Origin: Agromyces sp. S2-1-8 | GTDB taxonomy: Bacteria > Actinomycetota > Actinomycetes > Actinomycetales > Microbacteriaceae | Direction: 5' to 3' | NCBI RefSeq assembly: GCF_021129215.1 | Contig: NZ_JAJOLP010000001.1 | Span: 3,782,001 to 3,846,000, forward strand | Length of the DNA stretch: 64,000 bases | Shown here: positions 1 to 64,000 of the stretch, one piece after another | Layout of the letters: each line of letters starts with the position of its first letter | Numbering within the stretch: position 1 is the first letter of the stretch | Program-made: the position numbers and the translations under genes | Notes under the pieces: model-generated | What the model was told of the DNA's origin: nothing | The model's input: the letters and a program-made list of their open reading frames with translations, nothing else | Databases searched by the model: none

Positions 1-958
1 CGACGATGTCGTCGAAGTCGCCGAATCCGTCGCTCACGATGCCGAACCGCCCGCGGGTCCGGATCTCGTCGCGCAGGCGGTCGGCCGCGGCGATCGAGGC
101 GGTGATGCGACCATGGCCCGTCTCGAGGGTCTCGCGGGCGAGGTCGAGCGAGGCGAGCAGCAGCGCGCTCGCGCTCGTCGACTGGGTGAGCATGAAGGCG
201 CGCTCGACGAGCGGCTCGAGGTCGTCGGCGAACGGCCCGCCGGCGAGGTGCAGCATGGCCGACTGGGTGAGGCTGCCGCCGAGCTTGTGCGTGCTCGAGA
301 TGACGAGGTCGGCACCGAGCCGCAGCGGGTTCTCGGGCAGGTCGGGGTGGAAGCCGAAGTGCGCGCCCCATGCCGCGTCGACGATGAGGGGCGCGCCGGC
401 GGCATGGGCGATGTCGGCGAGGGCGGCGACGTCGGCGACCGCGCCGAAGTAGCTCGGCGAGATGAGGTAGACGCCCTTCGGCGACTCGACGCCGGCGAGC
501 GCGGCGCGCAGGGCGGCGGGCGACACCCCGTGGTTGATGCCGAGCCGCGGGTCGATCGCGGGCGCGACGAAGCGGGGCGAGAGCCCGGCGAGGATGACGC
601 CGTCGATGAACGACGAGTGGGCGCTCCGCTGGCCGACGACCGGGGCCGCAGCATCGCGGTAGGCGCCGAGGGCGAGTGCGGCGATGCGGTTGCCCTGCGA
701 GGCGCCGTTCGTGAGGAACCACGTCCGACGGGCGCCCCACGCGCGTGCGGCGAGCGCCAGCGACTCGGCGAGCGGGTTGCCGGGTCCCTTGTCGATGCCG
801 GCGAGCAGCGGCGGCACGTCGCGGCGCAGCAGCTCGGCCCCGAACCATCCGGTGAGAGCGGGAGCGGCGTCGGGGTCGGCCGCGTGGCCGGGCACGTAGA
901 CCCGGGCGCGGTCGTCTTCGGCGTAGCGGGCGACGGCGTCGGCATAGGGCGTGGGCAT
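1..958 (-). CDS. Orn/Lys/Arg decarboxylase-family PLP enzyme (3' end cut by window)
   Basis: Fold-type I PLP enzyme resembling the major domain of bacterial ornithine/lysine/arginine decarboxylases. The frame reads MPTPYADAVARYAEDDRARV and continues with the family hallmarks: a glycine-rich 'FLTNGASQGNRIAAL' loop, 'LIVDAAWGAHFGF' for the PLP-contacting aspartate, and 'LVISSTHKLGGSLTQSA', whose lysine should form the Schiff base. About 319 codons are present; the C-terminus lies outside the window. The start is ATG 958-956, with a possible -10 hexamer AACGAT six bases upstream, suggesting a leaderless message. It is divergent from a LysR regulator that probably controls it. Substrate unknown: a decarboxylase or an aminotransferase-like role both fit. 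Confidence 0.85.
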   Translation of the reverse strand, partial: MPTPYADAVARYAEDDRARVYVPGHAADPDAAPALTGWFGAELLRRDVPPLLAGIDKGPGNPLAESLALAARAWGARRTWFLTNGASQGNRIAALALGAYRDAAAPVVGQRSAHSSFIDGVILAGLSPRFVAPAIDPRLGINHGVSPAALRAALAGVESPKGVYLISPSYFGAVADVAALADIAHAAGAPLIVDAAWGAHFGFHPDLPENPLRLGADLVISSTHKLGGSLTQSAMLHLAGGPFADDLEPLVERAFMLTQSTSASALLLASLDLARETLETGHGRITASIAAADRLRDEIRTRGRFGIVSDGFGDFDDIV

Positions 959-1012
959 GCTTCCATCGTTCCCGCTCGGAATTCAATACGGAATAGCGAT
1001 TCTTCTGCAATC

Positions 1013-1031
1013 ATCAATATGGCGTATTGAT
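1013..1031. promoter_or_regulatory. Inverted repeat, candidate LysR operator
   Basis: Perfect 7-bp inverted repeat ATCAATA-TGGCG-TATTGAT in the AT-rich gap between the divergent decarboxylase-like gene and the LysR gene. It has the T-N11-A geometry of LysR-type binding sites and ends 20 bp before the LysR start. Confidence 0.6.
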
Positions 1032-1051
1032 CATCGAAGATCGGAGCGAGC

Positions 1052-1930
1052 ATGATCGACCTGCGCCAGCTGCGCGCACTCCGTGCCATCGCCGATCAGG
1101 GCTCGGTCGCCGCCGCCGCGCGCGAGCTCGGCTGGAGCCAGCCGACCGTCGCGCACCACCTCGGCGGGCTCGAACGGGCGACCGGCGCGCCGGTCGTCGC
1201 GAGTTCGGCGGCGGGCACCCGGCTGACCGTCGCCGGCAGGCTGTGGCTGCCGCACGCCGCGGCGATCCTCGAGCGCACCGACCGGGCGCTCGACGAGGTC
1301 CGAGGCGCCCTCGACGACGCCCGGCGGACCGTGCGATTCGGCGTGTTCCCCACCGCGGCCGCACGCCTGCTGCCCGCACTCGTCGCCGCGTTCGACGGCG
1401 CGGGCCTCGTCGCCCACGTGACCGAGGCCGAGCTCGACGTGGTCGAGGCGGCGCTCGACCGGCTCGACCTCGACGCGGCGGTCGTGTACACCGCCCCCGG
1501 GGAGGCGCCTCGTGCCGCCCCCGGCCATGCCAGCACCCCGCTGTTCACCGAACGCTTCTCACTCGTGATCCCGTCGCGACATCCCCTCGCCGCCGCCGAC
1601 CGCGTGCAGCTGCGCGATCTCGCGGGCGAACGCTGGGTGATCGGCACCCACGACGACGATCCGATCGACGCGGGGTTCCGCGCCGCGGCGCTGCGGGCGG
1701 GCTTCGACCCGGCCATCGGGCCGCGCAGCGACGACTACCGCGTCGTCGTCGAGTACGTCGCGGCCGGCCTCGGCGTGGCCCTCGTGCCCGAACTCGCGCT
1801 GCCGCCCGAGCGCGACGACCTGGCCGTGCTCGAGGTCACGGGCCTCGAACTCTCGCGGGTCGTCTCGCTCGCGACCGCGCCGACGCTCGACCCGGCGCTC
1901 GTCGCGCTGATGGCGCGGGCCCTCACCTGA
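1052..1930 (+). CDS. LysR-family transcriptional regulator
   Basis: A 292-residue LysR-type regulator. The N-terminal winged helix-turn-helix is clear (residues 1-60, 'LRQLRALRAIADQGSVAAAA' then 'SQPTVAHHLGGLE'), followed by a periplasmic-binding-protein-like effector domain from about residue 90. The ATG at 1052 is preceded by GGAGCGAG. It is divergent from the PLP decarboxylase-like gene, with a palindromic LysR box between them, so it most likely controls that gene and itself. The effector is unknown; an amino acid or amine would fit the neighbour. Confidence 0.9.
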   Translation: MIDLRQLRALRAIADQGSVAAAARELGWSQPTVAHHLGGLERATGAPVVASSAAGTRLTVAGRLWLPHAAAILERTDRALDEVRGALDDARRTVRFGVFPTAAARLLPALVAAFDGAGLVAHVTEAELDVVEAALDRLDLDAAVVYTAPGEAPRAAPGHASTPLFTERFSLVIPSRHPLAAADRVQLRDLAGERWVIGTHDDDPIDAGFRAAALRAGFDPAIGPRSDDYRVVVEYVAAGLGVALVPELALPPERDDLAVLEVTGLELSRVVSLATAPTLDPALVALMARALT

Positions 1931-2076
1931 CAGCACTCGCTCGAACTCGTCGAAGAATCAGCGGCTATACATCGGATCTTTAATCGGGCAGGATGGGTCC
2001 AGTCTCACCGTTTGCGTCTGAACGTCGAGCACTACCCCACCAAACACCAGATCAATGATGCTCCGGAGGTTCCCCG

Positions 2077-5000
2077 ATGCTCCAACGCGAGATTCCGCGC
2101 CGACGCGCCCTGCAGCTCGGCGGGCTCGTCGCACTGGCCCCGCTCGTGCCCCAGTTCCTCGCCGCCCAGCCCGCCGCCGCACTGATCGGCGGCCGAGCGG
2201 CGGCCGCCGCAGGCGGAGGCATCCCCGTTCCCGACCTCTCGCCCAAGGCGCTCTGGTACGGCACCCCCGCGACCGACTGGGAGACGCAGGCGCTGCCGAT
2301 CGGCAACGGGCGCCTCGGTGCGATGCTCTTCGGCAACCCCGACGAGGAGGTCGTGCAGTTCAACGAGCAGAGCCTCTGGGGCGGGCTCAACGACTACGAC
2401 AACGCCCTCGCCGGCAAGCCCGACGGCGCGTACGACACGAGCGTCACCGGCTTCGGCTCGTACCGCGACTTCGGCACCCTCACGATCGCGTTCGGCGCAC
2501 GACCCAAGGTCACCGCGCCCGGCGGCCCCTACAAGATCTGGGGTGCCGAAGACGTCGACAAGAGCTACGACGGCAATCCGCAGACGAAGTGGTGCATCGA
2601 CGGTCCGCCCGCGCACGTGCTCTGGCAGGCCGAACTGCCGAGCGCCGCCGTCGTCTCGTCGTACAGCTTCACGAGCGCGAACGACGTGCCCGCCCGCGAC
2701 CCGCAGGAATGGCGGGTGCTCGGCTCGAACGACGGCGGCACGTGGGCGACGCTCGACAGCCGCACCGGCGCACCGTTCGAGCAGCGCTTCCAGACGAAGA
2801 CCTACGAGTTCCAGAACACGACCGCCTACCGCTTCTACCGCGTCGACTTCGTGCCGAAGGCGGGGGTGAGCCACTTCCAGGTGTCCGAGATCGGGCTCGG
2901 CGGCGTCGAGCTGGCGGCGGGCGGCAGCGTCTACGTGTCGTCGCCGACGGGCCACGCCGATTCCCTCGTGGGCAGCGTCGACGGCGAGGCGTCCACCGTC
3001 TGGCAGGTCGCCGACGCCGGGTCGGGTGCCGCATGGCAGCTCGAGCTCGTCGCGAAGCGGGCCCTCACGGGGTACGTGCTGACGAGCGGACCCGACGCAC
3101 CCGGAGCCGATCCGCGCGACTGGGTGCTCGACGCCTCGAACGACGGGCTCGCGTGGAAGACCCTCGACACGAAGTCGGGCGTCGCGTTCGCCGCCCGCGG
3201 CGAGGCGAAGGCCTTCACGTTCGCGAACTCGACCGCCTACACCCGGTACCGCCTCACGTTCACGTCGCCCGGGGCGTTCCGCCTCGCGGGCGTCGCGTTC
3301 ACGGGCAGCGGCTACTCGACGCGCGGACAGCGCAACGTGGTCGGGTACCGGCGCGCACTCGACCCCACGGTCGGCGTTCACACCGCGCACTTCGCGACCA
3401 TCGGCGGCACCGTGCTGCGCGAGGCGTTCGCGAGCCGCGACGCCGACGTGGTCGTGCTGCGCTACACGAGCGACACCGCCGGCGCGCTGACGGGCACGAT
3501 CACCCTCGCCTCCGAGCAGGAGAACTCGCCGACGTCGGTCGACGCCGCGGCACGGCGCATCGGCTTCGCGGGCACGATGGCGAACGACCTCAGCCACGCG
3601 GCGACGGTGCGCATCGCCGAGACCGACGGCGAGGTGACGGCCGACGGCGGGGGCCTGCGGGTGTCGGGCGCCTCGGTCATCACGCTCCACCTCGACGCGC
3701 GCACCGACTACAAGCTCAGCGCCGCCGACGGGTGGCGCGGCGCCGCGCCCCAGCCGGGCATCGACGCCGCCCTCGAGGCGGCGGGCGGGCGCAGCTTCGA
3801 CGACCTGCACGACGAGCACGTCGCCCAGGTCTCGAAGCTCATGTCGCGTGCCGCGGTCGAATGGGGCGAGACGGATGCCTCGGTGCTGGCGCTGCCGACC
3901 ACGACGCGCCTCGCACGCTACGGGGCGGGCGAGTCCGACCCGACGCTCGAGCAGTCGATGTACGACTTCGGACGCTACCTGCTGCTGAGCTCGTCGCGGC
4001 CGGGCGGCCTGCCCGCCAACCTGCAGGGCCTCTGGAACAACTCGAACCAGCCCGCGTGGGCGAGCGACTACCACACCAACATCAACGTCCAGATGAACTA
4101 CTGGGGCGCCGAGACGACCGACCTGCCCGAGGCGCACGAGGCGCTCATCGCGTTCGTGCAGCAGGTCGCGGTGCCGAGCCGGGTCGCGACGCGCAACGCG
4201 TTCGGCGAGGACACCCGCGGCTGGACCGCCCGCACCTCGCAGAGCATCTTCGGCGGCAACTCGTGGGAGTGGAACACGGTCGCGAGTGCCTGGTACATGC
4301 AGCACGTGTACGAGCACTGGGCGTTCACGCAGGACAAGACGTACCTGCGCGACGTCGCCTATCCGATGATCAAGGAGATCTGCGAGTTCTGGCAGGACCG
4401 CCTCAAGGAACTGCCCGACGGCAGCCTGGTGGCGCCCGACGGCTGGTCGCCCGAGCACGGCCCGCGCGAGGACGGCGTGATGTACGACCAGCAGATCATC
4501 TGGGACCTGTTCCAGAACTACCTCGACTGCGCCGACGCCCTCGACGTCGACGCCGAGTACCGGGCGACCGTCGCCGACCTGCAGTCGCGGCTCGCGCCCA
4601 ACAAGATCGGCAGCTGGGGCCAGTTGCAGGAGTGGCAGACCGACCGCGACAGCCCGACCGACATCCACCGCCACACCTCGCACCTCTTCGCGGTGTACCC
4701 GGGCCGGCAGATCACGGCGGCCTCGCCCGAGCTCGCGGCGGCGGCGCTCGTGTCGCTCAAGGCCCGCTGCGGCGAGAAGGAGGGCGTGCCGTTCACCGCG
4801 GCGACCGTGTCCGGCGACAGCCGGCGCTCGTGGACGTGGCCCTGGCGCACCGCGCTCTTCGCCCGCCTCGGCGACGCCGAGCGCGCCGGCGTCATGGTGC
4901 GCGGCCTGCTCACCTACAACACGCTGTCGAACCTGTGGTGCAACCACCCGCCGTTCCAGCTCGACGGCAACTTCGGCATCACCGGCGCGATCGCCGAGAT

Positions 5001-5274
5001 GCTGCTGCAGAGCCACGACGGCGTCATCCGACTGCTGCCGGCGCTGCCCGCCGACTGGGCCGCGTCGGGGTCGTTCACGGGGCTGCGCGCCCGCGGCGGC
5101 TACTCGGTGAGCTGCGAGTGGAAGGACGGTGAGGTCGTCTCGTACGACGTCGTCGCCGACCGTGCGCCGAACATGTCGAACGTCACCGTCGTGGTGGGCG
5201 GCGAGCGCCGCAAGGTGAAGCCCGCGAACCCGACGGCCGGCAACCCGATGCGCGACCTCGGACCGGCCGCCTGA
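2077..5274 (+). CDS. Secreted GH95 alpha-L-fucosidase with two inserted F5/8C-like domains
   Basis: A 1065-residue exported glycoside hydrolase of family 95, which hydrolyses alpha-1,2-linked L-fucose with inversion. The N-terminus has a Tat-like signal (RRRALQLGG, then Ala-rich). The GH95 N-domain opens with '[15 protein letters not shown]' (about residues 73-87) and is interrupted at about 145-413 by two discoidin (F5/8 type C)-like modules ('[18 protein letters not shown]', '[17 protein letters not shown]') before resuming. Catalytic positions by analogy with Bifidobacterium AfcA are N668/N670 ('[11 protein letters not shown]'), E793 ('DGWSPEHGP') and D963 ('QLDGNFG'). The extra modules explain the length compared with about 780 residues for plain GH95. 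Monocistronic, ending at a bidirectional hairpin. Other alpha-L-sugar specificities in GH95 remain possible. Confidence 0.9.
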
Positions 5275-5294
5275 CGCTTCGCTCCACCCGCAGC

Positions 5295-5336
5295 GATGGC
5301 GGATGCCTCGGGCATCGACCCGAGGCATCCGTCATC
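5295..5336. terminator. Bidirectional hairpin terminator
   Basis: Stem GGATGCCTCGGG (5301-5312), loop CATCGA, stem CCCGAGGCATCC (5319-5330), extended by GATGGC/GTCATC. It sits between the convergent fucosidase and GNAT genes and contains a head-to-head pair of the window-wide GGATGCC motif. Confidence 0.8.
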
Positions 5337-5337
5337 G

Positions 5338-5850
5338 TCAGGCCGAGGTGAACAACTTGAACCCGACGTGGGATGCCGCGAAGCCGAGCCGCTCGTAGAA
5401 GCGGTGCGCGTCGACCCGGCGGGCGTCGGAGGTGAGCTGCACGAGCGCCACGCCGCTCGCGCGCGCTTCGTCGACCGCCCAGCTGATCATCGCGCTGCCG
5501 ACGCCGCGGCCGCGCAGGTCGTCGGCGACGCGAACGGCCTCGATCTGCATGCGGAAGGCGCCGCCGCGCGAGATCCCGGGGATGATCGTGAGCTGCATCG
5601 TGCCGACGAAGCGGCCGGCGGCATCGTCGACCGCGACGAGCGTGTTGGCGGGGTCGGCGTCGATCGCCTCGAAGCCCCGCTCGTAGCGCGCGAAGTGCTC
5701 GGGGTCGGAGCTGTCGTCGTCGCGACGCAGCGAATCGGCGGCGGTCATCGCGACGAGCGCCGGCAGGTCGTGACGGGTGGCGCGGCGGAGGGTGTAGCGG
5801 TCCCCGCGGACATCGAGGTCGACGGGAAGCGCAGGTGCGGCAGGGAGCAT
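5338..5850 (-). CDS. GNAT-family N-acetyltransferase
   Basis: A 170-residue single-domain GNAT acetyltransferase. The acetyl-CoA pyrophosphate loop is visible as 'VADDLRGRGVGSAMI', preceded by the beta-strand 'FRMQIEAVRV' and followed by 'AHRFYERLGFAAS', the standard motif B. I chose ATG 5850 because GAGACT lies exactly six bases upstream, the leaderless spacing seen throughout this window; a GTG at 5874 in the same frame is the alternative. Convergent with the fucosidase. Acceptor substrate cannot be told from sequence. Confidence 0.85.
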   Translation of the reverse strand: MLPAAPALPVDLDVRGDRYTLRRATRHDLPALVAMTAADSLRRDDDSSDPEHFARYERGFEAIDADPANTLVAVDDAAGRFVGTMQLTIIPGISRGGAFRMQIEAVRVADDLRGRGVGSAMISWAVDEARASGVALVQLTSDARRVDAHRFYERLGFAASHVGFKLFTSA

Positions 5851-5954
5851 GCAGCCAGTCTCGCAGCGGCGCACCCCCGCCTTCGACGATGAGCCCGCCC
5901 GCGAGGCGTCCGCAACCGCTGGCGGCTGTCGGCGGTTGCGGCCAAGATGACCGC

Positions 5955-6931
5955 ATGGACGTCATCGACTGGCTGCTCGACGCCGACCCGGCGATCCGCT
6001 GGCAGGTGCTGCACGATCTGCAGGGCGACGCCGAGGGCGCCGCCGCCGAGCGCTCGAGGGTCGCGACCGAGGGCTGGGGCGCGCGCCTGCTGCCCTGCAA
6101 GACGACCGCGGGTACTGGAACGACGATGAGTACGGCGAAGACGGAGACCGCCGCAGCGTCATGTGGTCGTTGCAGTCGCTGCACCGTTTCGGCGTCGAAC
6201 CCGAGGCACCGCCGGTTCGTCGTGCGATCGCGCGCGTGCGCGACGGCGTCACGTGGCACTACTGGGGTGACCTGCCGTTCTTCCACGGCGAGGTCGAGGA
6301 GTGCATCAACGGCGGCGTGCTCGCCGCCGGCGCGTACTTCGGCGTGCTCGGCGCCGGCAGCGACCGCATCATCGCGCGGCTGCTCGACGAGCAGCTGCCC
6401 GACGGCGGCTGGAACTGCGAACCCCGCGAGGAGTCCGAGCGGTCGTCGTTCGACTCGACCCTCTGCGTGCTCGAGGGGCTGCTCCGGTACGAGCAGGCGG
6501 TCACGGGCGGCACGGGCACGGGGGCCGTCGCCGACGGCGCCGCGGCGCCCACCGCCGACCTCGCGGCCGTGACCGCGGCCCGCCGTCGCGGCGAGGAGTA
6601 CCTGCTCGACCGCAACCTGTTCCGGCGGCGTTCGACCGGCGAGATCGTGCTCCCCCGATACCGCAACTTCTCGTTCCCGACCTACTGGTTCTACGACGTG
6701 CTGCGAGCGCTCGACCACTTCCGTTCGGCGGGCGACGCGCCCGATGCGCGTGTCGCCGACGCCGTCGACCTGCTGCTCTCGAAACGCGGCGACGACGGCC
6801 GCTGGCTCGCCGGGCAGCCGTGGCACGGCGAGGTGTACTTCGCGCTCGACGCCCCCGAGGGCGAGCCGAGCCGCTGGAACACGCTGCGCGCCCTCCGCGT
6901 GCTCCGCTGGGTCGACGAGGCGGCCGTGTAG
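5955..6931 (+). pseudogene. Prenyltransferase/squalene-oxidase-repeat protein, frameshifted
   Basis: Homologous to the actinobacterial proteins beginning 'DWLLDADPAIRWQVLHDL', which have an alpha/alpha toroid of prenyltransferase-type repeats and no established function. The frame starts at ATG 5955 and runs to about 6092; it must then shift by one base to continue as 'DDRGYWNDDEYGEDGD...' and on to the TAG at 6929-6931. Adding one G after 6092 would restore '...RLLALQDDRGYW...', so a single G seems to be missing. The downstream half ('ECINGGVLAAGAYFG', 'WFYDVLRALDHFR') is intact. Either a real null mutation or a sequencing error. Total about 325 residues if repaired. Confidence 0.75.
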
Positions 6932-6938
6932 CCGCGGC

Positions 6939-7928
6939 TCAGAGCATCGCCCCCACGAGCGCCTCGCCGAGCGGCGTGCGCAGGTGCATCACGCGGGCGC
7001 CGTCGCGGGCGGAGGCGATGAGCCCGCCCTCCCGCAGCACGCCGAGATGATGCGAGGCGGTCGAGACCGCGAGCCCGACGTCGGCGGCGACCTGCGAGGT
7101 CGTGCGCGCGGTGTGCGCCCCGAGCAGGATCTCTGCGCGCGCGGCCCCGATGAGCGCTCCGAGCGCCGCCGCGGTCGACGCCGGGTCGCGCGCCCACGTC
7201 TCGGTGACGCCGCGCGCCGGGTAGAACACGGTGGGCTGCGCGGGCGGCTCGGTGAGCACCATGCACCCGAACGACGACATCACCGAGGGCACGAGCACGA
7301 GCCCCGACCCCCGGCAGTCGAGCGCCTCGCGATGCAGGCGCAGCTCGACCCGCACGGCGTCGTCGCTCCAGCTCACCGAGGGATGCAGCTCGCCGGCCAT
7401 CGCCCCGACCCCGGCGGTCGCGATGCGCCGCGAACGCACCGCGATGTCGGCCCGCAGCAGCCGCTCGAGCTGCGTCCACACGGGCGCGAGCACCGCCGCC
7501 CACACCTCGCTCCACGCGTCGGCGATCATCGCACGCGCCCGCTCGGGCTCGTCGATCATGCGCCGGATCGCCTGCTGCCGCGCGCCTTCCGACCGCGCGA
7601 CCATCTTGTTGAGGTCGACGAGCATCGGCTCGACGGGCGCGACGCGCATCCTGGCCGCCTCCTCCTCGGGTTCGAGGTCCCAGCCCGGCTCCGAGGTGAG
7701 GAAGTCGGGCATGTACCCGTCGACGCCGATCACCACGGCGAGCAGTTCGAACGCCTCTCGGGGCACGCGGCCGCGCACCGCGCGGAGCCATCCCCACTGC
7801 AGCGGGTGGGCTTCGGGCCGCTGCAGCACGCGCACCGCGTGACTGAGCTCGTGACCGGGCGAGATCCCGAACCGGATCGCCGAGATGTCGCCCGGGGCCA
7901 GCCGGAACTCGACGAAGTTTCGATCCAC
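6939..7928 (-). CDS. ArsR-type regulator with N-terminal DUF5937-like domain
   Basis: A 329-residue regulator. The C-terminal 80 residues form a winged helix of the ArsR/SmtB type ('TSQVAADVGLAVSTASHHLG', then 'LREGGLIASARDGARVMHL'). The long N-terminal part ('FGISPGHELSHAVRVL') resembles the DUF5937 domain found upstream of such helices in actinobacteria. The GTG start at 7928 is supported by TAGTGT six bases upstream (leaderless). A perfect 20-bp palindrome covers the start codon, pointing to autoregulation. No metal-binding cysteine motif is seen in the HTH, so metal sensing is unlikely. Divergent from the cupin/DUF4287 pair, a possible target. Confidence 0.85.
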   Translation of the reverse strand: MDRNFVEFRLAPGDISAIRFGISPGHELSHAVRVLQRPEAHPLQWGWLRAVRGRVPREAFELLAVVIGVDGYMPDFLTSEPGWDLEPEEEAARMRVAPVEPMLVDLNKMVARSEGARQQAIRRMIDEPERARAMIADAWSEVWAAVLAPVWTQLERLLRADIAVRSRRIATAGVGAMAGELHPSVSWSDDAVRVELRLHREALDCRGSGLVLVPSVMSSFGCMVLTEPPAQPTVFYPARGVTETWARDPASTAAALGALIGAARAEILLGAHTARTTSQVAADVGLAVSTASHHLGVLREGGLIASARDGARVMHLRTPLGEALVGAML

Positions 7929-7936
7929 ATCGAAAC
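7917..7936. promoter_or_regulatory. Palindromic operator overlapping the ArsR start codon
   Basis: Perfect 8-bp inverted repeat GTTTCGAT-CCAC-ATCGAAAC. The GTG start lies in the centre and the -10 hexamer TAGTGT overlaps the upstream arm by two bases, so bound repressor would cover the transcription start of its own leaderless gene. Confidence 0.7.
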
Positions 7937-7940
7937 ACTA
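7935..7940 (-). promoter_or_regulatory. -10 box TAGTGT of the ArsR-type gene
   Basis: Six bases before GTG 7928; overlaps the palindrome at 7917-7936. Confidence 0.5.
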
Positions 7941-8045
7941 CAGCGACGGGATGCCGCGGGCCGAGGCTGTTCGCAGACGAAACCGCCCGATCGGCCCGAG
8001 CACCGCCCCCGCGACTCGCGCCGCGGCATCCCAGAACCGGACCAA

Positions 8046-8070
8046 CCGAACCGAACCGAACCGAACCGAG
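8046..8070 (+). repeat. CCGAA pentanucleotide tandem repeat
   Basis: Four perfect CCGAA copies (8046-8065) followed by CCGAG and preceded by the imperfect unit ACCAA. The run ends directly at the Shine-Dalgarno GAGGAG of the cupin gene, so copy-number change would alter the leader of that gene. Confidence 0.8.
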
Positions 8071-8079
8071 GAGCAGAGC

Positions 8080-8475
8080 ATGAACGCCGCCGAGATCACC
8101 CTGACGCCCACCATGACCCCGCCCGTCACGCCCGTCGTCGTGCCGGCCGACGCACTCCGCATCGGCACCGGTCGCACGCGCCGATTCGTCGGCCTCGAGC
8201 ACGGCGCCCGCATCTCGTACTTCTTCGTCGACAACGAGCCCGGCCAGGGCGCCGACCTGCACTGGCACCCCTACAGCGAGACGTGGATCGTGCTCGAGGG
8301 CACCGCGCGCATCACCGTCGGCGACACCGAGCTCATCGCCCGCGCCGGAGACACCGCCACCGCGCCCGCCGGAGTGTGGCACGGTTTCAAGAACGTCGGC
8401 GAGGGGCGCCTGCAGCTCATCGGCATCCACGCCGCCGAGACGATCGTGCAGACCTGGGCCGACGAATCGGACTGA
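8080..8475 (+). CDS. Cupin-2 domain protein
   Basis: A 131-residue single-domain cupin. The two conserved motifs are visible: 'LHWHPYSETWIVLEGTARI' (His/His/Glu metal-ligand set, about residues 63-81) and 'ATAPAGVWHGFKNVGEGRL' with the fourth ligand His. Probably a small metal-dependent isomerase, dioxygenase or sugar-binding protein; the substrate is not predictable. ATG 8080 follows GAGGAG at 6-7 bases. Longer upstream readings in the same frame are unsupported because they run through the CCGAA repeat. Likely cotranscribed with the DUF4287 gene 38 bp downstream. Confidence 0.88.
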   Translation: MNAAEITLTPTMTPPVTPVVVPADALRIGTGRTRRFVGLEHGARISYFFVDNEPGQGADLHWHPYSETWIVLEGTARITVGDTELIARAGDTATAPAGVWHGFKNVGEGRLQLIGIHAAETIVQTWADESD

Positions 8476-8513
8476 GTCACCCCGCACGCCGACCACTCGA
8501 GAAGGAGAACCCC

Positions 8514-8804
8514 ATGTCGTTCCAGGCCTACCTCGACAACATCGAGACGAAGACCGGCCTCACGCCGCGCCAGTTCGTCGAGCTCGCGCGCGAGCGCGGC
8601 TTCGACGAGACCACCAAGGCGACCCCCATCGTCACGTGGCTCGCTGACGACTACGGCCTCGGCCGCGGCCACGCGATGGCGCTCGTGCACGTCATCACGA
8701 AGGGCCCGCAGATCAGCACCAAGCACGTCGGCACCGACGGCGTGCATCGCGACACGACCGACACGCTCTGGCTCGACGGCAAGGCCACGAACCCCAACCC
8801 CTGA
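8514..8804 (+). CDS. DUF4287-family protein
   Basis: A 96-residue protein matching the DUF4287 pattern ('SFQAYLDNIETKTGLTPRQF', then 'GLGRGHAMALVHVI'), a small helical family common in soil bacteria and without a known function. GAAGGAG lies seven bases before ATG 8514. The C-terminal 'HVGTDGVHRDTTDTLWLDG' tail looks disordered. It follows the cupin gene on the same strand and is probably in its operon. Confidence 0.88.
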   Translation: MSFQAYLDNIETKTGLTPRQFVELARERGFDETTKATPIVTWLADDYGLGRGHAMALVHVITKGPQISTKHVGTDGVHRDTTDTLWLDGKATNPNP

Positions 8805-8818
8805 AGACAGCGCATCGA

Positions 8819-8858
8819 GTGTGCACTCGTCGCCCGGATTCGCGCCAGGAGTGCACAC
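8819..8858. terminator. Inverted repeat between convergent genes
   Basis: Perfect 10-bp arms GTGTGCACTC (8819-8828) and GAGTGCACAC (8849-8858) with a 20-nt loop, between the DUF4287 gene and the response regulator. Probably a shared terminator; the long loop makes this less certain. Confidence 0.5.
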
Positions 8859-8899
8859 CCGGGCGGATGAGGCCGGCGCGCGGGCACGCGCGGGTCGGC

Positions 8900-9553
8900 T
8901 CAGCTCGAGCCGCTGCGATAGCGGTGCTCGGGTCGGCCGGCGCTGCCGTAGCGGAGCGACACCGTGACCGCGCCGCGCGCGGCGAGCTCGGCGAGATGCC
9001 GCTGGGCGGTCGCGCGCGAGACCCCCGCGCGCTCGGCGACCTCGACGCTCGACGCCTCACCGCCGTCGGCCAGGGCGTCGAGGATCAACTGCTGGGTGCC
9101 CGAGCGCGACGAGGTCGGCGCCGCACCGTGCAGCACGCCGAGCGCCCGATCGATCGTGTCCTGCGCGAGCGGCGACTCGACCGCGAGCAGGTTGCGGTAC
9201 CGCAGGTACCCGTCGAGACGCTCCTGCAGGGTGCGGGCCTCGAACGGCTTCACGAGGTAGTGCAGCGCCCCCGAGCGCAGGGCACGACGCACCGTCGCCG
9301 CGTCGTTCGCGGCACTCAGCACGAACCGGTCGAGCCCGCTCTCACGGGCGAGCTCGATGCCGTCGCCGTCGGGCAGGTAGACGTCGACGAGCAGCAGCTC
9401 GGGCCGCCAGTCGCGGATCGCGGTGCGCGCCGACGCGATGTCGCGCACGGGCGGCAGCGCCTCGAACCCGGGCCTGGCCGAGACGAGGTCGTGGTGGATC
9501 CCCGCCACCCTGAAGTCGTCGTCGACCACGAGCACCCGCACGTCTGCGGTCAT
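8900..9553 (-). CDS. CitB/DcuR-type response regulator
   Basis: A 217-residue response regulator. The receiver domain occupies residues 1-120, with acidic pocket D11-D13, phosphoacceptor D57 in 'LLLVDVYLPDGDG' and the conserved Lys in 'YLVKPFEARTL'. The C-terminal helix-turn-helix ('SSVEVAERAGVSRATAQRHL') is the CitB/DcuR type. ATG 9553 overlaps the kinase stop as TGATG, so translation is coupled. With the cognate kinase it should activate the divergent CitMHS transporter gene in response to external citrate or a related di/tricarboxylate. Confidence 0.92.
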   Translation of the reverse strand: MTADVRVLVVDDDFRVAGIHHDLVSARPGFEALPPVRDIASARTAIRDWRPELLLVDVYLPDGDGIELARESGLDRFVLSAANDAATVRRALRSGALHYLVKPFEARTLQERLDGYLRYRNLLAVESPLAQDTIDRALGVLHGAAPTSSRSGTQQLILDALADGGEASSVEVAERAGVSRATAQRHLAELAARGAVTVSLRYGSAGRPEHRYRSGSS

Positions 9554-11256
9554 CACCGCACCTCTCCTTCGTCTCCGTCGCCCGTCGGGCGCCGGTGCAT
9601 GACGGCCGGCAGCCGGGCCGCGAACACGGCGCCACGACCCGCCCCGCCCGCATCGACGAGCCAGAGATCGCCACCCCGCCGGCGCGCGAAGCGTCGCGCG
9701 AGCGGCAGTCCGATGCCGCGGCCGTGCACCCGATCGGAGGCCTCGTCGGTGTCCTCCGCGTCGTCGGCACCGTCGTCGGCGCGGCCGGCGAAGAGCCGCT
9801 CGGGGTCGGCGACGCCCCGGCCCGAGTCGCTGATCGTCACCGCGAGCGTGTCGCCGTCGTCGAGGAGCGAGAGCTCCACCCATCTCGGCTCGTCGCCCGC
9901 GACCGCGGCGGTGACCGCGTTGTCGACGAGGTTCCCGAGCACGGCGGCCACGTCCTCGGGCTCGTCGACGATGCCGACGAGGAGGGTGTCGTCGGCGACC
10001 CGCAGCTCGACGCCGCGCTCGGCGGCCTCGACCGCCTTCGCTCCGACGAGCGCCTGCAGGAAGGGGTCGTCGATCGCCTCGACCGCCGCCTCGGGCACGG
10101 CGCCGCGGCTCGACAGCTCGGCGAGGAACTCCTGGGCGTCGACGATCCGCCCGACCGCGAGCAGCCCCGACACGGCGTGCATGCGGTTCGCGAACTCGTG
10201 CCGCTGGGCGCGCAGGGCGTTGGTGGCCGTGCGCACCGCGTCGAGTCGCTCGGCGAGCGCGACGACGTCGGTGCGGTCGCGCACGACGGCGACGACCCCG
10301 AGATCGCGGTCGCCGCGGCGCACCCGTCGCGCCTCGACGTAGCCGACATGGTCGGCGGTGACGAGTTCGCCGAGCGCGAGCGGCTCGCCGTCGAGTCCCC
10401 GGCGGATGGCCTCGACGAGCGCGGGCGGCAGCTCGAGCTCTGCGAGCGGGCGGCCGATCGCCGCCTCGTCGAGCGCGAGCAGGTCTCGCGCCGATCGGTT
10501 CACCGCGCGAACGACGCCGTCGCCCGAGACGGCGACGACCCCGTCGTTCACGCCGTCGAGCACGGCCGCCTGGTTCTGCAGCAGCGCGCCGAGCTCCTCG
10601 GGCTGCACGCCGAGCGTGAGCCGTTCGAGCCGGCGGCGGATGAGGAAGGCGGCGAGCGCGGCCACGCCGAACGCGAGCGCGACGGCCGCGGCGATCGCGG
10701 CGACGAGCCCCGGCACCTCGGCGAGGACGCTGGCCGGGGCGAACCCCACGCTCACCTCGCCGACGATGCCGGCGCTCCCGCCGCCGGGACCGGTCGGGCC
10801 GGCGCCCGGCCGGTACACCGGCACCTTCGCCCTGGCGGACTCGCCGAGGGTGCCCCGCTCCCAGGTGACGATCTCCTCGCCGGCGAGCACCCGCTCGTAC
10901 TCGGTGCTCACCCGCTCACCGAGCCGTGCGGGATCGGGGTGCGCGAGCCGCAGCCCGTCGTCGTCGGCCACGACGACGAAGAGCGCACCGGTGCGCCGGG
11001 CGATCTCCGTCGCCTGCCGCTGCACCTCGCCGTCGGCGAGCACCGCGGCGTCCAGCTCGGCGTCGCCGGCGTACTCGGCGACCGCCCGCCGCAACTGCGG
11101 GTCGGAGGCGACGGTTCGCGCGATCGCGAGCGCGGTCGACTGCGTCTCCGTGCGCAGCTGCTGCACGCCGATCCACGCGAACGCCGCCGCGCACACCGCG
11201 ATCACCGCCGCCGCGGCAGCGAGCTGGGTCACGAGCATGCGGGTGGTGAACCTCAT
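9553..11256 (-). CDS. CitA/DcuS-type sensor histidine kinase
   Basis: A 567-residue membrane kinase. TM1 is at about residues 8-30; an extracytoplasmic PAS-like sensor ('AIARTVASDPQLRRAVA' is typical of citrate/C4-dicarboxylate sensors) spans about 35-180; TM2 is about 183-206; a cytoplasmic PAS is about 225-335; H353 in 'RHEFANRMHAVSGLL' is the phosphorylation site; a HATPase domain ends the protein ('NLVDNAVTAA', 'DSGRGV', 'GRGIGLPLAR'). I chose ATG 11256 because GGAGGGA precedes it; an upstream in-frame start (11325) lacks one. Together with the downstream response regulator it forms a CitAB/CitST-like system. Confidence 0.92.
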   Translation of the reverse strand: MRFTTRMLVTQLAAAAAVIAVCAAAFAWIGVQQLRTETQSTALAIARTVASDPQLRRAVAEYAGDAELDAAVLADGEVQRQATEIARRTGALFVVVADDDGLRLAHPDPARLGERVSTEYERVLAGEEIVTWERGTLGESARAKVPVYRPGAGPTGPGGGSAGIVGEVSVGFAPASVLAEVPGLVAAIAAAVALAFGVAALAAFLIRRRLERLTLGVQPEELGALLQNQAAVLDGVNDGVVAVSGDGVVRAVNRSARDLLALDEAAIGRPLAELELPPALVEAIRRGLDGEPLALGELVTADHVGYVEARRVRRGDRDLGVVAVVRDRTDVVALAERLDAVRTATNALRAQRHEFANRMHAVSGLLAVGRIVDAQEFLAELSSRGAVPEAAVEAIDDPFLQALVGAKAVEAAERGVELRVADDTLLVGIVDEPEDVAAVLGNLVDNAVTAAVAGDEPRWVELSLLDDGDTLAVTISDSGRGVADPERLFAGRADDGADDAEDTDEASDRVHGRGIGLPLARRFARRRGGDLWLVDAGGAGRGAVFAARLPAVMHRRPTGDGDEGEVR

Positions 11257-11365
11257 GCGGCTCCCTCCGCGCTCGTCGGCCCGATGGTGCGCGATCCGAT
11301 GATGCATCGTCGGCCGACGAAGCACGCGCCCCGAGGCATCCGGCCCGGCACGTCGTGAGCAGAAT

Positions 11366-11392
11366 GCGCAGAACCAACGCTACGCGCAGAAC
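11366..11392. promoter_or_regulatory. Direct repeats GCGCAGAAC, candidate CitB-type site
   Basis: Two identical copies of GCGCAGAAC (11366-11374 and 11384-11392), 18 bp apart, in the gap between the kinase gene and the citrate transporter. Direct repeats suit a dimeric response regulator controlling both promoters. A near-palindrome CGATGATGCATCGTCG lies nearby at 11297-11312. Confidence 0.45.
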
Positions 11393-11491
11393 GCGGCGCA
11401 ATGCGAGTTATCGGCCGGCCGGCCTCCGCAGTCCGTACGCTCCTCGAGACCCACCAGCCCCGTGCGGGCGCTCACTGACAAGGACGTCACC

Positions 11492-12982
11492 ATGCTCGTG
11501 ATCCTCGGATTCGCCATGATCCTCGTGTTCATGGCCCTCATCATGACCAAGCGGCTCACGCCGATGGTCGCCCTCATCGTGGTGCCCACGATCTTCGGCC
11601 TCTTCGCGGGCGCCGGGCTCGGCATCGGCGACATGGTGATGGAGGCGATCGGCGGCATGGCCCCGACCGCGGCCCTGCTCATGTTCGCCATCATGTACTT
11701 CGGCATCATGATCGACGTCGGGCTGTTCGATCCGCTCATCCGCTTCATCACGCGCATGCTCGGCAACGACCCGGCGAAGGTCGTGCTCGGCACGGCGCTT
11801 CTCGCGGGTGCCGTCTCGCTCGACGGCGACGGCTCCACGACCTTCATCATCACGACCTCGGCGATGCTGCCGATCTACCTGCGGCTCGGCATGAGCCCGG
11901 TCGTGCTCACGTGCGTCGCCGGCCTCATGAACGGCACGCTCAACATCGTGCCGTGGGGCGGCCCGACCGTGCGCGCCGCGACCGCGCTCAAGATCTCGCC
12001 GACCGACATCTTCGTGCCGATGCTGCCGTCGCTCGCCGTGGGCCTCGCGATCGCGCTCGCCTTCGCCTGGATGCTGGGCCTTGCCGAGCGCAAGCGCCTG
12101 GGCACGCTCGCCACCTCGAACGTCATGATCGATGAATGGGCGGATGCCGCGGCCGACGGCCGCACGAGCGCGGGTCGCTTCGGCATGAAGGTGCCTCGGC
12201 TCGTGCGCGGCGCGCAGGGCTCGGTCGGCGCGCGGGCGACCCTCGCCACGACGAACATCGTCACCGTGAGCGGGTCGGGCACGCCCGCGCCCGTCGCCGT
12301 CGCCGAGGACGAGCGCGACACGGCGATGGCCGACACGATGCTGCACCCCGACCGGCCCACGCTGCGGCCGAAGCTCATCTGGTTCAACCTCGCGCTCACC
12401 GTCGCGGTGATGGTGCTGCTCGTGCTCGACGTCATGCCGCTCGCGTTCGTCTTCATGATCGGGTCGGCGCTCGCGCTCATCCTGAACTTCCCGAAGCTCA
12501 AGGACCAGTCGGCCGAGATCGTCGCGCACGCGCCGAGCATCGTCGGCGTCGTGTCGATGGTGCTCGCCGCGGGCGTGCTCGTCGGCGTGCTCGACGGCAC
12601 CGGCATGGTCACGGCGATGGCCGAGTGGGTCGTCGACATCGTGCCGCCGGCGCTCGGCCCGTACCTGGCGATCATCACGGGCGTGCTGTCGATCCCGATG
12701 ACGTTCTTCATGTCGAACGACGCGTTCTACTACGGCATCCTGCCGATCCTCGCCGAGAGCGCCTCGAGCTACGGCATCAGCGCCGCCGAGATGGCGCGCG
12801 CCTCGGTCATCGGCCAGCCCGTGCACCTGCAGAGCCCGCTCGTGCCGGCGATCCTGCTGCTCGTGTCGCTCGCGAGCGTCAACCTCGGCGATCACCACAA
12901 GAAGGTGCTGTGGCGGGCGACGCTCGTCTCGCTCGTGATGCTCGTCGTCGGGGTGCTCGTCGGGGCGATTCCCTTCGGCTGA
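11492..12982 (+). CDS. CitMHS-family citrate/metal transporter
   Basis: A 496-residue polytopic membrane protein of the CitMHS family, which imports citrate complexed with a divalent metal in symport with protons. About twelve hydrophobic segments are visible; hallmark stretches are 'LIMTKRLTPMVALIVVP', 'FAIMYFGIMIDVGLFDPL', 'VSLDGDGSTTFIITTSAMLP', 'NIVPWGGPTVRA' and near the end 'GQPVHLQSPLVPAILLLV'. A hydrophilic loop of about 90 residues separates the two halves. AAGGAC lies seven bases before ATG 11492. It is divergent from the CitA/CitB-type two-component genes, the same arrangement of function as citST-citM in Bacillus subtilis. Confidence 0.92.
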   Translation: MLVILGFAMILVFMALIMTKRLTPMVALIVVPTIFGLFAGAGLGIGDMVMEAIGGMAPTAALLMFAIMYFGIMIDVGLFDPLIRFITRMLGNDPAKVVLGTALLAGAVSLDGDGSTTFIITTSAMLPIYLRLGMSPVVLTCVAGLMNGTLNIVPWGGPTVRAATALKISPTDIFVPMLPSLAVGLAIALAFAWMLGLAERKRLGTLATSNVMIDEWADAAADGRTSAGRFGMKVPRLVRGAQGSVGARATLATTNIVTVSGSGTPAPVAVAEDERDTAMADTMLHPDRPTLRPKLIWFNLALTVAVMVLLVLDVMPLAFVFMIGSALALILNFPKLKDQSAEIVAHAPSIVGVVSMVLAAGVLVGVLDGTGMVTAMAEWVVDIVPPALGPYLAIITGVLSIPMTFFMSNDAFYYGILPILAESASSYGISAAEMARASVIGQPVHLQSPLVPAILLLVSLASVNLGDHHKKVLWRATLVSLVMLVVGVLVGAIPFG

Positions 12983-13002
12983 CGCCCGCGGTGCCGCCGC
13001 CC

Positions 13003-13032
13003 GGCCCGGTTCGGCTCAGCCGAGCCGGGCCG
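13003..13032. terminator. Hairpin terminator overlapping the CPBP gene end
   Basis: Near-perfect arms GGCCCGGTTCGGCT and AGCCGAGCCGGGCC with almost no loop, between the convergent transporter and CPBP genes. It spans the CPBP stop codon at 13016. Confidence 0.6.
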
Positions 13033-14023
13033 AGAGGCGCGAGCGGCGGAACTGGCCCGCCGCGACGAGCACGGCGACGACGCCGGCGAAGACCGCGCAG
13101 GAGATGAGACCGAGCGGCCCGGACAGCCAGGCGGGCGGCACTGGCGACCCGGCGGCCACGAGCAGCGCGCCGAGCCCGGCCGAGGCGTTGAACGCCCCGT
13201 GGCCGAACACGGCGGGCCACACCGAGCCCGTTCGCAGGCGCGTCCAGCCGAGCAGCACGCCGAACAGGGTGCACGAGAGCACCATGAGCAGCACGCCCGT
13301 GACGTCGGTGAGGCCGAAGTTGTAGCCGAGCAGGATGAGCGGGGTGTGCCAGAACCCCCAGAACGCGCCCGAGACGATGAGCGCCGGCCAGACGCCGAGC
13401 GGGCGCAGGGCGGGCAGCAGCCAGCCGCGCCAGCCGACCTCCTCACCGAACGCGAAGGGGGCGTTGACGACGGCGCCGACCGGGATCATCGCGAGCTGCA
13501 GGGCGACGACGAGCCCCACCGGGGGCATGGAGGTGCCGGGCGGCAGCTCGCCGGCGAGCGCCTCGGCGAACCCCGAGAAGCCGACCGGGTCGAGCACCGC
13601 GAGCCCCGCGATCCACGTGATTCCCAAGCCGATCGCGACCATCAGGGGCATGGCGAAGACCATGACGACGCTCATCCCGATCGTGCGCCGCGCCGGACGC
13701 AACGGCCACATGCCGAGACCCCGCAGGATGTCGCGCGCCGGGCGCCGCCCGCGGGTCCGCCGGTCCACGACGAGCGCCGCGAGCGTCGCCACGGCCGGCG
13801 TCAGCATCATGGCGGTCGCGACCAGCGGCAGCAACGGGTCGGCCATGCCCTCGCCGCGCGCCCAGAGCGGCCAGGCCACGAGCCAGGCGAGCCCGCACGA
13901 GACGACGGCGAACACCGCGACCGAAGCCCAGTGCACGTGCCGGTCGGCACCGTCGACCCGCTCGGCGCCCTCGGCTTCCTCGGCACCGACCGCCTCCGCC
14001 ATGATCCTCGGCTGTTCGCTCAT
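13016..14023 (-). CDS. CPBP-family intramembrane metalloprotease
   Basis: A 335-residue membrane protein of the CPBP (CAAX protease/bacteriocin-processing) family. All three signature motifs are present: EExxxR in 'FGEEVGWRGWLLP', FxxxH in 'FWGFWHTPLIL', and HxxxN in 'GHGAFNASAG'; these supply the glutamate and histidine metal ligands. About eight transmembrane segments. ATG 14023 has TAGCGT seven bases upstream and no ribosome site, so it is probably leaderless. No bacteriocin or prenylated substrate gene lies nearby, so its substrate is unknown. Confidence 0.9.
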   Translation of the reverse strand: MSEQPRIMAEAVGAEEAEGAERVDGADRHVHWASVAVFAVVSCGLAWLVAWPLWARGEGMADPLLPLVATAMMLTPAVATLAALVVDRRTRGRRPARDILRGLGMWPLRPARRTIGMSVVMVFAMPLMVAIGLGITWIAGLAVLDPVGFSGFAEALAGELPPGTSMPPVGLVVALQLAMIPVGAVVNAPFAFGEEVGWRGWLLPALRPLGVWPALIVSGAFWGFWHTPLILLGYNFGLTDVTGVLLMVLSCTLFGVLLGWTRLRTGSVWPAVFGHGAFNASAGLGALLVAAGSPVPPAWLSGPLGLISCAVFAGVVAVLVAAGQFRRSRLSARLG

Positions 14024-14030
14024 CTTGGCC

Positions 14031-14036
14031 ACGCTA
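14031..14036 (-). promoter_or_regulatory. -10 box TAGCGT of the CPBP gene
   Basis: Seven bases before ATG 14023; no Shine-Dalgarno is present. Confidence 0.45.
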
Positions 14037-14134
14037 CCGAGTCGTGCGCAGCACCGGATCCGCCGCAGGACGGAGATCGCCGGCGCATGAGCGCCGCCCC
14101 GAGGCATCCGCGCGGCCGTCGGCCGGCCGGCCGG

Positions 14135-15220
14135 TCAGGCGACGAGCTGCCGCCAGGCCCCCGCCCGGGCGTCGATCGGCGTGCCGTTCGAGATGCGAGC
14201 CGTGCGCGCGGCCGGGTCGAGCTGCACGGTCGCGAGCGTCGCCCAGCGCTCGCCGAACGGCAGCGTCAGGTCGGGGCGGTGGCAGAGCAGCGGCTGGCCC
14301 GGATCGGAGTAGAGGAAGGCGAGCAGCTCCTCGTCGGTGCGCGGCTCGGGGTAGTCCGCGAAGCGGGCGGCGATCAGGCCGTAACGCTCGTCGGAGTCGG
14401 GCTGGTAGATCTCGGTCTTCTCCTGTGCCTGCGCCTCGCGACTCAGGAAGTGGTTCGTGCGCACGACCGTGCCGTCGACGGGCTCGACGACGAACACCCC
14501 GATCGGAGTGATGTCGGTCGTCACGACCGTGTCGGCGTCGAGCAGCGTGAACGAGCTCGACGCGCTGCGCGGCGCGTCGCGCACGAGCTCGACCGCCTCG
14601 TCGACCGAGGCCGCCTCCTCGAGCACCGTCGCCGACAGCACGTGCACGGGCACGCCGCCCGCACCGTCGGTGCGGTGTCCGAGGATGTTGAAGTGCAGGG
14701 CGAGCCCCGCGCTGTTGACGCCGATCTTGCCGAGCATGCCGTGCTCGGTGAGGCCCGCGACGTCGTACCGGCCGCCGCGCGTCTCGTGCGTGTGCCACTC
14801 GCCGTCGAGCTGGTGGTGCCAGTCCCAGGTCTGCAGTCCGAAGGTGCGCACCGAACCGTCGGCGAACCGCACCCGCCGGCCGATCGTCGAGCACTCGCCC
14901 GGCGCGGCGCCCACGCCCTGCGAGAGGATCTCGGTGCGCGCATTGAGCGCGTACACGTGCCACGGCTCGACCCCCGCTCCGGCGGCCAGCCCGTCCATCT
15001 CGGCGAGCCGGGCGGGCCGCCATCCGCCGACCGCGTCGGCGCAGCTCAGGGCGAGGTCGCGCACGACGGCCTCGTCGAGCTCGTACTTCGCGAAGAGCTC
15101 GAGATAGGTCCGCAGCCCTGCGGGCAGGGCGTCGCGGAGTTGCGCGCCCCGTTCACGACCGCGTTCGAGCGGATCGGCGCCGTTCGCGACGACGTGCAGG
15201 CGGTCGGTGATGCTGTGCAA
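14135..15220 (-). CDS. C45-family acyl-amide hydrolase (acyltransferase-like Ntn hydrolase)
   Basis: A 361-residue Ntn-hydrolase of peptidase family C45, whose type member is the acyl-CoA:6-aminopenicillanate acyltransferase. The expected nucleophile is C110 in 'APGECSTIG', after the family signature 'YALNARTEILS'; 'LQTWDWHH' and 'LTEHGMLGKIGVNSAGLALHFNIL' follow as usual. If processed, cleavage would be before C110. No signal peptide, so it acts in the cytoplasm. The start is TTG 15220 with AAGGA nine bases upstream. Last gene of the peptide-importer operon, 56 bp after the second ATPase, so it probably hydrolyses the imported N-acyl or peptide compound. Confidence 0.88.
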   Translation of the reverse strand: MHSITDRLHVVANGADPLERGRERGAQLRDALPAGLRTYLELFAKYELDEAVVRDLALSCADAVGGWRPARLAEMDGLAAGAGVEPWHVYALNARTEILSQGVGAAPGECSTIGRRVRFADGSVRTFGLQTWDWHHQLDGEWHTHETRGGRYDVAGLTEHGMLGKIGVNSAGLALHFNILGHRTDGAGGVPVHVLSATVLEEAASVDEAVELVRDAPRSASSSFTLLDADTVVTTDITPIGVFVVEPVDGTVVRTNHFLSREAQAQEKTEIYQPDSDERYGLIAARFADYPEPRTDEELLAFLYSDPGQPLLCHRPDLTLPFGERWATLATVQLDPAARTARISNGTPIDARAGAWRQLVA

Positions 15221-15276
15221 TGGATCGTTCCTTCAGCGGTTGCGGTGGAGATGGCGCGACGGGTTCCCGGCGCGGT

Positions 15277-16104
15277 TCAGAGCTGGTGGGCGAGCTGCTC
15301 GATGACGCCGCGCCGCGGCACCCAGCCGGGCTGGGGCGCGCACTCGAGCAGCAGTCTCGTGTACGGATGGGTCGGGCGGTCGAGGATCTCGCCGACCGTC
15401 CCACGTTCGACGATGCGGCCCCTGCGCATGACGATGACGTCGTCGGCGACGGCGCGCACGACGGAGAGGTCGTGCGTGATGAAGAGGTAGGTGAGCCCCT
15501 TCTCGCTGCGCAGCCGGGCGAGCAGGTCGAGCACCTGCGCCTGCACCGAGACGTCGAGCGCCGAGACCGCCTCGTCGAGCACGATGATCTCGGGCTCGGC
15601 GGCGAGCGCGCGGGCGATCGCGACCCGCTGCTTCTGGCCGCCCGAGAGCGCAGAGGGCTTCGCGTCGGCGTGCCGTTCGGTGAGGCCCACCTCGGCGAAG
15701 AGCTCGAGCAGCCGCGCCCGGCGCCCGGCGCGATCGAGGTCGGGCCGATGCACGCGCAGCATCTCGTCGATGGTCGCCGAGACCGGCAGCGACCGGTTGA
15801 GCGAGCCCTGCGGATCTTGGAAGACCATCTGCACGAGCTTCGATCGCGCGCGCAGGCGCGATCGCGACGTGGTCGGTCGCACCTCGTTCCCGTCGATGCG
15901 GACCGCGCCGGCCTCGGCCGTCTCGAGCCCGACGATCACGCGGGCGAGCGTCGACTTGCCCGACCCGGACTCGCCGACGACGGCGAGGCAGGTGCCGCGG
16001 CGCACCGTGCACGAGACGTCGTCGAGCGCCGTGACGCTCGACCGGCGCCCGACATGGAAGGTGCGGCGGAGTCCCACCGCCTCCAGGATGAGGTCTTCGC
16101 TCAT
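15277..16104 (-). CDS. Peptide-type ABC transporter ATP-binding protein (DppF/OppF-like)
   Basis: A 275-residue ATPase. Walker A 'GESGSGKSTLARVI', Q-loop 'MVFQDPQGSLN' typical of the oligopeptide group, signature 'LSGGQKQRVAIARAL', Walker B 'IIVLDEAVSALD' and switch His in 'FITHDLS' are all present. The C-terminal 'HPYTRLLL' is usual for the peptide/nickel family. ATG 16104 overlaps the upstream ATPase stop as ATGA. Partner of the DppD-like ATPase in energising the importer. Confidence 0.93.
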   Translation of the reverse strand: MSEDLILEAVGLRRTFHVGRRSSVTALDDVSCTVRRGTCLAVVGESGSGKSTLARVIVGLETAEAGAVRIDGNEVRPTTSRSRLRARSKLVQMVFQDPQGSLNRSLPVSATIDEMLRVHRPDLDRAGRRARLLELFAEVGLTERHADAKPSALSGGQKQRVAIARALAAEPEIIVLDEAVSALDVSVQAQVLDLLARLRSEKGLTYLFITHDLSVVRAVADDVIVMRRGRIVERGTVGEILDRPTHPYTRLLLECAPQPGWVPRRGVIEQLAHQL

Positions 16105-16931
16105 TCGTGCGCCTCCGTTCCGTTCGCGGGCACCGGCGCACGCCCCGCCGGGTGGAGCAGGGGTCGGGCGGCCATGAGCGCACGCGTGTACTCGGTCTTC
16201 GGCCGGTCGCGGATGTCGTCGGGCGTGCCGATCTCGAGGATCGCACCGTCCTTCATGACGGCCAGCCGATCGCACACCGCCGCCGCGAGGTCGAGGTCGT
16301 GCGTCACGAAGATCATCGAGAGCCCGTGCTGGCGGCGCTTCTCGTCGAGGATCGCCACGACCTCGGCCTGCGTCGTCACGTCGAGCGCCGTGGTGGGCTC
16401 GTCGGCCAGCAGCAGCTTCGGCTCGCCCGACATCGCCCCCGCGATCACGACGCGCTGCAGCATCCCGCCCGAGAGCTGGTGCGGGTAGGAGCCCAGCACC
16501 CGCTCGGTGTCGGTGATTCCCACCTGCCGCAGCAAGTCCGCGGCGCGGGCCTTCGCCGCCGCCTTGGGGATGCCGCGGGCATCGGCCATGCCCTCGACGA
16601 GGAACCGCTCGACGCGGAGCACGGGGTTGAGCGCGCCGTGCGGGTTCTGCGCGATGAGCGCGAGGTCGTTCGCCCGGATCCGCCGGAGCTGCTCGCCGCG
16701 CGCGGCGAGCAGGTCGGTTCCGTCGAGCTCGATCGATCCGCCGACGCGGGCGCCGCCCGGCTCGATGCCGAGGAGGCACTTCAACGTCATCGACTTGCCC
16801 GAGCCCGACTCGCCGACGAGGCCGAGGGCCTCGCCCTGGCGGAGCGAGAACGAGTTGCCGCGCAGGATCTCGGTCTCCTCGCCCGTGTCGGGGTCGGCGA
16901 CCGCGAGCGTCAGGTGCTCGACGTTCAGCAT
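16101..16931 (-). CDS. Peptide-type ABC transporter ATP-binding protein (DppD/OppD-like)
   Basis: A 276-residue ATPase. Walker A 'GESGSGKSMTLKCLLG', Q-loop 'ALIAQNPHGALNPVL', signature 'LSGGMLQRVVIAGAM', Walker B 'LLLADEPTTALD', switch 'FVTHDLDLAAAV'. The 'ALMAARPLL' tail is usual for DppD. ATG 16931 shares its A with the stop of the upstream permease (TGATG). Second ATPase of the heterodimer. Confidence 0.93.
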   Translation of the reverse strand: MLNVEHLTLAVADPDTGEETEILRGNSFSLRQGEALGLVGESGSGKSMTLKCLLGIEPGGARVGGSIELDGTDLLAARGEQLRRIRANDLALIAQNPHGALNPVLRVERFLVEGMADARGIPKAAAKARAADLLRQVGITDTERVLGSYPHQLSGGMLQRVVIAGAMSGEPKLLLADEPTTALDVTTQAEVVAILDEKRRQHGLSMIFVTHDLDLAAAVCDRLAVMKDGAILEIGTPDDIRDRPKTEYTRALMAARPLLHPAGRAPVPANGTEAHE

Positions 16932-17866
16932 CAGCGCGTCCTTCCCGCCGCCCGGCGTCCGCCGAGCTGCTCTCCCACGTAACCGAGCGCGGCCACGGTG
17001 ATCACGATCGCGAGGCCCGCGAAGACGCTCTGCTCCCAGTACCCCTGCAGCAGCGAGGCCTGGCCGTTCGAGACCATGAGGCCCCAGTCGGGCGTCGGCG
17101 GCTGCACGCCGAGCCCCAGGAACGAGAGCGCGGCGAGGTCGATCATCGCGTAGCCGAAGTTGATGGTCATGCCCGTGAAGATCTGGGTGCGCACGTTCGG
17201 CAGGATGTGGCGCCCCGTGATGACGAGTCCCGAGATGCCCTGCAGTTGCGCAGACGACACGTACGGCAGGTTGCGCTCGCGCAGCGCCACCGACCGGATG
17301 ACGCGGGCCGAGTACGGCGTGAAGCCGATGGCGAGCGCGATCGAGGCGGTGAGCAGCGACGGCCCGAAGATCGCGACCGCGAGGATGGCGAGCAGCATGT
17401 TCGGGAACGCGAACAGCACGTCGAGGACGCGACCGATGAACGCGTCGACCCGGCCGCCGAACCACACCGCGGTCAGCGCGAGGAGCGAGGCCGAGACGGC
17501 GGCCACGAGCACGACGACCGTGGGGCCGATGAGGCTCGTGCGCGCTCCCCACACGATGCGCGAGAAGATGTCGCGACCCGACTGGTCGGTGCCGAACCAG
17601 TGCTCGAGGCTCGGCGGGAGGTGCCGGTCGACGATCGATCCGACGTACGGGTCGTACGGTGCGATGTACGGCGCGAAGACGGCCGTGAGCACGACGACGG
17701 CGAGGATGCCGACGCAGACGAGCCCGAGGGTGCCGAGCCGCAGGCGCAGCCGCCGCCAGCCCGTGACCGGGCCGTCGAGTCGTTGCCGGCGGATCGCCTG
17801 CACCGCGACGGTGTCCTGGCCGACGGTGTTCGCCGGCGGCTCCGTGGTGATCTGCCGACTCGTCAT
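16931..17866 (-). CDS. Peptide-type ABC transporter permease (DppC-like)
   Basis: A 311-residue inner-membrane permease with an N-terminal cytoplasmic tail, then TM1 ('LGLVCVGILAVVVLTAVFAP') and the DppC signature 'HWFGTDQSGRDIFSRIVWGARTSL' spread over residues 88-112. The EAA-type coupling loop is around 'YVSSAQLQGISGLVITGRHILPN'. Five or six membrane segments. Overlaps the DppB-like gene by four bases (ATGA). Confidence 0.93.
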   Translation of the reverse strand: MTSRQITTEPPANTVGQDTVAVQAIRRQRLDGPVTGWRRLRLRLGTLGLVCVGILAVVVLTAVFAPYIAPYDPYVGSIVDRHLPPSLEHWFGTDQSGRDIFSRIVWGARTSLIGPTVVVLVAAVSASLLALTAVWFGGRVDAFIGRVLDVLFAFPNMLLAILAVAIFGPSLLTASIALAIGFTPYSARVIRSVALRERNLPYVSSAQLQGISGLVITGRHILPNVRTQIFTGMTINFGYAMIDLAALSFLGLGVQPPTPDWGLMVSNGQASLLQGYWEQSVFAGLAIVITVAALGYVGEQLGGRRAAGRTR

Positions 17867-18810
17867 GCCGACACCTCCCTGGCGAGTCGTACCCGCGGAT
17901 CGATGACGGCATAGAGCAGGTCGACGATGAGGTTGATGAGGCCGAACGCGAGCACCATGATGAGTGCGATCGCCTGGACGACGGCGAAGTCCTTCTTCTG
18001 CACGGAGTTGACGAGCAGCGATCCGATGCCGTCGAGCGTGAACGCGTACTCGATCACGAATGCACTCGCGAGCAGGCCCGCGATGTTCGTGCCGATGACC
18101 GTGGTCACGGGCAGCATCGAGTTGCGGATCGTGTGCCGACCGAGCACGATGCGCTTCGGCACCCCGCGCGCGACCGCCATCACGACGTGCTCGGAGCCCT
18201 GCTCCTCACGCACCGCCGTGCGGGTGATCCGGGCGACGACCGCGATCGCCGGGAACGCGAGGGCGATCGCCGGCAGCGTCAGGTGCCAGACGCGGTCGGC
18301 GAACCCCTCCCCCGATCCCGACACCGGGAACCAGCCGAGGTTCGCACCGAACAGCGCCATCAGCACGAGCGCGGCGAAGAAGGTCGGCACGGCGAACCCG
18401 AGGTTCGAGCCGAACACGACGACCTTCTCGAAGGCGCCCGAGCGCGTGGCCGCGAGGATGCCCAGCCCGACGCCGAGGAGCACGATCAGGATCGCCGCGT
18501 ATGCCGCGAGGAAGAGCGTGGTGGGCAGGCGCGACTCGATGAGGGTCGAGACATCCTGCTGCGTCAGCAGGGACCGGCCGAAGTCGCCGTGGAGCACGTC
18601 GATGAGCCAGTTCCAGTAGCGCACGAGGAAGGGATCATCCAGCCCGTACTGCGCCCGGATCGCGTCGAGCACCTCGGGGCTGACCGTGCGCCCCTGCACG
18701 AGGAACTGCTCGGGACTTCCCGGAGCGAGGTACATCCCGCTGAACACGATGAAGCTGGAGACGAGCAGCACCAGCGCCAGTGCGACGAGGCGTTTCAGTA
18801 CGTAGAGCAT
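17863..18810 (-). CDS. Peptide-type ABC transporter permease (DppB-like)
   Basis: A 315-residue permease. N-terminal TM ('LVALALVLLVSSFIVFSGMY'), then the DppB-type extracytoplasmic loop 'QYGLDDPFLVRYWNWLIDVLHGDFGRSL'. The coupling loop 'AVARGVPKRIVLGRHTIRNSMLPV' follows, and 'EYAFTLDGIGSLLVNSVQKKDFAVVQAI' completes the family pattern. GAAGGGA precedes ATG 18810. Only 27 bp after the binding-protein gene, so in one transcript. Confidence 0.93.
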   Translation of the reverse strand: MLYVLKRLVALALVLLVSSFIVFSGMYLAPGSPEQFLVQGRTVSPEVLDAIRAQYGLDDPFLVRYWNWLIDVLHGDFGRSLLTQQDVSTLIESRLPTTLFLAAYAAILIVLLGVGLGILAATRSGAFEKVVVFGSNLGFAVPTFFAALVLMALFGANLGWFPVSGSGEGFADRVWHLTLPAIALAFPAIAVVARITRTAVREEQGSEHVVMAVARGVPKRIVLGRHTIRNSMLPVTTVIGTNIAGLLASAFVIEYAFTLDGIGSLLVNSVQKKDFAVVQAIALIMVLAFGLINLIVDLLYAVIDPRVRLAREVSA

Positions 18811-18837
18811 GGACGATCCCTTCCCGCGCGCACCCGG

Positions 18838-20481
18838 CTACTCGGCCGAGCCGAGGTCGGCGGCCCAGGGGTAGTACAGGTAGATGAAGGAGGCGGGAAC
18901 CCCGGTCACCGACTGGTCGAGGTAGAGCCGGACCGCGAGGTCGTTGATCGGCACCCAGGGCTGCTGCTGCATGACGAGCGCCTCCGCGTCGACCGTGAGC
19001 TCTGCCCGCTTGGCGGGGTCGCTCTCCGCGTAGGCGGCGTCGATCGCCGCGTCGATCTCGGGGTCGGAGAAGCCCGCGTAGTTCTGCTGGCTGCCCGTGT
19101 AGGCGACGTTGTCGAGGTGCGCGAGCGGCGACGGGCTCGAGAGGTAGTTGGTGGTGACGAAGCCGTCGTAGCCCTTGCGCGCCTCGGGGTCGGAGAAGAA
19201 CGCTCCGAACTGGGCGCTCGGCACGCCGGTCGGCTCGAGGGTGAGGCCGAGCTCCTTGGCACCGTTCGCCATCTCGTTGAGGATGTCGGCGTAGAACGAG
19301 CGCTCGCTCGGATAGGCGATCTTGATCGGCTGCGAGAGGTCGACGGTCGCGGCCTCGAGCTCCTGCTTCGCGGCGTCCAGGTCGTAGCTCAGGTCGGGCA
19401 GCTCGGCGTCGCGCTGCTCGGCGACGTCGGGGTAGTGGTTCCACGGTCCCTGCGGCACGATCGAGCGCGACGGCGTGCCCGTGCCCTCGTAGACGGTGTC
19501 GGCGATGGCCTGGCGGTCGGTCGCCCGGGTGAGGGCGCGCCGCACTGCAGGGTCGCCGAAGGTGCCGTTGCCGGTCGAGATGATCGCCATGATCTGCATG
19601 CCCTCGCCGTACGAGAGTGCGCCCGTGCTGCTCGTCGAGAGCTGTCCGAGTGCCGGCAGCGGAACGTCGTAGGAGCCCTGGATCTCACCGGTCGAGAGCC
19701 CCGTCGCGATGGCGGTGGGGTCGACGACGAAGCCGATCTCGACCTCCTTCGCCTTGGCGCGCTTCTCGGCGTTCCAGTAGTCGTCGTAGCGGTCGAGCGA
19801 GATCGACTGGCCCTGCTTCCATTCGCCCACCTGGAACGGCCCGGTGCACATGACGCCGGCCTCGGGGTTGCCGTAGTCCTCTCCCGCGGCCTCGCGCTGC
19901 TGCTGCTGCACGACCGCGCCGAGGTTCGTGGCCAGTTCCTCGTCGAGGATGGTGTTCGGCTCCGAAAGGGTGAGCGTGACCTCCCACTCGCCGGTCTTCT
20001 CGATGCCCGTGACATCGGCGAAGCTCGATGCGAGGTAGCTGCCCTCGGAGGGGTCGAGGTGGCGGTTCAGGCTGAACACCACGTCATCGGCGGTCATCGG
20101 CGTGCCGTCCCAGAAGGTGACGTCGTCACGGATCTGGAAGACGTAGGTCTGTGCGTCGTCGGAGACCTCGAAGCTCGAGGCGAGGTTCGGCTCGACCGAG
20201 AAGTCCGGCTGCATCTGGAACAGGGACTCGCAGAGGTTGGAGAGGATCGTGTTCTCCGGGTAGTTGAACGCCTTGACCGGGTCGAGCGTCGCGAGTTCGC
20301 CGTAGGTCGAGTTCCACGTGACCTTGTCGACCTCGCCGGTCGCGGCCGGCGTGAGCTGCAGGAGTTCGCCCTCGTCGAGCGTCGAGCCGGAATCGCCGCC
20401 TCGATCCGCCGTGCATCCCGCGAGCCCCAGGCTCGCGACCGCGAGGAGCGCGATCGATGCTCTTGTCATTGCGGTTTTCAC
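18838..20481 (-). CDS. Peptide-type ABC transporter substrate-binding lipoprotein
   Basis: A 547-residue family 5 extracellular solute-binding protein. Signal peptide and lipobox are clear: 'LLAVASLGLAGC', with the Cys to be lipidated. Family signature 'VSDDAQTYVFQIRDDVTFWDGTPMTADDVVFSL' is broken here into residues near 130-165; the C-terminal 'VPINDLAVRLYL' is also usual. I chose GTG 20481 because AGGAGG lies five bases upstream; an in-frame ATG four codons later has none. First gene of the importer operon. Ligand unknown: oligopeptide, N-acyl amino acid or a related amide. Confidence 0.92.
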   Translation of the reverse strand: MKTAMTRASIALLAVASLGLAGCTADRGGDSGSTLDEGELLQLTPAATGEVDKVTWNSTYGELATLDPVKAFNYPENTILSNLCESLFQMQPDFSVEPNLASSFEVSDDAQTYVFQIRDDVTFWDGTPMTADDVVFSLNRHLDPSEGSYLASSFADVTGIEKTGEWEVTLTLSEPNTILDEELATNLGAVVQQQQREAAGEDYGNPEAGVMCTGPFQVGEWKQGQSISLDRYDDYWNAEKRAKAKEVEIGFVVDPTAIATGLSTGEIQGSYDVPLPALGQLSTSSTGALSYGEGMQIMAIISTGNGTFGDPAVRRALTRATDRQAIADTVYEGTGTPSRSIVPQGPWNHYPDVAEQRDAELPDLSYDLDAAKQELEAATVDLSQPIKIAYPSERSFYADILNEMANGAKELGLTLEPTGVPSAQFGAFFSDPEARKGYDGFVTTNYLSSPSPLAHLDNVAYTGSQQNYAGFSDPEIDAAIDAAYAESDPAKRAELTVDAEALVMQQQPWVPINDLAVRLYLDQSVTGVPASFIYLYYPWAADLGSAE

Positions 20482-20550
20482 TGTGTCCTCCTGAGCTTCT
20501 CCGTCGAATCTCACGCCGTCGAGTGCGATGAGCTACGGCGAAGCTACTAG

Positions 20551-20591
20551 AAGAATCGATTCTTGTAAATCGATTCCGTAAATCGATTCTC
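20551..20591. promoter_or_regulatory. Three tandem ATCGAT operators for the LacI-type regulator
   Basis: A perfect 14-bp palindrome AAGAATCGATTCTT (20551-20564) is followed by AAATCGATTCC (20567-20577) and AAATCGATTCT (20580-20590). The three ATCGAT cores are 14 and 13 bp apart. A -10-like TAGCTT for the importer operon lies at 20546-20541, so the sites would cover its -35 and spacer. The central CG step is usual for LacI-family operators. Confidence 0.65.
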
Positions 20592-20631
20592 TCTGTGAGG
20601 ATCCCTGCTGCGATCAGCGCAGTCCGCTTGC

Positions 20632-20637
20632 TACGCT
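20632..20637 (+). promoter_or_regulatory. -10 box TACGCT of the lacI-type gene
   Basis: Six bases before GTG 20644 with no ribosome site, so the message is probably leaderless. Confidence 0.5.
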
Positions 20638-20643
20638 GGCCGG

Positions 20644-21693
20644 GTGTCCATCGATGCGGCGAGACCGACGATCAACGACGTCGCCGAGCGCGCCGGCGTC
20701 TCGCGAACGACGGTCTCGAACGCGCTGAACGGCAAGGGCACGATCGGCGCCGAGACCATCGAGCGGGTCAAGCGCGTCGCAGACGAACTCGGCTACGAGC
20801 CCAACGCCATGGCCCGCGGACTCCGGCAGTCGAAGCTCGGGGTCATCTCGCTGCTGATCCGGCCGCTCGAGTCGCTCGACACCGCGATGCCCGAGGGGGT
20901 CGACTACTTCCTCCGGTTCGCCGGCTCCGCCGCCCTGGCCGCGATGGACCACGGGTACTCGCTCATGCTCATCTCCGACCCGACGAAGCCCGGCGCGCCG
21001 CCCTCGTCGCTCGCCGCCGACGGCTGCCTCGTCGAAGCGCCGATCCGCAACGATCCCGCGCTCACCCTGCTCGACCGCAAGCGCATCCCGTTCGTCGCGG
21101 TCGGCGTCGACCCCGCGCGCGCCGACGCCTTCCCTGCGATCGCGCAGCAGACCGAGCGCGACACGCGGCTCGCCCTCGACCACCTCCTCGACGCCGGGGC
21201 GCGACGGGTCGCGCTCGTGACCGGCACCGACGAGAACTCGTGGAACGCGCACGCACGGCGCGGCTACGAGCAGTGGGCCGCCGAGCACGGCATCGAGCCG
21301 ATGATTCGCGCACGCGACGAGACGAGCGGAGTCGACGGCGGTCGCACGGTCGCGCATGAACTCCTCACGGGCGACGCCCCGCCCGACGGCGTGTACTGCC
21401 TGACCGGTCGTCACGCGGCGGGATTCGTCGCAGGGGCCCGCGAACTCGGCGTCGGCGTCCCCGACGACCTGCTCGTCGTCGCCGGCTCGGACGCGGTCAT
21501 GAACCGCACCTCGACCCCCACCATCACCGCGCTCGACCTCCGCCCCGTCGAGACCGCGCGGCTCGCCGTCGACGCGTTGATCCGCCTGCTCGACGGAGAG
21601 CCCGTCGACTGGTCGAGCCTCGATCCGGCCAGTGAGCTCGTCGTCCGCGACTCGACGTCGCGGCGCAACGGCGACGCCGCCGTGACGGCCTGA
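20644..21693 (+). CDS. LacI-family transcriptional regulator
   Basis: A 349-residue LacI/GalR repressor. The HTH and hinge are textbook: 'TINDVAERAGVSRTTVSNAL' then 'LGYEPNAMARGLRQSKLG'. The rest is a periplasmic-binding-protein-like ligand domain ('LVTGTDENSWNAHARRGYEQW', '[21 protein letters not shown]'). GTG 20644 is chosen from the TACGCT box six bases upstream. Divergent from the peptide ABC/C45 operon with three palindromic operators between them, so it should repress that operon until its substrate is present. Confidence 0.93.
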   Translation: MSIDAARPTINDVAERAGVSRTTVSNALNGKGTIGAETIERVKRVADELGYEPNAMARGLRQSKLGVISLLIRPLESLDTAMPEGVDYFLRFAGSAALAAMDHGYSLMLISDPTKPGAPPSSLAADGCLVEAPIRNDPALTLLDRKRIPFVAVGVDPARADAFPAIAQQTERDTRLALDHLLDAGARRVALVTGTDENSWNAHARRGYEQWAAEHGIEPMIRARDETSGVDGGRTVAHELLTGDAPPDGVYCLTGRHAAGFVAGARELGVGVPDDLLVVAGSDAVMNRTSTPTITALDLRPVETARLAVDALIRLLDGEPVDWSSLDPASELVVRDSTSRRNGDAAVTA

Positions 21694-21797
21694 TCCCCGG
21701 GCAGACCCCCCGGGCGGCCGCTCGCAGCCGACTCACCGTTCGAGGCCGTAGGCTCGATGCACCGCAAAACCCTGATCTGCAGAGGAGTCCGCCTGCC

Positions 21798-23087
21798 ATG
21801 AGCGACGCCGCGAACCTTGACGTCTTCAACCGCCGCGAGTCCGAGGTGCGCGGCTACGTGCGCTCGTTCCCGACGGTGTTCGACCGGGCGACCGGTTCGA
21901 CCCTCGTCGACGCCGACGGCCGCGAGTACCTCGACTTCTTCGCCGGGGCCGGCGTCTTGAACTACGGGCACAACAACCCGGCGTTCACCCGCGCGATCAT
22001 CGAGTACCTCGAGCGCGACGGCATCATCCACGGGCTCGACATGGCGACCTCGGCCAAGCGCGCGTTCATCGAGGCGTTCGAGCGCCTCATCCTCGAGCCG
22101 CGCGGGCTCGACCACAAGCTGCAGTTCACGGGTCCGACCGGTGCGAACGCCGTCGAGGCCGCACTCAAGGTCGCCCGCCAGGCGACCGGCCGCCCGACCG
22201 TCGTCGCGTTCACGAACGCGTTCCACGGCCTGAGCATGGGCGCCCTCGCGGCCACCGGCAACAGCCACTACCGCGAGGCTGCTGGCGTCACCCTCGACGA
22301 CGTCGTGCGCCTGCCCTACGACGGCTACCTCGGCGAGAACGTCGACACCCTCGACCTCTTCGAGAAGATGCTCGACGACCCGGGATCGGGCCTCGACCTG
22401 CCTGCGGCGGTCATCGTCGAGGCGGTGCAGGGCGAGGGCGGCATCAACGTCGCGAGCGTGCCGTGGCTGCAGCGCCTGCGCGCGATCACCGCCGAGCGCG
22501 GCATCCTGCTCATCCTCGACGAGATCCAGGCGGGGGTCGGCCGCACCGGTGCCTTCTTCGCCTTCGAGGCCGCGGGCATCGTGCCCGACCTCGTGACGGT
22601 GTCGAAGTCGATCTCGGGCTCCGGCCTGCCGATGTCGCTCGTGCTGCTGCGCCCCGAGGTCGACGTGTGGAAGCCGGGCGCCCACACGGGCACCTTCCGC
22701 GGCAACAACCTCGCGTTCGTCTCCGCCCGTGTCGCCCTCGAGGCGTACTGGGCCGACACGGCGTTCGTCGACGAGGTCGCCCGCAAGTCGGCGCTCCTCG
22801 CCGGCGAGCTCGAGCTGATCGCCGCCGAGAACCCGTCGCTCGGACTCACCGTGCGCGGGCGCGGCCTCATGTACGGCCTCGTCTCCGACGGCGACCGCGG
22901 CCTCGCGGGGCGCATCTCGAAGGAGGCCTTCACGCGCGGGCTCGTCATCGAGACCTCTGGCGCGTTCGACGAGGTGCTGAAGTTCCTGCCGGCGCTCACG
23001 ATCACCGACGACGAGCTGCTGCGCGGCCTCGCGATCGTGCGCGAGAGCCTCGCCGCGGTGACGGCGACCGCGGTCGCGGCGAGCTGA
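21798..23087 (+). CDS. ectB: Diaminobutyrate--2-oxoglutarate aminotransferase (EctB-type), orphan
   Basis: A 429-residue class III PLP aminotransferase of the EctB group: L-aspartate 4-semialdehyde + glutamate = L-2,4-diaminobutyrate + 2-oxoglutarate. Marks are 'FFAGAGVLNYGHNNP', 'LQFTGPTGANAVEAALKVAR', 'AFHGLSMGALAATGN', 'LILDEIQAGVGRTGAFFAFE' and the Schiff-base lysine in 'LVTVSKSISGSGLPMS'. AGAGGAG precedes ATG 21798. There is no ectA, ectC or ectD beside it, so ectoine synthesis is not indicated here. In diaminobutyrate-containing Microbacteriaceae the product would be needed for the cell wall; that role is inference. Confidence 0.85.
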   Translation: MSDAANLDVFNRRESEVRGYVRSFPTVFDRATGSTLVDADGREYLDFFAGAGVLNYGHNNPAFTRAIIEYLERDGIIHGLDMATSAKRAFIEAFERLILEPRGLDHKLQFTGPTGANAVEAALKVARQATGRPTVVAFTNAFHGLSMGALAATGNSHYREAAGVTLDDVVRLPYDGYLGENVDTLDLFEKMLDDPGSGLDLPAAVIVEAVQGEGGINVASVPWLQRLRAITAERGILLILDEIQAGVGRTGAFFAFEAAGIVPDLVTVSKSISGSGLPMSLVLLRPEVDVWKPGAHTGTFRGNNLAFVSARVALEAYWADTAFVDEVARKSALLAGELELIAAENPSLGLTVRGRGLMYGLVSDGDRGLAGRISKEAFTRGLVIETSGAFDEVLKFLPALTITDDELLRGLAIVRESLAAVTATAVAAS

Positions 23088-23133
23088 CCGGCCGGCTCGA
23101 GCGGCCCCTCGGCCCGCGGGAACACCCCGACTC

Positions 23134-23808
23134 ATGACCGACGACGCGGCACGGCCGCCCCGCCGCGGGGCCGGCCGGCCGCGCGTCGCGGTGCTGAACC
23201 GCGAGCGCATCACCGACGAGGCGCTGCGCCTCGTCGACCGCAAGGGCGCCGGCGCACTCACGATCCAGGCGCTCGCCGACCGTCTGGGCGTCGTCCCGAG
23301 CGCCATCTACAACCACGCCGCATCGCGAGCCGTCATCCTCGGGTGGATCCAGGAGCGCCTCGTGCGCGAGGTGGATGTCTCGGGCTTCGGCCCGCTTCCC
23401 TGGCGAGCGGCGACCGAACGCTGGGCGTGGAGCTACCTTCGCGTGCTGCGCGCGCACCGGGAGTGCGTCGCGATCTACGCGCACCTGCCGATCCGCGACA
23501 CCCCCGAGGCGACGCAGATGTACCAGCGCGTCATCGTCGGGTTCCAGGCTGCCGGTTTCCCGCCGCCCGAGGTGTTCGCGTCGATCTCGGCGATCGAGCA
23601 GCTCGTGTTCGGCGGCGCCATCGACTCGCTCGGCCCCGAGGACGTCTACGCCCCCGAGGCGCCCGGGATCGTCGCCCAGGCGTACGCACTGCACCGCCGG
23701 CGACTCGTCGAGGAGCGCGTGCTGGTCGCCGACCGCGCGTTCGAGCTCGCACTCGGACTGCTGCTCGACGGGCTCACGGCGCGATACCGCATCGCGCCCG
23801 CACGCTGA
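23134..23808 (+). CDS. TetR-family transcriptional regulator
   Basis: A 224-residue TetR regulator. HTH 'LTIQALADRLGVVPSAIYNHAASRAVIL' occupies about residues 47-74, preceded by the common 'RRGAGRPRVAVLNRERI' leader. The C-terminal half looks like the TetR_C type with a hydrophobic ligand pocket ('FGGAIDSLGPEDVYAPEAPGI'). It follows ectB by 46 bp on the same strand and is convergent with the amine oxidase gene, so either could be a target. Confidence 0.88.
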   Translation: MTDDAARPPRRGAGRPRVAVLNRERITDEALRLVDRKGAGALTIQALADRLGVVPSAIYNHAASRAVILGWIQERLVREVDVSGFGPLPWRAATERWAWSYLRVLRAHRECVAIYAHLPIRDTPEATQMYQRVIVGFQAAGFPPPEVFASISAIEQLVFGGAIDSLGPEDVYAPEAPGIVAQAYALHRRRLVEERVLVADRAFELALGLLLDGLTARYRIAPAR

Positions 23809-23826
23809 CGGCGATGCAGCACACTG

Positions 23827-23858
23827 CGCGCCCGCGCCCGCGCCGGCGCGCGGGCGCG
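23827..23858. terminator. Hairpin terminator
   Basis: Perfect 11-bp arms CGCGCCCGCGC (23827-23837) and GCGCGGGCGCG (23848-23858) with a 10-nt loop, between the convergent TetR and amine oxidase genes. Confidence 0.65.
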
Positions 23859-23910
23859 GATGCATCGCGCGAGTTCGGCACGCGGCCGAGCCATCCGCGC
23901 CGTCGCCGCC

Positions 23911-25290
23911 CTACCCCGCGGCCAAGATGCGCTTCGCCGTGTCGGCGCCGATGCGGATCGCGCCGTCGACGTGCAGGTAGCCGACGCCCTGGATGTCGCT
24001 CGACGCGAAGAAGATCGGGCCGACCGGCTCGTTCTGCAGGTGACCCCAGCGGCTGAGCCCGCCCAGGTCGTAGCTGCACGCATAGGCGCCGCGCGTCCAC
24101 TCCTCGTCACCCCAGTCCGACATCGCGACCGCGACCGGGTTCCGCGCCTCGTCGCCGAAGTACGCGGCGAACGAGTCGAGCACCGCGGCCCTGCGCTCGG
24201 CCTCGGGCATCGCCCAGAGCCGCTCGGCCTCGACATCGACGACGAACCCGACGAGCATGCCCTGCGACGAGTCGTGCGTCGAGTTGTCGTAGACCTCGCA
24301 GACGAACTCATCGCGCCCGAAGCCCGTACCCGCGAGGCCCCGCTCGCGCCAGAACGGCGTGTCGTACGCGGCCTGCACCTTGACGACGAGGCCCATCGAC
24401 TGGTGCTGCTGCGCGACCATGCGCTCGCGCGGCAGGTGCGGCTCGTAGCGGATGAGCGAGTACAGGTTCGGGGGCACGGCGACGACCGCGAAGCGCGCGC
24501 TGACCCGCAGCTCGTCGCTCTCGGCGACGACGGATGCCGCGCGGCCCGGCCCCTCGTCGGTCCAGTCGAGCCTCCGCACGGGCGACGACAGGAACACGAC
24601 GTCGTCGCCGAGCTCGTCGGCGAGCTGGGTCGACACCGACTGCATGCCGCCCACGACGCGCCGGTCGAGCAGCAGGCCGTCGTCGACGAGCTCGTGCAGC
24701 GAGCCCGCCGACGCGGCCATGAGCATCGCCTGCAGCACCGAGAAGGTGTGCGCCGGCTTCGTCAGCATGCCGCCGGCGATGAAGTGGTCGAACGAGCGGA
24801 TCGCCTCCTCGTCGTCGCTGAGGGTGCGCAGCCACGCGCTGAAGCTGATCGCGTCGAGCTCGGCGGCGCGCGGGTGCTCCCACGGCGCGGCGGGGTCGAG
24901 CTCGGCGGCGAGCGCATCGAGCGCGGCGATGAGGGTGTTCATCGCCGCGACCGTCTCGGACGCGGTCGGGAAGTCGTCGCCCTCGAACTCGGTGCGGCGC
25001 CCGTCGGGCGCGAGGTAGACCGAGCGGCCCTCGCGGTAGCGCGGATGGCTCTCCTTGCCGAGCTCGCCGAGCAGCGACTCGAGGGCGTCCTGGCCGGCCG
25101 AGATCCACTGGCCGCCGAGCTCGAACCACTCGCCGTCGACCGTGTCCGACCAGGTGCGGCCGCCGACGCGGTCGCGGGCCTCGAGCAGCGCGACCGATGC
25201 GCCTCCCTCGACCAGTCGGCGGGCGGTCACCAGACCGCTGACGCCGCCGCCGATCACGACGACGTCCCGGGTGATCTCTCTCACGTTCAT
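23911..25290 (-). CDS. Flavin monoamine/putrescine oxidase-like FAD enzyme
   Basis: A 459-residue flavin amine oxidase that should oxidise a primary amine to an aldehyde with release of ammonia and H2O2. The FAD dinucleotide motif is 'VVIGGGVSGLVTARRLVEGG', then 'LLEARDRVGGRTWSD' and 'WFELGGQWISAGQ', and near the C-terminus 'IFFASSDIQGVGYLHVDGAIRIG', the flavin-contacting stretch. Best resembles bacterial putrescine oxidases, without a signal peptide. ATG 25290 has GAGG five bases upstream; ATG 25299 is possible. Its setting beside ectB hints at diamine metabolism, but this is inference. Confidence 0.85.
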   Translation of the reverse strand: MNVREITRDVVVIGGGVSGLVTARRLVEGGASVALLEARDRVGGRTWSDTVDGEWFELGGQWISAGQDALESLLGELGKESHPRYREGRSVYLAPDGRRTEFEGDDFPTASETVAAMNTLIAALDALAAELDPAAPWEHPRAAELDAISFSAWLRTLSDDEEAIRSFDHFIAGGMLTKPAHTFSVLQAMLMAASAGSLHELVDDGLLLDRRVVGGMQSVSTQLADELGDDVVFLSSPVRRLDWTDEGPGRAASVVAESDELRVSARFAVVAVPPNLYSLIRYEPHLPRERMVAQQHQSMGLVVKVQAAYDTPFWRERGLAGTGFGRDEFVCEVYDNSTHDSSQGMLVGFVVDVEAERLWAMPEAERRAAVLDSFAAYFGDEARNPVAVAMSDWGDEEWTRGAYACSYDLGGLSRWGHLQNEPVGPIFFASSDIQGVGYLHVDGAIRIGADTAKRILAAG

Positions 25291-25624
25291 GCTCCTCATC
25301 GAGTCCTCGAACCGCTCGGTCGTCGAGCCGTCGACGGCGGCATCGATGCGGCCGTCGCGAGGGAGCCTACGAGCATGGGGCGCCCGCGGGTGAGCCGCCG
25401 GCGCGGCGGATTCATTTACGCACGCCCCCGCACGCCGCCCGGGCGGGGCGCGAGGATGCGGCCGTTCATTTTCGCGCCCCCGTGCGAGGGTCGGGACGTC
25501 CACCCCGAGGCCGTCGCGGGGCGGGTCGGAATCTGGCAGGGTGAACGCTCGAAACCGAGAAGTTCGAGGCCCGCGTGTGACCTTCGAGTGCTTCCGCGAC
25601 ATTCCTGCAGTGAGGAGGTACTCC
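25291..25624. other. 334-bp intergenic region with imperfect direct repeat
   Basis: Holds the upstream regions of the amine oxidase (leftward) and the ECF sigma gene (rightward). Two similar stretches, TTCATTTACGCACGCCCCCG (from 25411) and TTCATTTTCGCGCCCCCG (from 25465), lie 54 bp apart on the same strand and may be paired regulator sites. I see no gene, RNA or clear terminator here. Confidence 0.5.
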
Positions 25625-26188
25625 GTGGAGGACGATGAACCCGGGGACGCCGAACTGCTCCGCAGCATCGGCGCCGGCGACCAGCGAGCCCTGTCGAAGG
25701 CGTTCGACCGGCATTCGAACACGGTCGCCCGCTATGCGTGGGCGCTCGCGCCGAGCCGCATGGATGTCGAGGAGATCGTCCAGGACACGTTCCTGGCACT
25801 GTGGCGACGAGGCCCGGAGATCGCGCTGCTCGATCGGTCGCTGCTGCCCTGGTTGCTCGTGACCTGCCGCAACATCGCCGCGAACGCAGCCCGCAAGCGT
25901 GCACGCGCCGCCACCGACGCGTTGCCCGACGAATGGATGCCGGCGCACTTGTCGATCGTCAGGGCGGACCAGGCGCGCGAGTCCGCCCGCGAGGAGTTGC
26001 GATGGGTGCTCGACGCGATCGAGCGGCTCGAGCCGGTCGACCGCCGCGTCTGCGAACTGTGTCTCCTCGACGGCCTGCCGTACGCGCAGGCCGCCACCGA
26101 GCTCGGCCTCAGCGTCGGCGCGGTCAAGCAGCGGGTCTCCCGCAGTCGGATTCGCTTGAGGAAGGCGGTGACCGTCGATGAGAACTGA
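25625..26188 (+). CDS. RNA polymerase ECF-type sigma factor
   Basis: A 187-residue sigma-70 family ECF factor. Region 2 is 'FDRHSNTVARYAWALAPSRMDVEEIVQDTFLALWRR' across about residues 24-60; region 4 is 'LEPVDRRVCELCLLDGLPYAQAATELGLSVGAVKQRV' with its HTH around 150-175. I chose GTG 25625 because AGGAGG lies six bases upstream; the open frame extends further but without a ribosome site. The stop overlaps the next gene's start by 11 bases, coupling it to a membrane protein that may be its anti-sigma factor. Confidence 0.92.
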   Translation: MEDDEPGDAELLRSIGAGDQRALSKAFDRHSNTVARYAWALAPSRMDVEEIVQDTFLALWRRGPEIALLDRSLLPWLLVTCRNIAANAARKRARAATDALPDEWMPAHLSIVRADQARESAREELRWVLDAIERLEPVDRRVCELCLLDGLPYAQAATELGLSVGAVKQRVSRSRIRLRKAVTVDEN

Positions 26189-27038
26189 ACCACCGAACGG
26201 TGACGAGATGGCTCGCCTGCTGGCGTCCGCCAAGGGCGGACTCATGGCCGAGGCCCGACGAACGCCCCGACGGCGTCCCCGCACCGAACTGCTGGTCGGC
26301 AGCCTCGTCGCGGCGGTGCTGCTCATCGTGCTCGTGACGGGCGGCGCGCTCGTCGCCTTCACCGGAGGCCCGGCGCCGTTCGCGGGCCCGGGGCCCACCC
26401 CGGCGACCTCCGCACCGCCGACCGACGCGACTCCCGCACCCGACGAGTCCGGGCCGACGTCGACCGAGTCGGCCACCGAGCCGGCGGATCGGCTCGCCGC
26501 CGTGACGACGATCGTCGTGCGCGCCGAAGGCCTCGACTTCGAAGACGCCGCCGGCGAGGTCGTGACCTCGACCTCGTACGAGGACGACACCGGCCTGATC
26601 GTCGGGACGCTCACCGCGGTGCTCGGCGAGGTGCCGACCGTCGAGGAGGAGGGCGCGGAAGAGTACCTCGCCTATGTCTGGCCGGGCATCCGCGTCAGCG
26701 ACGATCTCGGCGAAGGACCGGGTCGCATGCCGACGAACGTCGCGGTGAAGTTCACCCTTCCGGTCGTCGGTGACGGCGTCGCCGTGACCACGCAGCGCGG
26801 GGTCGCGCCCGGCGACGACCTCGCCGCCTACCTCGCCGACGAACCGATCTACCCGGGGTACCCCGAGACCATCGGCATCGTCGCGCTCGAGACGGGACCC
26901 GAGCTCGGGCCGCCGTCATCTGAAGGGGTGCCGAACGCGTACGCGGTCGTGGCGTCCGACTCCGTGGAGGAGGACGGCATCCCCTCGGTGGTGAGCGCTC
27001 CCGTCAATCTCGGGACCGCCCAGCAGTTCGGTTTCTGA
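26178..27038 (+). CDS. Single-pass membrane protein, possible anti-sigma partner
   Basis: A 286-residue protein of unknown family. It has a basic cytoplasmic N-terminus of about 36 residues, one TM ('LLVGSLVAAVLLIVLVTGGALVAF' as two adjoining hydrophobic runs), a Pro/Thr/Ser-rich linker (residues 65-100), and an acidic extracytoplasmic domain. The translational overlap with the sigma gene is the usual place for an anti-sigma factor, but no zinc-binding HxxxCxxC motif is present and the cytoplasmic part is very short, so this role is inference. Confidence 0.7.
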   Translation: MRTEPPNGDEMARLLASAKGGLMAEARRTPRRRPRTELLVGSLVAAVLLIVLVTGGALVAFTGGPAPFAGPGPTPATSAPPTDATPAPDESGPTSTESATEPADRLAAVTTIVVRAEGLDFEDAAGEVVTSTSYEDDTGLIVGTLTAVLGEVPTVEEEGAEEYLAYVWPGIRVSDDLGEGPGRMPTNVAVKFTLPVVGDGVAVTTQRGVAPGDDLAAYLADEPIYPGYPETIGIVALETGPELGPPSSEGVPNAYAVVASDSVEEDGIPSVVSAPVNLGTAQQFGF

Positions 27039-27056
27039 GCGGCGATCTTCGGGCAC

Positions 27057-27094
27057 CGATGCGGGCCGTGCGCACGACGCTCGTGCCCGCATCG
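27057..27094. terminator. Hairpin terminator
   Basis: Arms CGATGCGGGC (27057-27066) and GCCCGCATCG (27085-27094), with further pairing in the loop, between the convergent membrane-protein and recombinase-like genes. Confidence 0.6.
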
Positions 27095-27119
27095 CGGCCG
27101 CGCGGATGCCCGGTGCCGA

Positions 27120-27569
27120 TCAGTCGAGCCCGGTGCTCGCGAGGTGCCGCGCCCCGTGGCTCAGCACCTTGACGACGACCCCGCGCCGGCGAAGCTCGGC
27201 GAGCGTGCGCAACTCTTCTTCGACGTCGCGGCCGAGCGCGTGCACGTTCGCGACGACGAGCACGTCGCCGCCGTGCAGGGTGCCGAAGAACCGGGCGAGT
27301 CGTTGCTCCCACGACTCGCCGACGTTCTCGGGCGCCGGGTAGCGGAAGTCGAGGATCGCGACCCCGAACGCGAGCAGGTCTTCGCGCTGCTCGAGGATGG
27401 GGGGCATGTCGGCCCTGGCCACGACCAGGCCCACCAGACGCGACCCCTCGGGCCGCGCCATCCACCAGTCGCCGTCGCGTCGCAACTCGACGAAGCACTC
27501 GGGGCACTCGGTGGCGGCGTGGGCGTGCGTCGCCGACGACCCGCCCACCGTGGGGTGCTCGTCAGTCAT
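27120..27569 (-). CDS. Degenerate serine-recombinase-fold protein
   Basis: A 149-residue protein whose second half matches the resolvase N-terminal fold: 'GGDVLVVANVHALGRDVEEEL' mirrors the usual 'GDVLVVxxLDRLGR' and is followed by 'LAELRRRGVVVKVLSHG'. Where an active resolvase has its catalytic serine (YxRVS) this protein reads 'LVGLVVARADMPP', so the nucleophile appears lost. No DNA-binding C-terminal domain follows. An N-terminal 'ECPECFVELRRDGDWWMARPEG' contains a CxxC pair. Probably a catalytically inactive fold with a structural or regulatory role. GAGG precedes ATG 27569. Confidence 0.7.
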   Translation of the reverse strand: MTDEHPTVGGSSATHAHAATECPECFVELRRDGDWWMARPEGSRLVGLVVARADMPPILEQREDLLAFGVAILDFRYPAPENVGESWEQRLARFFGTLHGGDVLVVANVHALGRDVEEELRTLAELRRRGVVVKVLSHGARHLASTGLD

Positions 27570-27670
27570 CCGGTCGCCTCGCTCCTACCCGTTCCGTCCG
27601 GCATTCATCGTACGCGCTCGCGCCGACACCGGGGGTGGGGCCGATACAGGCCGGATGCCCCGGCGTGCGC

Positions 27671-30600
27671 TCAGCGCGGACCCGACGCGGCGCGCCGATC
27701 GCGAGACCGGCCGAGCGCGTACGCGCCGGCGCCGGCCAGCAGCAGCGCGATCGCGGCGAGCATCGGCTGCAGCGCCTCGAAACCCGAGGCGGGCAGGGCC
27801 CCGGCGTCCGGCGGCTCGGGCGCGGGCGGCTCGGGGGGTTCGGGCGGCTCGGGCGGCGGCACCTGCGAGTTCGCGAACGTGCACACGACCGTCTCGCCGA
27901 GCCCGAGCGCGATCACTGCGTTCGCGCCGTCGATCGTCGGCTCCGACGCCCCGCCGGTGCACGTGACCCCGTCGAGCGCCCACCCGGCGGTCTCGAGCTC
28001 GGTCACCCGATAGTCGCCGGGCGCGAGCGGCGCGGTGGTGAACGGCTCCGAGGCATCCGACAGAGCGAAGCCCGCTTCGTCGCCGCCGTCCGGCCCCCAT
28101 TCGAAGCCGAACTCCTGCGACGAGCCTGGCGGTGTCGTCGACTTGTCGACGACGATGACGCCCCATTCGGTGTTCGTGAACGTGCAGGTGACGGTCTCGC
28201 CGGGGTCGAGCCCGATCGAGCCGACGAGGTCTGCCGTCGTCGACGGGGTGCCGTCGGCGGCGCCGTCGACGCAGGCGAGCCCGGTCGTCTCATAGCCGTC
28301 GCGCGCGAGCTCCTCGACGGTGTAGCTGCCGGGAACGACCCCGTCGAACGCTGCCGCCCCCGTGCCGTCGCTCGTCGTGATCGTGAACTCGGGCGGTGAC
28401 CGCCAGTCGCCGGTGAAGCCGAACTCGCCGTCGGCCCCGTCGACGGCCTTCACCACGACGATGCGGCCGTAGGCGGAGTTCACCGCACTGCAGGCGCCCA
28501 CGTCGCCGGGGTTCACCGAGAAGTCGCTGAGATCGTCGAGCACGAACGGGGGGCCGCCGTCGCCCGGCGTGATCGTGCAGGTGAGCGCGCCCTCGATCCA
28601 GTCGGGGCGGTCGACCTCGACGAACGAATAGCGCACGCCCGGGATGATCTGCGGCAGCTCGACCTCCGCGCCGCCGCCCGCGGTCGTGACGCCCACGGTG
28701 ATCGGGTCGATCGCGTGGTCGAGGTCGGTGAGCACGAACTCGAACTCGCCGTCGCCGCCGAGCGAGGTCTTGGTGAGCGCGCCCGTGCCGGCCGTCGCCC
28801 GGTTCGTCATCGTGCACTCGAGGTCCAGACCGACGGGCGCCGTGAACTGCAGCCCGGGCGCCTCGAGGTCCTCGTCCGCGAGCCCCGTGCAGGCGACGTC
28901 GCTCGACCAGCCCGACGCACCCGACTCGGTGATCGAGTAGCTGCGGCCGGGCATCAGCGCACCCCAGGTCACGATCTCGCCCGACTGCCCGACACCGCTG
29001 ACGACCTTCGGGCTCGACTCGCCCGTCGGCACCGGATCGATGCCGAGGTCGAACGACCACGCGAAGTCGTCGCCGATGCCCGCGGCCACCTTCGCGACGC
29101 TGATCGAGGATGCCTCGGCGGTGTTCTCGACCGTGCACTCGACGGCCTGTCCCGGCGTCGGTGAGAACTGCAGTCCCGCCGTAGCGGGATCGAGGTCCTC
29201 GAGGCCGCAGACGGGTGCACCGCGGGACCACCCCGCCTGGGCGGCGCCCGATTCGCGCAGAGTGTACGTCGCACCCGGCACGAGCTCGTCCCACTGCACG
29301 GTCGGCGCTGCCTGGGTCGCGGTCCGACCGATGGTGGTGCCGTCGGGTCCGACGAGGTCGAACGCGAACGACCACGCGAGATCCGCATCGGCGCCCGCGA
29401 CCGTCTTCGTCAGGGTGAGCGAGGCCGTGTCGGCACGGTTGGTGAAGAAGCAGACCGCCGCGTCGGTGTCGGCGAGGTCGACGACGACGCCGCGGCCGTC
29501 CGCGCTCGGCTGCCATTCGGCGCCGTTGCAGTCGAGTCCTTCGAGCGTCCAGCCGTCGACGTCCGCAGGCTCCGTGACGGTGTACGACCCGGGCTCGAGC
29601 GACCCGAACGACCGGAGCGCGACGTTCGGCGGAGTCGAGTCGCCGTTGAGCTGGAATCCCGTCGGCGCCGCGTCGGGCGGCGTGAACACGAAGTCGAACA
29701 GCTGGTCGTACTCGACCGGCACGGTGCGCTTGATGACGGCGATCGAGCCCGGAAGGCTGTTCGTGAAGAAGCAGCGCACGGTCTCGCCCGGCAGCACGGT
29801 GAAGTCGATGCTGCGCGCAGCGGTGTCGCCCGTGTGATCGGTGCCGCCGTAGGTGCACGAGAGGTCGGCGAGCCGGGTCGGCGGATCGGCCGCGTCCGAG
29901 TCCTCGCTGAGCGTGTACTCGCCGGGCGGCACGCCCGTGAACGTCTCCTCGTAGAGTGTCCCGTCGCCGTTCGGCACCTCGATGTCGAAGGCCTCGCCAC
30001 CGGGCAGGTCGCTGGCGAACGAGAACGTCCGCCCGTCGACCCCGTGCGCCTCCTTCGACACGATGACCGTGCCGAGCTGCGTGTTCGTGAACGTGCACGT
30101 GATGTTCTCGCCCGCCGCCGGCGTCACGGTCGCCGAGCGACCGTCGACCTCGGCGCCGCCGCCGTCGCACGCGATGTCGGGCGCGAGCCAGCCGTCGGCC
30201 GCCGCCTCGGTGATGGTCACGTCCTCGCCGACGGGCACGGCGAACGAGCGGCGATCGCCGTCGCCGAGCGTGACGTCGTCCTGGCCGGTCACCTCGAACC
30301 CGAAGGCACCGGCCGCCCCGTCGGGCAGCGTCTGCTTCTCGACCGTGACGACGGCCGCGGCATTCGTGATGACGCAGTCGGTCGTGTTCTCGGGTGAGAC
30401 GAGGAACGCGTCGGACGGGTCGTCGATGACGAACTCCTGCGGCGGACCGCCGCCGAGCGGGATCGCCGTGCAGACGATCGACTGGAGCGACCACGGCGGT
30501 GGGATCGACGTCTCGGTGAGGTGGTACTGCGAGCTCACGAGCACGTCCTCGTACGTCTTCGTCTCGCCGGCCGCGAGCGTGTCGACGATCGAGTCGACGG

Positions 30601-31702
30601 GCGGCGGCCCCGGGATCACCGGTCCGCCCTCGCGGGTGATGGTGAACCCGAAGTCGTCGGTCGGCTCCACGTCGTCGGGCACGGTCGCCTTCGTGACCGT
30701 GAGCGCGCCGCAGTTCGAGAGGCTCATGGCGTCGGGTGCGTGGTCGGCGAAGTCCTGGATGTTCGCCTGGGCGGAGTTGCCCGTGCGGGTGAACATCTCC
30801 GACACCTCGAAGGTGCGGCACTCGGTCGGGGCGAAGATGCCGGAGGTGTTGAGGTCGATCGCGAACTCGCCGAACGTGTCGAGCGGCTGGTTCGTGAGCG
30901 GCGGCCCCTCCTGCCGGATGCCCGTCGCCCAGGTGAAGTCGGCCGTGCCGGGCTGTGCCACCCACGTGCCGGCGCCGAGTGGGTTCGCACAGGCGTCTCC
31001 CGCGGTCGGCGCCCAGCGCAGCACTCGCGCCGTGGTGCCCGACGACTCGTAGTCGAACTCGATCAGCACGTCGTTGCAGCGCCCGTTGCCGGGCCCTTCG
31101 AGGTGCTGGAAGATGCTGACCTCGCCGTTGCCGACGTAGCGGGTCCAGTACCCGTAGAGGATGGTGTGGCGGGTGCCCGCCGCATCGGTGACCACCTCGA
31201 GCCCGTACGCCGTCGAGCAGAGATCGCCCTTCTCGTTCGGCTTCGCCGTGCCTGGCAGCCACGGGTTGGTGTTCGGGCTCTGGCTCGGCGGGGCGCCGGT
31301 CGGCTCGGCGCCCGCGGCGCAGGCAGCGGCCAGCGAGCTGTTGTCCCAGTCGAACGCACCCTCGATGATGCCGGTCGACGCCAGGCCCTGGGTCGTCGTG
31401 TACGGGCCGGTCGGGGTGAACGTGAAGCTGCTGTCGGGCTGCACGCCGGTGATGAAGTCGCCCCAGTTGAAGGTGTTCGGCGGAGTGCCGGGGTCGACGG
31501 TGCCGTCGACGATCATGCCGGTCGCGAGGCCCGACGGCTGGAGGGTCGCGGCCGTCGCCGAGGTGGCCGCCCCGAACGGGGCGAACAGCGCGGCGATCAG
31601 CGCGCCGACGGCAACGGCCGCCCGCGCTCGCCCACCGCCGGATCGCCGCCGCGAGCGACTCGCCGCCACGTTCGACCTGCCCGTTCCCCCCGGACTGCGC
31701 AC
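27671..31702 (-). CDS. LPxTG-type wall-anchored protein with nine DUF5979/Cna-B-like modules
   Basis: A 1343-residue surface protein. An N-terminal signal ('RARAAVAVGALIAALF' then 'ATSATA') leads to a unique domain of about 280 residues with five Cys, then nine tandem modules, each starting with a Lys in 'xVxKxxxxxxxxFxF', containing a Glu in 'YxxxE', and ending 'C(T/F)xxN'. The Lys/Glu/Asn set is what Cna-B folds use for intramolecular isopeptide bonds, and each module also has two Cys. A Pro/Glu linker ('PPEPPEPPEPPAPEPPD') and sorting signal LPASG, a TM and 'RSRDRR' end it. GTG 31702 has TACGGT six bases upstream (leaderless). Likely adhesin or pilin-like stalk; ligand unknown, no sortase in the window. 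Confidence 0.88.
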   Translation of the reverse strand: MRSPGGTGRSNVAASRSRRRSGGGRARAAVAVGALIAALFAPFGAATSATAATLQPSGLATGMIVDGTVDPGTPPNTFNWGDFITGVQPDSSFTFTPTGPYTTTQGLASTGIIEGAFDWDNSSLAAACAAGAEPTGAPPSQSPNTNPWLPGTAKPNEKGDLCSTAYGLEVVTDAAGTRHTILYGYWTRYVGNGEVSIFQHLEGPGNGRCNDVLIEFDYESSGTTARVLRWAPTAGDACANPLGAGTWVAQPGTADFTWATGIRQEGPPLTNQPLDTFGEFAIDLNTSGIFAPTECRTFEVSEMFTRTGNSAQANIQDFADHAPDAMSLSNCGALTVTKATVPDDVEPTDDFGFTITREGGPVIPGPPPVDSIVDTLAAGETKTYEDVLVSSQYHLTETSIPPPWSLQSIVCTAIPLGGGPPQEFVIDDPSDAFLVSPENTTDCVITNAAAVVTVEKQTLPDGAAGAFGFEVTGQDDVTLGDGDRRSFAVPVGEDVTITEAAADGWLAPDIACDGGGAEVDGRSATVTPAAGENITCTFTNTQLGTVIVSKEAHGVDGRTFSFASDLPGGEAFDIEVPNGDGTLYEETFTGVPPGEYTLSEDSDAADPPTRLADLSCTYGGTDHTGDTAARSIDFTVLPGETVRCFFTNSLPGSIAVIKRTVPVEYDQLFDFVFTPPDAAPTGFQLNGDSTPPNVALRSFGSLEPGSYTVTEPADVDGWTLEGLDCNGAEWQPSADGRGVVVDLADTDAAVCFFTNRADTASLTLTKTVAGADADLAWSFAFDLVGPDGTTIGRTATQAAPTVQWDELVPGATYTLRESGAAQAGWSRGAPVCGLEDLDPATAGLQFSPTPGQAVECTVENTAEASSISVAKVAAGIGDDFAWSFDLGIDPVPTGESSPKVVSGVGQSGEIVTWGALMPGRSYSITESGASGWSSDVACTGLADEDLEAPGLQFTAPVGLDLECTMTNRATAGTGALTKTSLGGDGEFEFVLTDLDHAIDPITVGVTTAGGGAEVELPQIIPGVRYSFVEVDRPDWIEGALTCTITPGDGGPPFVLDDLSDFSVNPGDVGACSAVNSAYGRIVVVKAVDGADGEFGFTGDWRSPPEFTITTSDGTGAAAFDGVVPGSYTVEELARDGYETTGLACVDGAADGTPSTTADLVGSIGLDPGETVTCTFTNTEWGVIVVDKSTTPPGSSQEFGFEWGPDGGDEAGFALSDASEPFTTAPLAPGDYRVTELETAGWALDGVTCTGGASEPTIDGANAVIALGLGETVVCTFANSQVPPPEPPEPPEPPAPEPPDAGALPASGFEALQPMLAAIALLLAGAGAYALGRSRDRRAASGPR

Positions 31703-31708
31703 GCACTC

Positions 31709-31714
31709 ACCGTA
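31709..31714 (-). promoter_or_regulatory. -10 box TACGGT of the surface-protein gene
   Basis: Six bases before GTG 31702; supports that start for a gene with no ribosome site. Confidence 0.5.
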
Positions 31715-31792
31715 TCGAAGTCGACCCGGCGACGGTACCCCTCCGACGATCGCGCGGCGCGGGGATCGGATCGGCGCCGCTCCCGGCCGCGA

Positions 31793-32593
31793 TCAGCCGA
31801 CCGCGAGGAACTCCGCCGCCGCCTGCCGGAACACCCGCGATCCGGGCGTGTTGAAGTGGTGCCGCCGCGGCACTTCGACGAAGGTGCCGTTCGGCGTCGC
31901 CGCCGCCAGGCTGCGCGACTGCTCGACGATGGCGTCCTCCGTGCCGGTCGCGAAGAGCACCGGCTGGCGCGGCGGGTCGGCCGGGTCGGGGTCGGCGTCG
32001 CCGAGTCGCATGCCCTCGGCGAGCGCGATGAGCGCGCGCAGGTCGTTGCCGGGCACGCGCTCGGCGAGGGTCACGTAGTTGCGGGTGACCTGGTCGTCGA
32101 CGGGCGCGCCCTCGTCGACGTAGGCGCGCGCCTGGTCGATCTGCAGGCGGGCGAGCGGCCGCCCGTCGGGGATGCCGCCGAGCACCGCGCGTGACACGTG
32201 CTCGGGCGCCTGCACCGCGAGCTGCCAGCCCACGCGCCCGCCGAGCGAGTACCCGAGATAGCGCACCCCCTCGACCAGCAGGTACGTGTCGAGCACGGTC
32301 ACGAGGTCGTCGACGAACGCCGACATGCGGTAGGCGGATGCCTCGTGCGGCGTGCCGCTCGCACCGTGGCCGCGCTGATCGACGCCGATCACCCTGAAGC
32401 CGGCCGCCGTGAGGTCGCGCACCATGCCGGTGTCGACCCAGTTGTCCTTGCAGCTCGAGGCGAACCCGTGCACGCACAGCACGGTCGGCGCGTCGTCGTC
32501 GCCCCAGGTGTAGGTCGCGATGCGGGTGCCGTCGGCGGCCATCACGTACTGCGGCTTCGGCATCACGGTTCGCGCCGGCAACGAGGCATCCAT
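31793..32593 (-). CDS. Alpha/beta-hydrolase
   Basis: A 266-residue alpha/beta-hydrolase. Oxyanion loop 'CVHGFASSCKDNW', then 'VIGVDQRGHGASG', nucleophile elbow 'YLGYSLGGRVGW' (Ser), a late acid in 'LFATGTEDAIV' and the His in 'VPRRHHFNTPGS'. Esterase, lipase or C-C hydrolase are all possible. Start at ATG 32593 is favoured by CAGAAT seven bases upstream; ATG 32602 is in frame. No signal peptide. Confidence 0.87.
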   Translation of the reverse strand: MDASLPARTVMPKPQYVMAADGTRIATYTWGDDDAPTVLCVHGFASSCKDNWVDTGMVRDLTAAGFRVIGVDQRGHGASGTPHEASAYRMSAFVDDLVTVLDTYLLVEGVRYLGYSLGGRVGWQLAVQAPEHVSRAVLGGIPDGRPLARLQIDQARAYVDEGAPVDDQVTRNYVTLAERVPGNDLRALIALAEGMRLGDADPDPADPPRQPVLFATGTEDAIVEQSRSLAAATPNGTFVEVPRRHHFNTPGSRVFRQAAAEFLAVG

Positions 32594-32605
32594 GCCTGCC
32601 ATTCT

Positions 32606-32637
32606 GCCGCGCCGTCGCGCGCATCGCGCGGCGCGGC
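32606..32637 (-). terminator. Hairpin terminator of the DUF151 gene
   Basis: Arms GCCGCGCCG (32606-32614) and CGGCGCGGC (32629-32637), starting two bases after the DUF151 stop codon. Confidence 0.55.
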
Positions 32638-32639
32638 GC

Positions 32640-33194
32640 TCAGCCCTCGAAGTCCTCGGGGTCGACGTCGTCGAGGAACCGCTTGAACTCCTCGAGCTTC
32701 GACTCGTCGATCGGCATGGCGGCTCCGCCCGAGGCATCCCCGTGGTGCGACGACCCGGAGGGCTCGGACGCCGCCTCGCCGGCGAGCTCCGCCGGGATTC
32801 CGGCGTCCTCGAGCACCTGCTCGGCGATCCAGATCGACGCCTCGGACCGCACGGCGAGCGCGATCGCGTCGGACGGCCTGGCATCGACGATGCGCGGCCC
32901 CTGCCGGGTGACGAGCGTGAGCTCGGCGTAGAACGTGCCCTCGTCGAGCTTCGTCACCTCGACCCGCTCGAGGCGGGCGCCCAGGGTGCCGAGCAGCGTC
33001 GTCATGAGGTCGTGCGTGAGCGGGCGCGGGGTCGACTCGCTGCTGAGTGCGATGAGGATCGAGTTCGCCTCGTTCCGGCCGATCCAGATGGGCACGACGA
33101 CCGGCCCGTCCGGGTCGTCGGCGAGCGGACGCAGCAGCACGAGATGCTGCCCCGACTGGTCGAGCGCGATGCCGAGCACCCGCACCTGGATCAT
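32640..33194 (-). CDS. Bifunctional nuclease-family (DUF151) protein
   Basis: A 184-residue protein with a complete DUF151 domain ('VVVPIWIGRNEANSI', 'RPLTHDLMTTLLGTLGARLERVEV', 'IVDARPSDAIALAVR') over residues 1-130, then a disordered, acidic tail. The family was described as a bifunctional DNase/RNase in plants and occurs throughout actinobacteria. ATG 33194 follows a GGAGGA at about six bases. Divergent from the DUF2255 gene. Confidence 0.9.
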   Translation of the reverse strand: MIQVRVLGIALDQSGQHLVLLRPLADDPDGPVVVPIWIGRNEANSILIALSSESTPRPLTHDLMTTLLGTLGARLERVEVTKLDEGTFYAELTLVTRQGPRIVDARPSDAIALAVRSEASIWIAEQVLEDAGIPAELAGEAASEPSGSSHHGDASGGAAMPIDESKLEEFKRFLDDVDPEDFEG

Positions 33195-33275
33195 GCCGTC
33201 CTCCGTCCCGCGACCTCCTTCGAGCGTAGGCTCGTTCACCTGCCGGCACATCATCCGAGACCGAAGGAGCCGCCG

Positions 33276-33662
33276 ATGACCGACTGGACCGCCGACGAGC
33301 TCGACCGCGTCGGCGCCGCCGAAGAGCTGCAGCTCGCGTCTCGGCGCGCCGACGGGTCGCTGCGCCCGTACGTCACCATGTGGGTCGCCCGCGTCGGCGA
33401 CGACCTCTTCGTGCGCTCGGCGTACGGCCCCGAGGCCGGCTGGTACCGCCGCGCCGTCGCGAGCGGCACGGGCCGTGTCAGGGCCGGCGGTGTCGAACGC
33501 GACGTGAGCTTCGCGGGCGCCTCGGCCGAGGTGCAGCGCGACCTCGACGCTGCGTACCGCGCCAAGTACGCCCACCATGCCGAGCGCATCGTCGCCACGG
33601 TGGTGGGCGAGCGCCGCTACGACGTCACGATCCGGCTCGTCCCCGAGGCCGACGCCGGCTGA
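33276..33662 (+). CDS. DUF2255-family protein
   Basis: A 128-residue protein of the DUF2255 family, which has a split-barrel, flavin-reductase-like look: 'ADGSLRPYVTMWVARVGDDLFVRSAYG' and 'WYRRAVASGTGRVRAGGVERDV'. The function is not established; related folds bind flavin or F420. GAAGGAG lies seven bases before ATG 33276. Its stop shares an A with the next start (TGATG), so it is translationally coupled to the SUMF1-fold protein. Confidence 0.88.
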   Translation: MTDWTADELDRVGAAEELQLASRRADGSLRPYVTMWVARVGDDLFVRSAYGPEAGWYRRAVASGTGRVRAGGVERDVSFAGASAEVQRDLDAAYRAKYAHHAERIVATVVGERRYDVTIRLVPEADAG

Positions 33663-34405
33663 TGCCCGATCTCGAGATGGTGCGCCTGCCCGCGGGCATG
33701 GTGGGCCTCCACGACGCGCGCCGGAAGGTGCGGTGGACGGTCGAGCTCGAATCGTTCGAGATCGGCCGCTTCGCCGTCACCCAGGAGCAGCTCGCCGAGG
33801 CGATCGGCGAGACCGCGAGCCATCCGCTTCGCCCGGCGGCCGATGTGAGCTGGCTGCGGGCGATCCGCTTCTGCAACGCCGCTTCCGAGTGGGAGGGGCT
33901 CGACCCGGCGTACGCGTTCGACGGGCTCGACGTCCACTGGGACGCGACGAGCGACGGCTATCGCCTGCCGACCGAGGCCGAGTGGGAGTACGCGTGCCGT
34001 GCCGGGTCGACGGGGCCCCACTACGGCCCGCTCGCCGAGGTCGCGTGGACGGCGGCCGACGGCGTCTCCGCGCCGCAGCGGGTCGGGCTCAAGCTGCCGA
34101 ACCTCAACGGGCTGTTCGACACGCTCGGCAACACGTGGGAGTGGTGCTGGGACCTGCTCGACCCGGCGCGCTACGACGACTACCGCGTGTTCCGCGGCGG
34201 CGGCTTCGCCGACGACGCGTGGAGCGTGCGCGCGTCGACCCGGCGCGGCGGTGCGCCCGGCATGCACCACGAGGACGTCGGCTTCCGCGTCGCTCGGGGT
34301 GGCTTCGACGAAGCGGATGCCGCGCAGGGGTGGTCGCTCGCGGCCGACCTCGAGCGGGCGACGATCGACGAGCCGCTGCCGCCGGGGTGGACGCCTCGGC
34401 GCTGA
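33662..34405 (+). CDS. SUMF1/formylglycine-generating-enzyme-fold protein
   Basis: A 247-residue single SUMF1-type domain: 'RFAVTQEQLAEAIG', 'YRLPTEAEWEYACRAGSTG', 'GLFDTLGNTWEWCWDLL', 'RVFRGGGFADDAWSVRASTR' and 'HHEDVGFRVARGG'. The two copper-binding cysteines of true formylglycine-generating enzymes, expected just before the final GFR motif, are absent, and no Cys-type sulfatase lies nearby, so it is not a sulfatase activator. Coupled by TGATG to the DUF2255 gene, which may provide its partner. Confidence 0.88.
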   Translation: MPDLEMVRLPAGMVGLHDARRKVRWTVELESFEIGRFAVTQEQLAEAIGETASHPLRPAADVSWLRAIRFCNAASEWEGLDPAYAFDGLDVHWDATSDGYRLPTEAEWEYACRAGSTGPHYGPLAEVAWTAADGVSAPQRVGLKLPNLNGLFDTLGNTWEWCWDLLDPARYDDYRVFRGGGFADDAWSVRASTRRGGAPGMHHEDVGFRVARGGFDEADAAQGWSLAADLERATIDEPLPPGWTPRR

Positions 34406-34407
34406 AC

Positions 34408-34439
34408 GGCGCCGCGCCGCGTCGGCTCGGCGCGGCGCC
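34408..34439 (+). terminator. Hairpin terminator
   Basis: Arms GGCGCCGCGCCG (34408-34419) and CGGCGCGGCGCC (34428-34439) with an 8-nt loop, directly after the SUMF1-fold stop. Confidence 0.75.
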
Positions 34440-34472
34440 GCACGTGTCGGCGGCGCATGGCAGACTCGCGGC

Positions 34473-35144
34473 ATGGCGCAGCAGATCGGCACCCCGGGCG
34501 GCACGCCCGAACGCCCCGCGGTGTTCTTCTCCGGGCCCGACGAGTTCCGTGCGTGGCTCGAGGCGAACCACGACACCGAGACAGAGCTGTGGATGGGCCT
34601 CTACAAGAAGCACGTCGCCGATCGCCCGCTGACGTGGGAGCAGGCCGTGCCGGTCGCCCTCTGCTACGGCTGGATCGACTCGGTCGCCCAGCGCATCGAC
34701 GACGATGCGACGCGCCAGCGCTGGTCGCCGCGAAAGCCCTCCAGCATCTGGTCGAAGGTCAACATCGCACTCGTCGAAGAGCTCACCGCGCAGGGCCTCA
34801 TGACCGAAGCCGGCCTCGCCGCATACGCCCGCCGGCGCGAAGATCGCACGGGCGTGTACTCGCACGAGAACCCCGACCAAGAGCTGCCGCCCGAGTGGGC
34901 CGCCCGAGTCGAGGCGAACCCCGCGGCATCCGCCTTCCTCGAGGCGGCGACGCCGACGTACCGCCGGCAGGTGACGCACTGGGTGCTGCAGGCGAAGCAG
35001 CAGGCGACCCGCGAACGCCGGCTCGCCCAGCTCATCGACGACAGCGCGGCGGGCGAGCTCGTGCCGTTCCAGCGCTACGGCGAGACGCCGAAGTGGGTCC
35101 TGCGCGCCGCCGAGGCGGCGCGCGCGGCCGGCGGGTCGAGCTGA
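34473..35144 (+). CDS. YdeI/OmpD-associated (OmdA) family protein
   Basis: A 223-residue protein of the YdeI group: 'ELWMGLYKKHVADRPLTWEQAV', 'ALCYGWIDSVAQRIDDDATRQRWSPRK' and 'SIWSKVNIALVEELTAQGLMTEAGL' are the conserved blocks, spread over residues 38-115. The family has no established reaction. No ribosome site precedes ATG 34473; CAGACT six bases upstream suggests a leaderless start. Convergent with the MHS transporter across a long palindrome. Confidence 0.9.
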   Translation: MAQQIGTPGGTPERPAVFFSGPDEFRAWLEANHDTETELWMGLYKKHVADRPLTWEQAVPVALCYGWIDSVAQRIDDDATRQRWSPRKPSSIWSKVNIALVEELTAQGLMTEAGLAAYARRREDRTGVYSHENPDQELPPEWAARVEANPAASAFLEAATPTYRRQVTHWVLQAKQQATRERRLAQLIDDSAAGELVPFQRYGETPKWVLRAAEAARAAGGSS

Positions 35145-35147
35145 CGT

Positions 35148-35191
35148 GACGAAGGGGCGGATGCCTGGGCCCAGGCATCCGCCCCTTCGTC
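35148..35191. terminator. 44-bp perfect palindrome, bidirectional terminator
   Basis: Zero-loop palindrome with 22-bp arms; left arm GACGAAGGGGCGGATGCC then TGGG. It starts three bases after the YdeI stop and serves the convergent transporter too. The core again has GGATGCC and GGCATCC head-to-head. Confidence 0.85.
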
Positions 35192-35228
35192 GCTCGGTCG
35201 TCGCGGCACGATGAGCCGCTCGCCGGCG

Positions 35229-36611
35229 TCAGGCCCGCGCGAGTCCGTAGATCGGGCTCTTCTCCTGCTCGGCCTCGTGGTCGGGGCCGAGCGGAATGCC
35301 CGAGCGGTCGCGCAGCAGCAGGGTCGCCACGAGGCCGATCAGCGTCATGCCCGCCAGGTACCACGTGACGGCGTCGGTGGAACCGGTCGTCTGCACGAGC
35401 CACTGGGCGATGGTCGGGGCGAACGCGCCGCCGAGGATCGCACCGATCGCGTACGAGATCGAGACGCCTGAGAAGCGGATCGAGGCCGGGAACAGCTCGG
35501 AGTACAGCGCCGCCTGGGGCCCGTACGTGAAACCGAGGCCGATCGTGAGGGTCACGAGCCCGAGCGTCAGCAGTGCGAGGTTCGCGGTGTTCACGAGCGG
35601 GAACAGCAGGAAGACGCCGACGAGCTGCAGGATCCAGCCGATGATGTACGTCGTGCGACGGCCGATGCGGTCGCTGAGCCAGCCCGCCACCCAGGTGAAG
35701 ACGAGCCACGAGACGGCCGAGACCGTCACGGCGCCGAGCACGTCGGCGGTGGCGAGCCCGATCGGGCCCTTCTCGTCGGTCGCGTAGCGCTGGATGTACC
35801 CGCCCGTCGTCATGTAGCCGACGGCGTTGTTGCCGGCGAAGACGAGCGCGGCGATGAGCACGAGCAGCGCGTGCCTGCGGAAGAGCTGCACGATCGGCAT
35901 GCGCGTCTGCTCCTTGCGCTCGGCGATCTCGGTGAAGACCGGGCTCTCCTCGACCTTTCGACGCACGTAGTAGCCGATGAGGATGAGCACGACGCTCAAC
36001 AGGAACGGCACGCGCCAGCCCCACGCGAGGAAGGCGTCGCCTGGGGCGATGACCGCCATGAGCGCCATGGTTCCCGAGGCGAGCAGGAGCCCGAGCGGCA
36101 CGCCGATCTGCGGCGAGGCCCCGAACATGCCGCGTTTCTGCTTCGGCGCGTGCTCGACGGCCATGAGCACCGCGCCGCCCCACTCGCCACCCGCCGAGAT
36201 GCCCTGCAGGATGCGCAGGAGGATCAGCAGGATCGGGGCCGCGATGCCGATCGCCTCGTAGGTCGGCAGCACGCCGACGAGCGTCGTCGCCGCACCCATC
36301 AGGATGAGGGTCAGCATCAGCACGAGCCGGCGGCCGTACTTGTCGCCGAGGTGACCGGCCAGGAACGCGCCGAGGGGGCGGAACAGGAAGCTGATTCCGA
36401 CGGTGATGAACGCCAGGATCTGCGCGAACTGCTCGCCGGCCGGAGCGAAGAACAGCTGTGCGAAGACCGTGCCGGCCGCTGTCGCGTAGATGAAGAAGTC
36501 GTACCACTCGACGGTCGTGCCGACGACCGTCGCGAAGACGACCCGTCTTCGGTCGCCCACCGCTGAGATCGTGCCGGTGGGGGTGAATCCGGGCTGGTCG
36601 GGTGCGCTCAT
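35229..36611 (-). CDS. MHS-family (MFS) metabolite:proton symporter
   Basis: A 460-residue, twelve-TM major facilitator of the metabolite:H+ symporter branch (ProP/ShiA/KgtP relatives). Signature 'GTTVEWYDFFIYATAAG' in TM1, 'FRPLGAFLAGHLGDKYGRR' in loop 2-3, 'RILQGISAGGEWGGAVLM' in TM4, and 'WLSDRIGRRTTYIIG' in loop 8-9. Substrates in this branch are organic acids, shikimate or betaines; which one cannot be decided. AAGGAG lies nine bases before ATG 36611. A 10-bp palindrome lies about 105 bp upstream. Confidence 0.92.
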   Translation of the reverse strand: MSAPDQPGFTPTGTISAVGDRRRVVFATVVGTTVEWYDFFIYATAAGTVFAQLFFAPAGEQFAQILAFITVGISFLFRPLGAFLAGHLGDKYGRRLVLMLTLILMGAATTLVGVLPTYEAIGIAAPILLILLRILQGISAGGEWGGAVLMAVEHAPKQKRGMFGASPQIGVPLGLLLASGTMALMAVIAPGDAFLAWGWRVPFLLSVVLILIGYYVRRKVEESPVFTEIAERKEQTRMPIVQLFRRHALLVLIAALVFAGNNAVGYMTTGGYIQRYATDEKGPIGLATADVLGAVTVSAVSWLVFTWVAGWLSDRIGRRTTYIIGWILQLVGVFLLFPLVNTANLALLTLGLVTLTIGLGFTYGPQAALYSELFPASIRFSGVSISYAIGAILGGAFAPTIAQWLVQTTGSTDAVTWYLAGMTLIGLVATLLLRDRSGIPLGPDHEAEQEKSPIYGLARA

Positions 36612-36717
36612 CGTGCGACTCCTTCGTCTGGTGAGGGGCCCGGTGACGCGCGCGGCGCCTCACCGAGGAGGCCGCCGTGAAGGGTCGACGACGACCTGCG
36701 CTCGATCATATACGATT

Positions 36718-36727
36718 TCAGATCTGA
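36718..36727. promoter_or_regulatory. Palindrome TCAGATCTGA upstream of the MHS transporter
   Basis: Perfect 10-bp palindrome in the most AT-rich part of the gap between the divergent MHS transporter and HAD genes, next to ATATAC/GTATAT. Possible operator for an unlinked regulator. Confidence 0.35.
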
Positions 36728-36796
36728 TTGGGAGATCCACGTGCAGGCCGATATCCGTCCACTCGCAGCAGGCACGGGCAGCGCCCGGCAGCCCCG

Positions 36797-36802
36797 TATC
36801 CT
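36797..36802 (+). promoter_or_regulatory. -10 box TATCCT of the HAD gene
   Basis: Six bases before GTG 36809; no ribosome site. Confidence 0.45.
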
Positions 36803-36808
36803 TGCCGA

Positions 36809-37489
36809 GTGACGACGACGGCTTCCCGGTTCTCAGCGGTGCTCTTCGACTGCGACGGCGTGCTCGTCGACTCGGAGCGGATCACGCTTCGGGTACTGCG
36901 CGAGATGCTGGGCGAACTCGGCTGGCGGGCGACCGAGGCCGACGTCGTGCGACACTTCCTCGGGCGCTCGCTGCGCGACGAGTGGCGCGTCATCCTCGAG
37001 CACACCGGCTTCCGCATCGACGATGCCTGGGTGCTCGGGTTCCGGGCCCGGCGCGACGCCGCCCTCGCGGCGGAGGTCGCACCGATCCCGCGGGTCGCCG
37101 ACGCCCTGTCGGCGATCGCGGGCCTCGTCGGCGAGCGCATGGCGTGCGTCTCGGGGGCAGACCGCGGCAAGGTCGAGCTGCAACTCGACACGACCGGGTT
37201 GCGTCCGTTCTTCGGCGAGCGCATCTTCAGCGGCATGGAGCAGGCGCGCACGAAGCCCGCGCCCGACGTCTACCTCGCCGCCGCCCGCTCGCTCGAGGTC
37301 GACCCGACCACGGCGCTCGTCATCGAGGACTCCGTCGCCGGCGTCACCGCGGGCGTCGCCGCAGGCGCGACGGTCTACGGCTTCGCCCCGCTCGGGCCGA
37401 CGCGCACCGACCCCGCGGCCCTGTCGGCCGCCGGCGCCGGGCTCGTGTTCACCGACATGGGAGAGCTCGCGGCGCTCGTCGCCGCCTGA
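36809..37489 (+). CDS. HAD-superfamily phosphatase/phosphomutase-like
   Basis: A 226-residue HAD subfamily IA enzyme. Motif I 'FDCDGVLVDSE' (nucleophile Asp), motif II 'CVSGADRGKVE', motif III Lys in 'TKPAPDVYLAAA' and motif IV 'LVIEDSVAGVTAG' are all present with an alpha-helical cap between. Resembles 6-phosphogluconate phosphatase or beta-phosphoglucomutase relatives. GTG 36809 is chosen over upstream in-frame codons because of the TATCCT box six bases before it. Its last 115 bp overlap the convergent membrane-protein gene. Confidence 0.88.
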   Translation: MTTTASRFSAVLFDCDGVLVDSERITLRVLREMLGELGWRATEADVVRHFLGRSLRDEWRVILEHTGFRIDDAWVLGFRARRDAALAAEVAPIPRVADALSAIAGLVGERMACVSGADRGKVELQLDTTGLRPFFGERIFSGMEQARTKPAPDVYLAAARSLEVDPTTALVIEDSVAGVTAGVAAGATVYGFAPLGPTRTDPAALSAAGAGLVFTDMGELAALVAA

Positions 37490-38016
37490 ATCAGCTCGAG
37501 CCGGCGAGTGAGCCGCAGCACGATCAGGAGCGGCACGATGCCGATCACGCCGAACGAGATGTCGATCAGCTGCCAGCCGAGCGGGATGCCTCGGATCGAG
37601 CCCGCGATCAGCGCGAGCGGCACGACGCCGAGGCAGGCGAGCATCCCCCACTGGGTGACCCAGACGTTGCGCACCGGATCGCGGTAGGGACCGATGAATG
37701 CCGCCGCGATGACGAGGTGCGCGAACGCGAGCCAGTCGGTGCCGTACGCGAGGAAGGGGTGCGCACGGTAGCTCTCGCGCAACGCCTCGTCGACGCGCTG
37801 CACCCACTCGACGACGCCCGGCGCCCAGTCCGCGGCACCGAGGCGTTGCAGCACCTCGGCACCGAACGCGAGCTCGACGTCGAGCGGGAAGGCGGTGACC
37901 CCGCTCACCACGAGCCCCGCGATCATGACGACCAGCCAGATCCGGATCCACCGCAGGAGGTGCCGCGATCCGGTCGGCGGAGCGAGGCGGCCATCGGTGA
38001 GGGCGGGCTGTTCCAT
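37375..38016 (-). CDS. Hypothetical four-TM membrane protein, 3' end overlapping the HAD gene
   Basis: A 213-residue protein of no recognised family. Four hydrophobic segments: 'IRIWLVVMIAGLVVSGVTAF', 'FLAYGTDWLAFAHLVIAAAF', 'WGMLACLGVVPLALIAGSIR' and 'QLIDISFGVIGIVPLLIVL'. The last 38 residues ('IQAATSAASSP...') are encoded antisense to the HAD gene and look like an unstructured read-through extension; the conserved part probably ends near 'RLTRRLELIQ'. TAGGCT seven bases before ATG 38016 indicates a leaderless start. Confidence 0.75.
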   Translation of the reverse strand: MEQPALTDGRLAPPTGSRHLLRWIRIWLVVMIAGLVVSGVTAFPLDVELAFGAEVLQRLGAADWAPGVVEWVQRVDEALRESYRAHPFLAYGTDWLAFAHLVIAAAFIGPYRDPVRNVWVTQWGMLACLGVVPLALIAGSIRGIPLGWQLIDISFGVIGIVPLLIVLRLTRRLELIQAATSAASSPMSVNTSPAPAADRAAGSVRVGPSGAKP

Positions 38017-38023
38017 GGGCGCG

Positions 38024-38029
38024 AGCCTA
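38024..38029 (-). promoter_or_regulatory. -10 box TAGGCT of the four-TM protein gene
   Basis: Seven bases before ATG 38016; no ribosome site. Confidence 0.45.
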
Positions 38030-38041
38030 GTGCCGCCGGGG

Positions 38042-38515
38042 TCAGACCCTGGCGGCCGGTGCGAGTTCGTCGATCGCGGCCAGGAGCGCCCGTCGATCGT
38101 AACCGGCGGTCGGCAGCGTCGACCCGTGCGCGTGTCGCACGAGCCCCGCGGCGTCGACGAGCACGGTGCCCGACTGCTGCATCGACCCGAAGACGCGCTT
38201 CGTGAGGCCGACCGCCTCGTGGGCCGTGCCGTCGGCGCCCGTGACGACGGGGAACGGCACGCGGCGGCGATCCTTCCAGGCCGCCGCCTCGTCGCGATCC
38301 TCGGGCACGGCGATCAGCACCGAGATGCCGCGCGCCGAGAGCTCGCCGGCCCGGCCGACCAGGTCGCGCACGTGCGCGTTGCAGACCGGGCACGTCGTCG
38401 TTCGCATGAAGAACGCGACCATCCCGCGCTCGCCCAGGTGATCGAGCAGTCGAACGGGCTCGCCGGTGCTGCTCTGCAGTTCGAGGTTCGGCATCCGAGT
38501 ACCTGCCGTGATCAT
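38042..38515 (-). CDS. Peroxiredoxin-like (AhpC/TSA) redoxin
   Basis: A 157-residue thioredoxin-fold redoxin. 'MPNLELQSSTGEPVRLLDHL' opens the domain and 'FFMRTTTCPVCNAHVRDL' has the active CxxC in the position of the peroxidatic Cys. 'ISVLIAVPEDRDEAAAW' and 'FPVVTGADGTAHEAVGL' follow as in AhpC/TSA proteins. A thiol-dependent peroxidase or reductase in the cytoplasm. GGAGGA precedes ATG 38515. Divergent from a MarR regulator with a large inverted repeat between them, so probably redox-induced. Confidence 0.88.
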   Translation of the reverse strand: MITAGTRMPNLELQSSTGEPVRLLDHLGERGMVAFFMRTTTCPVCNAHVRDLVGRAGELSARGISVLIAVPEDRDEAAAWKDRRRVPFPVVTGADGTAHEAVGLTKRVFGSMQQSGTVLVDAAGLVRHAHGSTLPTAGYDRRALLAAIDELAPAARV

Positions 38516-38535
38516 GTCGTCTCCTCCGCTATTTA

Positions 38536-38566
38536 TTCAGGTTGCCTGATCAACAGGCTACTTGAA
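38536..38566. promoter_or_regulatory. MarR-type operator, 13-bp inverted repeat
   Basis: Arms TTCAGGTTGCCTG and CAGGCTACTTGAA (11 of 13 pairs) around ATCAA. It covers the expected -35 of the MarR gene and lies 21 bp before the redoxin start, so one dimer could repress both. Confidence 0.7.
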
Positions 38567-38581
38567 GATTTACGTCTCGGC

Positions 38582-38587
38582 TACCGT
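38582..38587 (+). promoter_or_regulatory. -10 box TACCGT of the MarR gene
   Basis: Six bases before ATG 38594. Confidence 0.5.
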
Positions 38588-38593
38588 TGAGCC

Positions 38594-39019
38594 ATGGCCC
38601 ACTCGCCGGCGTTGCCCCTCGGGATGCTCGCCGCCCGCCTGGCGAAGGAGTTCGAGGGCGAGGTCTTCGAGCAGCTCACGCGGGCCGGCTACCCCGATCT
38701 GCGCGTGCGCCACTCGGTGCTGCTCGGCGCGCTCGACAGCACCGGCCTGCGCCTGACCCAGCTCGCCGCCCAGGCGGGCATGACCCCGCAGGCGATGGGC
38801 GAACTGGTCGACGACCTCGAGCAGGGCGGTTACCTCTCGCGGCGCGCCGACCCTGCCGACCGGCGGGCGCGACTCATCGTCGCGACCCCGAAAGGCGAAC
38901 GCGCGCTGGCCGACTGCCTGCGCGTCGTCGCGTCGATCGAAGCGTCCTACGCGCGCAGGCTGGGCGCGGAACGCTTCGAGGCCGTGCAGGGGGCGCTCGC
39001 CGAGCTCCTCGAGCCCTGA
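38594..39019 (+). CDS. MarR-family transcriptional regulator
   Basis: A 141-residue MarR protein. Winged helix 'LRLTQLAAQAGMTPQAMGELVDDLEQGGYLSRRADPADRRARLI' occupies about residues 51-95, flanked by dimerisation helices. There is one Cys ('LADCLRVV'), so a single-Cys oxidation switch is possible but unproven. Leaderless, with TACCGT six bases before ATG 38594. Divergent from the redoxin and very likely its repressor. Confidence 0.9.
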   Translation: MAHSPALPLGMLAARLAKEFEGEVFEQLTRAGYPDLRVRHSVLLGALDSTGLRLTQLAAQAGMTPQAMGELVDDLEQGGYLSRRADPADRRARLIVATPKGERALADCLRVVASIEASYARRLGAERFEAVQGALAELLEP

Positions 39020-39023
39020 TCGG

Positions 39024-39602
39024 TCAGTCGCCGGCCTTCCCGTCGCCGAGCCGGGCGGTGAGCCGGTCGACCTTCGCGTTGAGCTCCTGCACGGCGGCGA
39101 ACAGCTCGGCCCGCGTCGGGCCGTCGTGCTCGACGACGTGGACGAGCAACTGCCCGTTGGGCTCGAGCCGCGCTCGCTTCACGTCCTTCAGGCGTGGCAC
39201 GCCGGCATCCTGCAGCGCGATCTTCAGGTCGGAATGCGTGAAGCGCTGCCGGCGGAGGGCCGCTTCGTCGGGCTTGCCGTCGCGCACCACGACCACGGCA
39301 TCGCCGGCGACGAGCTTCTGCGCGCGCGGACTGCGGAACATGACGTAGGCGAGCGCGGCGTTCAGTGCGAAGAGCGCGACGGCCCCGATGATGGCACCGC
39401 TCACGGTGTTGTCGTCGCCGATCAGCCCGTTCTGCACGGTGTTCGAGACGAGCAGCAGCAGGATGAAGTCGAAGGTCGTCAGCTGCGCCATGAGCCGCTT
39501 GCCGCTGAGCCTGAGGGCGACGATCAGGAACGCGTACAGCAGGGCCGTGCGGATGAGCTTCTCCCAGACCGACACGTCCAGTTCGAACATCGAGCTCCAC
39601 AT
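39024..39602 (-). CDS. DUF421-family (YetF-like) membrane protein
   Basis: A 192-residue protein with three N-terminal TM segments ('IRTALLYAFLIVALRLSG', 'FDFILLLLVSNTVQNGLIG', 'SGAIIGAVALFALNAALAYVM') and a cytoplasmic DUF421 domain, including 'LVAGDAVVVVRDGKPDEAALRRQRFTHSDL' broken over residues 98-130. A short coiled-coil ends the protein ('AAVQELNAKVDRLTARL'). Function unknown; YetF relatives are sporulation or stress linked in Firmicutes. GATGAT six bases before ATG 39602 suggests a leaderless start; ATG 39590 with GGAG is possible. It ends five bases from the MarR gene stop. Confidence 0.87.
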   Translation of the reverse strand: MWSSMFELDVSVWEKLIRTALLYAFLIVALRLSGKRLMAQLTTFDFILLLLVSNTVQNGLIGDDNTVSGAIIGAVALFALNAALAYVMFRSPRAQKLVAGDAVVVVRDGKPDEAALRRQRFTHSDLKIALQDAGVPRLKDVKRARLEPNGQLLVHVVEHDGPTRAELFAAVQELNAKVDRLTARLGDGKAGD

Positions 39603-39704
39603 GCGACCATCATCGCCCCGACCGGGCGCTGCGGCTCGCAGCCCCGCCCGGCAGCGTGGACCGGCGGCCTCGCGGGCCACGAGGCGTCCGTCGCCCCGTT
39701 CGGC

Positions 39705-40613
39705 CTACTCGACGGCCGCCGCCGCGTACTCGTTGGCGACGGTTGCGACCTTGTCGACGTAGTCGTTGTCGTGGTTGTACGAGTACACCGCGGCGCGCCA
39801 GCCCTCGGGGTCGGTCATCGCCCCCGAGGCGCAGAGGTACCGCGCGGTCGTCAACGCGGCGTCGTCGATCTGGTGCGGGTCGGCGACGTCGTCGCCGTTG
39901 CCGTCGCTCGCCCATTTCGACCAGGTCGTGGGGATGAACTGCATCGGGCCGACCGCGCGGTCCCAGGTGGTGTCGCCGTCGAGCCGGCCGCCGTCGGTGT
40001 CGGCGATGGCGGCCACGCCCTTGCCGTCGAGCGCAGGACCGATGATCGGCGGGTCGGCGTACCCGCTCGCGTCGAGCGAGCTCGCGCCGTGTCTGCCGTG
40101 ATCCGATTCGATGTCGCCGATCGCGGCGAGCGTCGCCCAGTCGACTCCGCAGTCGGGCGCCTCCTCGGCGAGCACGATGTGCGCGGCCGCGTAAGCCGCG
40201 AGCGCCCGCTCGGGGATGCCGGCGTTGGCAGCGATGCGGGAGATCCACTCGGTGTCGACCGTCGGAAGCGGCACGACCTCGGATTCCGAGAGCACGGTGG
40301 GCCCCTCGGGGGTCTCGCCGTCGGTCGCCTCGGGCGTCCCGGGCTCGGAGTCGGGCTCGGAGGCGACCGGGGGCAGCGCCACCCTCGCGCCGTACGCGGC
40401 CGGTGCGGCGAACCCGCCCGGATTGGCCGCCGTGCCCATCACGTTGACCGCGAACACGACGCCGACCACCAGCGCGACGGCACCGACGACGCCCCCGACG
40501 GCGAACCCGGCGATGACGGCGACGCGACGGACGAGCCGCCATCCGGTCGCCCGCTCGCGCGGCGGCCGGTACTCGCTGCGGTCGTCGACGTCGGACTCGT
40601 CGCTCCAGGACAT
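39705..40613 (-). CDS. Membrane-anchored lytic transglycosylase (MltB-like)
   Basis: A 302-residue cell-wall hydrolase that cleaves the MurNAc-GlcNAc bond without water. One N-terminal TM ('VAVIAGFAVGGVVGAVALVV') acts as signal anchor, followed by a Pro/Glu-rich linker and the catalytic domain from about residue 115. The active-site Glu is in 'LAAIGDIESDHGRHG', and 'DRAVGPMQFIPTTWSKWASDGNG' and 'YSYNHDNDYVDKV' complete the family pattern. The domain sits outside the membrane. No partner gene adjoins. Confidence 0.9.
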   Translation of the reverse strand: MSWSDESDVDDRSEYRPPRERATGWRLVRRVAVIAGFAVGGVVGAVALVVGVVFAVNVMGTAANPGGFAAPAAYGARVALPPVASEPDSEPGTPEATDGETPEGPTVLSESEVVPLPTVDTEWISRIAANAGIPERALAAYAAAHIVLAEEAPDCGVDWATLAAIGDIESDHGRHGASSLDASGYADPPIIGPALDGKGVAAIADTDGGRLDGDTTWDRAVGPMQFIPTTWSKWASDGNGDDVADPHQIDDAALTTARYLCASGAMTDPEGWRAAVYSYNHDNDYVDKVATVANEYAAAAVE

Positions 40614-40751
40614 CAGGTGGTTCGCTCCGTTCGGGCGCTGGTTCAGAGGTGCCCGCCGGATCGGTCGTCGTTGCCTCGAGGCTCGGCGATCACGACCCGT
40701 CCTCCCACGGTACGCGCCTCAGCCGGCTCCCGCACGAATTCATCCACAGGA

Positions 40752-40772
40752 GGCACCGCCGCGAGCGGTGCC
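40752..40772 (-). terminator. Hairpin terminator
   Basis: Perfect arms GGCACCGC (40752-40759) and GCGGTGCC (40765-40772) with loop CGCGA, 37 bp after the stop of the SDR gene. Confidence 0.55.
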
Positions 40773-40808
40773 GGCGGTGCCGAGCCGCGTCGACGCGCGG
40801 GTGACCGA

Positions 40809-41450
40809 TCAGTAGCCGACCGTGAACCGCTCGCGCCGGTGGTCGCCGTTCTCGACCTCGTCGACGACGGCGATCGCGAAGTCGGCGCCCGAGATGAACG
40901 ACGAGCCGTCCTCGGCGACGACGACGACCTCGCCGCCCGTGCGGTAGGCGCCCGTGCGCTCGCCGGGCTGCCACGAGCCGAAGACCTTCGGAGGGTGCAC
41001 GAGGAACCAGTCGAGCCCGGGCTCGCTCGCCTCGAGCAGGTCGAGCGACTCGATGCCGACGGTGGCCTCGTGCAGGTACTGCTCGGGCACGCCGAGGTCG
41101 TAGAGGCGCGGTCCGCCCGGGGCGGAGAGGCTGCCCATCGCTCCCCCGACGACGCCGAGGCGGGTGGGCGTGCCGGTGAGCCGGTCGGCGAGGGCGCGCA
41201 GCGCACCGGGCACCTCGTCGGTCATGTCGCCGCGCGGGGCGACCGCCGAGATCACGGCATCGGCACCGTCGAACTGCGCCGCGAGTCCGTCGAGGTCGAG
41301 GATCGACCCGCGCACGTACTCGACGCCGGCGACCTTCTCGCTCGGCTCGTTGCGCGACACCGACACGACCTCGTGTCCTCGTGACGCGGCTTCGGTCGCG
41401 ATGTGTCCGCCGGCGTAGCCGGTGCCTCCGATGACGACGATGCGTGCCAT
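40809..41450 (-). CDS. NAD(P)-binding atypical SDR family protein
   Basis: A 213-residue Rossmann-fold protein of the atypical SDR (NAD(P)H-binding, YwnB/BVR-B-like) group. The nucleotide loop is 'VIGGTGYAGGHIATEA' at residues 6-21; 'EYVRGSILDLDGLAAQFDGADAVISAVA' and 'LGVVGGAMGSLSAP' follow. Typical Tyr/Lys catalytic residues are not evident, as in this group. ATG 41450 is set by AGGAGGAG upstream. Function likely NAD(P)H-dependent reduction or redox sensing. Confidence 0.88.
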   Translation of the reverse strand: MARIVVIGGTGYAGGHIATEAASRGHEVVSVSRNEPSEKVAGVEYVRGSILDLDGLAAQFDGADAVISAVAPRGDMTDEVPGALRALADRLTGTPTRLGVVGGAMGSLSAPGGPRLYDLGVPEQYLHEATVGIESLDLLEASEPGLDWFLVHPPKVFGSWQPGERTGAYRTGGEVVVVAEDGSSFISGADFAIAVVDEVENGDHRRERFTVGY

Positions 41451-41555
41451 GCTGCTCTCCTCCTGCCGCCCCGATGGCGGCACACGATGAAATGCAACGC
41501 TCTGGTGCACCGGGCATTCCGACTAGGCTCGGCCTCGGCACGTGGAAGGGCTGAG

Positions 41556-42704
41556 ATGGCCGGGTCGAACGCATTCTCCGAAGATCAGCTGGCGATCGTC
41601 GACGCCGTGCGCGAGTTCACGGCGACCGAGCTCGCGCCCTTCGCGAACGAGCGCGACCGCACGAAGCACTTCCCGCTCGACACGCTCGAGCGGGCGGGCC
41701 TGCTGGGCCTGGGCGGCATCTACGTCGGCGAGGATGTCGGGGGCTCGGCGCTCGATCGATTGACCGCGACGCTCGTCTTCGAAGAGCTCGCCAAGGGCGA
41801 CACGACGATCGCGGCCTACCTGTCGATCCACAACATGGTGGCGTGGATGATCGATCGGTACGGCGACGACGCGCAGCGGGAGCGCTGGCTGCCCGGGCTG
41901 ACGTCGCTCGTCGACCGCGCCAGCTACTGCCTCACCGAGCCGTCGGCGGGCTCCGACGCCGCGGCGATCACCACGACGGCACGGCGCGAGGGTGACGAGT
42001 ACGTGCTGAACGGGGTGAAGCAGTTCATCTCGGGCGCCGGCGTCTCGGCCGTCTACCTCGTCTTCGCCCGCACCGGCGAGCCGGGTGCACGCGGAATCAG
42101 CGCGATCGTCGTTCCGGCCGAGGCTTCCGGCCTGTCCTTCGGTCCCGACGAGCAGAAGATGGGCTGGCGCGCCCAGCCCACCCGGCAGGTCGTGCTCGAC
42201 GGCGTCCGGGTGCCGGTCGGCCACCGCCTGGGCGATGAGGGCGACGGGTTCCCGATCGCCCTGTCGGGACTCGACGGCGGACGGGTGAACATCGCGGCGT
42301 GCTCGCTCGGCGGCGCGCAGTGGGCGCTCGATCGTGCCCTGCGGCACGTGCGGGAGCGCGAGACGTTCGGGCGCCCCCTCGCCGAGCACCAGACGGTGCG
42401 CTTCACGCTCGCCGACATGGCGACCGAACTCCACGCCGCGCGACTGCTCGTGCACGACGCCGCCGCCGCGATCGACGACGGCGTGCCCGACGCGACGGCG
42501 AGGTGCGCGATGGCGAAGCGCTTCGCGACCGATGCCGCATTCACCGTGGCGAACGCCGCGCTGCAACTCCACGGCGGGTACGGCTACCTCTCGGAGTTCG
42601 GCATCGAGCGCGTCGTCCGGGACCTGCGCGTGCACCAGATCCTCGAGGGCACGAACGAGGTCATGCGCATGATCGTCGCCCGACGCCTGCTCGGCGGCCG
42701 ATGA
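41556..42704 (+). CDS. Acyl-CoA dehydrogenase (isobutyryl-CoA dehydrogenase-like)
   Basis: A 382-residue FAD acyl-CoA dehydrogenase. 'CLTEPSAGSDAAAITTTA' binds the flavin; the general base is the Glu in 'ILEGTNEVMRMI' near the C-terminus; 'LQLHGGYGYLSEFGIERVVRD' is usual. The stretch 'VFEELAKGDTTIAAYLSIHNM' looks most like isobutyryl-CoA (branched-chain, valine pathway) dehydrogenases. Electrons would go to the ETF encoded nearby. GGAAGGG precedes ATG 41556. Divergent from the SDR and convergent with the TetR gene. Confidence 0.9.
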   Translation: MAGSNAFSEDQLAIVDAVREFTATELAPFANERDRTKHFPLDTLERAGLLGLGGIYVGEDVGGSALDRLTATLVFEELAKGDTTIAAYLSIHNMVAWMIDRYGDDAQRERWLPGLTSLVDRASYCLTEPSAGSDAAAITTTARREGDEYVLNGVKQFISGAGVSAVYLVFARTGEPGARGISAIVVPAEASGLSFGPDEQKMGWRAQPTRQVVLDGVRVPVGHRLGDEGDGFPIALSGLDGGRVNIAACSLGGAQWALDRALRHVRERETFGRPLAEHQTVRFTLADMATELHAARLLVHDAAAAIDDGVPDATARCAMAKRFATDAAFTVANAALQLHGGYGYLSEFGIERVVRDLRVHQILEGTNEVMRMIVARRLLGGR

Positions 42705-42738
42705 CTCGGAGCGGTCGCCGGCGCGGCCGCCGTGACGG

Positions 42739-43323
42739 TCAGTCGGCGAGCAGTCCCGCGTGCAGCAGCTCGAGGTAGTTCTCGCTGACGCTCGCCGCGG
42801 TGTGGCTGCCACCCGGCCGGTACCAGAACACCGTCGACCAGACCGCGTCGCGGATGAACCGGAACGCGAGCCGCGGATCGACCGAGTCGCGGAAGGCGCC
42901 GTCGGCCTGGCCGGCCGTGATCTGCTCGAGCCAGAGCTCCTCGATGCGCGCGGCCCCGTCGGCGAGGAACTCGAAGCCGGGCTGGGTCATCATGAACCCG
43001 GTCTCGTTCTGGTAGATGCGCACCTCGTCGGGGCGCTGTTCGATCGTGAGGAATGCGTGCTCGATGAGCTGGTCGAGGTGCTCGCGGTAGCTGCCCTCGC
43101 TCGCGACGATGCGCTCGAAGTGCGCGAGCGTGTCGCCCATGAACGCGCGCAGGATCTCCTGCAGCACCGCCTCCTTCGAGGAGAAGTGGTGGTACAGGCT
43201 GCCCGAGAGGATGCCCGCCTCGTCGGCGATGTCGCGCACCGTCGTCGACGAGTATCCGCGCGAGGCGATCAGCCTCGTCGCGATCGCGATGATCTCGTCG
43301 CGCCGCCCCGAACCGTCGCCCAC
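42739..43323 (-). CDS. TetR-family regulator (KstR2-like) of the acyl-CoA block
   Basis: A 194-residue TetR regulator. HTH 'TTVRDIADEAGILSGSLYHHFSSKEAVLQEIL' across about residues 27-58; the C-terminal domain has the Trp/Tyr-rich 'RDAVWSTVFWYRPGG' seen in acyl-CoA-responsive regulators. GTG 43323 is one base after the stop of the cytochrome b-like gene, so it is the last gene of the etfBA-cytochrome transcript. A site matching the KstR2 consensus AnCAAGnnCTTGnT lies upstream of etfB, so I infer autoregulation and control of both acyl-CoA oxidation promoters, with a CoA thioester as inducer. Confidence 0.85.
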   Translation of the reverse strand: MGDGSGRRDEIIAIATRLIASRGYSSTTVRDIADEAGILSGSLYHHFSSKEAVLQEILRAFMGDTLAHFERIVASEGSYREHLDQLIEHAFLTIEQRPDEVRIYQNETGFMMTQPGFEFLADGAARIEELWLEQITAGQADGAFRDSVDPRLAFRFIRDAVWSTVFWYRPGGSHTAASVSENYLELLHAGLLAD

Positions 43324-43324
43324 G

Positions 43325-44950
43325 TCAGCGCCCGCTGACCTTGCCGAACAGGCGGGCGATGGGAGCGAGCACGAGCGGCCGCGCTGCGATCCAGGCGACC
43401 GCGATCACGACGAGCGAGGCGACGAAGATCCAGAAGCCGACCCAGTTCACGGCGTCCTGGCTGGCGTACATGTGGTTGAGGTTGCGCAAGATCCCGGTCG
43501 CGAACACGAGCCCGACGTGCACGATGATGAAGGCGACGAAGTACAGCATCACCGGGAAGTGCACGGCACGAGCCCACTCGACCGGGTAGATGCGGTTCAG
43601 CGTCTTCGCGTTCTTCGGCCAGATCCCCGACATGCGCACGCCCGTGATCACCGCGAGCGGGGCCGCGACGAAGACGGTCATGAAGTAGGCGATCTGCTGC
43701 AGGCTGTTGTAGTTCACCCAGCCGTTCTCGGTCGGCCAGTCGAGCGAGAGGTACTGCAGCAGCGCCGAGATCGCGTTCGGGAAGACCTCCCAGCTCGTCG
43801 GCACGATGCGCATCCACTGGCCGGTCGCGAAGAGCAGCACGACGAACACGACGCCGTTGACGAGCCACAGGATGTCGAGCGACTGGTGGACCCACAGCGC
43901 GAGGCTGATCTTGCGCTTCGCGTTCCAGCGCGGCGACCAGAACGCGGTCGGGCGCTTCTGCGTCCGCACCTGCAGGCCCGACCGGATGATGAGCACGATC
44001 AGGAACACGTTGAAGAAGTGCTGCCAGCCGAGCCACGCCGGAATGCCGACGGGCGCCGACTCGGGCAGGTGGTACTCGCCCGGGTAGCTCGCGATGAAGT
44101 CCTGCATCGGCGCGGTGGCGAGCAGCCAGTTGACGACGACGACGACCCCGGTGCCCGCGAGCAGCAGCCCGAACCCGCCGATGACGAGCACGGCGGCCCA
44201 CTCGGCGCGCGAGTACGGTCCGTACAGCTTCGGCCATGGTTCGGCGACGGGCGGGGTGGATGCGACGGAAGTCGCTCGTCGAGGCTGCGGCATCGGGGCG
44301 CGCCGGGGCGCGGCACCGGGCGCGGCGACGGGAGTGGGCGCGGGCGCGACGGTGGGCGTGGGCGCGACGACGGCAGCGGCCTCGACCGTCGGGGCGACCT
44401 CGGCGACCGGCGTCTCGACGACGCGCTCGGGCCGGGCGGGCGCAGTGCCGGCCGGGGGCCAGGGGTCGCCGTCGGGCGTGCGCGGCAGCCCGCGTCGCAG
44501 GGCGACCGCCCCGGCGACGGTGCTCGCGCCGGCGGGGGTCGCTGCCGGAGCCACCTTCGCGGCGGGCGGGGCCGTGGCGGCGGGGGCCGCCGTAGCGGGG
44601 GGCGCGGGCGCGACATCCGTCGGCGGCGTCGAGTCGAGCGCCGCGGCCGGAGCCGACGACGCGGGGGGCCATGGCTCGCCGCCGGGAACGCGCGGGAGGC
44701 CGCGCCGCACGGGCCGTGGCGACGGCGCAGCGAGGACGACGACCGCCGTCGCGGGGGCTGCCGCGGTCGCCGCGACCGCGGTCGCCGGGGCGGCAGCCGC
44801 CGCGACCGCCGGAGACTCAGCGGTACCGGTCGCCGCCACGACACCCGCGGGCATCGTCGCCGCCTCCGCGACCTCGGACACCGGAGGCCAGGGGTCGCCG
44901 CCCGCGAAGCGGGGCAGGCCCTGCCGTGTCGTTCGCCCGTACGTCGCCAT
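43325..44950 (-). CDS. Cytochrome b561-type membrane protein with repeated N-terminal motif
   Basis: A 541-residue protein. The C-terminal half (residues 250-541) has four main TM helices and several His placed as in cytochrome b/b6 or formate-dehydrogenase gamma subunits ('[14 protein letters not shown]', '[13 protein letters not shown]', '[21 protein letters not shown]'). The N-terminal 245 residues are Ala/Pro-rich and hold three copies of RxGLPRxxGG(D/E)PWPP at 9-23, 82-96 and 152-166, plus a weak fourth. It follows etfBA by six bases, so it may pass electrons from ETF, or from a dehydrogenase, to the quinone pool. That role is inference; the family link to b-type cytochromes is clear. 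Confidence 0.82.
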
Positions 44951-44956
44951 CGGTCG

Positions 44957-45943
44957 CTACGCCTTCCGCGCCTCGAGCGCGGCGATCAGCTGCGGCACGA
45001 CCGTGAACAGGTCGCCGACGATGCCGAAGTCGGCGATCTCGAAGATGGGGGCGTCGCCGTCCTTGTTGATCGCGACGATCGTCTTCGCCGTCTGCATGCC
45101 GGCCCGGTGCTGGATCGCGCCCGAGATGCCGAGTGCGATGTAGAGCTGCGGCGACACCGAGACACCGGTCTGGCCGACCTGGTACGACTGCGGCACGTAG
45201 CCGGCGTCGACCGCCGCGCGCGAGGCGCCGACCGCGGCGCCGAGCACGTCGGCGAGCTGCTCGACGAGCGCGAACTGCGCCTCCGAGCCGAGACCGCGGC
45301 CGCCCGACACGACCTTCGCCGCGCCGCGCAGTTCGGGACGAGACGACGTGACGACCGCCTCGTCGACGCGCCCGATGGCGGCGGCCCGACGACCGGATGC
45401 CTCGACCGCGAGCTGCTCGGTCGAGACCGGCTGCGCCTCGGCGCGGGCATCGACCGCGCCCTCGCGTACGGTGATCACCGGGGCGCCCCACGTGACCGCG
45501 GAGTCGACGTTGTAGGCGCCGCCGTAGACCGAGTGATGCGCGACGACCCCCTCGGCGTCGCGCGAGACCGCGACGGCGTCGACCGCGAGACCCGAGCGCG
45601 AGCGGGCCGCGTAGCGGCCGGCGACCTCGCGCCCCTCGATGGAGTTCGGGACGAGGATCGCGTCGGGTCGCACGAGCTCGGCGGCCGCGGCGAGCGCGTC
45701 GGCCCCGGGCACCGTCACCTGCGCACCGGCCTCGGCGCCCTCGGCGACGAGCACATGGGTCGCCCCGAGCGCGGCGGCATCGGCCGCGGCCTGCTCACCG
45801 GCGCCGGCCGCGCCGACGATGAGGGCGACCGGAGTGCCGACCCCGGCGGCGGCGCCGAGCAGTCCTGCGGCGCTCTTGGTGAGCTCGCCAGAGGGGGTGA
45901 GGTCGAGGAGGACGAGGATCGAGTCGGCCTGGAAGTCAGTCAT
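44957..45943 (-). CDS. etfA: Electron transfer flavoprotein alpha subunit
   Basis: A 328-residue ETF alpha chain. The C-terminal FAD domain is diagnostic: '[21 protein letters not shown]', '[27 protein letters not shown]' and '[25 protein letters not shown]', spread over residues 210-315. The N-terminal domain ('[17 protein letters not shown]') pairs with EtfB. AAAGGGG precedes ATG 45943. It takes electrons from acyl-CoA dehydrogenases, two of which are encoded on either side. Eleven bases after etfB. Confidence 0.95.
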
Positions 45944-45954
45944 GTCGATCCCCT

Positions 45955-46731
45955 TTACGCGAGCCGGTTCTGGACGAGGTACTCGGCGAGCCGCTCGCCG
46001 GCGTCGCCCTCGTCGACGATCTTGGTGCCCGCCGTGCGGGGCGGCTTCTCGGCGAGCGAGATCATGATCGAGCGCGACGCCTCGGTCGTCTCGGCATCGA
46101 CACCGAGGTCGGCGAGCGAGAGCGTCTCGAACGGCTTCTTCTTCGCGGCCATGATGCCCTTGAAGTTCGGGAACCGGGCGTCCGGCAGCCGTTCGGTGAT
46201 CGAGATGACCGCGGGCAGCGCCGCCGTGACCTGCATCGTGCCGTGGTCGCTCGCGCGCTCGCCGCGCACCTCGCCGTCGGCGATCTCGACCGAGTTCAGG
46301 CTCGTCGCGTTCGGCACGTCGAGGAGCTCGGCGATCATCGCCGGCACCACGCCGCCGGAGCCGTCGGTCGACTCGTTGCCGGCGATCACGAGGTCGTACC
46401 CGATGCGCTGCACCGCGGCGGCGAGCACCTCGGCGGTGAGCCCGAGGTCGGCCCCGGCGAGCGCGTCGTCGACGACCTGCACGGCCGACGACGCACCCAT
46501 CGCCAGGCCCTTGCGCACGGTCGCCGCAGCGGACTCGGGCGACATCGAGAGCACGACCACCTCGGTGCCGGCGTTCGCGTCGGCGTACGAGAGCGCGACC
46601 TCCAGGGCGCGCTCGCCGATCTCGTCGAGCACCGTGTCACTCGCGGCGCGATCGGCGAGGCCGGTCTGCAGGTTCAGCTTGCGGTCCCCGTAGGTGTCGG
46701 GGACCTCCTTGACCAGGACGACGATCTTCAT
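45955..46731 (-). CDS. etfB: Electron transfer flavoprotein beta subunit
   Basis: A 258-residue ETF beta chain. '[20 protein letters not shown]' at the start, '[14 protein letters not shown]', then '[21 protein letters not shown]' and '[28 protein letters not shown]' are the standard AMP-binding blocks. ATG 46731 follows GAGGGAG. First gene of the leftward etfB-etfA-cytochrome b-TetR operon; its promoter region is shared with the divergent large acyl-CoA dehydrogenase and carries a TetR-type palindrome. Confidence 0.95.
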
Positions 46732-46765
46732 TCCGCTCCCTCTGTGCACGAGTCGCTCCATCCTA

Positions 46766-46781
46766 ACCAAGCACTTGCTTG
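46766..46781. promoter_or_regulatory. TetR operator matching the KstR2 consensus
   Basis: ACCAAGCACTTGCTTG; it fits AnCAAGnnCTTGnT exactly and includes the inverted repeat CAAGCA-CT-TGCTTG (46768-46781). It lies 35 bp before etfB and 120 bp before the large acyl-CoA dehydrogenase. Confidence 0.7.
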
Positions 46782-46889
46782 CCTCGACAGGGCACTCTTT
46801 TGTGGGATGCCGCCAACCCGGTGCGGCGCTCGACCGAGCACCTTCGTCGAACGTGCACAGTTCCCGGCTGCCGCCCGGGATGCCGGGGT

Positions 46890-46895
46890 TACGCT
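46890..46895 (+). promoter_or_regulatory. -10 box TACGCT of the large acyl-CoA dehydrogenase gene
   Basis: Six bases before ATG 46902; no ribosome site. Confidence 0.5.
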
Positions 46896-46901
46896 GCGGG
46901 C

Positions 46902-48698
46902 ATGAGCGGATTCCGACCCCCTGTTGCAGATATCGCCTTCGCCCTCGAGCACGTCGTCGACTACGACGCCGTCGCGCAGCTGCCCGGTTTCGAGCACGCC
47001 GACCTCGAGACCGTCTCCGAGATCCTCGACGAGGTCGGCAGCTTCATGGCCGAGGTCGTGGCGCCCACCAACCGCGCCGGCGACCTCGAGGGTTCGACGC
47101 TGAACCCCGACGGCAGCGTGACGACGGCGACCGGCTTCAAGGAGGCGTACGCCGCCTACGTCGACGCGGGCTGGGGCTCGGTTCCGCTGCCCGAGGAGTA
47201 CGGCGGCGGCAACTTCCCGCGCACGGTCGGCCTCGCCGTGCAGGAGCTCATGATGACGGCGAACATGGCGTTCTCGCTGGCTCCGCTGCTCACTCAGGGC
47301 GCGATCGAGGCGCTGCTGCACTACGGCAGCGACGAGCAGAAGCAGCAGTGGCTGCCCAAGATGGTCTCCGGCGAGTGGGCCGGCACCATGAACCTCACCG
47401 AGCCGCACGCCGGCTCCGACGTCGGCGCGCTGACCACGAAGGCGGTCAAGCGCGAGGACGGCACCTACGGCATCACCGGCCAGAAGATCTTCATCACCTT
47501 CGGCGACCACGACCTCAGCGAGCAGATCGTGCACCTCGTGCTCGCACGCACGCCCGACGCCCCGGCCGGCACGAAGGGCATCTCGATCTTCATCGTGCCG
47601 AAGTTCCTCGTGAACGAGGACGGCTCGCTCGGCGAGCGCAACGGCGTGCACACCGTCGGCGTCGAGCACAAGATGGGCATCCACGGTTCGCCCACCTGCG
47701 TGCTGTCGTACGAGGACGCGACCGGCTACCTCGTCGGCGACGAGAACATCGGCATGCGCATCATGTTCGTCATGATGAACAGCGCCCGCCTCTCGGTCGG
47801 CACGCAGGGCCTCGCCGTCGCCGAGCGCGCCTACCAGCAGTCGCTCGACTACGCGCGCGAGCGCATCCAGGGCCGCGCGATCGGCGCGACGCAGGACAGC
47901 CCGATCATCGACTTCCCCGACGTGCGCCGCATGCTCATGACGCAGAAGGCATATATCGCCGCGATGCGTCGCATGATGCTCCTGAACGCGACCTACGTCG
48001 ACGTGTCGACCCACCACCCCGACCCCGCGACCCGGGCTCGCGCGAACGAGATCGTCGGCCTGCTCACCCCGATCTGCAAGTCGTTCGGCACCGACCTCGG
48101 CAACGAGCTCACCTCGCTCGCACTGCAGATCCACGGCGGCATGGGCTTCATCGAGGAGACCGGGGCCGCCCAGCACTACCGCGACGTGCGCATCGCGGCG
48201 ATCTACGAGGGCACGAACGGCATCCAGGCCGCCGACCTCGTCGGTCGCAAGCTCCCGGTCCGCGACGGCGCGTCCGCGCTCGAGTTCATCGCCACCATGC
48301 GCGAGCTCGACACCGAGCTGGCCGCGGCGGGCGAGGAGTTCGCCTCGATCCGCTCGCACCTGAGCGCACAGCTCGACACCCTCGAGCAGACGACGGCGTG
48401 GATGCTGCGCACCGGTGCCACCGACCCGAACGCGGTGCTCTCGGGGTCGTCCCCGTACCAGCGCATCTGGGGCCTCGTCGTCGGCGGGTGGCTCATGGCG
48501 AAGTCGGCGCTCGGTGCACGCGGCGTCGACGCCGACGGCGTCGCCGAGACGCAGCTGCCGCTCGCCCGCTTCTACGCCGAGCAGCTGCTGCCGCAGGCCG
48601 CAGGCCTGGCCAGCTCCGCGACGGCCGGCTCGCGCGACCTGTTCGCACTCGACGCGGCCGCCCTCGGCGACCCCGCAGCTCGCGGGGCCCGCGTCTGA
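46902..48698 (+). CDS. Large acyl-CoA dehydrogenase (FadE5/AcdA-like, extended C-terminus)
   Basis: A 598-residue acyl-CoA dehydrogenase of the long form with an extra C-terminal domain, as in mycobacterial FadE5. 'MNLTEPHAGSDVGALTTKA' contacts FAD, 'IHGSPTCVLSYEDA' and 'LALQIHGGMGFIEETGAAQHYRD' are conserved, and the base is the Glu in 'AAIYEGTNGIQAADLV'. The first 40 residues and the last 130 (from about 465) are the added parts. Leaderless, with TACGCT six bases before ATG 46902. Shares its control region with etfBA. Chain-length range cannot be read from sequence; broad medium/long saturated acyl-CoAs would fit. Confidence 0.92.
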   Translation: MSGFRPPVADIAFALEHVVDYDAVAQLPGFEHADLETVSEILDEVGSFMAEVVAPTNRAGDLEGSTLNPDGSVTTATGFKEAYAAYVDAGWGSVPLPEEYGGGNFPRTVGLAVQELMMTANMAFSLAPLLTQGAIEALLHYGSDEQKQQWLPKMVSGEWAGTMNLTEPHAGSDVGALTTKAVKREDGTYGITGQKIFITFGDHDLSEQIVHLVLARTPDAPAGTKGISIFIVPKFLVNEDGSLGERNGVHTVGVEHKMGIHGSPTCVLSYEDATGYLVGDENIGMRIMFVMMNSARLSVGTQGLAVAERAYQQSLDYARERIQGRAIGATQDSPIIDFPDVRRMLMTQKAYIAAMRRMMLLNATYVDVSTHHPDPATRARANEIVGLLTPICKSFGTDLGNELTSLALQIHGGMGFIEETGAAQHYRDVRIAAIYEGTNGIQAADLVGRKLPVRDGASALEFIATMRELDTELAAAGEEFASIRSHLSAQLDTLEQTTAWMLRTGATDPNAVLSGSSPYQRIWGLVVGGWLMAKSALGARGVDADGVAETQLPLARFYAEQLLPQAAGLASSATAGSRDLFALDAAALGDPAARGARV

Positions 48699-48713
48699 GC
48701 CGACCCGAGGCCT

Positions 48714-48749
48714 GACGATGCGCTCGCCCTCCGGGGCGGGCGCATCGTC
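48714..48749. terminator. Hairpin terminator
   Basis: Arms GACGATGCGCTCGCCC (48714-48729) and GGGCGGGCGCATCGTC (48734-48749), one G-T pair, loop TCCG, between the convergent dehydrogenase and LysR genes. Confidence 0.8.
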
Positions 48750-48765
48750 GTCTCGCCCGAGTCCG

Positions 48766-49701
48766 TCAGGCGTTCCCCGGAGCGAGGCGCATGGTCTCGC
48801 CGGCCCGGTCTGCGAACGCCGTCGCCGTGGTCGCGATCGTGCGCTGCATCACCTCGACGGCGCCGGCGGGCGCGACATCGGCGGGCCGGGCCAGGCTGAT
48901 CGTTCGGGTGAGCGTCGGTGCCTCGAGCCGCACCGATCGCAGGCCCGGGCGGTCGATGAGCACCATCGCCGGCACGATCGCGACGCCGAGGTCGCGCTCG
49001 ACGAAGCGCAGCACGGCATCCATCTCGGCACCTTCGAGCACGATCTCGGGCGTGAGGCCGGCCGCCGCGAACGCCGCGTCGGTCGTGCCGCGCAGGTCGT
49101 AGGTCGCGCTGAACACGATCTGCGGCAGCGCCGCGACCTCGGCGAGCGAGACGGCCTCGCCCGTCGCGACCGGAGGCATCCCCGCCGATGAGATCACGAC
49201 GAGCTCCTCGACGAGCAGCGGGGCCAGCGTGAACCGCTCGGCCGAACGGCCGTCGGAGGTCGTGATGAGCGCCAGGTCGAGCTCGCCGCTCGCGAGTTCG
49301 TCGAGGAGGCGCCGCGACCCCTGCTCCGAGAGGTGCAGTTCGATGCCGGGATGCTCCGCGTGGAACGCGCTGAGCACCTCGGCGACGAGGCTGATGCAGA
49401 GGGTCGGGGTCGCGCCGAGCCGCACCCGGCCGCGTTCGAGGCCGGCGAGCTCGGCGAGCTCGCGGCGCACCGACTCGGCGTCGGCGAGCATGCGGCGCGC
49501 GAGCGGCAGCAGCGACTCGCCGGCGGGGGTGAGCGTCGAGCCGCCTCGGGCCCGGCGGAACAGCTCGGCGCCGAGGTCGTGCTCGAGCGCGGTGATCTGG
49601 CGGCTGAGCGTGGGTTGCGCGAGGTAGAGCTCTTCGGCGGCGCGGGTGAAGTTGCCGAAGCGGGCGACCGTGACGAAGCTCTGCAGCTGTTCGAGGTTCA
49701 C
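48766..49701 (-). CDS. LysR-family transcriptional regulator
   Basis: A 311-residue LysR regulator. HTH: 'LEQLQSFVTVARFGNFTRAA' then 'AQPTLSRQITALEHDLG'; the effector domain runs from about residue 90 ('VRLGATPTLCISLVAEVLSAF'). I chose GTG 49701 because TAGAGT lies six bases upstream (leaderless) and the protein then starts at the family-standard position; ATG 49707 is in frame. Divergent from the fumarate-reductase-like flavoprotein, which it probably controls. Confidence 0.9.
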   Translation of the reverse strand: MNLEQLQSFVTVARFGNFTRAAEELYLAQPTLSRQITALEHDLGAELFRRARGGSTLTPAGESLLPLARRMLADAESVRRELAELAGLERGRVRLGATPTLCISLVAEVLSAFHAEHPGIELHLSEQGSRRLLDELASGELDLALITTSDGRSAERFTLAPLLVEELVVISSAGMPPVATGEAVSLAEVAALPQIVFSATYDLRGTTDAAFAAAGLTPEIVLEGAEMDAVLRFVERDLGVAIVPAMVLIDRPGLRSVRLEAPTLTRTISLARPADVAPAGAVEVMQRTIATTATAFADRAGETMRLAPGNA

Positions 49702-49742
49702 ATGCATACTCTATGCGCATCGTGGTGACACGATATATGCAT
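49702..49742. promoter_or_regulatory. Nested inverted repeats, candidate LysR operator
   Basis: Inner repeat ATCGTG-GTGA-CACGAT (49719-49734) and outer repeat ATGCATA (49702-49708) with TATGCAT (49736-49742), between the divergent LysR and flavoprotein genes. Confidence 0.55.
49708..49713 (-). promoter_or_regulatory. -10 box TAGAGT of the LysR gene
   Basis: Six bases before GTG 49701; overlaps the outer repeat of the operator by one base. Confidence 0.45.
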
Positions 49743-49765
49743 TGGAGTAATCATCCAGACGCGCC

Positions 49766-49771
49766 TACCGT
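49766..49771 (+). promoter_or_regulatory. -10 box TACCGT of the flavoprotein gene
   Basis: Seven bases before ATG 49779. Confidence 0.4.
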
Positions 49772-49778
49772 GGCTGCC

Positions 49779-51536
49779 ATGACCACCCCCACGTTCAACG
49801 CTCCGACCACCGCCGAACGACAGATCTCCACGACCGTGCTCGTGATCGGCACCGGCGGCTCGGGGCTGCGCGCCGCCATCGAGCTCGCCGAGGCGGGTGT
49901 CGACGTGCTCGCGCTCGGCAAGCGCCCGAAGTCCGATGCCCACACCTCGCTCGCGGCCGGCGGCATCAACGCAGCCCTGGCGACCATGGACGCCGACGAC
50001 AGCTGGCAGCAGCACGCCGCCGACACGCTCAAGGAGAGCTACCTGCTCGCCGACCCGCGCACCGTCGAGACCGTGACGAAGGGCGCGGCACGAGGCATCC
50101 AGGATCTCGAACGCTACGGAATGCCGTTCGCCCGCGAGGCCGACGGCCGCATCTCGCAGCGCTTCTTCGGCGCGCACACGTACCGCCGCACGGCGTTCGC
50201 GGGCGACTACACGGGGCTCGAGATCCAGCGCACGCTCGTGAACCGCGCGGCGCAGCTCGAGGTGCCGATCCTCGACACCGTGTACGTCACCCGCATCCTC
50301 GTGAACGACGACGGCGCGGTGTTCGGCGCGTACGGCTTCGACCTCGAGAACGGGACCCGCTACCTCATCCACGCCGACGCCGTCATCCTCGCGGCGGGCG
50401 GGCACAACCGCATCTGGCGGCGCACCTCGTCGCGGCGCGACGAGAACACGGGCGACTCGTGGCGGCTCGCCGTCGAGGCGGGCGGACGCGTGCGCGACCC
50501 GGAGCTCGTGCAGTTCCACCCGTCCGGCATCATCGAGCCCGAGAGCGCGGCAGGCACCCTCATCAGCGAGGCGGCCCGCGGCGAGGGCGGCATCCTCACC
50601 AACGGCCTCGGTGAGCGCTTCATGGACAAGTACGACCCCGAACGCCTCGAGCTGTCGACCCGCGACCGCGTCGCGCTGGCCTGCTACACGGAGATCAAGG
50701 AGGGCCGCGGCACCCCCAACGGCGGCGTCTGGCTGGATGTCTCGCACCTGCCCCGCGAGACGATCATGCAGCGGCTGCCGCGGGTGTACCAGACGATGCT
50801 CGAGCTGCAGATGCTCGACATCACGAAGCAGCCCATCGAGATCGCGCCGACCGCGCACTACTCGATGGGCGGGGTCTGGGTTCGGCCCGACGACCACGGC
50901 ACCGACGTGCCCGGGCTCTACGCCATCGGCGAGGCATCCAGCGGCCTGCACGGAGCCAACCGTCTGGGCGGCAACTCGCTCATCGAGCTGCTCGTCTTCG
51001 GACGCATCGTGGGACAGGCCGCCGCCGCGTACTCGCGGTCGCTTCCGGCGCAGCAGCGCTCGGCCGCCGCGGTCGAGACCGCCCGCGACGAGATCTCCGC
51101 ACTGCTGGGGTCGGACGGCGCCGAGAACGTGCGCGCCCTGCAGCGCGCCATCCGCGACACGATGACCGAGCATGCCGGCGTCGTGCGCGACGAGGAGGGC
51201 CTGCGCGCCGGCCTCGCCGAGCTCGACGGGATCGAGGCGCGCATGGCCGACATCGGCGTGCACCCCGACATCGCGGGCTACCAGGACCTCGCGCACGCGT
51301 TCGACCTCAAGTCCGCCGCGCTCGCGGCCCGCGCGACGCTCGAAGCCGCGCTCGAGCGTCGCGAGACCCGCGGCTGCCACAACCGCAGCGACTACCCCGC
51401 CACGGATGCCTCGCTGCAGGTGAACCTCGTGTGGTCGCCCCAGACCGGGGTGACGCGCGAGGCGATCCCGCCGATCCCGGAGGAGATCGCGGGGCTCATG
51501 CGCGAGGTGTCGACGGTCGGCAAGCTCGTCGAGTAG
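49779..51536 (+). CDS. Fumarate reductase/L-aspartate oxidase-like flavoprotein, orphan
   Basis: A 585-residue FAD enzyme of the succinate dehydrogenase/fumarate reductase flavoprotein superfamily. FAD loop 'VLVIGTGGSGLRAAIELAEAG', flavin-linking region 'HTSLAAGGINAALATMD', substrate loop 'LVQFHPSGIIEPES' with 'LISEAARGEGGILTN', and C-terminal 'IAPTAHYSMGGV' and 'LYAIGEASSGLHGANRLGGNSL'. The histidine that covalently holds FAD in true SdhA/FrdA is not in the usual 'HT(V/A)AAQGG' form but His precedes Thr-Ser here, so covalency is open. No iron-sulfur or membrane subunit adjoins, so it may be a soluble oxidase such as L-aspartate oxidase. LysR-controlled. Confidence 0.87.
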   Translation: MTTPTFNAPTTAERQISTTVLVIGTGGSGLRAAIELAEAGVDVLALGKRPKSDAHTSLAAGGINAALATMDADDSWQQHAADTLKESYLLADPRTVETVTKGAARGIQDLERYGMPFAREADGRISQRFFGAHTYRRTAFAGDYTGLEIQRTLVNRAAQLEVPILDTVYVTRILVNDDGAVFGAYGFDLENGTRYLIHADAVILAAGGHNRIWRRTSSRRDENTGDSWRLAVEAGGRVRDPELVQFHPSGIIEPESAAGTLISEAARGEGGILTNGLGERFMDKYDPERLELSTRDRVALACYTEIKEGRGTPNGGVWLDVSHLPRETIMQRLPRVYQTMLELQMLDITKQPIEIAPTAHYSMGGVWVRPDDHGTDVPGLYAIGEASSGLHGANRLGGNSLIELLVFGRIVGQAAAAYSRSLPAQQRSAAAVETARDEISALLGSDGAENVRALQRAIRDTMTEHAGVVRDEEGLRAGLAELDGIEARMADIGVHPDIAGYQDLAHAFDLKSAALAARATLEAALERRETRGCHNRSDYPATDASLQVNLVWSPQTGVTREAIPPIPEEIAGLMREVSTVGKLVE

Positions 51537-51556
51537 GCGCGTCTCGACCGGCACGA

Positions 51557-51591
51557 CGAAGGGCCGGATGCCCGAGGCATCCGGCCCTTCG
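51557..51591. terminator. Bidirectional hairpin terminator
   Basis: Perfect 16-bp arms CGAAGGGCCGGATGCC and GGCATCCGGCCCTTCG with loop CGA, between convergent genes; carries the GGATGCC/GGCATCC pair. Confidence 0.88.
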
Positions 51592-51614
51592 CTCGATCAG
51601 TACGACGAGACGGC

Positions 51615-52097
51615 TCAGTACTTCGAGATGGTGATGTAGCCGGGCGAACCCGAGGCCGGCTTCTCGACGTAGCAGCCGGCGTCGTACGCCGCCTGCCACG
51701 CCGTGCGCTTCGCCGCGCTCGAGCTCGCGTACGCGAAGTTGACCTGGCCAGCGTACGAGCAGAGCGTGTTCCACGTGTTGCGTCCGACGATGCCGTCGGA
51801 GGCGATGTAGACCCAGCTCTGGAACTTGCGCACCTGCGACTCGGTCGCGGGACCGAACGAGTTGTCGACGGCGAGCGCGCTGCCGAGGCCGTAGGCCGAC
51901 TGGACCCCGTTCAGCATGCGCTGGATCTGCCCGACGCACGTCGAGTACCCGCCGCGCGAGTAGACGTAGGCGGTGCAGCCCTTGCCCGAGGTTCCGCTGT
52001 ACGCGTTCGCCGCGGTTGCCGGTGCGATCGCGCAGAGCCCTGCGACCGCGAGCGCGACCGCTCCCCCGGCGATCCCTCTCCTGAGCTTCTTGATCAT
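51615..52097 (-). CDS. Secreted peptidoglycan-binding-domain protein
   Basis: A 160-residue exported protein. Signal peptide: basic 'MIKKLRRGIAGG', hydrophobic 'AVALAVAGLCAI' and cleavage near 'ATAANA'. A single PG_binding_1 fold follows ('CVGQIQRMLNGVQSAYGL', 'DNSFGPATESQVRKFQSW', 'DGIVGRNTWNTLCSYAG'), with a C-terminal tail of about 40 residues. Four Cys could form disulfides outside the cell. No catalytic domain, so it is a wall-binding protein or a free binding module. ATG 52097 was taken because it starts the signal peptide; the frame is open further upstream. Confidence 0.85.
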   Translation of the reverse strand: MIKKLRRGIAGGAVALAVAGLCAIAPATAANAYSGTSGKGCTAYVYSRGGYSTCVGQIQRMLNGVQSAYGLGSALAVDNSFGPATESQVRKFQSWVYIASDGIVGRNTWNTLCSYAGQVNFAYASSSAAKRTAWQAAYDAGCYVEKPASGSPGYITISKY

Positions 52098-52253
52098 CTG
52101 CGTGCGTCCCCATTCGTTGTTCGGCGGGTGGCTCGACGCCCCCCGGTCTGGTCGGCGCATCCGCGCACGGACCGATCAGACCACGGCCGGGGATGCCTGC
52201 AGAATGGGCAGCACTCCCCATCGCCGGGTTCGGCCGGTCGAGACGTCGGCCCA

Positions 52254-52259
52254 TACGAT
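52254..52259 (+). promoter_or_regulatory. -10 box TACGAT of the VOC gene
   Basis: Six bases before ATG 52266; no ribosome site. Confidence 0.5.
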
Positions 52260-52265
52260 GATCGG

Positions 52266-52673
52266 ATGGGCCTCTTCGATCACATCGGCATCTCCGTCGA
52301 CGACCTGACCCGTTCGACCGCGCAGTTCGACCCGGTGATGCAGGCGCTCGGCTGCACGCGGCAGGACGCCGACAACGGGGTGTCGTGGTACCTGGGCGAG
52401 GAGGAGCTGATCCTCTTCCCCGCCCTCGAGCCGGGCACCGGACCGCACCGCCACGGCCGGGTCGGCTGGCAGCACCTCGCCTTCCCCGTCGCATCGCGCA
52501 CCGAGGTCGATCGGCTGCACGAGATCGCCGTCGGCGCGGGGTGGACGGCGGTGCGCGACCCGAAGCCGTACCCGCGCTTCAACGAGCGCTACTACGCCTC
52601 GTTCGTCGAGGACGACAACGGCATCCGCCTCGAGTTCATGCACAACCCGCCGCGCGAGCCGGTCACGGACTAG
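52266..52673 (+). CDS. VOC/glyoxalase-family protein
   Basis: A 135-residue vicinal-oxygen-chelate fold protein: 'GLFDHIGISVDDLTRSTAQF' begins the first beta-alpha-beta unit with a metal-ligand His, 'VGWQHLAFPVASRTEVDRLH' the second, and 'YYASFVEDDNGIRLEFMHN' the last with its Glu. Possible lyase, dioxygenase or antibiotic-binding role; no substrate can be named. Leaderless start at ATG 52266, where an upstream in-frame extension is unlikely. Confidence 0.87.
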   Translation: MGLFDHIGISVDDLTRSTAQFDPVMQALGCTRQDADNGVSWYLGEEELILFPALEPGTGPHRHGRVGWQHLAFPVASRTEVDRLHEIAVGAGWTAVRDPKPYPRFNERYYASFVEDDNGIRLEFMHNPPREPVTD

Positions 52674-52825
52674 CTGCCGCCGCGCCATCGCTCCGGGCGT
52701 GGCGAGAGCGGCTGGCAGCGCTTCGCGCCGATGAACGCGGCGAGATCATCAACTGACGGCGTCGGGCGCGCATCATGGCCGAACGTGCATGCCGCACCCG
52801 CGAGCGCTGACGACCTCGGCGCTGC

Positions 52826-53410
52826 TCAAGCGCTCAGCGCCGCCGCGACCGCAGCACGCAGCGCGGGAACCGTCTCGGCCTCGAACCACGGGTTGCGCTG
52901 CTGCCAGGCGATGTTGCGCGGCGACGGGTGGACGACGGGGAGGACCTCGGGCCCGTAGTCGCGCCAGTGGCGAACGGTCTCGGTGAGCGTCATCCGCCGG
53001 TCGGGCAGGTAGGCCCGCTGGGCGTACGCGCCGACGAGGACGGTCAGCCGCACGCTCGCGAGCTGCTCGAGAAGCGGCGGATGCCACGTCGCCGCGAATC
53101 CTCGGCGGGGCGGAAGGTCGCCCGAGGCGGCCTTGCCCGGGAAGTAGAAGTCCATCGGCACGATCGCGAACGCCGCCGGGTCGTGGAACGTCTCTCGGTC
53201 GACGCCGAGCCAACGAACGAGGGTGTCGCCGCTGGCGTCGTTCCACGGGATCCCCGACTCCTGCGCCCGGCGGCCGGGAGCCTGGCCGATGAGCAGGATG
53301 CGCGAATCGGGCGCAGCGGCGAAGACGGGCTGCCAGCCGCGGGCGGTGAACGGCGCGTTCTGCTCGTCGGCGATGATCGCGTCGCGGATCCGCTGGATCT
53401 CGTCGGTCAT
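52826..53410 (-). CDS. Uracil-DNA glycosylase superfamily protein
   Basis: A 194-residue protein of the UDG fold. 'ILLIGQAPGRRAQESGIPWND' is motif 1 (the GQxPG loop) and 'VLPVVHPSPRNIAWQQRNPWF' is the C-terminal HPSP motif 2 with the base-flipping loop. The water-activating Asp/Asn of family 1 is replaced by 'APGRR', so it belongs to a divergent branch with uncertain excision activity. TAGTCT nine bases before ATG 53410 may be its -10. Divergent from the ArsR gene. Confidence 0.85.
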   Translation of the reverse strand: MTDEIQRIRDAIIADEQNAPFTARGWQPVFAAAPDSRILLIGQAPGRRAQESGIPWNDASGDTLVRWLGVDRETFHDPAAFAIVPMDFYFPGKAASGDLPPRRGFAATWHPPLLEQLASVRLTVLVGAYAQRAYLPDRRMTLTETVRHWRDYGPEVLPVVHPSPRNIAWQQRNPWFEAETVPALRAAVAAALSA

Positions 53411-53450
53411 GGTCGCACCAGACTATGACGTGACCTGAGAATAATCATTG

Positions 53451-53462
53451 ACTTATATAAGT
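53451..53462. promoter_or_regulatory. Palindrome ACTTATATAAGT, candidate ArsR operator
   Basis: Perfect 12-bp palindrome in an AT-rich island between the UDG and ArsR genes. It is flanked by the direct repeat AATCATTG at 53443-53450 and 53471-53478, the second copy just before the ArsR start. Confidence 0.55.
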
Positions 53463-53482
53463 GATGATGCAATCATTGCCCC

Positions 53483-53893
53483 ATGCACGCGCTCGATGTC
53501 CTCGGAGATCCGGTCAGGCGCCGCATCCTCGAGCTGATCGCCGACGGTGAGGCGCCGGCCGGCGACGTCGGCCGTGTCATCCAGGCCGAGTTCGGCATCT
53601 CGCAGCCGGCGGTCTCCCAGCACCTGCGCGTGCTTCGCGAGTCGGGGTTCGTGACCGTGCGCCCCGAGGGGGCGCGGCGGTTGTACGCGGTCGACCCTGC
53701 GCCGCTCGCTCAGGCTGACGCCTGGTTCGACGCGTTCCGCCGGTTCTGGGAGCCGAGGCTCGACGCCCTCGGCACCGAGCTCGCGCGCGGTCGGCTCGCG
53801 CAGCGGAAGGCGGCCGAGAAGCAGCGCCCTGCTGGGGCATCCCCGCCCGCCCGGCCTGACGACGACACCAGCATCGATCCGCACGACGACTGA
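53483..53893 (+). CDS. ArsR-family regulator of the SRPBCC pair
   Basis: A 136-residue winged-helix ArsR protein. 'LDVLGDPVRRRILELIADGE' opens the domain and 'FGISQPAVSQHLRVLRESGFVTVRPEGARRLYAVD' is the recognition helix and wing. Metal-binding Cys are absent. The C-terminal 40 residues are disordered ('GASPPARPDDD'). Possible -10 AATCAT lies six bases before ATG 53483. It is 16 bp upstream of an SRPBCC protein, the usual arrangement for this non-metal ArsR group. Confidence 0.9.
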   Translation: MHALDVLGDPVRRRILELIADGEAPAGDVGRVIQAEFGISQPAVSQHLRVLRESGFVTVRPEGARRLYAVDPAPLAQADAWFDAFRRFWEPRLDALGTELARGRLAQRKAAEKQRPAGASPPARPDDDTSIDPHDD

Positions 53894-53909
53894 ACGAAGG
53901 AGTACCGAC

Positions 53910-54587
53910 ATGGTTGACGTGAACGCCCAGCTCGACGCCGTCACGCGCAGCATCGAGACGAAGGAGGTCGACAGCGAGCGCACGTACGTGCAGTTGCTCA
54001 CCCAGACCTACCCCTCCCCCATCGACGACGTGTGGGACGCGGTGACGAGCGCCGAGCGCATTCCGCGTTGGTTCCTGCCGATCTCGGGCGACCTGCGACT
54101 CGGCGGCACGTACCAGCTCGAGGGCAACGCGGGCGGCGAGATCAGGAGCTGCGAGCCGCCGCGCGACGGCACGGCCGGCTACTCGGTCACGTGGGGCATG
54201 GGCGTCGGCGAGCCGGCCATCGTGAGCGTTCGCCTCATCGAGGTGGATGCCTCGCACACCCGTTTCGAGCTCGAGAACGTCGCCACGGCGACGAGCCTGC
54301 CCGACGGCATGTGGGAGCAGTTCGGGCCGTCGGCGACCGGCATCGGCTGGGACCAGGGGCTCCTCGGCCTCGCGCTGCACTTCTCGGGCGGCGACGACGG
54401 CATCTCGCCCGAAGAGGCCCCGGCCTGGGTCGCGTCGGATGAGGGGAAGGCGTTCATGCGCCGCTCAGCCGACGCATGGGCCGCGGCTCACGAGCGCGAC
54501 GGGGTCAGCGCAGAGGTCGCGAAGGGTGCGTCCGATCGCACGTATGCGGCGTACACCGGTGATGCCGCGGGGGCCGAGATGGGGTGA
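53910..54587 (+). CDS. SRPBCC/AHSA1-domain protein
   Basis: A 225-residue protein with an Aha1/START-like domain: 'LLTQTYPSPIDDVWDAVTSAERIPRWFLPISGDLRLGGTYQLEGNAGGEI' over residues 29-78, and 'GWDQGLLGLALHF' as the long C-terminal helix. Such domains bind hydrophobic ligands. GAAGGAG precedes ATG 53910. Cotranscribed with the ArsR gene, which it may help by sensing or removing a ligand. Confidence 0.9.
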   Translation: MVDVNAQLDAVTRSIETKEVDSERTYVQLLTQTYPSPIDDVWDAVTSAERIPRWFLPISGDLRLGGTYQLEGNAGGEIRSCEPPRDGTAGYSVTWGMGVGEPAIVSVRLIEVDASHTRFELENVATATSLPDGMWEQFGPSATGIGWDQGLLGLALHFSGGDDGISPEEAPAWVASDEGKAFMRRSADAWAAAHERDGVSAEVAKGASDRTYAAYTGDAAGAEMG

Positions 54588-54616
54588 CGGCGGCGGGGCC
54601 ACCGGCTCGAACGCGA

Positions 54617-54650
54617 TGAGGGGTGGATGCCTCACGGCTTCCACCCCTCA
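54617..54650. terminator. Bidirectional hairpin terminator
   Basis: Arms TGAGGGGTGGATGCC and GGCTTCCACCCCTCA with one mismatch and loop TCAC, between the convergent SRPBCC and GH20 genes; contains GGATGCC. Confidence 0.8.
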
Positions 54651-54668
54651 CGGAGCCCCTCAGACGTG

Positions 54669-57600
54669 CTACTTCTCGACGACCGTCAGCGGGATACGCC
54701 CCTCGCTCCCGAGTCCGGAGGTGAGGACGACGTCGTAGGCCCCGGGCTCGACCGACTTTGGCACGCGCCACTTCACCATCGCGGTGCCGTTCCCATCGGC
54801 CACGAGCCTGTCGATCTCGACCTCCGACCCGTTGCCGCGAAGGGTCAGGGCGATCTGCGCGCCGACAGGCAGCTCTGTCGCCGTGATGGTCACCTTCTTG
54901 CCGGCCCGCACCTCGTCGTCCGACAGCTGCAGGGCTCCGACGGCGACGGGGGGCTCGTAGACGTCGACTCGGAACGGCACCGTCTGCGAGAGGCCTTCAG
55001 GACCGGTCACGGTCACGGTCGCCGAGGCGCCGGTATCAGCACCGAGAACGTGGGTGCCGGTCACGTCGAAGACCGTCGCAGCGTCTGCACCTGCCGCATC
55101 GGCCCCGCTGATCACACCGTCGGTGACGGCACCGTCGGGCCAGGTGATCGTCGCCTGGAGCTGCGCCAGCGGTACGCTCGGGCTCGCGATCCGTGCGACC
55201 ACGCCGGCGACCTCGCCGCTCTCCACCTGCGGGACTTCGCGCCCGACGACCGCGGTCTGCCACGGGATCTCAGGATCAGCCCAGAAGTTGCCCCCGAGCA
55301 GCTGGAGCCGAGCGCCATGCGAGCCGGCTCGCTGCGCGAACGTCTCGAACGAGGAGCTGTCGAACTGCGTCGCCCACCCCTTGTCGGCGATGCCGAGCGT
55401 GCGGGGCCACGCCATGTACTCGAGGTCCTCGCCGCCTCGACGGAATGTCTCGCCCCATGCGGCAGCCTCCACACCCTGCACGTCGGCCTCGGTCAGCCCG
55501 AACGAGGCGTTCAGATTCTTGCGCGTGGTGGCATCGATCACCGCGGTCGGGTCCCACGCGTACTGGTACTTGGTCGAGTAGATCGGTTCACGGAATCCGA
55601 GCGGCGCGCCGGGGAACTTGTAGTCCATGTACGCGTGGTTGACCGGAGAGAGGATGACCGGGCGCCCCTCGAACCAACCCTTTGCGAGATGGTTCTTCCG
55701 GTCCGCCCAGTACTGGTGCACGGCGTCCTTCGACGTGCCGGCCTGGGGCATCGGCGTCCAGCCGATGATCTTCTTGCCGTTGTCGGCGGCGACCTGCTCG
55801 ACCATTCGGATGAATTCGCCGTACTGCGTCGTCGTGATGCCCTCGACTTCGTCGGCGCCGACGTGAATGTACTCACCGGGTGTGAGCTCGGCGACCTCGC
55901 GGATGACGTCGGAGATGAATCGGGTCACCTCGGGCTTGCCGACGCACAGCGAATTGGTCGAGATGCCGCCGGTCGTGCGGATCGGGATGATTCGCTCCTG
56001 GCAGTCGAGCACGGGGTACGACGAAAGTGCGGCATCGGAGTGGCCGGGAACGTCGATCTCGGGAACGACGTCGATCTGACGGGCGGACGCGTACGCGACG
56101 ATGTCCCGGAAGTCGTCCTTCGTGTAGAACCCGGACTGGCCGCCCGCCATCGACGACGACGCGCCGTGCGCGGTGAGGTTCGGCCAGGAGTCGATCTGGA
56201 TGCGCCAGCCCTGGTCGTCGGTCAGATGGATGTGCAGGCGGTTCATCTTCACCAGCGACATCTGGTCGACGAGGGCTTTCACGGCGTCGACGGTGAGGAA
56301 GTTGCGGGCCGGATCGATCATCAGGCCACGCTGAGCGAAGCGGGGATAGTCCACGATCTCAGTGGCGGCGACGCTCCACGCCTGGACGACGTCGCTGTCG
56401 TCGCCGAGCGCCCAGACCGGCAGCAGTTGCAGCAGCGTGCGGGTTCCGTTCCACGCGCCGCGCAACTCGCTCGCGGTGATCTGCACGCCCGTCGGCGCCG
56501 ACACGAGGCGGTACGCCTCGGCCTTCTGATACTGCTGCTCCGCGCCGGACGCGGGGTCGCCCTGGACCAGCACGATGTCGCCGTCCGCGGCGCCCGCCTC
56601 CACGATCGGCAACTCGAAGCCGGTGCTCGCGCGCAGCGTGTCGGCGAGGAGCCCCGCCGCCTCGGAGAAGGCCGCCGGGCTCACGATGCGGCTGTCCTCG
56701 GTGATCTCGTACGGCGCGCCCTCGGCGTCGGCCCGTGACACGGGCTGCGGGGTGATGTCACCGGTGGGCGGCAGCTCCGGGGCGGGCTTCTGGGCTCCCC
56801 AGACCTCGAAGGCGAACAGCGAGTAGCCGTAGATGCCCGCCGTCTCGACGCCCTGCATACGCACGAACTTCCACGCCTCTGCGGTGTCGACGACGATGCT
56901 CTGCGCGCCCGCCCCTGTTGCGGCGCCATCGTGCACCGTGGTCCACGAGGTGCCGTCGTTCGACACCTGCAGGAGGTACTTCTTGCCGTAGGCCGCCTCC
57001 CAGTTGAGGACGACCGTGTGGATGCGCGATGCCTCGGCGAGCTCGACCTGAATCCAGTCGGCCGTGTTGTCGTAGATCGGCGCCGTGCGCGTGTACTTCG
57101 ATCCCCAGCGAGTGGTCGAGTCTCCGTCGATCGCGTTCGCGGCGACGAAGCGGTCGTCGTAGAACGACTTCGCCGTCGCCCTGCCGTCGCGGGCCAGGTC
57201 GCGCGCCGCTCCGGGGGGCGTGTCCGAAGGCTGGTTCCAGACCTGGAACGAGTACAGCGAGAGACCGTACTTCGTCGCCGTGGCCTGCGACACGACGCGC
57301 ACGAACGACCATGCGTCGGAGGTGTCGACCACCTCCTCCTGCACGAGGTGGCCGCCGGCTGCCTGACCGGTCGGCGTGGTCACCCGGCGGAGACTCGTCC
57401 ACGTCGCCCCGTCGTTCGACACCTGGATCTCGTAGTCGGTCGAGTAGGCCGCCTCCCAGTCGAGCACGACCTTCAGGATGTAGGTCGGCTCGGCGAGCTC
57501 GATCTGAGCCCACTCCCCCGTCACGTCGTACGTGTCACTGGGGCTGGTACGGGTGTACCGCGAGCCCCAGCGCGTCGTGGAGTCGCCGTCATTCATTCGA

Positions 57601-57809
57601 GCAGGCTCGAAGCTGCCGCTCAGCGTGTACGTCGAACGGGCCGTCGCCGTGCCCTCGCGGGCGACATCCCGGCTCGCCGCCGCGGAGGCGGGACCAGCGG
57701 CGAAGACCAACCCGCTCACGGTGACGACCAACGCGATCAGCGCGGCGATGCCACGACGGAGGGCGGGCGGGCGGCGGCGGCGGTCTCGGAGGCGGGCGTC
57801 GTTGCTCAT
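54669..57809 (-). CDS. Secreted GH20 beta-N-acetylhexosaminidase with two F5/8C domains
   Basis: A 1046-residue exported hydrolase removing terminal beta-GlcNAc/GalNAc. Signal: 'RRGIAALIALVVTVSGLVF' then 'AGPASA'. Two discoidin-like modules (about residues 45-190 and 195-345, with 'MNDGDSTTRWGSRYTR' and 'IDGDSTTRWGSKYTR') precede a GH20b domain and the catalytic barrel; 'EYIHVGADEVEGI' has the Asp-Glu pair for substrate-assisted catalysis, and 'IHLTDDQGWRIQIDSWP' is also conserved. An Ig-like C-terminal region ends it. ATG 57809 is chosen because GGAG lies six bases upstream; ATG 57815 is too close to it. Upstream AT-rich DNA suggests sugar-dependent control. Confidence 0.93.
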   Translation of the reverse strand: MSNDARLRDRRRRPPALRRGIAALIALVVTVSGLVFAAGPASAAASRDVAREGTATARSTYTLSGSFEPARMNDGDSTTRWGSRYTRTSPSDTYDVTGEWAQIELAEPTYILKVVLDWEAAYSTDYEIQVSNDGATWTSLRRVTTPTGQAAGGHLVQEEVVDTSDAWSFVRVVSQATATKYGLSLYSFQVWNQPSDTPPGAARDLARDGRATAKSFYDDRFVAANAIDGDSTTRWGSKYTRTAPIYDNTADWIQVELAEASRIHTVVLNWEAAYGKKYLLQVSNDGTSWTTVHDGAATGAGAQSIVVDTAEAWKFVRMQGVETAGIYGYSLFAFEVWGAQKPAPELPPTGDITPQPVSRADAEGAPYEITEDSRIVSPAAFSEAAGLLADTLRASTGFELPIVEAGAADGDIVLVQGDPASGAEQQYQKAEAYRLVSAPTGVQITASELRGAWNGTRTLLQLLPVWALGDDSDVVQAWSVAATEIVDYPRFAQRGLMIDPARNFLTVDAVKALVDQMSLVKMNRLHIHLTDDQGWRIQIDSWPNLTAHGASSSMAGGQSGFYTKDDFRDIVAYASARQIDVVPEIDVPGHSDAALSSYPVLDCQERIIPIRTTGGISTNSLCVGKPEVTRFISDVIREVAELTPGEYIHVGADEVEGITTTQYGEFIRMVEQVAADNGKKIIGWTPMPQAGTSKDAVHQYWADRKNHLAKGWFEGRPVILSPVNHAYMDYKFPGAPLGFREPIYSTKYQYAWDPTAVIDATTRKNLNASFGLTEADVQGVEAAAWGETFRRGGEDLEYMAWPRTLGIADKGWATQFDSSSFETFAQRAGSHGARLQLLGGNFWADPEIPWQTAVVGREVPQVESGEVAGVVARIASPSVPLAQLQATITWPDGAVTDGVISGADAAGADAATVFDVTGTHVLGADTGASATVTVTGPEGLSQTVPFRVDVYEPPVAVGALQLSDDEVRAGKKVTITATELPVGAQIALTLRGNGSEVEIDRLVADGNGTAMVKWRVPKSVEPGAYDVVLTSGLGSEGRIPLTVVEK

Positions 57810-58096
57810 CTTCATCTCCGTCGAGAAAGTTTGTTGACCATCTAAAGAAAGTAATTGAGAGGACACTAGCGCCCCGCGCGTCATTCGACAAGGCCCATGC
57901 CGCCGCCGCTCGCCGGACCGAGACACATCTCGGCGACGATGGTGGCGCACGCACACGCCTCGAGCTCTGCATGATCGCCGGAGGAGGGTGCGGAGCCATC
58001 GCCGGAGGCACGATCATCGGCCTGGCAATGGAGGAGATCGCCGGTCGCATTCTGCGAGTCGACGTGTGTGTCGGTTGCTGTGCGTAGGCTCGCATC
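57810..58096. other. Intergenic region upstream of the GH20 gene
   Basis: The first 60 bp (57820-57870) are AT-rich with 'TTTGTTGACCATCTAAA', a plausible operator half-pair for the GH20 promoter. The rest is GC-rich with no gene that I can support; it ends at the leaderless promoter of the MmcQ gene. Confidence 0.45.
58085..58090 (+). promoter_or_regulatory. -10 box TAGGCT of the MmcQ/YjbR gene
   Basis: Six bases before GTG 58097. Confidence 0.5.
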
Positions 58097-58486
58097 GTGC
58101 CCGACCTCGACGATGTGCGCCGCGCCGCCGCCCGGCTGCCGGGCAGCCAAGAGCGGGCGACGACCGGCGGCGCGGCCTGGTTCGTGCGCCGCAAGCTCTA
58201 CGCGTGGGAGTGCCACCCGTGGCCGAGCATTCCCGACGACCTGCGCGAGATCATCGCGGCCGAGCTCGTGGTCGGGGTGAAGGTCGCCGATCCGGTCGAT
58301 GCGCTGGCCCTCCGCGAGATGGCGCCAGACGTCTTCCTCGGCCCGACCACCCGGTGGGGCGAGCCGAAGATCGCGTTCCGCATGGCGCACATCGACGCCG
58401 ACCACCTCGCCGAGCTCGTGACCGAGGCGTGGCGCGTGCAGGCTCCGAAGTACCTGCGGCGCGAGTTCTTCGGCGACGACGCGTAG
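58097..58486 (+). CDS. MmcQ/YjbR-family DNA-binding-fold protein
   Basis: A 129-residue MmcQ/YjbR (CyaY-like fold) protein: 'AARLPGSQERATTGGAAWFVRRKLYAWE' in the first half and 'RMAHIDADHLAELVTEAWRVQAPKYLRREF' across the last 35 residues. The fold suggests DNA or nucleotide binding; the role is unproven. GTG 58097 is leaderless. No operon partner. Confidence 0.88.
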   Translation: MPDLDDVRRAAARLPGSQERATTGGAAWFVRRKLYAWECHPWPSIPDDLREIIAAELVVGVKVADPVDALALREMAPDVFLGPTTRWGEPKIAFRMAHIDADHLAELVTEAWRVQAPKYLRREFFGDDA

Positions 58487-58558
58487 TCGAGCCCCGCGGG
58501 GAGCTGACTCCTCCGAGAGCTCCAGTCGTTGTCTTGGGTGAACTCCGTGCGGGATCGA

Positions 58559-58885
58559 TCAGCCGAGCGGGACGCGGAAGTAGAGATCCCAGTGCAGTTT
58601 GCATCCGGGGTTGAACGGCGCCGCGCAGGACGGACATGCGTGCGCGTCCGCATACTCGGCGATGGTCAGCAATGTTCCGCACACCCCGCAGAGCACCGCC
58701 CGTTCCTGAAATTCCTCGGTCCGCCACTGGGCAGCCGGATGATCAACGGCCTCGCTGTGACAGAGATGACAGGGATAGAAGTCGCCGCAGCACGCGAACT
58801 CGATGGCGATGACGTCGAGATCGGTTCGGTAGTGAACGCAGCGGGTTTCAGCATCGACGACCGCCCCGCGCACCAGCGGCCTCAC
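58559..58885 (-). CDS. CHY-type zinc-finger protein
   Basis: A 108-residue protein with a complete CHY zinc finger: 'TRCVHYRTDLDVIAIEFACCGDFYPCHLCH' over residues 15-44, followed by 'LCGVCGTLLTI' and 'ACPSCAAPFNPGCKLHWDLYF'. All Cys and His ligands for three zinc ions are there. Bacterial CHY proteins are short and of unknown role; the yeast relative Hot13 works in mitochondrial zinc/disulfide handling. GTG 58885 overlaps the upstream stop as GTGA, so it is coupled to the two-TM protein. Confidence 0.88.
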   Translation of the reverse strand: MRPLVRGAVVDAETRCVHYRTDLDVIAIEFACCGDFYPCHLCHSEAVDHPAAQWRTEEFQERAVLCGVCGTLLTIAEYADAHACPSCAAPFNPGCKLHWDLYFRVPLG

Positions 58886-59298
58886 GGCGACCCCGAACCG
58901 TGTTCGAGCTCGTCGGCGTCTGGCCGCACGTCCTCGATGTAGCGTCCGCCGATCGTGGCGATTCCGAAGGTGGCGGGCTTGCCTCGCAATCGGAGGATCA
59001 CTTCGACGATCATCATGGTGCACATCGTCAGGGTGCCGAGGATCCATACGACGACCGTCACCCACATCGGCGGGTACACCCAGTCGGGTGCGCCGAAGAT
59101 GACGCCGAAGACGATGATCTCGAGCAGGATGAGCGCAAGTCCGATGAGGAACACCGCGCCCGACACCAGATAGATCGACCGCGCGGGGTCGCCCTTGTAG
59201 ATGAGTTGGAAGCGGGGGCGCCTCACGGGCGCGCGGTTGACCGCGGCTGCGGCTCGCTTCGTCCGCTTCTTGCGACGACGAGCATTCGATCTCCCCAC
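58882..59298 (-). CDS. Two-TM hypothetical membrane protein coupled to the CHY protein
   Basis: A 138-residue protein of no recognised family. A very basic N-terminus ('ARRRKKRTKRAAAAVNR') is followed by two hydrophobic segments ('IYLVSGAVFLIGLALILLEI' and 'WVTVVVWILGTLTMCTMMIV') and a charged tail. GTG 59298 is chosen from GAGGGAG upstream. Its four-base overlap with the zinc-finger gene suggests the two proteins act together at the membrane. Function unknown. Confidence 0.75.
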   Translation of the reverse strand: MGRSNARRRKKRTKRAAAAVNRAPVRRPRFQLIYKGDPARSIYLVSGAVFLIGLALILLEIIVFGVIFGAPDWVYPPMWVTVVVWILGTLTMCTMMIVEVILRLRGKPATFGIATIGGRYIEDVRPDADELEHGSGSP

Positions 59299-59426
59299 AA
59301 CTCCCTCTCCTCGATCGGCGTGCGGCCGTCGGACTCGACCCGAGTCCCGCGTCGAACCTACCGTGGCGAGCCTCCTCGAACGTACGCCGACGTTGAATCC
59401 CCCTGCGTCCGTCGCCGTGCGCCAGA

Positions 59427-59456
59427 AGAGGTGGATGCCTCGCGGCATCCACCTCT
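59427..59456. terminator. Hairpin terminator
   Basis: Perfect 13-bp arms AGAGGTGGATGCC and GGCATCCACCTCT with loop TCGC, 20 bp after the nrdF stop. It carries a GGATGCC/GGCATCC pair. Confidence 0.85.
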
Positions 59457-59475
59457 CATGCGAACGCTGGACGGC

Positions 59476-60558
<1,083 letters not shown>

Positions 60559-60581
60559 CTACTCGACCGACCGAGCAATGC

Positions 60582-62708
60582 TCAGAGCATGCAGCTGACG
60601 CACTCGTCCAGGTTCGTGCCCTCGAGCGCGAGCTGACGCAGGCGGATGTAGTAGATCGTCTTGATCCCCTTCTTCCATGCGTAGATCTGCGCCTTGTTGA
60701 TGTCGCGGGTCGTCGCAGTGTCCTTGAAGAAGAGCGTGAGCGAGAGGCCCTGGTCGACGTGCTGCGTCGCCGCGGCGTAGGTGTCGATGACCTTCTCGTA
60801 GCCGATCTCGTACGCGTCCTGGTAGTACTCGAGGTTGTCGTTCGTCATGAACGCCGCCGGGTAGTAGACGCGCCCGAGCTTGCCCTCTTTCCGGATCTCG
60901 ATCTTCGAGGCGATCGGGTGGATCGACGCCGTCGAGTTGTTGATGTACGAGATCGAGCCGGTCGGCGGCACCGCCTGCAGGTTCTGGTTGTAGATGCCGT
61001 GCTCCTGGATCGAGGCCTTGAGCTCGAGCCAGTCCTGCTGCGTCGGGATGTGCACGCCGGCGTCGGCGAAGAGCTGCGTGACCTTCGCCGTCTCGGGCAC
61101 CCACGCGGCATCCGTGTACTTGTCGAAGAACTCGCCCGATGCGTACTTCGAGTCGGCGAAGCCGTCGAAGACCTCACCGCGCTCGATCGCGATCCGGTTC
61201 GACGCGCGCAGCGCGTGGAACAGCACCGTGTAGAAGTAGATGTTCGTGAAGTCGATGCCCTCTTCGGAGCCGTAGAAGATGCGCTCACGGGCGAGGTAAC
61301 CGTGCAGGTTCATCTGGCCGAGGCCGATGGCGTGGGACTTGTCGTTGCCGTCCTCGACCGAGCGCACCGAGGTGATGTGGCTCTGGTTCGACACCGACGT
61401 CAGGCCGCGGATCGCGGTCTCGACGGTCTTGCCGAAGTCGGGCGAGTCCATCGTGAGCGCGATGTTCAGCGAACCCAGGTTGCAGGAGATGTCCTTGCCG
61501 ATCTCCTTGTACGAGAGGTCCTCGTTGTAGGTCGTCGGCGTGTTCACCTGCAGGATCTCGCTGCAGAGGTTCGACATGTTGATGCGGCCCTTGATCGGGT
61601 TCGCCTTGTTCACCGTGTCTTCGAACACGATGTACGGGTAGCCCGACTCGAACTGGATCTCGGCGATCGTCTGGAAGAAGTCGCGCGCGTTGATCTTCGT
61701 CTTCTTGATGCGCGGGTTGTCGACCATCTCGCGGTAGTGCTCGGTGATCGGCACATCGCCGAACGGCTTGCCGTAGACCTTCTCGACGTCGTAGGGCGAG
61801 AAGAGGTACATGTCCTCGTTGTTCTTCGCGAGCTCGAACGTGATGTCGGGCACGACGACGCCGAGCGACAGCGTCTTGATGCGGATCTTCTCGTCGGCGT
61901 TCTCGCGCTTCGTGTCGAGGAACCGCATGATGTCGGGGTGGTGCGCGCTGAGGTACACCGCACCGGCGCCCTGGCGGGCACCGAGCTGGTTCGCGTAGCT
62001 GAACGAGTCCTCGAGCAGCTTCATGACGGGGATGATGCCCGACGACTGGTTCTCGATCTGCTTGATCGGGGCGCCCGACTCGCGGATGTTCGAGAGCAGC
62101 AGTGCCACGCCGCCGCCGCGCTTCGACAGCTGCAGGGCCGAGTTGATGCCGCGGGCGATCGACTCCATGTTGTCTTCGATGCGCAGCAGGAAGCACGAGA
62201 CGAGCTCGCCGCGCTGCGCCTTGCCCGTGTTGAGGAAGGTCGGCGTGGCCGGCTGGAAGCGGCCGCCGATGATCTCTTCCACCAGGTCGATCGCGAGCTG
62301 CTCGTCGCCCTGCGCGAGCCCGAGCGCGGTCATGACGACGCGGTCCTCGAAGCGCTCGAGGTAGCGCTTGCCGTCGAACGTCTTGAGCGTGTAGCTCGTG
62401 TAGTACTTGAACGCCCCGAGGAACGTCTCGAAGCGGAACTTCTTCGAGTAGGCGAGGTCGTTGAGCTTCTGGATGAACTCGAACGAGTACTGCTCGAGCA
62501 CCTGGGGCTCGTAGTACTCCTTCTCGACGAGGTAGTCGAGCCGCTCCTTCAGCGAGTGGAAGAAGACCGTGTTCTGGTTGACGTGCTGCAGGAAGTACTC
62601 GCGCGCCGCCTCGCGGTCTTTGTCGAACTGGATCTCGCCGTTCGGACCGTACAGGTTCAGCATCGCGTTGAGCGAGTGATAGTCCATCGCCGTGCGCGGG
62701 GCCTCCAT
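60582..62708 (-). CDS. nrdE: Class Ib ribonucleotide reductase alpha subunit
   Basis: A 708-residue catalytic subunit. '[21 protein letters not shown]' holds one active-site Cys, '[16 protein letters not shown]' the thiyl Cys, and the C-terminal 'DECVSCML' the Cys pair rereduced by NrdH. There is no N-terminal ATP cone, as expected for class Ib. ATG 62708 lies five bases after the nrdI stop; a TTG at 62744 in frame would overlap nrdI and is less likely. Converts ribonucleoside diphosphates to deoxy forms with NrdF. Confidence 0.96.
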
Positions 62709-62713
62709 GAGCG

Positions 62714-63130
62714 CTACGCCGTCTGCTGCAGTTGACTTGACCAAAATGCGTCCAATCCATCGTCGACGGCGCGAACGTCGTCAGGGGTTCCGAATACTTC
62801 GAAGCGGTAGAGGTGCGGCACCTTGCACTTCGCGGCGATGATGTCGCCGGCGAGGCAGTAGGCCGACCCGAAATTGGTGTTGCCGGCGCTGATCACGCCG
62901 CGGATGAGCGCGCGATTGCGCTCGTCGTTGAGGAACTTGATGACCTGCTTCGGCACGGCGCCCTTGCCGTCGCCTCCGCCGTAGGTCGGGACGACGAGCA
63001 CGAACGGCTCGTCGGCGTGCAGTGCCTCGTCGCGGGCGTGCAGCGGAATGCGCTCGGCCGGGCGGCCGAGCTTCTCGATGAAGCGCTTCGTGTTGCCCGA
63101 GACGCTCGAGAAGTAGACCAGGTTCGTCAT
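62714..63130 (-). CDS. nrdI: Flavodoxin-like NrdI
   Basis: A 138-residue NrdI, the FMN protein that supplies oxidant for assembling the NrdF Mn-tyrosyl cofactor. '[19 protein letters not shown]' is the FMN phosphate loop; '[21 protein letters not shown]' and '[24 protein letters not shown]' follow. GGGAGA precedes ATG 63130. Between nrdH and nrdE in the operon. Confidence 0.97.
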
Positions 63131-63182
63131 GATCGTCTCCCTTCGCGGTTCCGGTTCACTCCCCCGAGCTCACCGGACGCGA

Positions 63183-63416
63183 CTAGGCGAGACGGGCGGC
63201 GAGCTCGTCGATCTTGTCGGGGCGGAAGCCCGACCAGTGGTCTTCGTCGGTGATGACGACCGGGGCCTGCAGGTAGCCGAGCTCCTTGACCTGCGCGAGC
63301 GCGCTCTCGTCGACAGAAAGGTCGAGCACTTCGTACTCGATGCCCTTGCTGTCGAGGGCGCGATACGTCGCGTTGCACTGGACGCAAGAAGGCTTGGTGT
63401 AGACCGTGACCGTCAT
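63183..63416 (-). CDS. nrdH: Glutaredoxin-like NrdH redoxin
   Basis: A 77-residue redoxin with active site 'KPSCVQCNATYRAL' (CVQC) and the NrdH signature 'HWSGFRPDKIDELA' at the C-terminus. It is the electron donor to NrdE, itself reduced by thioredoxin reductase. GAGGGG lies eight bases before ATG 63416. First gene of the operon, directly downstream of two NrdR boxes. Confidence 0.97.
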   Translation of the reverse strand: MTVTVYTKPSCVQCNATYRALDSKGIEYEVLDLSVDESALAQVKELGYLQAPVVITDEDHWSGFRPDKIDELAARLA

Positions 63417-63479
63417 TGTTTTCCCCTCGTTCTCGGGCCCTGGAGGAGCCCGTCCCCCGTGTTGCTATTTGGTACTTCA

Positions 63480-63527
63480 ATACTACATCTAGTGTCTGCC
63501 GAACTGAACCGCCACAACATGCTGTAG
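63480..63527. promoter_or_regulatory. Two NrdR boxes, 32 bp apart
   Basis: Box 1 ATACTACATCTAGTGT (63480-63495) and box 2 CCACAACATGCTGTAG (63512-63527); the cores CTACATCTAG and CAACATGCTG start 32 bp apart, three helical turns, as usual for NrdR. They lie 64 bp upstream of nrdH. Confidence 0.85.
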
Positions 63528-63541
63528 TTACATTCGTGTAG

Positions 63542-63662
63542 TTATCCACGGGGTTTTCCACCGGTTGTGAACAACGGAAGTCGCGATGATCGGCCTGTTT
63601 CCGGGCTTCGGCGCGAGGTTCTCCACAGCTGTGCCGAATCGAGATTTCTCGACTGTGGATGA
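63542..63662. promoter_or_regulatory. Cluster of DnaA-box-like sites
   Basis: Within 121 bp: TTATCCACG (63542), TTTTCCACC (63554), TTCTCCACA (63619) and, on the other strand, TGTGGATGA (63654). Three match TTATCCACA at 8 of 9 and one at 7 of 9. A small inverted repeat GTTGT-GA-ACAAC (63564-63575) is among them. Confidence 0.5.
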
Positions 63663-63850
63663 ATCCCCGGCGTGTCGCGCTGCACGACACTTTGGGGCCT
63701 TTCGGCACCGATACCCCTACATATGGTGTTGTGCCTCCACCATGCCACCGACCACCGACATCGGGCCGGCGACGCGCGCGCGTCTCGAGCCCGACTCATG
63801 AATTCCGTCGACCGGCGTCATGATCCGGCCGCGGGCGCATCTCTTCAGTA

Positions 63851-63897
63851 GGGACGGTACCCGGCGTCCCCCCAAGCGACGAGCCGGGTACCGTCCC
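63851..63897. other. Long stem-loop with 15-bp perfect arms
   Basis: Arms GGGACGGTACCCGGC (63851-63865) and GCCGGGTACCGTCCC (63883-63897), 17-nt loop. Lies 92 bp before the next rightward start. It may be a terminator or a leader structure; no adjacent gene ends here, which favours a leader element. Confidence 0.5.
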
Positions 63898-63988
63898 GCC
63901 TTCATCGCCCGCGTCGGCGCATCGTCGCCGCGACCGGTGGAGTCGACCGGCCCCGCGGCGTAGCCTGTGCGCGAGCATGGGAGGCCGC

Positions 63989-64000
63989 ATGACCGAGTTC
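63989..64000 (+). CDS. Start of a rightward gene, cut by window end
   Basis: ATG 63989 follows GGGAGG four bases upstream and reads MTEF to the end. Only four codons are visible, so no family can be assigned. Confidence 0.5.

Follow-up and report, generated by a model that had tools for sequence, protein, structure and literature searches.

A candidate DNA-uptake sequence with dialects in Agromyces and other Microbacteriaceae

Introduction

To our knowledge, DNA-uptake sequences have been described only in two Gram-negative families. Inverted pairs of the Neisseriaceae word (DUS) act as terminators, the flanks of the Pasteurellaceae word (USS) are AT-rich, and even spacing has been claimed for some uptake words. 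Chi, KOPS and architecture-imparting sequences are likewise short, abundant words that are read by proteins, and they are polarised: E. coli Chi is oriented, and KOPS-type words are polarised along replichores. Actinobacterial translocases also recognise short repeats.

The dialects of the Neisseriaceae DUS, their copy counts and their 5'-CTG-3' core have been set out (PMC3630211), and a family-wide, over-represented short signal tied to competence has been described in the Pasteurellaceae (PMC1939737, PMC1626085). Among the actinobacteria, Micrococcus luteus transforms with comEA-comEC and tad genes (PMC8467076); term searches of two M. luteus papers found no mention of sequence-specific uptake.

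Here we describe a 10-mer, GGATGCCTCG, from an Agromyces genome. It resembles the DUS in being an over-used 10-mer at the thousand-copy level, nearly equal on the two strands, with family dialects around an invariant short core. It differs in its GGATG core, its high GC content and its unrelated sequence, in belonging to monoderm Actinomycetota and in that uptake is here suggested by sequence; the pilus genes are of the Tad/Flp type, whereas the Neisseriaceae use a type IVa pilus with ComP. Over-representation of a short signal across one family is shared with the USS, although sequence and phylum are different. With Chi, KOPS and architecture-imparting sequences it has in common that it is a short, abundant chromosomal word, but it is strand-neutral and gathers between genes. 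No earlier report of this word was found among the matches listed in the literature searched. If it is an uptake sequence, such words would have arisen independently once more, this time in monoderm Actinomycetota and with another type of pilus, so that DNA self-labelling would recur rather than being a pair of accidents.

Results and Discussion

Over-use of the word in the window and the genome

Within the window, the whole 64-kb stretch of DNA that was analysed, GGATGCCTCG occurs in 18 exact copies, nine per strand (Table 1), compared with a mean of 0.41 and a maximum of 3 in 100 dinucleotide shuffles. It has the top z among all 10-mers of the window (18 copies against 0.79 expected from an order-3 Markov model), and the core GGATGCC is present 60 times against a shuffle mean of 12.7. 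An earlier note on this DNA had listed about 18 copies in a 9:9 orientation, with fewer than one expected from composition in 64 kb; the count, the orientation and the expectation all held on recounting, while one coordinate, 51414, should be 51404. Gene boundaries for the placement of copies were taken from our own simple gene caller.

Table 1. Copies of GGATGCCTCG and paired GGATGCC cores in the 64-kb window
Feature	Position	Strand or parts	Context
GGATGCCTCG copy	3873..3882	+	inside gene 2077-5274(+)
convergent exact GGATGCCTCG pair	5301..5330	5301-5310 + / 5321-5330 -	between convergent genes; stem of 20 uninterrupted pairs, two of them G-U
GGATGCCTCG copy	11332..11341	-	intergenic
GGATGCCTCG copy	14100..14109	-	intergenic
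GGATGCCTCG copy	28049..28058	-	inside gene 27671-31669(-)
GGATGCCTCG copy	29108..29117	+	inside gene 27671-31669(-)
GGATGCCTCG copy	32336..32345	+	inside gene 31793-32566(-)
GGATGCCTCG copy	32582..32591	-	intergenic
GGATGCCTCG copy	32730..32739	-	inside gene 32640-33194(-)
head-to-head GGATGCC cores	35159..35180	.	stem of hairpin 35145-35195, between convergent genes
GGATGCCTCG copy	37584..37593	+	intergenic
GGATGCCTCG copy	45395..45404	+	inside gene 44957-45943(-)
GGATGCCTCG copy	50091..50100	-	inside gene 49779-51536(+)
GGATGCCTCG copy	50930..50939	-	inside gene 49779-51536(+)
GGATGCCTCG copy	51404..51413	+	inside gene 49779-51536(+); earlier note gave 51414
head-to-head pair	51566..51582	GGATGCC 51566-51572(+), full GGATGCCTCG 51573-51582(-)	hairpin between convergent genes
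GGATGCCTCG copy	54245..54254	+	inside gene 53910-54587(+)
head-to-head pair	59433..59450	full GGATGCCTCG 59433-59442(+), GGATGCC 59444-59450(-)	hairpin downstream of gene 59476-60498(-)

The whole 4.1-Mb Agromyces genome carries 1,386 copies, divided 688 and 698 between the strands. The reversed control word is found 0 times, although it has TAG within it and is a weak control. A 444-kb sample of the genome contains 160 copies against 6.5 expected, and the 108 of these that lie in genes compare with 3.2 on average, and at most 8, over 200 within-gene synonymous-codon permutations. GAT makes up 10.5% of the Asp codons of this sample and GCA 5.4% of the Ala codons, yet Asp-Ala-Ser is written GAT GCC TCG in 40 of 87 instances (2.3 expected) and Glu-Ala-Ser is written GAG GCA TCC in 52 of 97 (0.6 expected). 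These counts bear out the over-use claimed in the earlier note, which had named genome counts near expectation, or an enrichment due wholly to codon-pair bias, as outcomes that would refute it (neither occurred), and also its observation that the word is built from otherwise disfavoured codons; the excess is not due to codon usage.

A logo of the 160 sites with 30 bp on each side confines the information to the 10 positions of the word, the flanks being weak (at most 0.23 bits per position), unlike the AT-rich flanks of the USS. A mobile or structured repeat (REP, IS or CRISPR) was ruled out, no sequence being conserved beyond the 10-mer at these sites, and a codon or composition artefact was ruled out by the permuted and expected counts given above. 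That 92 of the 108 coding copies share one codon phase on each strand would suit a codon-pair, composition or mobile-repeat artefact, but such an explanation is scarcely credible given the permutation null, the greater density outside genes, the end of conservation at 10 bp and the rarity of the same substitution after other 5-mers (51 of 4,005).

Strand neutrality, placement and hairpins

Copies in the 444-kb sample are split 80:80 between the strands. The check for strand bias about the origin that the earlier note had proposed found none among the 160 sites for any assumed origin at 50-kb steps, the largest |lead-lag| being 10 of 160, where random placement gives 21.7 on average. A strand-polarised word (Chi, KOPS or AIMS) was ruled out, with neither orientation bias nor terminus skew for any origin at these steps. 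The start of contig C1 does not coincide with dnaA. Spacing is not significantly more even than random (dispersion 0.60, P ~0.10), and the gaps between the first 100 forward sites have a CV of 1.09.

By our gene caller, density is 1.08 copies per kb between genes and 0.27 per kb in genes, a fourfold preference. In the 444-kb sample, six pairs of copies converge with an offset of 10-40 bp, against 0.45 expected; four of the six are intergenic, and there is one divergent pair. Each of the four head-to-head GGATGCC pairs that the earlier note had placed in stems folds into a hairpin, with energies of -28 to -49 kcal/mol and z of -7.8 to -11.0. By the same gene caller, three of them are flanked by converging genes and the fourth follows a gene immediately downstream. 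Such paired copies were probably recruited as hairpins that serve as terminators. Stems with GGATG account for at least 8 of the 27 intergenic stems in the Agromyces sample, a lower bound because the scan picks the first stem and not the longest; nine other genomes gave 1 to 9 intergenic stems each, too few to use (G110 had no gene calls).

Dialects within the family and switching in place

GGATGCCTCG is present in all 60 Agromyces genomes searched, with 104 to 1,549 copies each, and other Agromyces species and Microbacteriaceae genera carry variant words, or dialects, on the GGATG core. Of 14 family genomes surveyed (G099, with less than 3 kb of sequence, being excluded), eight have a clear word, three have other GGAT-containing words and three have none or are unclear. 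A further dialect comparison used 70 and excluded ten of the 80 named loci among the matches listed (at least 578 relatives). The family sample spans at least 85 genera of Microbacteriaceae. One variant, CGGATGCCGC, occurs 58 to 2,441 times in eight genomes of the family versus 2 to 100 times in 111 genomes from 19 other families of the order. The distribution is family-limited, as shown outside the Microbacteriaceae for CGGATGCCGC only, which is raised in this family alone; no comparable word was seen in four outgroup genomes of other families, covered over just 20 kb each.

From the dialect survey and whole-genome counts we assigned 8 of 21 Agromyces genomes to a TCG dialect and 7 to a GCG dialect, leaving four mixed and two other genomes out of the comparison. 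The TCG dialect is found in at least two branches of the genus. Near comEC, where orthologous positions were compared, the word swaps dialect in place in 46 of 78 comparisons, versus 51 of 4,005 controls with the same substitution after other 5-mers; all these in-place comparisons belong to a single 20-kb region, and they are phylogenetically non-independent. Genome pairs of the same dialect show switching in 1 of 117 and 4 of 175 comparisons. Of 211 T-to-G comparisons, 133 show no conservation even of the core. With many dialects in a family of at least 85 genera and two recurring inside one genus, models of receptor-genome co-evolution, and the reader protein, therefore become testable.

A protein that organises the chromosome or associates with the nucleoid could have binding sites that are chromosome-wide, in both orientations and scarce on contig C2 (see below), as this word is. 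We regard this reading as improbable, since the word is a sharp, non-palindromic 10-mer scattered over codons and gene ends, and since its concerted switching in place, together with the occurrence of TCG in two or more branches, points to a drive by copying, which a structural site alone would not provide.

Depletion in mobile DNA

The word is depleted in the mobile DNA sampled, comprising contig C2, parts of three plasmids and three phages, the last only partly. Contig C2 has two copies of GGATGCCTCG in 80 kb, where chromosomal density would give about 29 and its own composition 0.6, and it partly resembles conjugation-type genes of named plasmids. Observed counts of CGGATGCCGC are 8.1 times the expected in chromosomal loci of Microbacterium, 2.7 times in the three phages and 2.5 times in parts of the three plasmids. 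Phages retain a clear excess of GGATGCCG (58 versus 19.6 expected), the depletion there being partial.

The plasmid-like genes of C2 would be in keeping with a guide for a DNA translocase, either FtsK KOPS-like or in the manner of TraB recognition repeats for chromosome mobilisation, but C2 is itself depleted and the word is unbiased in the sample at 80:80, which makes this a highly improbable explanation. A Chi-like recombination signal, read by an end-resection nuclease with which the dialects co-evolve, would also fit the high genome-wide density, the dialects between species and the depletion in mobile DNA. It is nonetheless unlikely, as neither the fourfold intergenic preference nor inverted hairpin pairs are expected of Chi, and there is no replichore bias.

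Competence genes, a proposed mechanism and the search for a receptor

The check for com and tad competence genes that had been proposed for this DNA found comEA, comEC and tad genes present, at the level of genes: this Agromyces genome has comEA-comEC and three tad-type loci with TadA-type pilus genes, one cluster of which is interrupted by an inserted element. The gene set is of the same type as in M. luteus, comEA-comEC with tad clusters, as described in PMC8467076 and PMC6370729. The same TadA type is carried by all ten genomes compared, and a conserved tad locus beside topA/tmk-like genes encodes TadA, a T2SSF protein, a DUF4244 pilin and two TadE/G-like minor pilins.

That GGATGCCTCG is a protein-recognised genome motif is well supported. 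The earlier note had suggested DNA uptake or another such motif; the uptake part draws on the dialects, the switching in place, the depletion in mobile DNA and the comEA, comEC and tad genes, and we put at roughly 0.7 the probability that GGATGCCTCG is a DNA-uptake sequence with dialects, which would act as a genome-wide self label in this Agromyces and be read by the surface components of its natural-transformation apparatus. We propose that a TadA-driven pilus, most likely that of the topA/tmk-adjacent locus, would bind double-stranded DNA bearing the word, that ComEA and ComEC would then import the bound DNA, and that its recombination would replace resident alleles. Fragments with a good match would enter more often, matching alleles would thus overwrite non-matching ones, and the word would build up at neutral sites, predicted to be gene ends and tolerant codons. 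A shift in receptor preference would cause existing sites to drift to the new dialect, and paired copies may have been co-opted as hairpins, probably terminators. Supplying DNA with the right 10-mer may make these soil bacteria easier to transform.

ComEC is nearly universal (245 of 249 genomes in the family, 58 of 60 in the genus), and two genomes in which no motif is visible, G104 and G075, have it too; the machinery therefore does not predict the motif. Neither comEC presence nor the number of T2SSE ATPases was of use as a predictor, both being near-universal. ComEA was rejected as a dialect-specific receptor, with no alignment column separating the eight TCG from the seven GCG genomes (G006 had no ComEA match), and TadE1 likewise had no separating column between these 8 and 7 genomes. 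The pilin, TadBC and TadE2 have one such column each in the same comparison, those of the pilin and TadBC being exchanges among mostly hydrophobic residues. It is conceivable, if rather unlikely, that a whole Gram-positive family has dialects of one uptake word read by Tad-type pili, and that the receptor is TadE2, one of the small minor pilins of TadE/G type in the DUF4244 tad locus. In this protein, the C-terminal X of A-X-ARAGP is Arg in 8 of 8 TCG Agromyces genomes, although these belong to two or more branches, and in 0 of 7 GCG ones.

Copy number, placement and orientation of the word

The 10-mer GGATGCCTCG has the highest z-score of all 10-mers in the window. The earlier note had put it at about 18 copies, nine on each strand, with fewer than one expected from composition; the exact count is 18 (9+9), and dinucleotide shuffling gave a mean of 0.41 copies with a maximum of 3 in 100 shuffles. 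One listed copy position, 51414, was wrong by ten, the true start being 51404. The excess extends to the whole genome, G000 (4,099,562 bases, two contigs), with 688 forward and 698 reverse copies, and in a 444-kb chromosome sample (the window plus 19 stretches of 20 kb spaced every 200 kb) 160 copies stand against 6.5 expected under an order-4 Markov model. In this sample the information in the logo is confined to the ten positions, with weak flank preferences (≤0.23 bits), and one-base variants show no general enrichment; those enriched are GGACGCCTCG (19 observed/5.3 expected), GGATGCCGCG (51/15.8) and a few others with changes at positions 6, 8 and 10. A tandem array in sampled stretch L017 (see table) does not consist of the word.

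Gene calls were made with our own caller, by which 89% of the 444-kb sample is coding. There, 108 copies lie in genes, 51 are intergenic and one straddles, giving densities of 0.27 per kb in genes and 1.08 per kb between genes. The excess withstood a check for codon bias, as synonymous-codon shuffling within genes left a mean of 3.2 copies and a maximum of 8 in 200 runs, against the 108 coding copies. The word does draw on disfavoured codons, as had been claimed: the rare-codon spelling GAG GCA TCC accounts for 52 of 97 Glu-Ala-Ser occurrences, with 0.6 expected. A Chi or KOPS signal is disfavoured because polarity is absent, GGATGCCTCG showing no replichore bias under any assumed origin. Convergent pairs at offsets of 10-40 bp number six (four intergenic, two within genes) against 0.45 expected, with one divergent pair; the four head-to-head pairs noticed previously all fold into strong hairpins.

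The word in mobile DNA

In 80 of the 83.6 kb of C2, the second contig, GGATGCCTCG occurs twice; chromosomal density would give ~29 copies there, and the composition of the contig itself 0.6. Part of C2 is similar to conjugation genes of named actinobacterial plasmids, and none of the plasmid records reaches 80% coverage of the C2 stretch searched. Microbacterium chromosomal loci were also compared with three Microbacterium phages and 50-kb parts of three plasmids (one Microbacterium, two Cryobacterium). Observed/expected ratios for CGGATGCCGC were 8.1 (104/12.9) in the chromosomal loci, 2.7 (6/2.2) in the phages and 2.5 (4/1.6) in the plasmid parts, and those for GGATGCCG were 5.7, 3.0 and 1.6, respectively. 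The phages thus retain part of the excess.

Dialects of the word in Agromyces and Microbacteriaceae

G000 belongs to Agromyces, as do the five highest-ranking named loci in the ComEC scan. All 60 Agromyces genomes contain GGATGCCTCG (104 to 1,549 copies), the lowest counts being little above chance; genomes low in it carry other words (see table). Two with divergent dialects also show gene irregularities: G005 has an in-frame TGA inside its TadBC match, and G006 has a shortened comEC match with no ComEA hit in the surrounding 20 kb. Counts of GGATGCCTCG across 249 family genomes reach high values in certain other genera, and in many they are close to zero. Of 14 other family genomes, sampled at 40 to 80 kb per genome, eight show a clear GGATG word, for example CGGATGCCGC (29/1.3), ACGGATGC (45/4.0), CGGATGCGC (19/3.0) or GGATGACCCG (11/0.7); three (G110, G127, G145) have other GGAT-containing words and three (G102, G104, G075) none or nothing clear. 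The word scan also picked up six palindromes in G138 that resemble parS sites; it thus detects a known kind of protein site as well.

Around comEC (~20 kb each, 70 of 80 listed loci used), an over-used word was also found in Salinibacterium, Homoserinibacter, Herbiconiux and others, and no clear word in single ~20-kb loci of Labedella, Agreia, Okibacterium, Microcella, Antribacter and one further genus. The Frigoribacterium word is possibly a far-drifted dialect; GGATGCCG is raised at the same two loci (22/4.6). The GGATGCCG excess, 541/95 in the Microbacterium pool, is small or absent, with comEC present, at L237 (Microbacterium excoecariae, 2/1.8), L216 (6/2.0), L258 (5/2.9) and L259 (5/2.4), where specificity or competence may have been lost. 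Across the order, CGGATGCCGC is raised in Microbacteriaceae (8 genomes, 58 to 2,441 copies; the lowest, G221, hardly raised). Nineteen other families, represented by 111 genomes, show no rise: their counts run from 2 to 100, most of them no more than ~threefold off the reversed control word, and where counts are small the ratio goes up to ~fivefold.

Over-used words and other features by genome or locus
Genome or locus	Word or feature	Observed/expected	Extent or position
G021 (Agromyces)	CGGATGCCGC	57/2.3	80 kb
G005 (Agromyces)	GCGGATGCCG	30/2.1	60 kb
G006 (Agromyces)	GGATGACG	46/10.2	60 kb
Microbacterium	GGATGCCG	541/95	28 loci near comEC, pooled
Cryobacterium	CGGATGCCGC	36/2.6	10 loci near comEC
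Gulosibacter	GGATGCGCG	11/0.8	near comEC
Frigoribacterium (L220, L252)	AGGAGGCGCG	12/0.3	41 kb
L017 (G000:C1:1600001-1620000)	Tandem array, 13 copies, 24-bp period (GAACCAGCCTCAGGAGCC...)		from 7051
L072-L073 (G138:C1:1-40000)	Six TTTCACGTGAAA-type palindromes		
L037 (G000:C1:2145001-2165000)	~6-kb insert, second tad cluster		~12086-18040
L035 (G000:C1:162001-182000)	Third pilus cluster, Flp/Cpa-type		~7100-13330

In-place switching between dialects

Twenty Agromyces genomes were aligned to G000 over one 20-kb neighbourhood around comEC, and eight genomes of the TCG dialect (GGATGCCTCG) were compared pairwise with seven of the GCG dialect (GGATGCCGCG), the pairs being non-independent events. 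Where the TCG genome has its word and GGATG is kept in the GCG genome, the latter has GGATGCCGCG in 46 of 78 comparisons, the TCG word in 23 and another in 9; other 5-mers before CCTCG show this change in 51 of 4,005. In the GCG-to-TCG direction the figures are 46/112 and, for the control, 51/3,901. Between TCG genomes the switch occurs in 1 of 117 comparisons, and between GCG genomes the reverse change in 4 of 175. Turnover of sites occurs as well: of 211 T-to-G comparisons, 133 have no conserved GGATG. All GGATG contexts were taken out before a tree was built from 10,756 columns; in it the TCG dialect falls on two or more branches. G000 and G049 form one of these, and a node with support of 1.0 parts the two from the remaining TCG, GCG and mixed genomes.

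Biased uptake with recombination would be expected to produce such a word: strand-neutral, sharp, in dialects across a family, replaced in place when the dialect changes and sparse in mobile DNA. We infer a function in DNA uptake for it. Among the matches listed in the open-access literature (most subscription papers and all preprints lying outside its scope) none describes an uptake sequence in Actinobacteria, or GGATGCCTCG in such a role.

Competence and pilus genes

A check for com and tad genes in G000 found comEA (SLBB and HHH_3 domains) and comEC (Competence and Lactamase_B) in tandem, adjoining a gene that we read as holA-like, and three T2SSE ATPase loci above cut-off. Ten genomes with one or two T2SSE ATPases all carry the type (50-66% identical) that in G000 adjoins genes we read as topA/tmk-like. 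Five have that ATPase only, and CGGATGCC is abundant in them (G066 1,772, G198 1,415, G102 1,319, G148 1,224 and G062 1,090 copies; reversed control 124 to 207), and the topA/tmk-side tad locus is therefore taken as the candidate pilus. It contains TadA, T2SSF, a DUF4244 pilin and two weak TadE/Tad matches just under the curated cut-off. The motif-free G104 (378 copies, control 272) also carries this ATPase type.

Dialect-separating columns number one each in the pilin, TadBC and TadE2, and none in ComEA and TadE1. The TadE2 column, X in A-X-ARAGP, is Arg in 8/8 TCG and 0/7 GCG genomes (six others R, S, S, S, T, R); as five proteins were scanned, this link is only a lead.

In the second tad cluster of G000 (L037) an insert splits tadC near its end. 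In it are an ORF for a large serine recombinase, with Resolvase/Recombinase domains, and one for an AAA-ATPase; the tail of a tadC-like gene and a Flp-type pilin lie beyond it (tadC and pilin names are our reading). The arrangement brings to mind elements that integrate into competence genes. The third cluster (L035) has a poor host-like coding score in the gene caller, the opening 14.9 kb of the stretch lack GGATGCCTCG, and the cluster may have been acquired recently.
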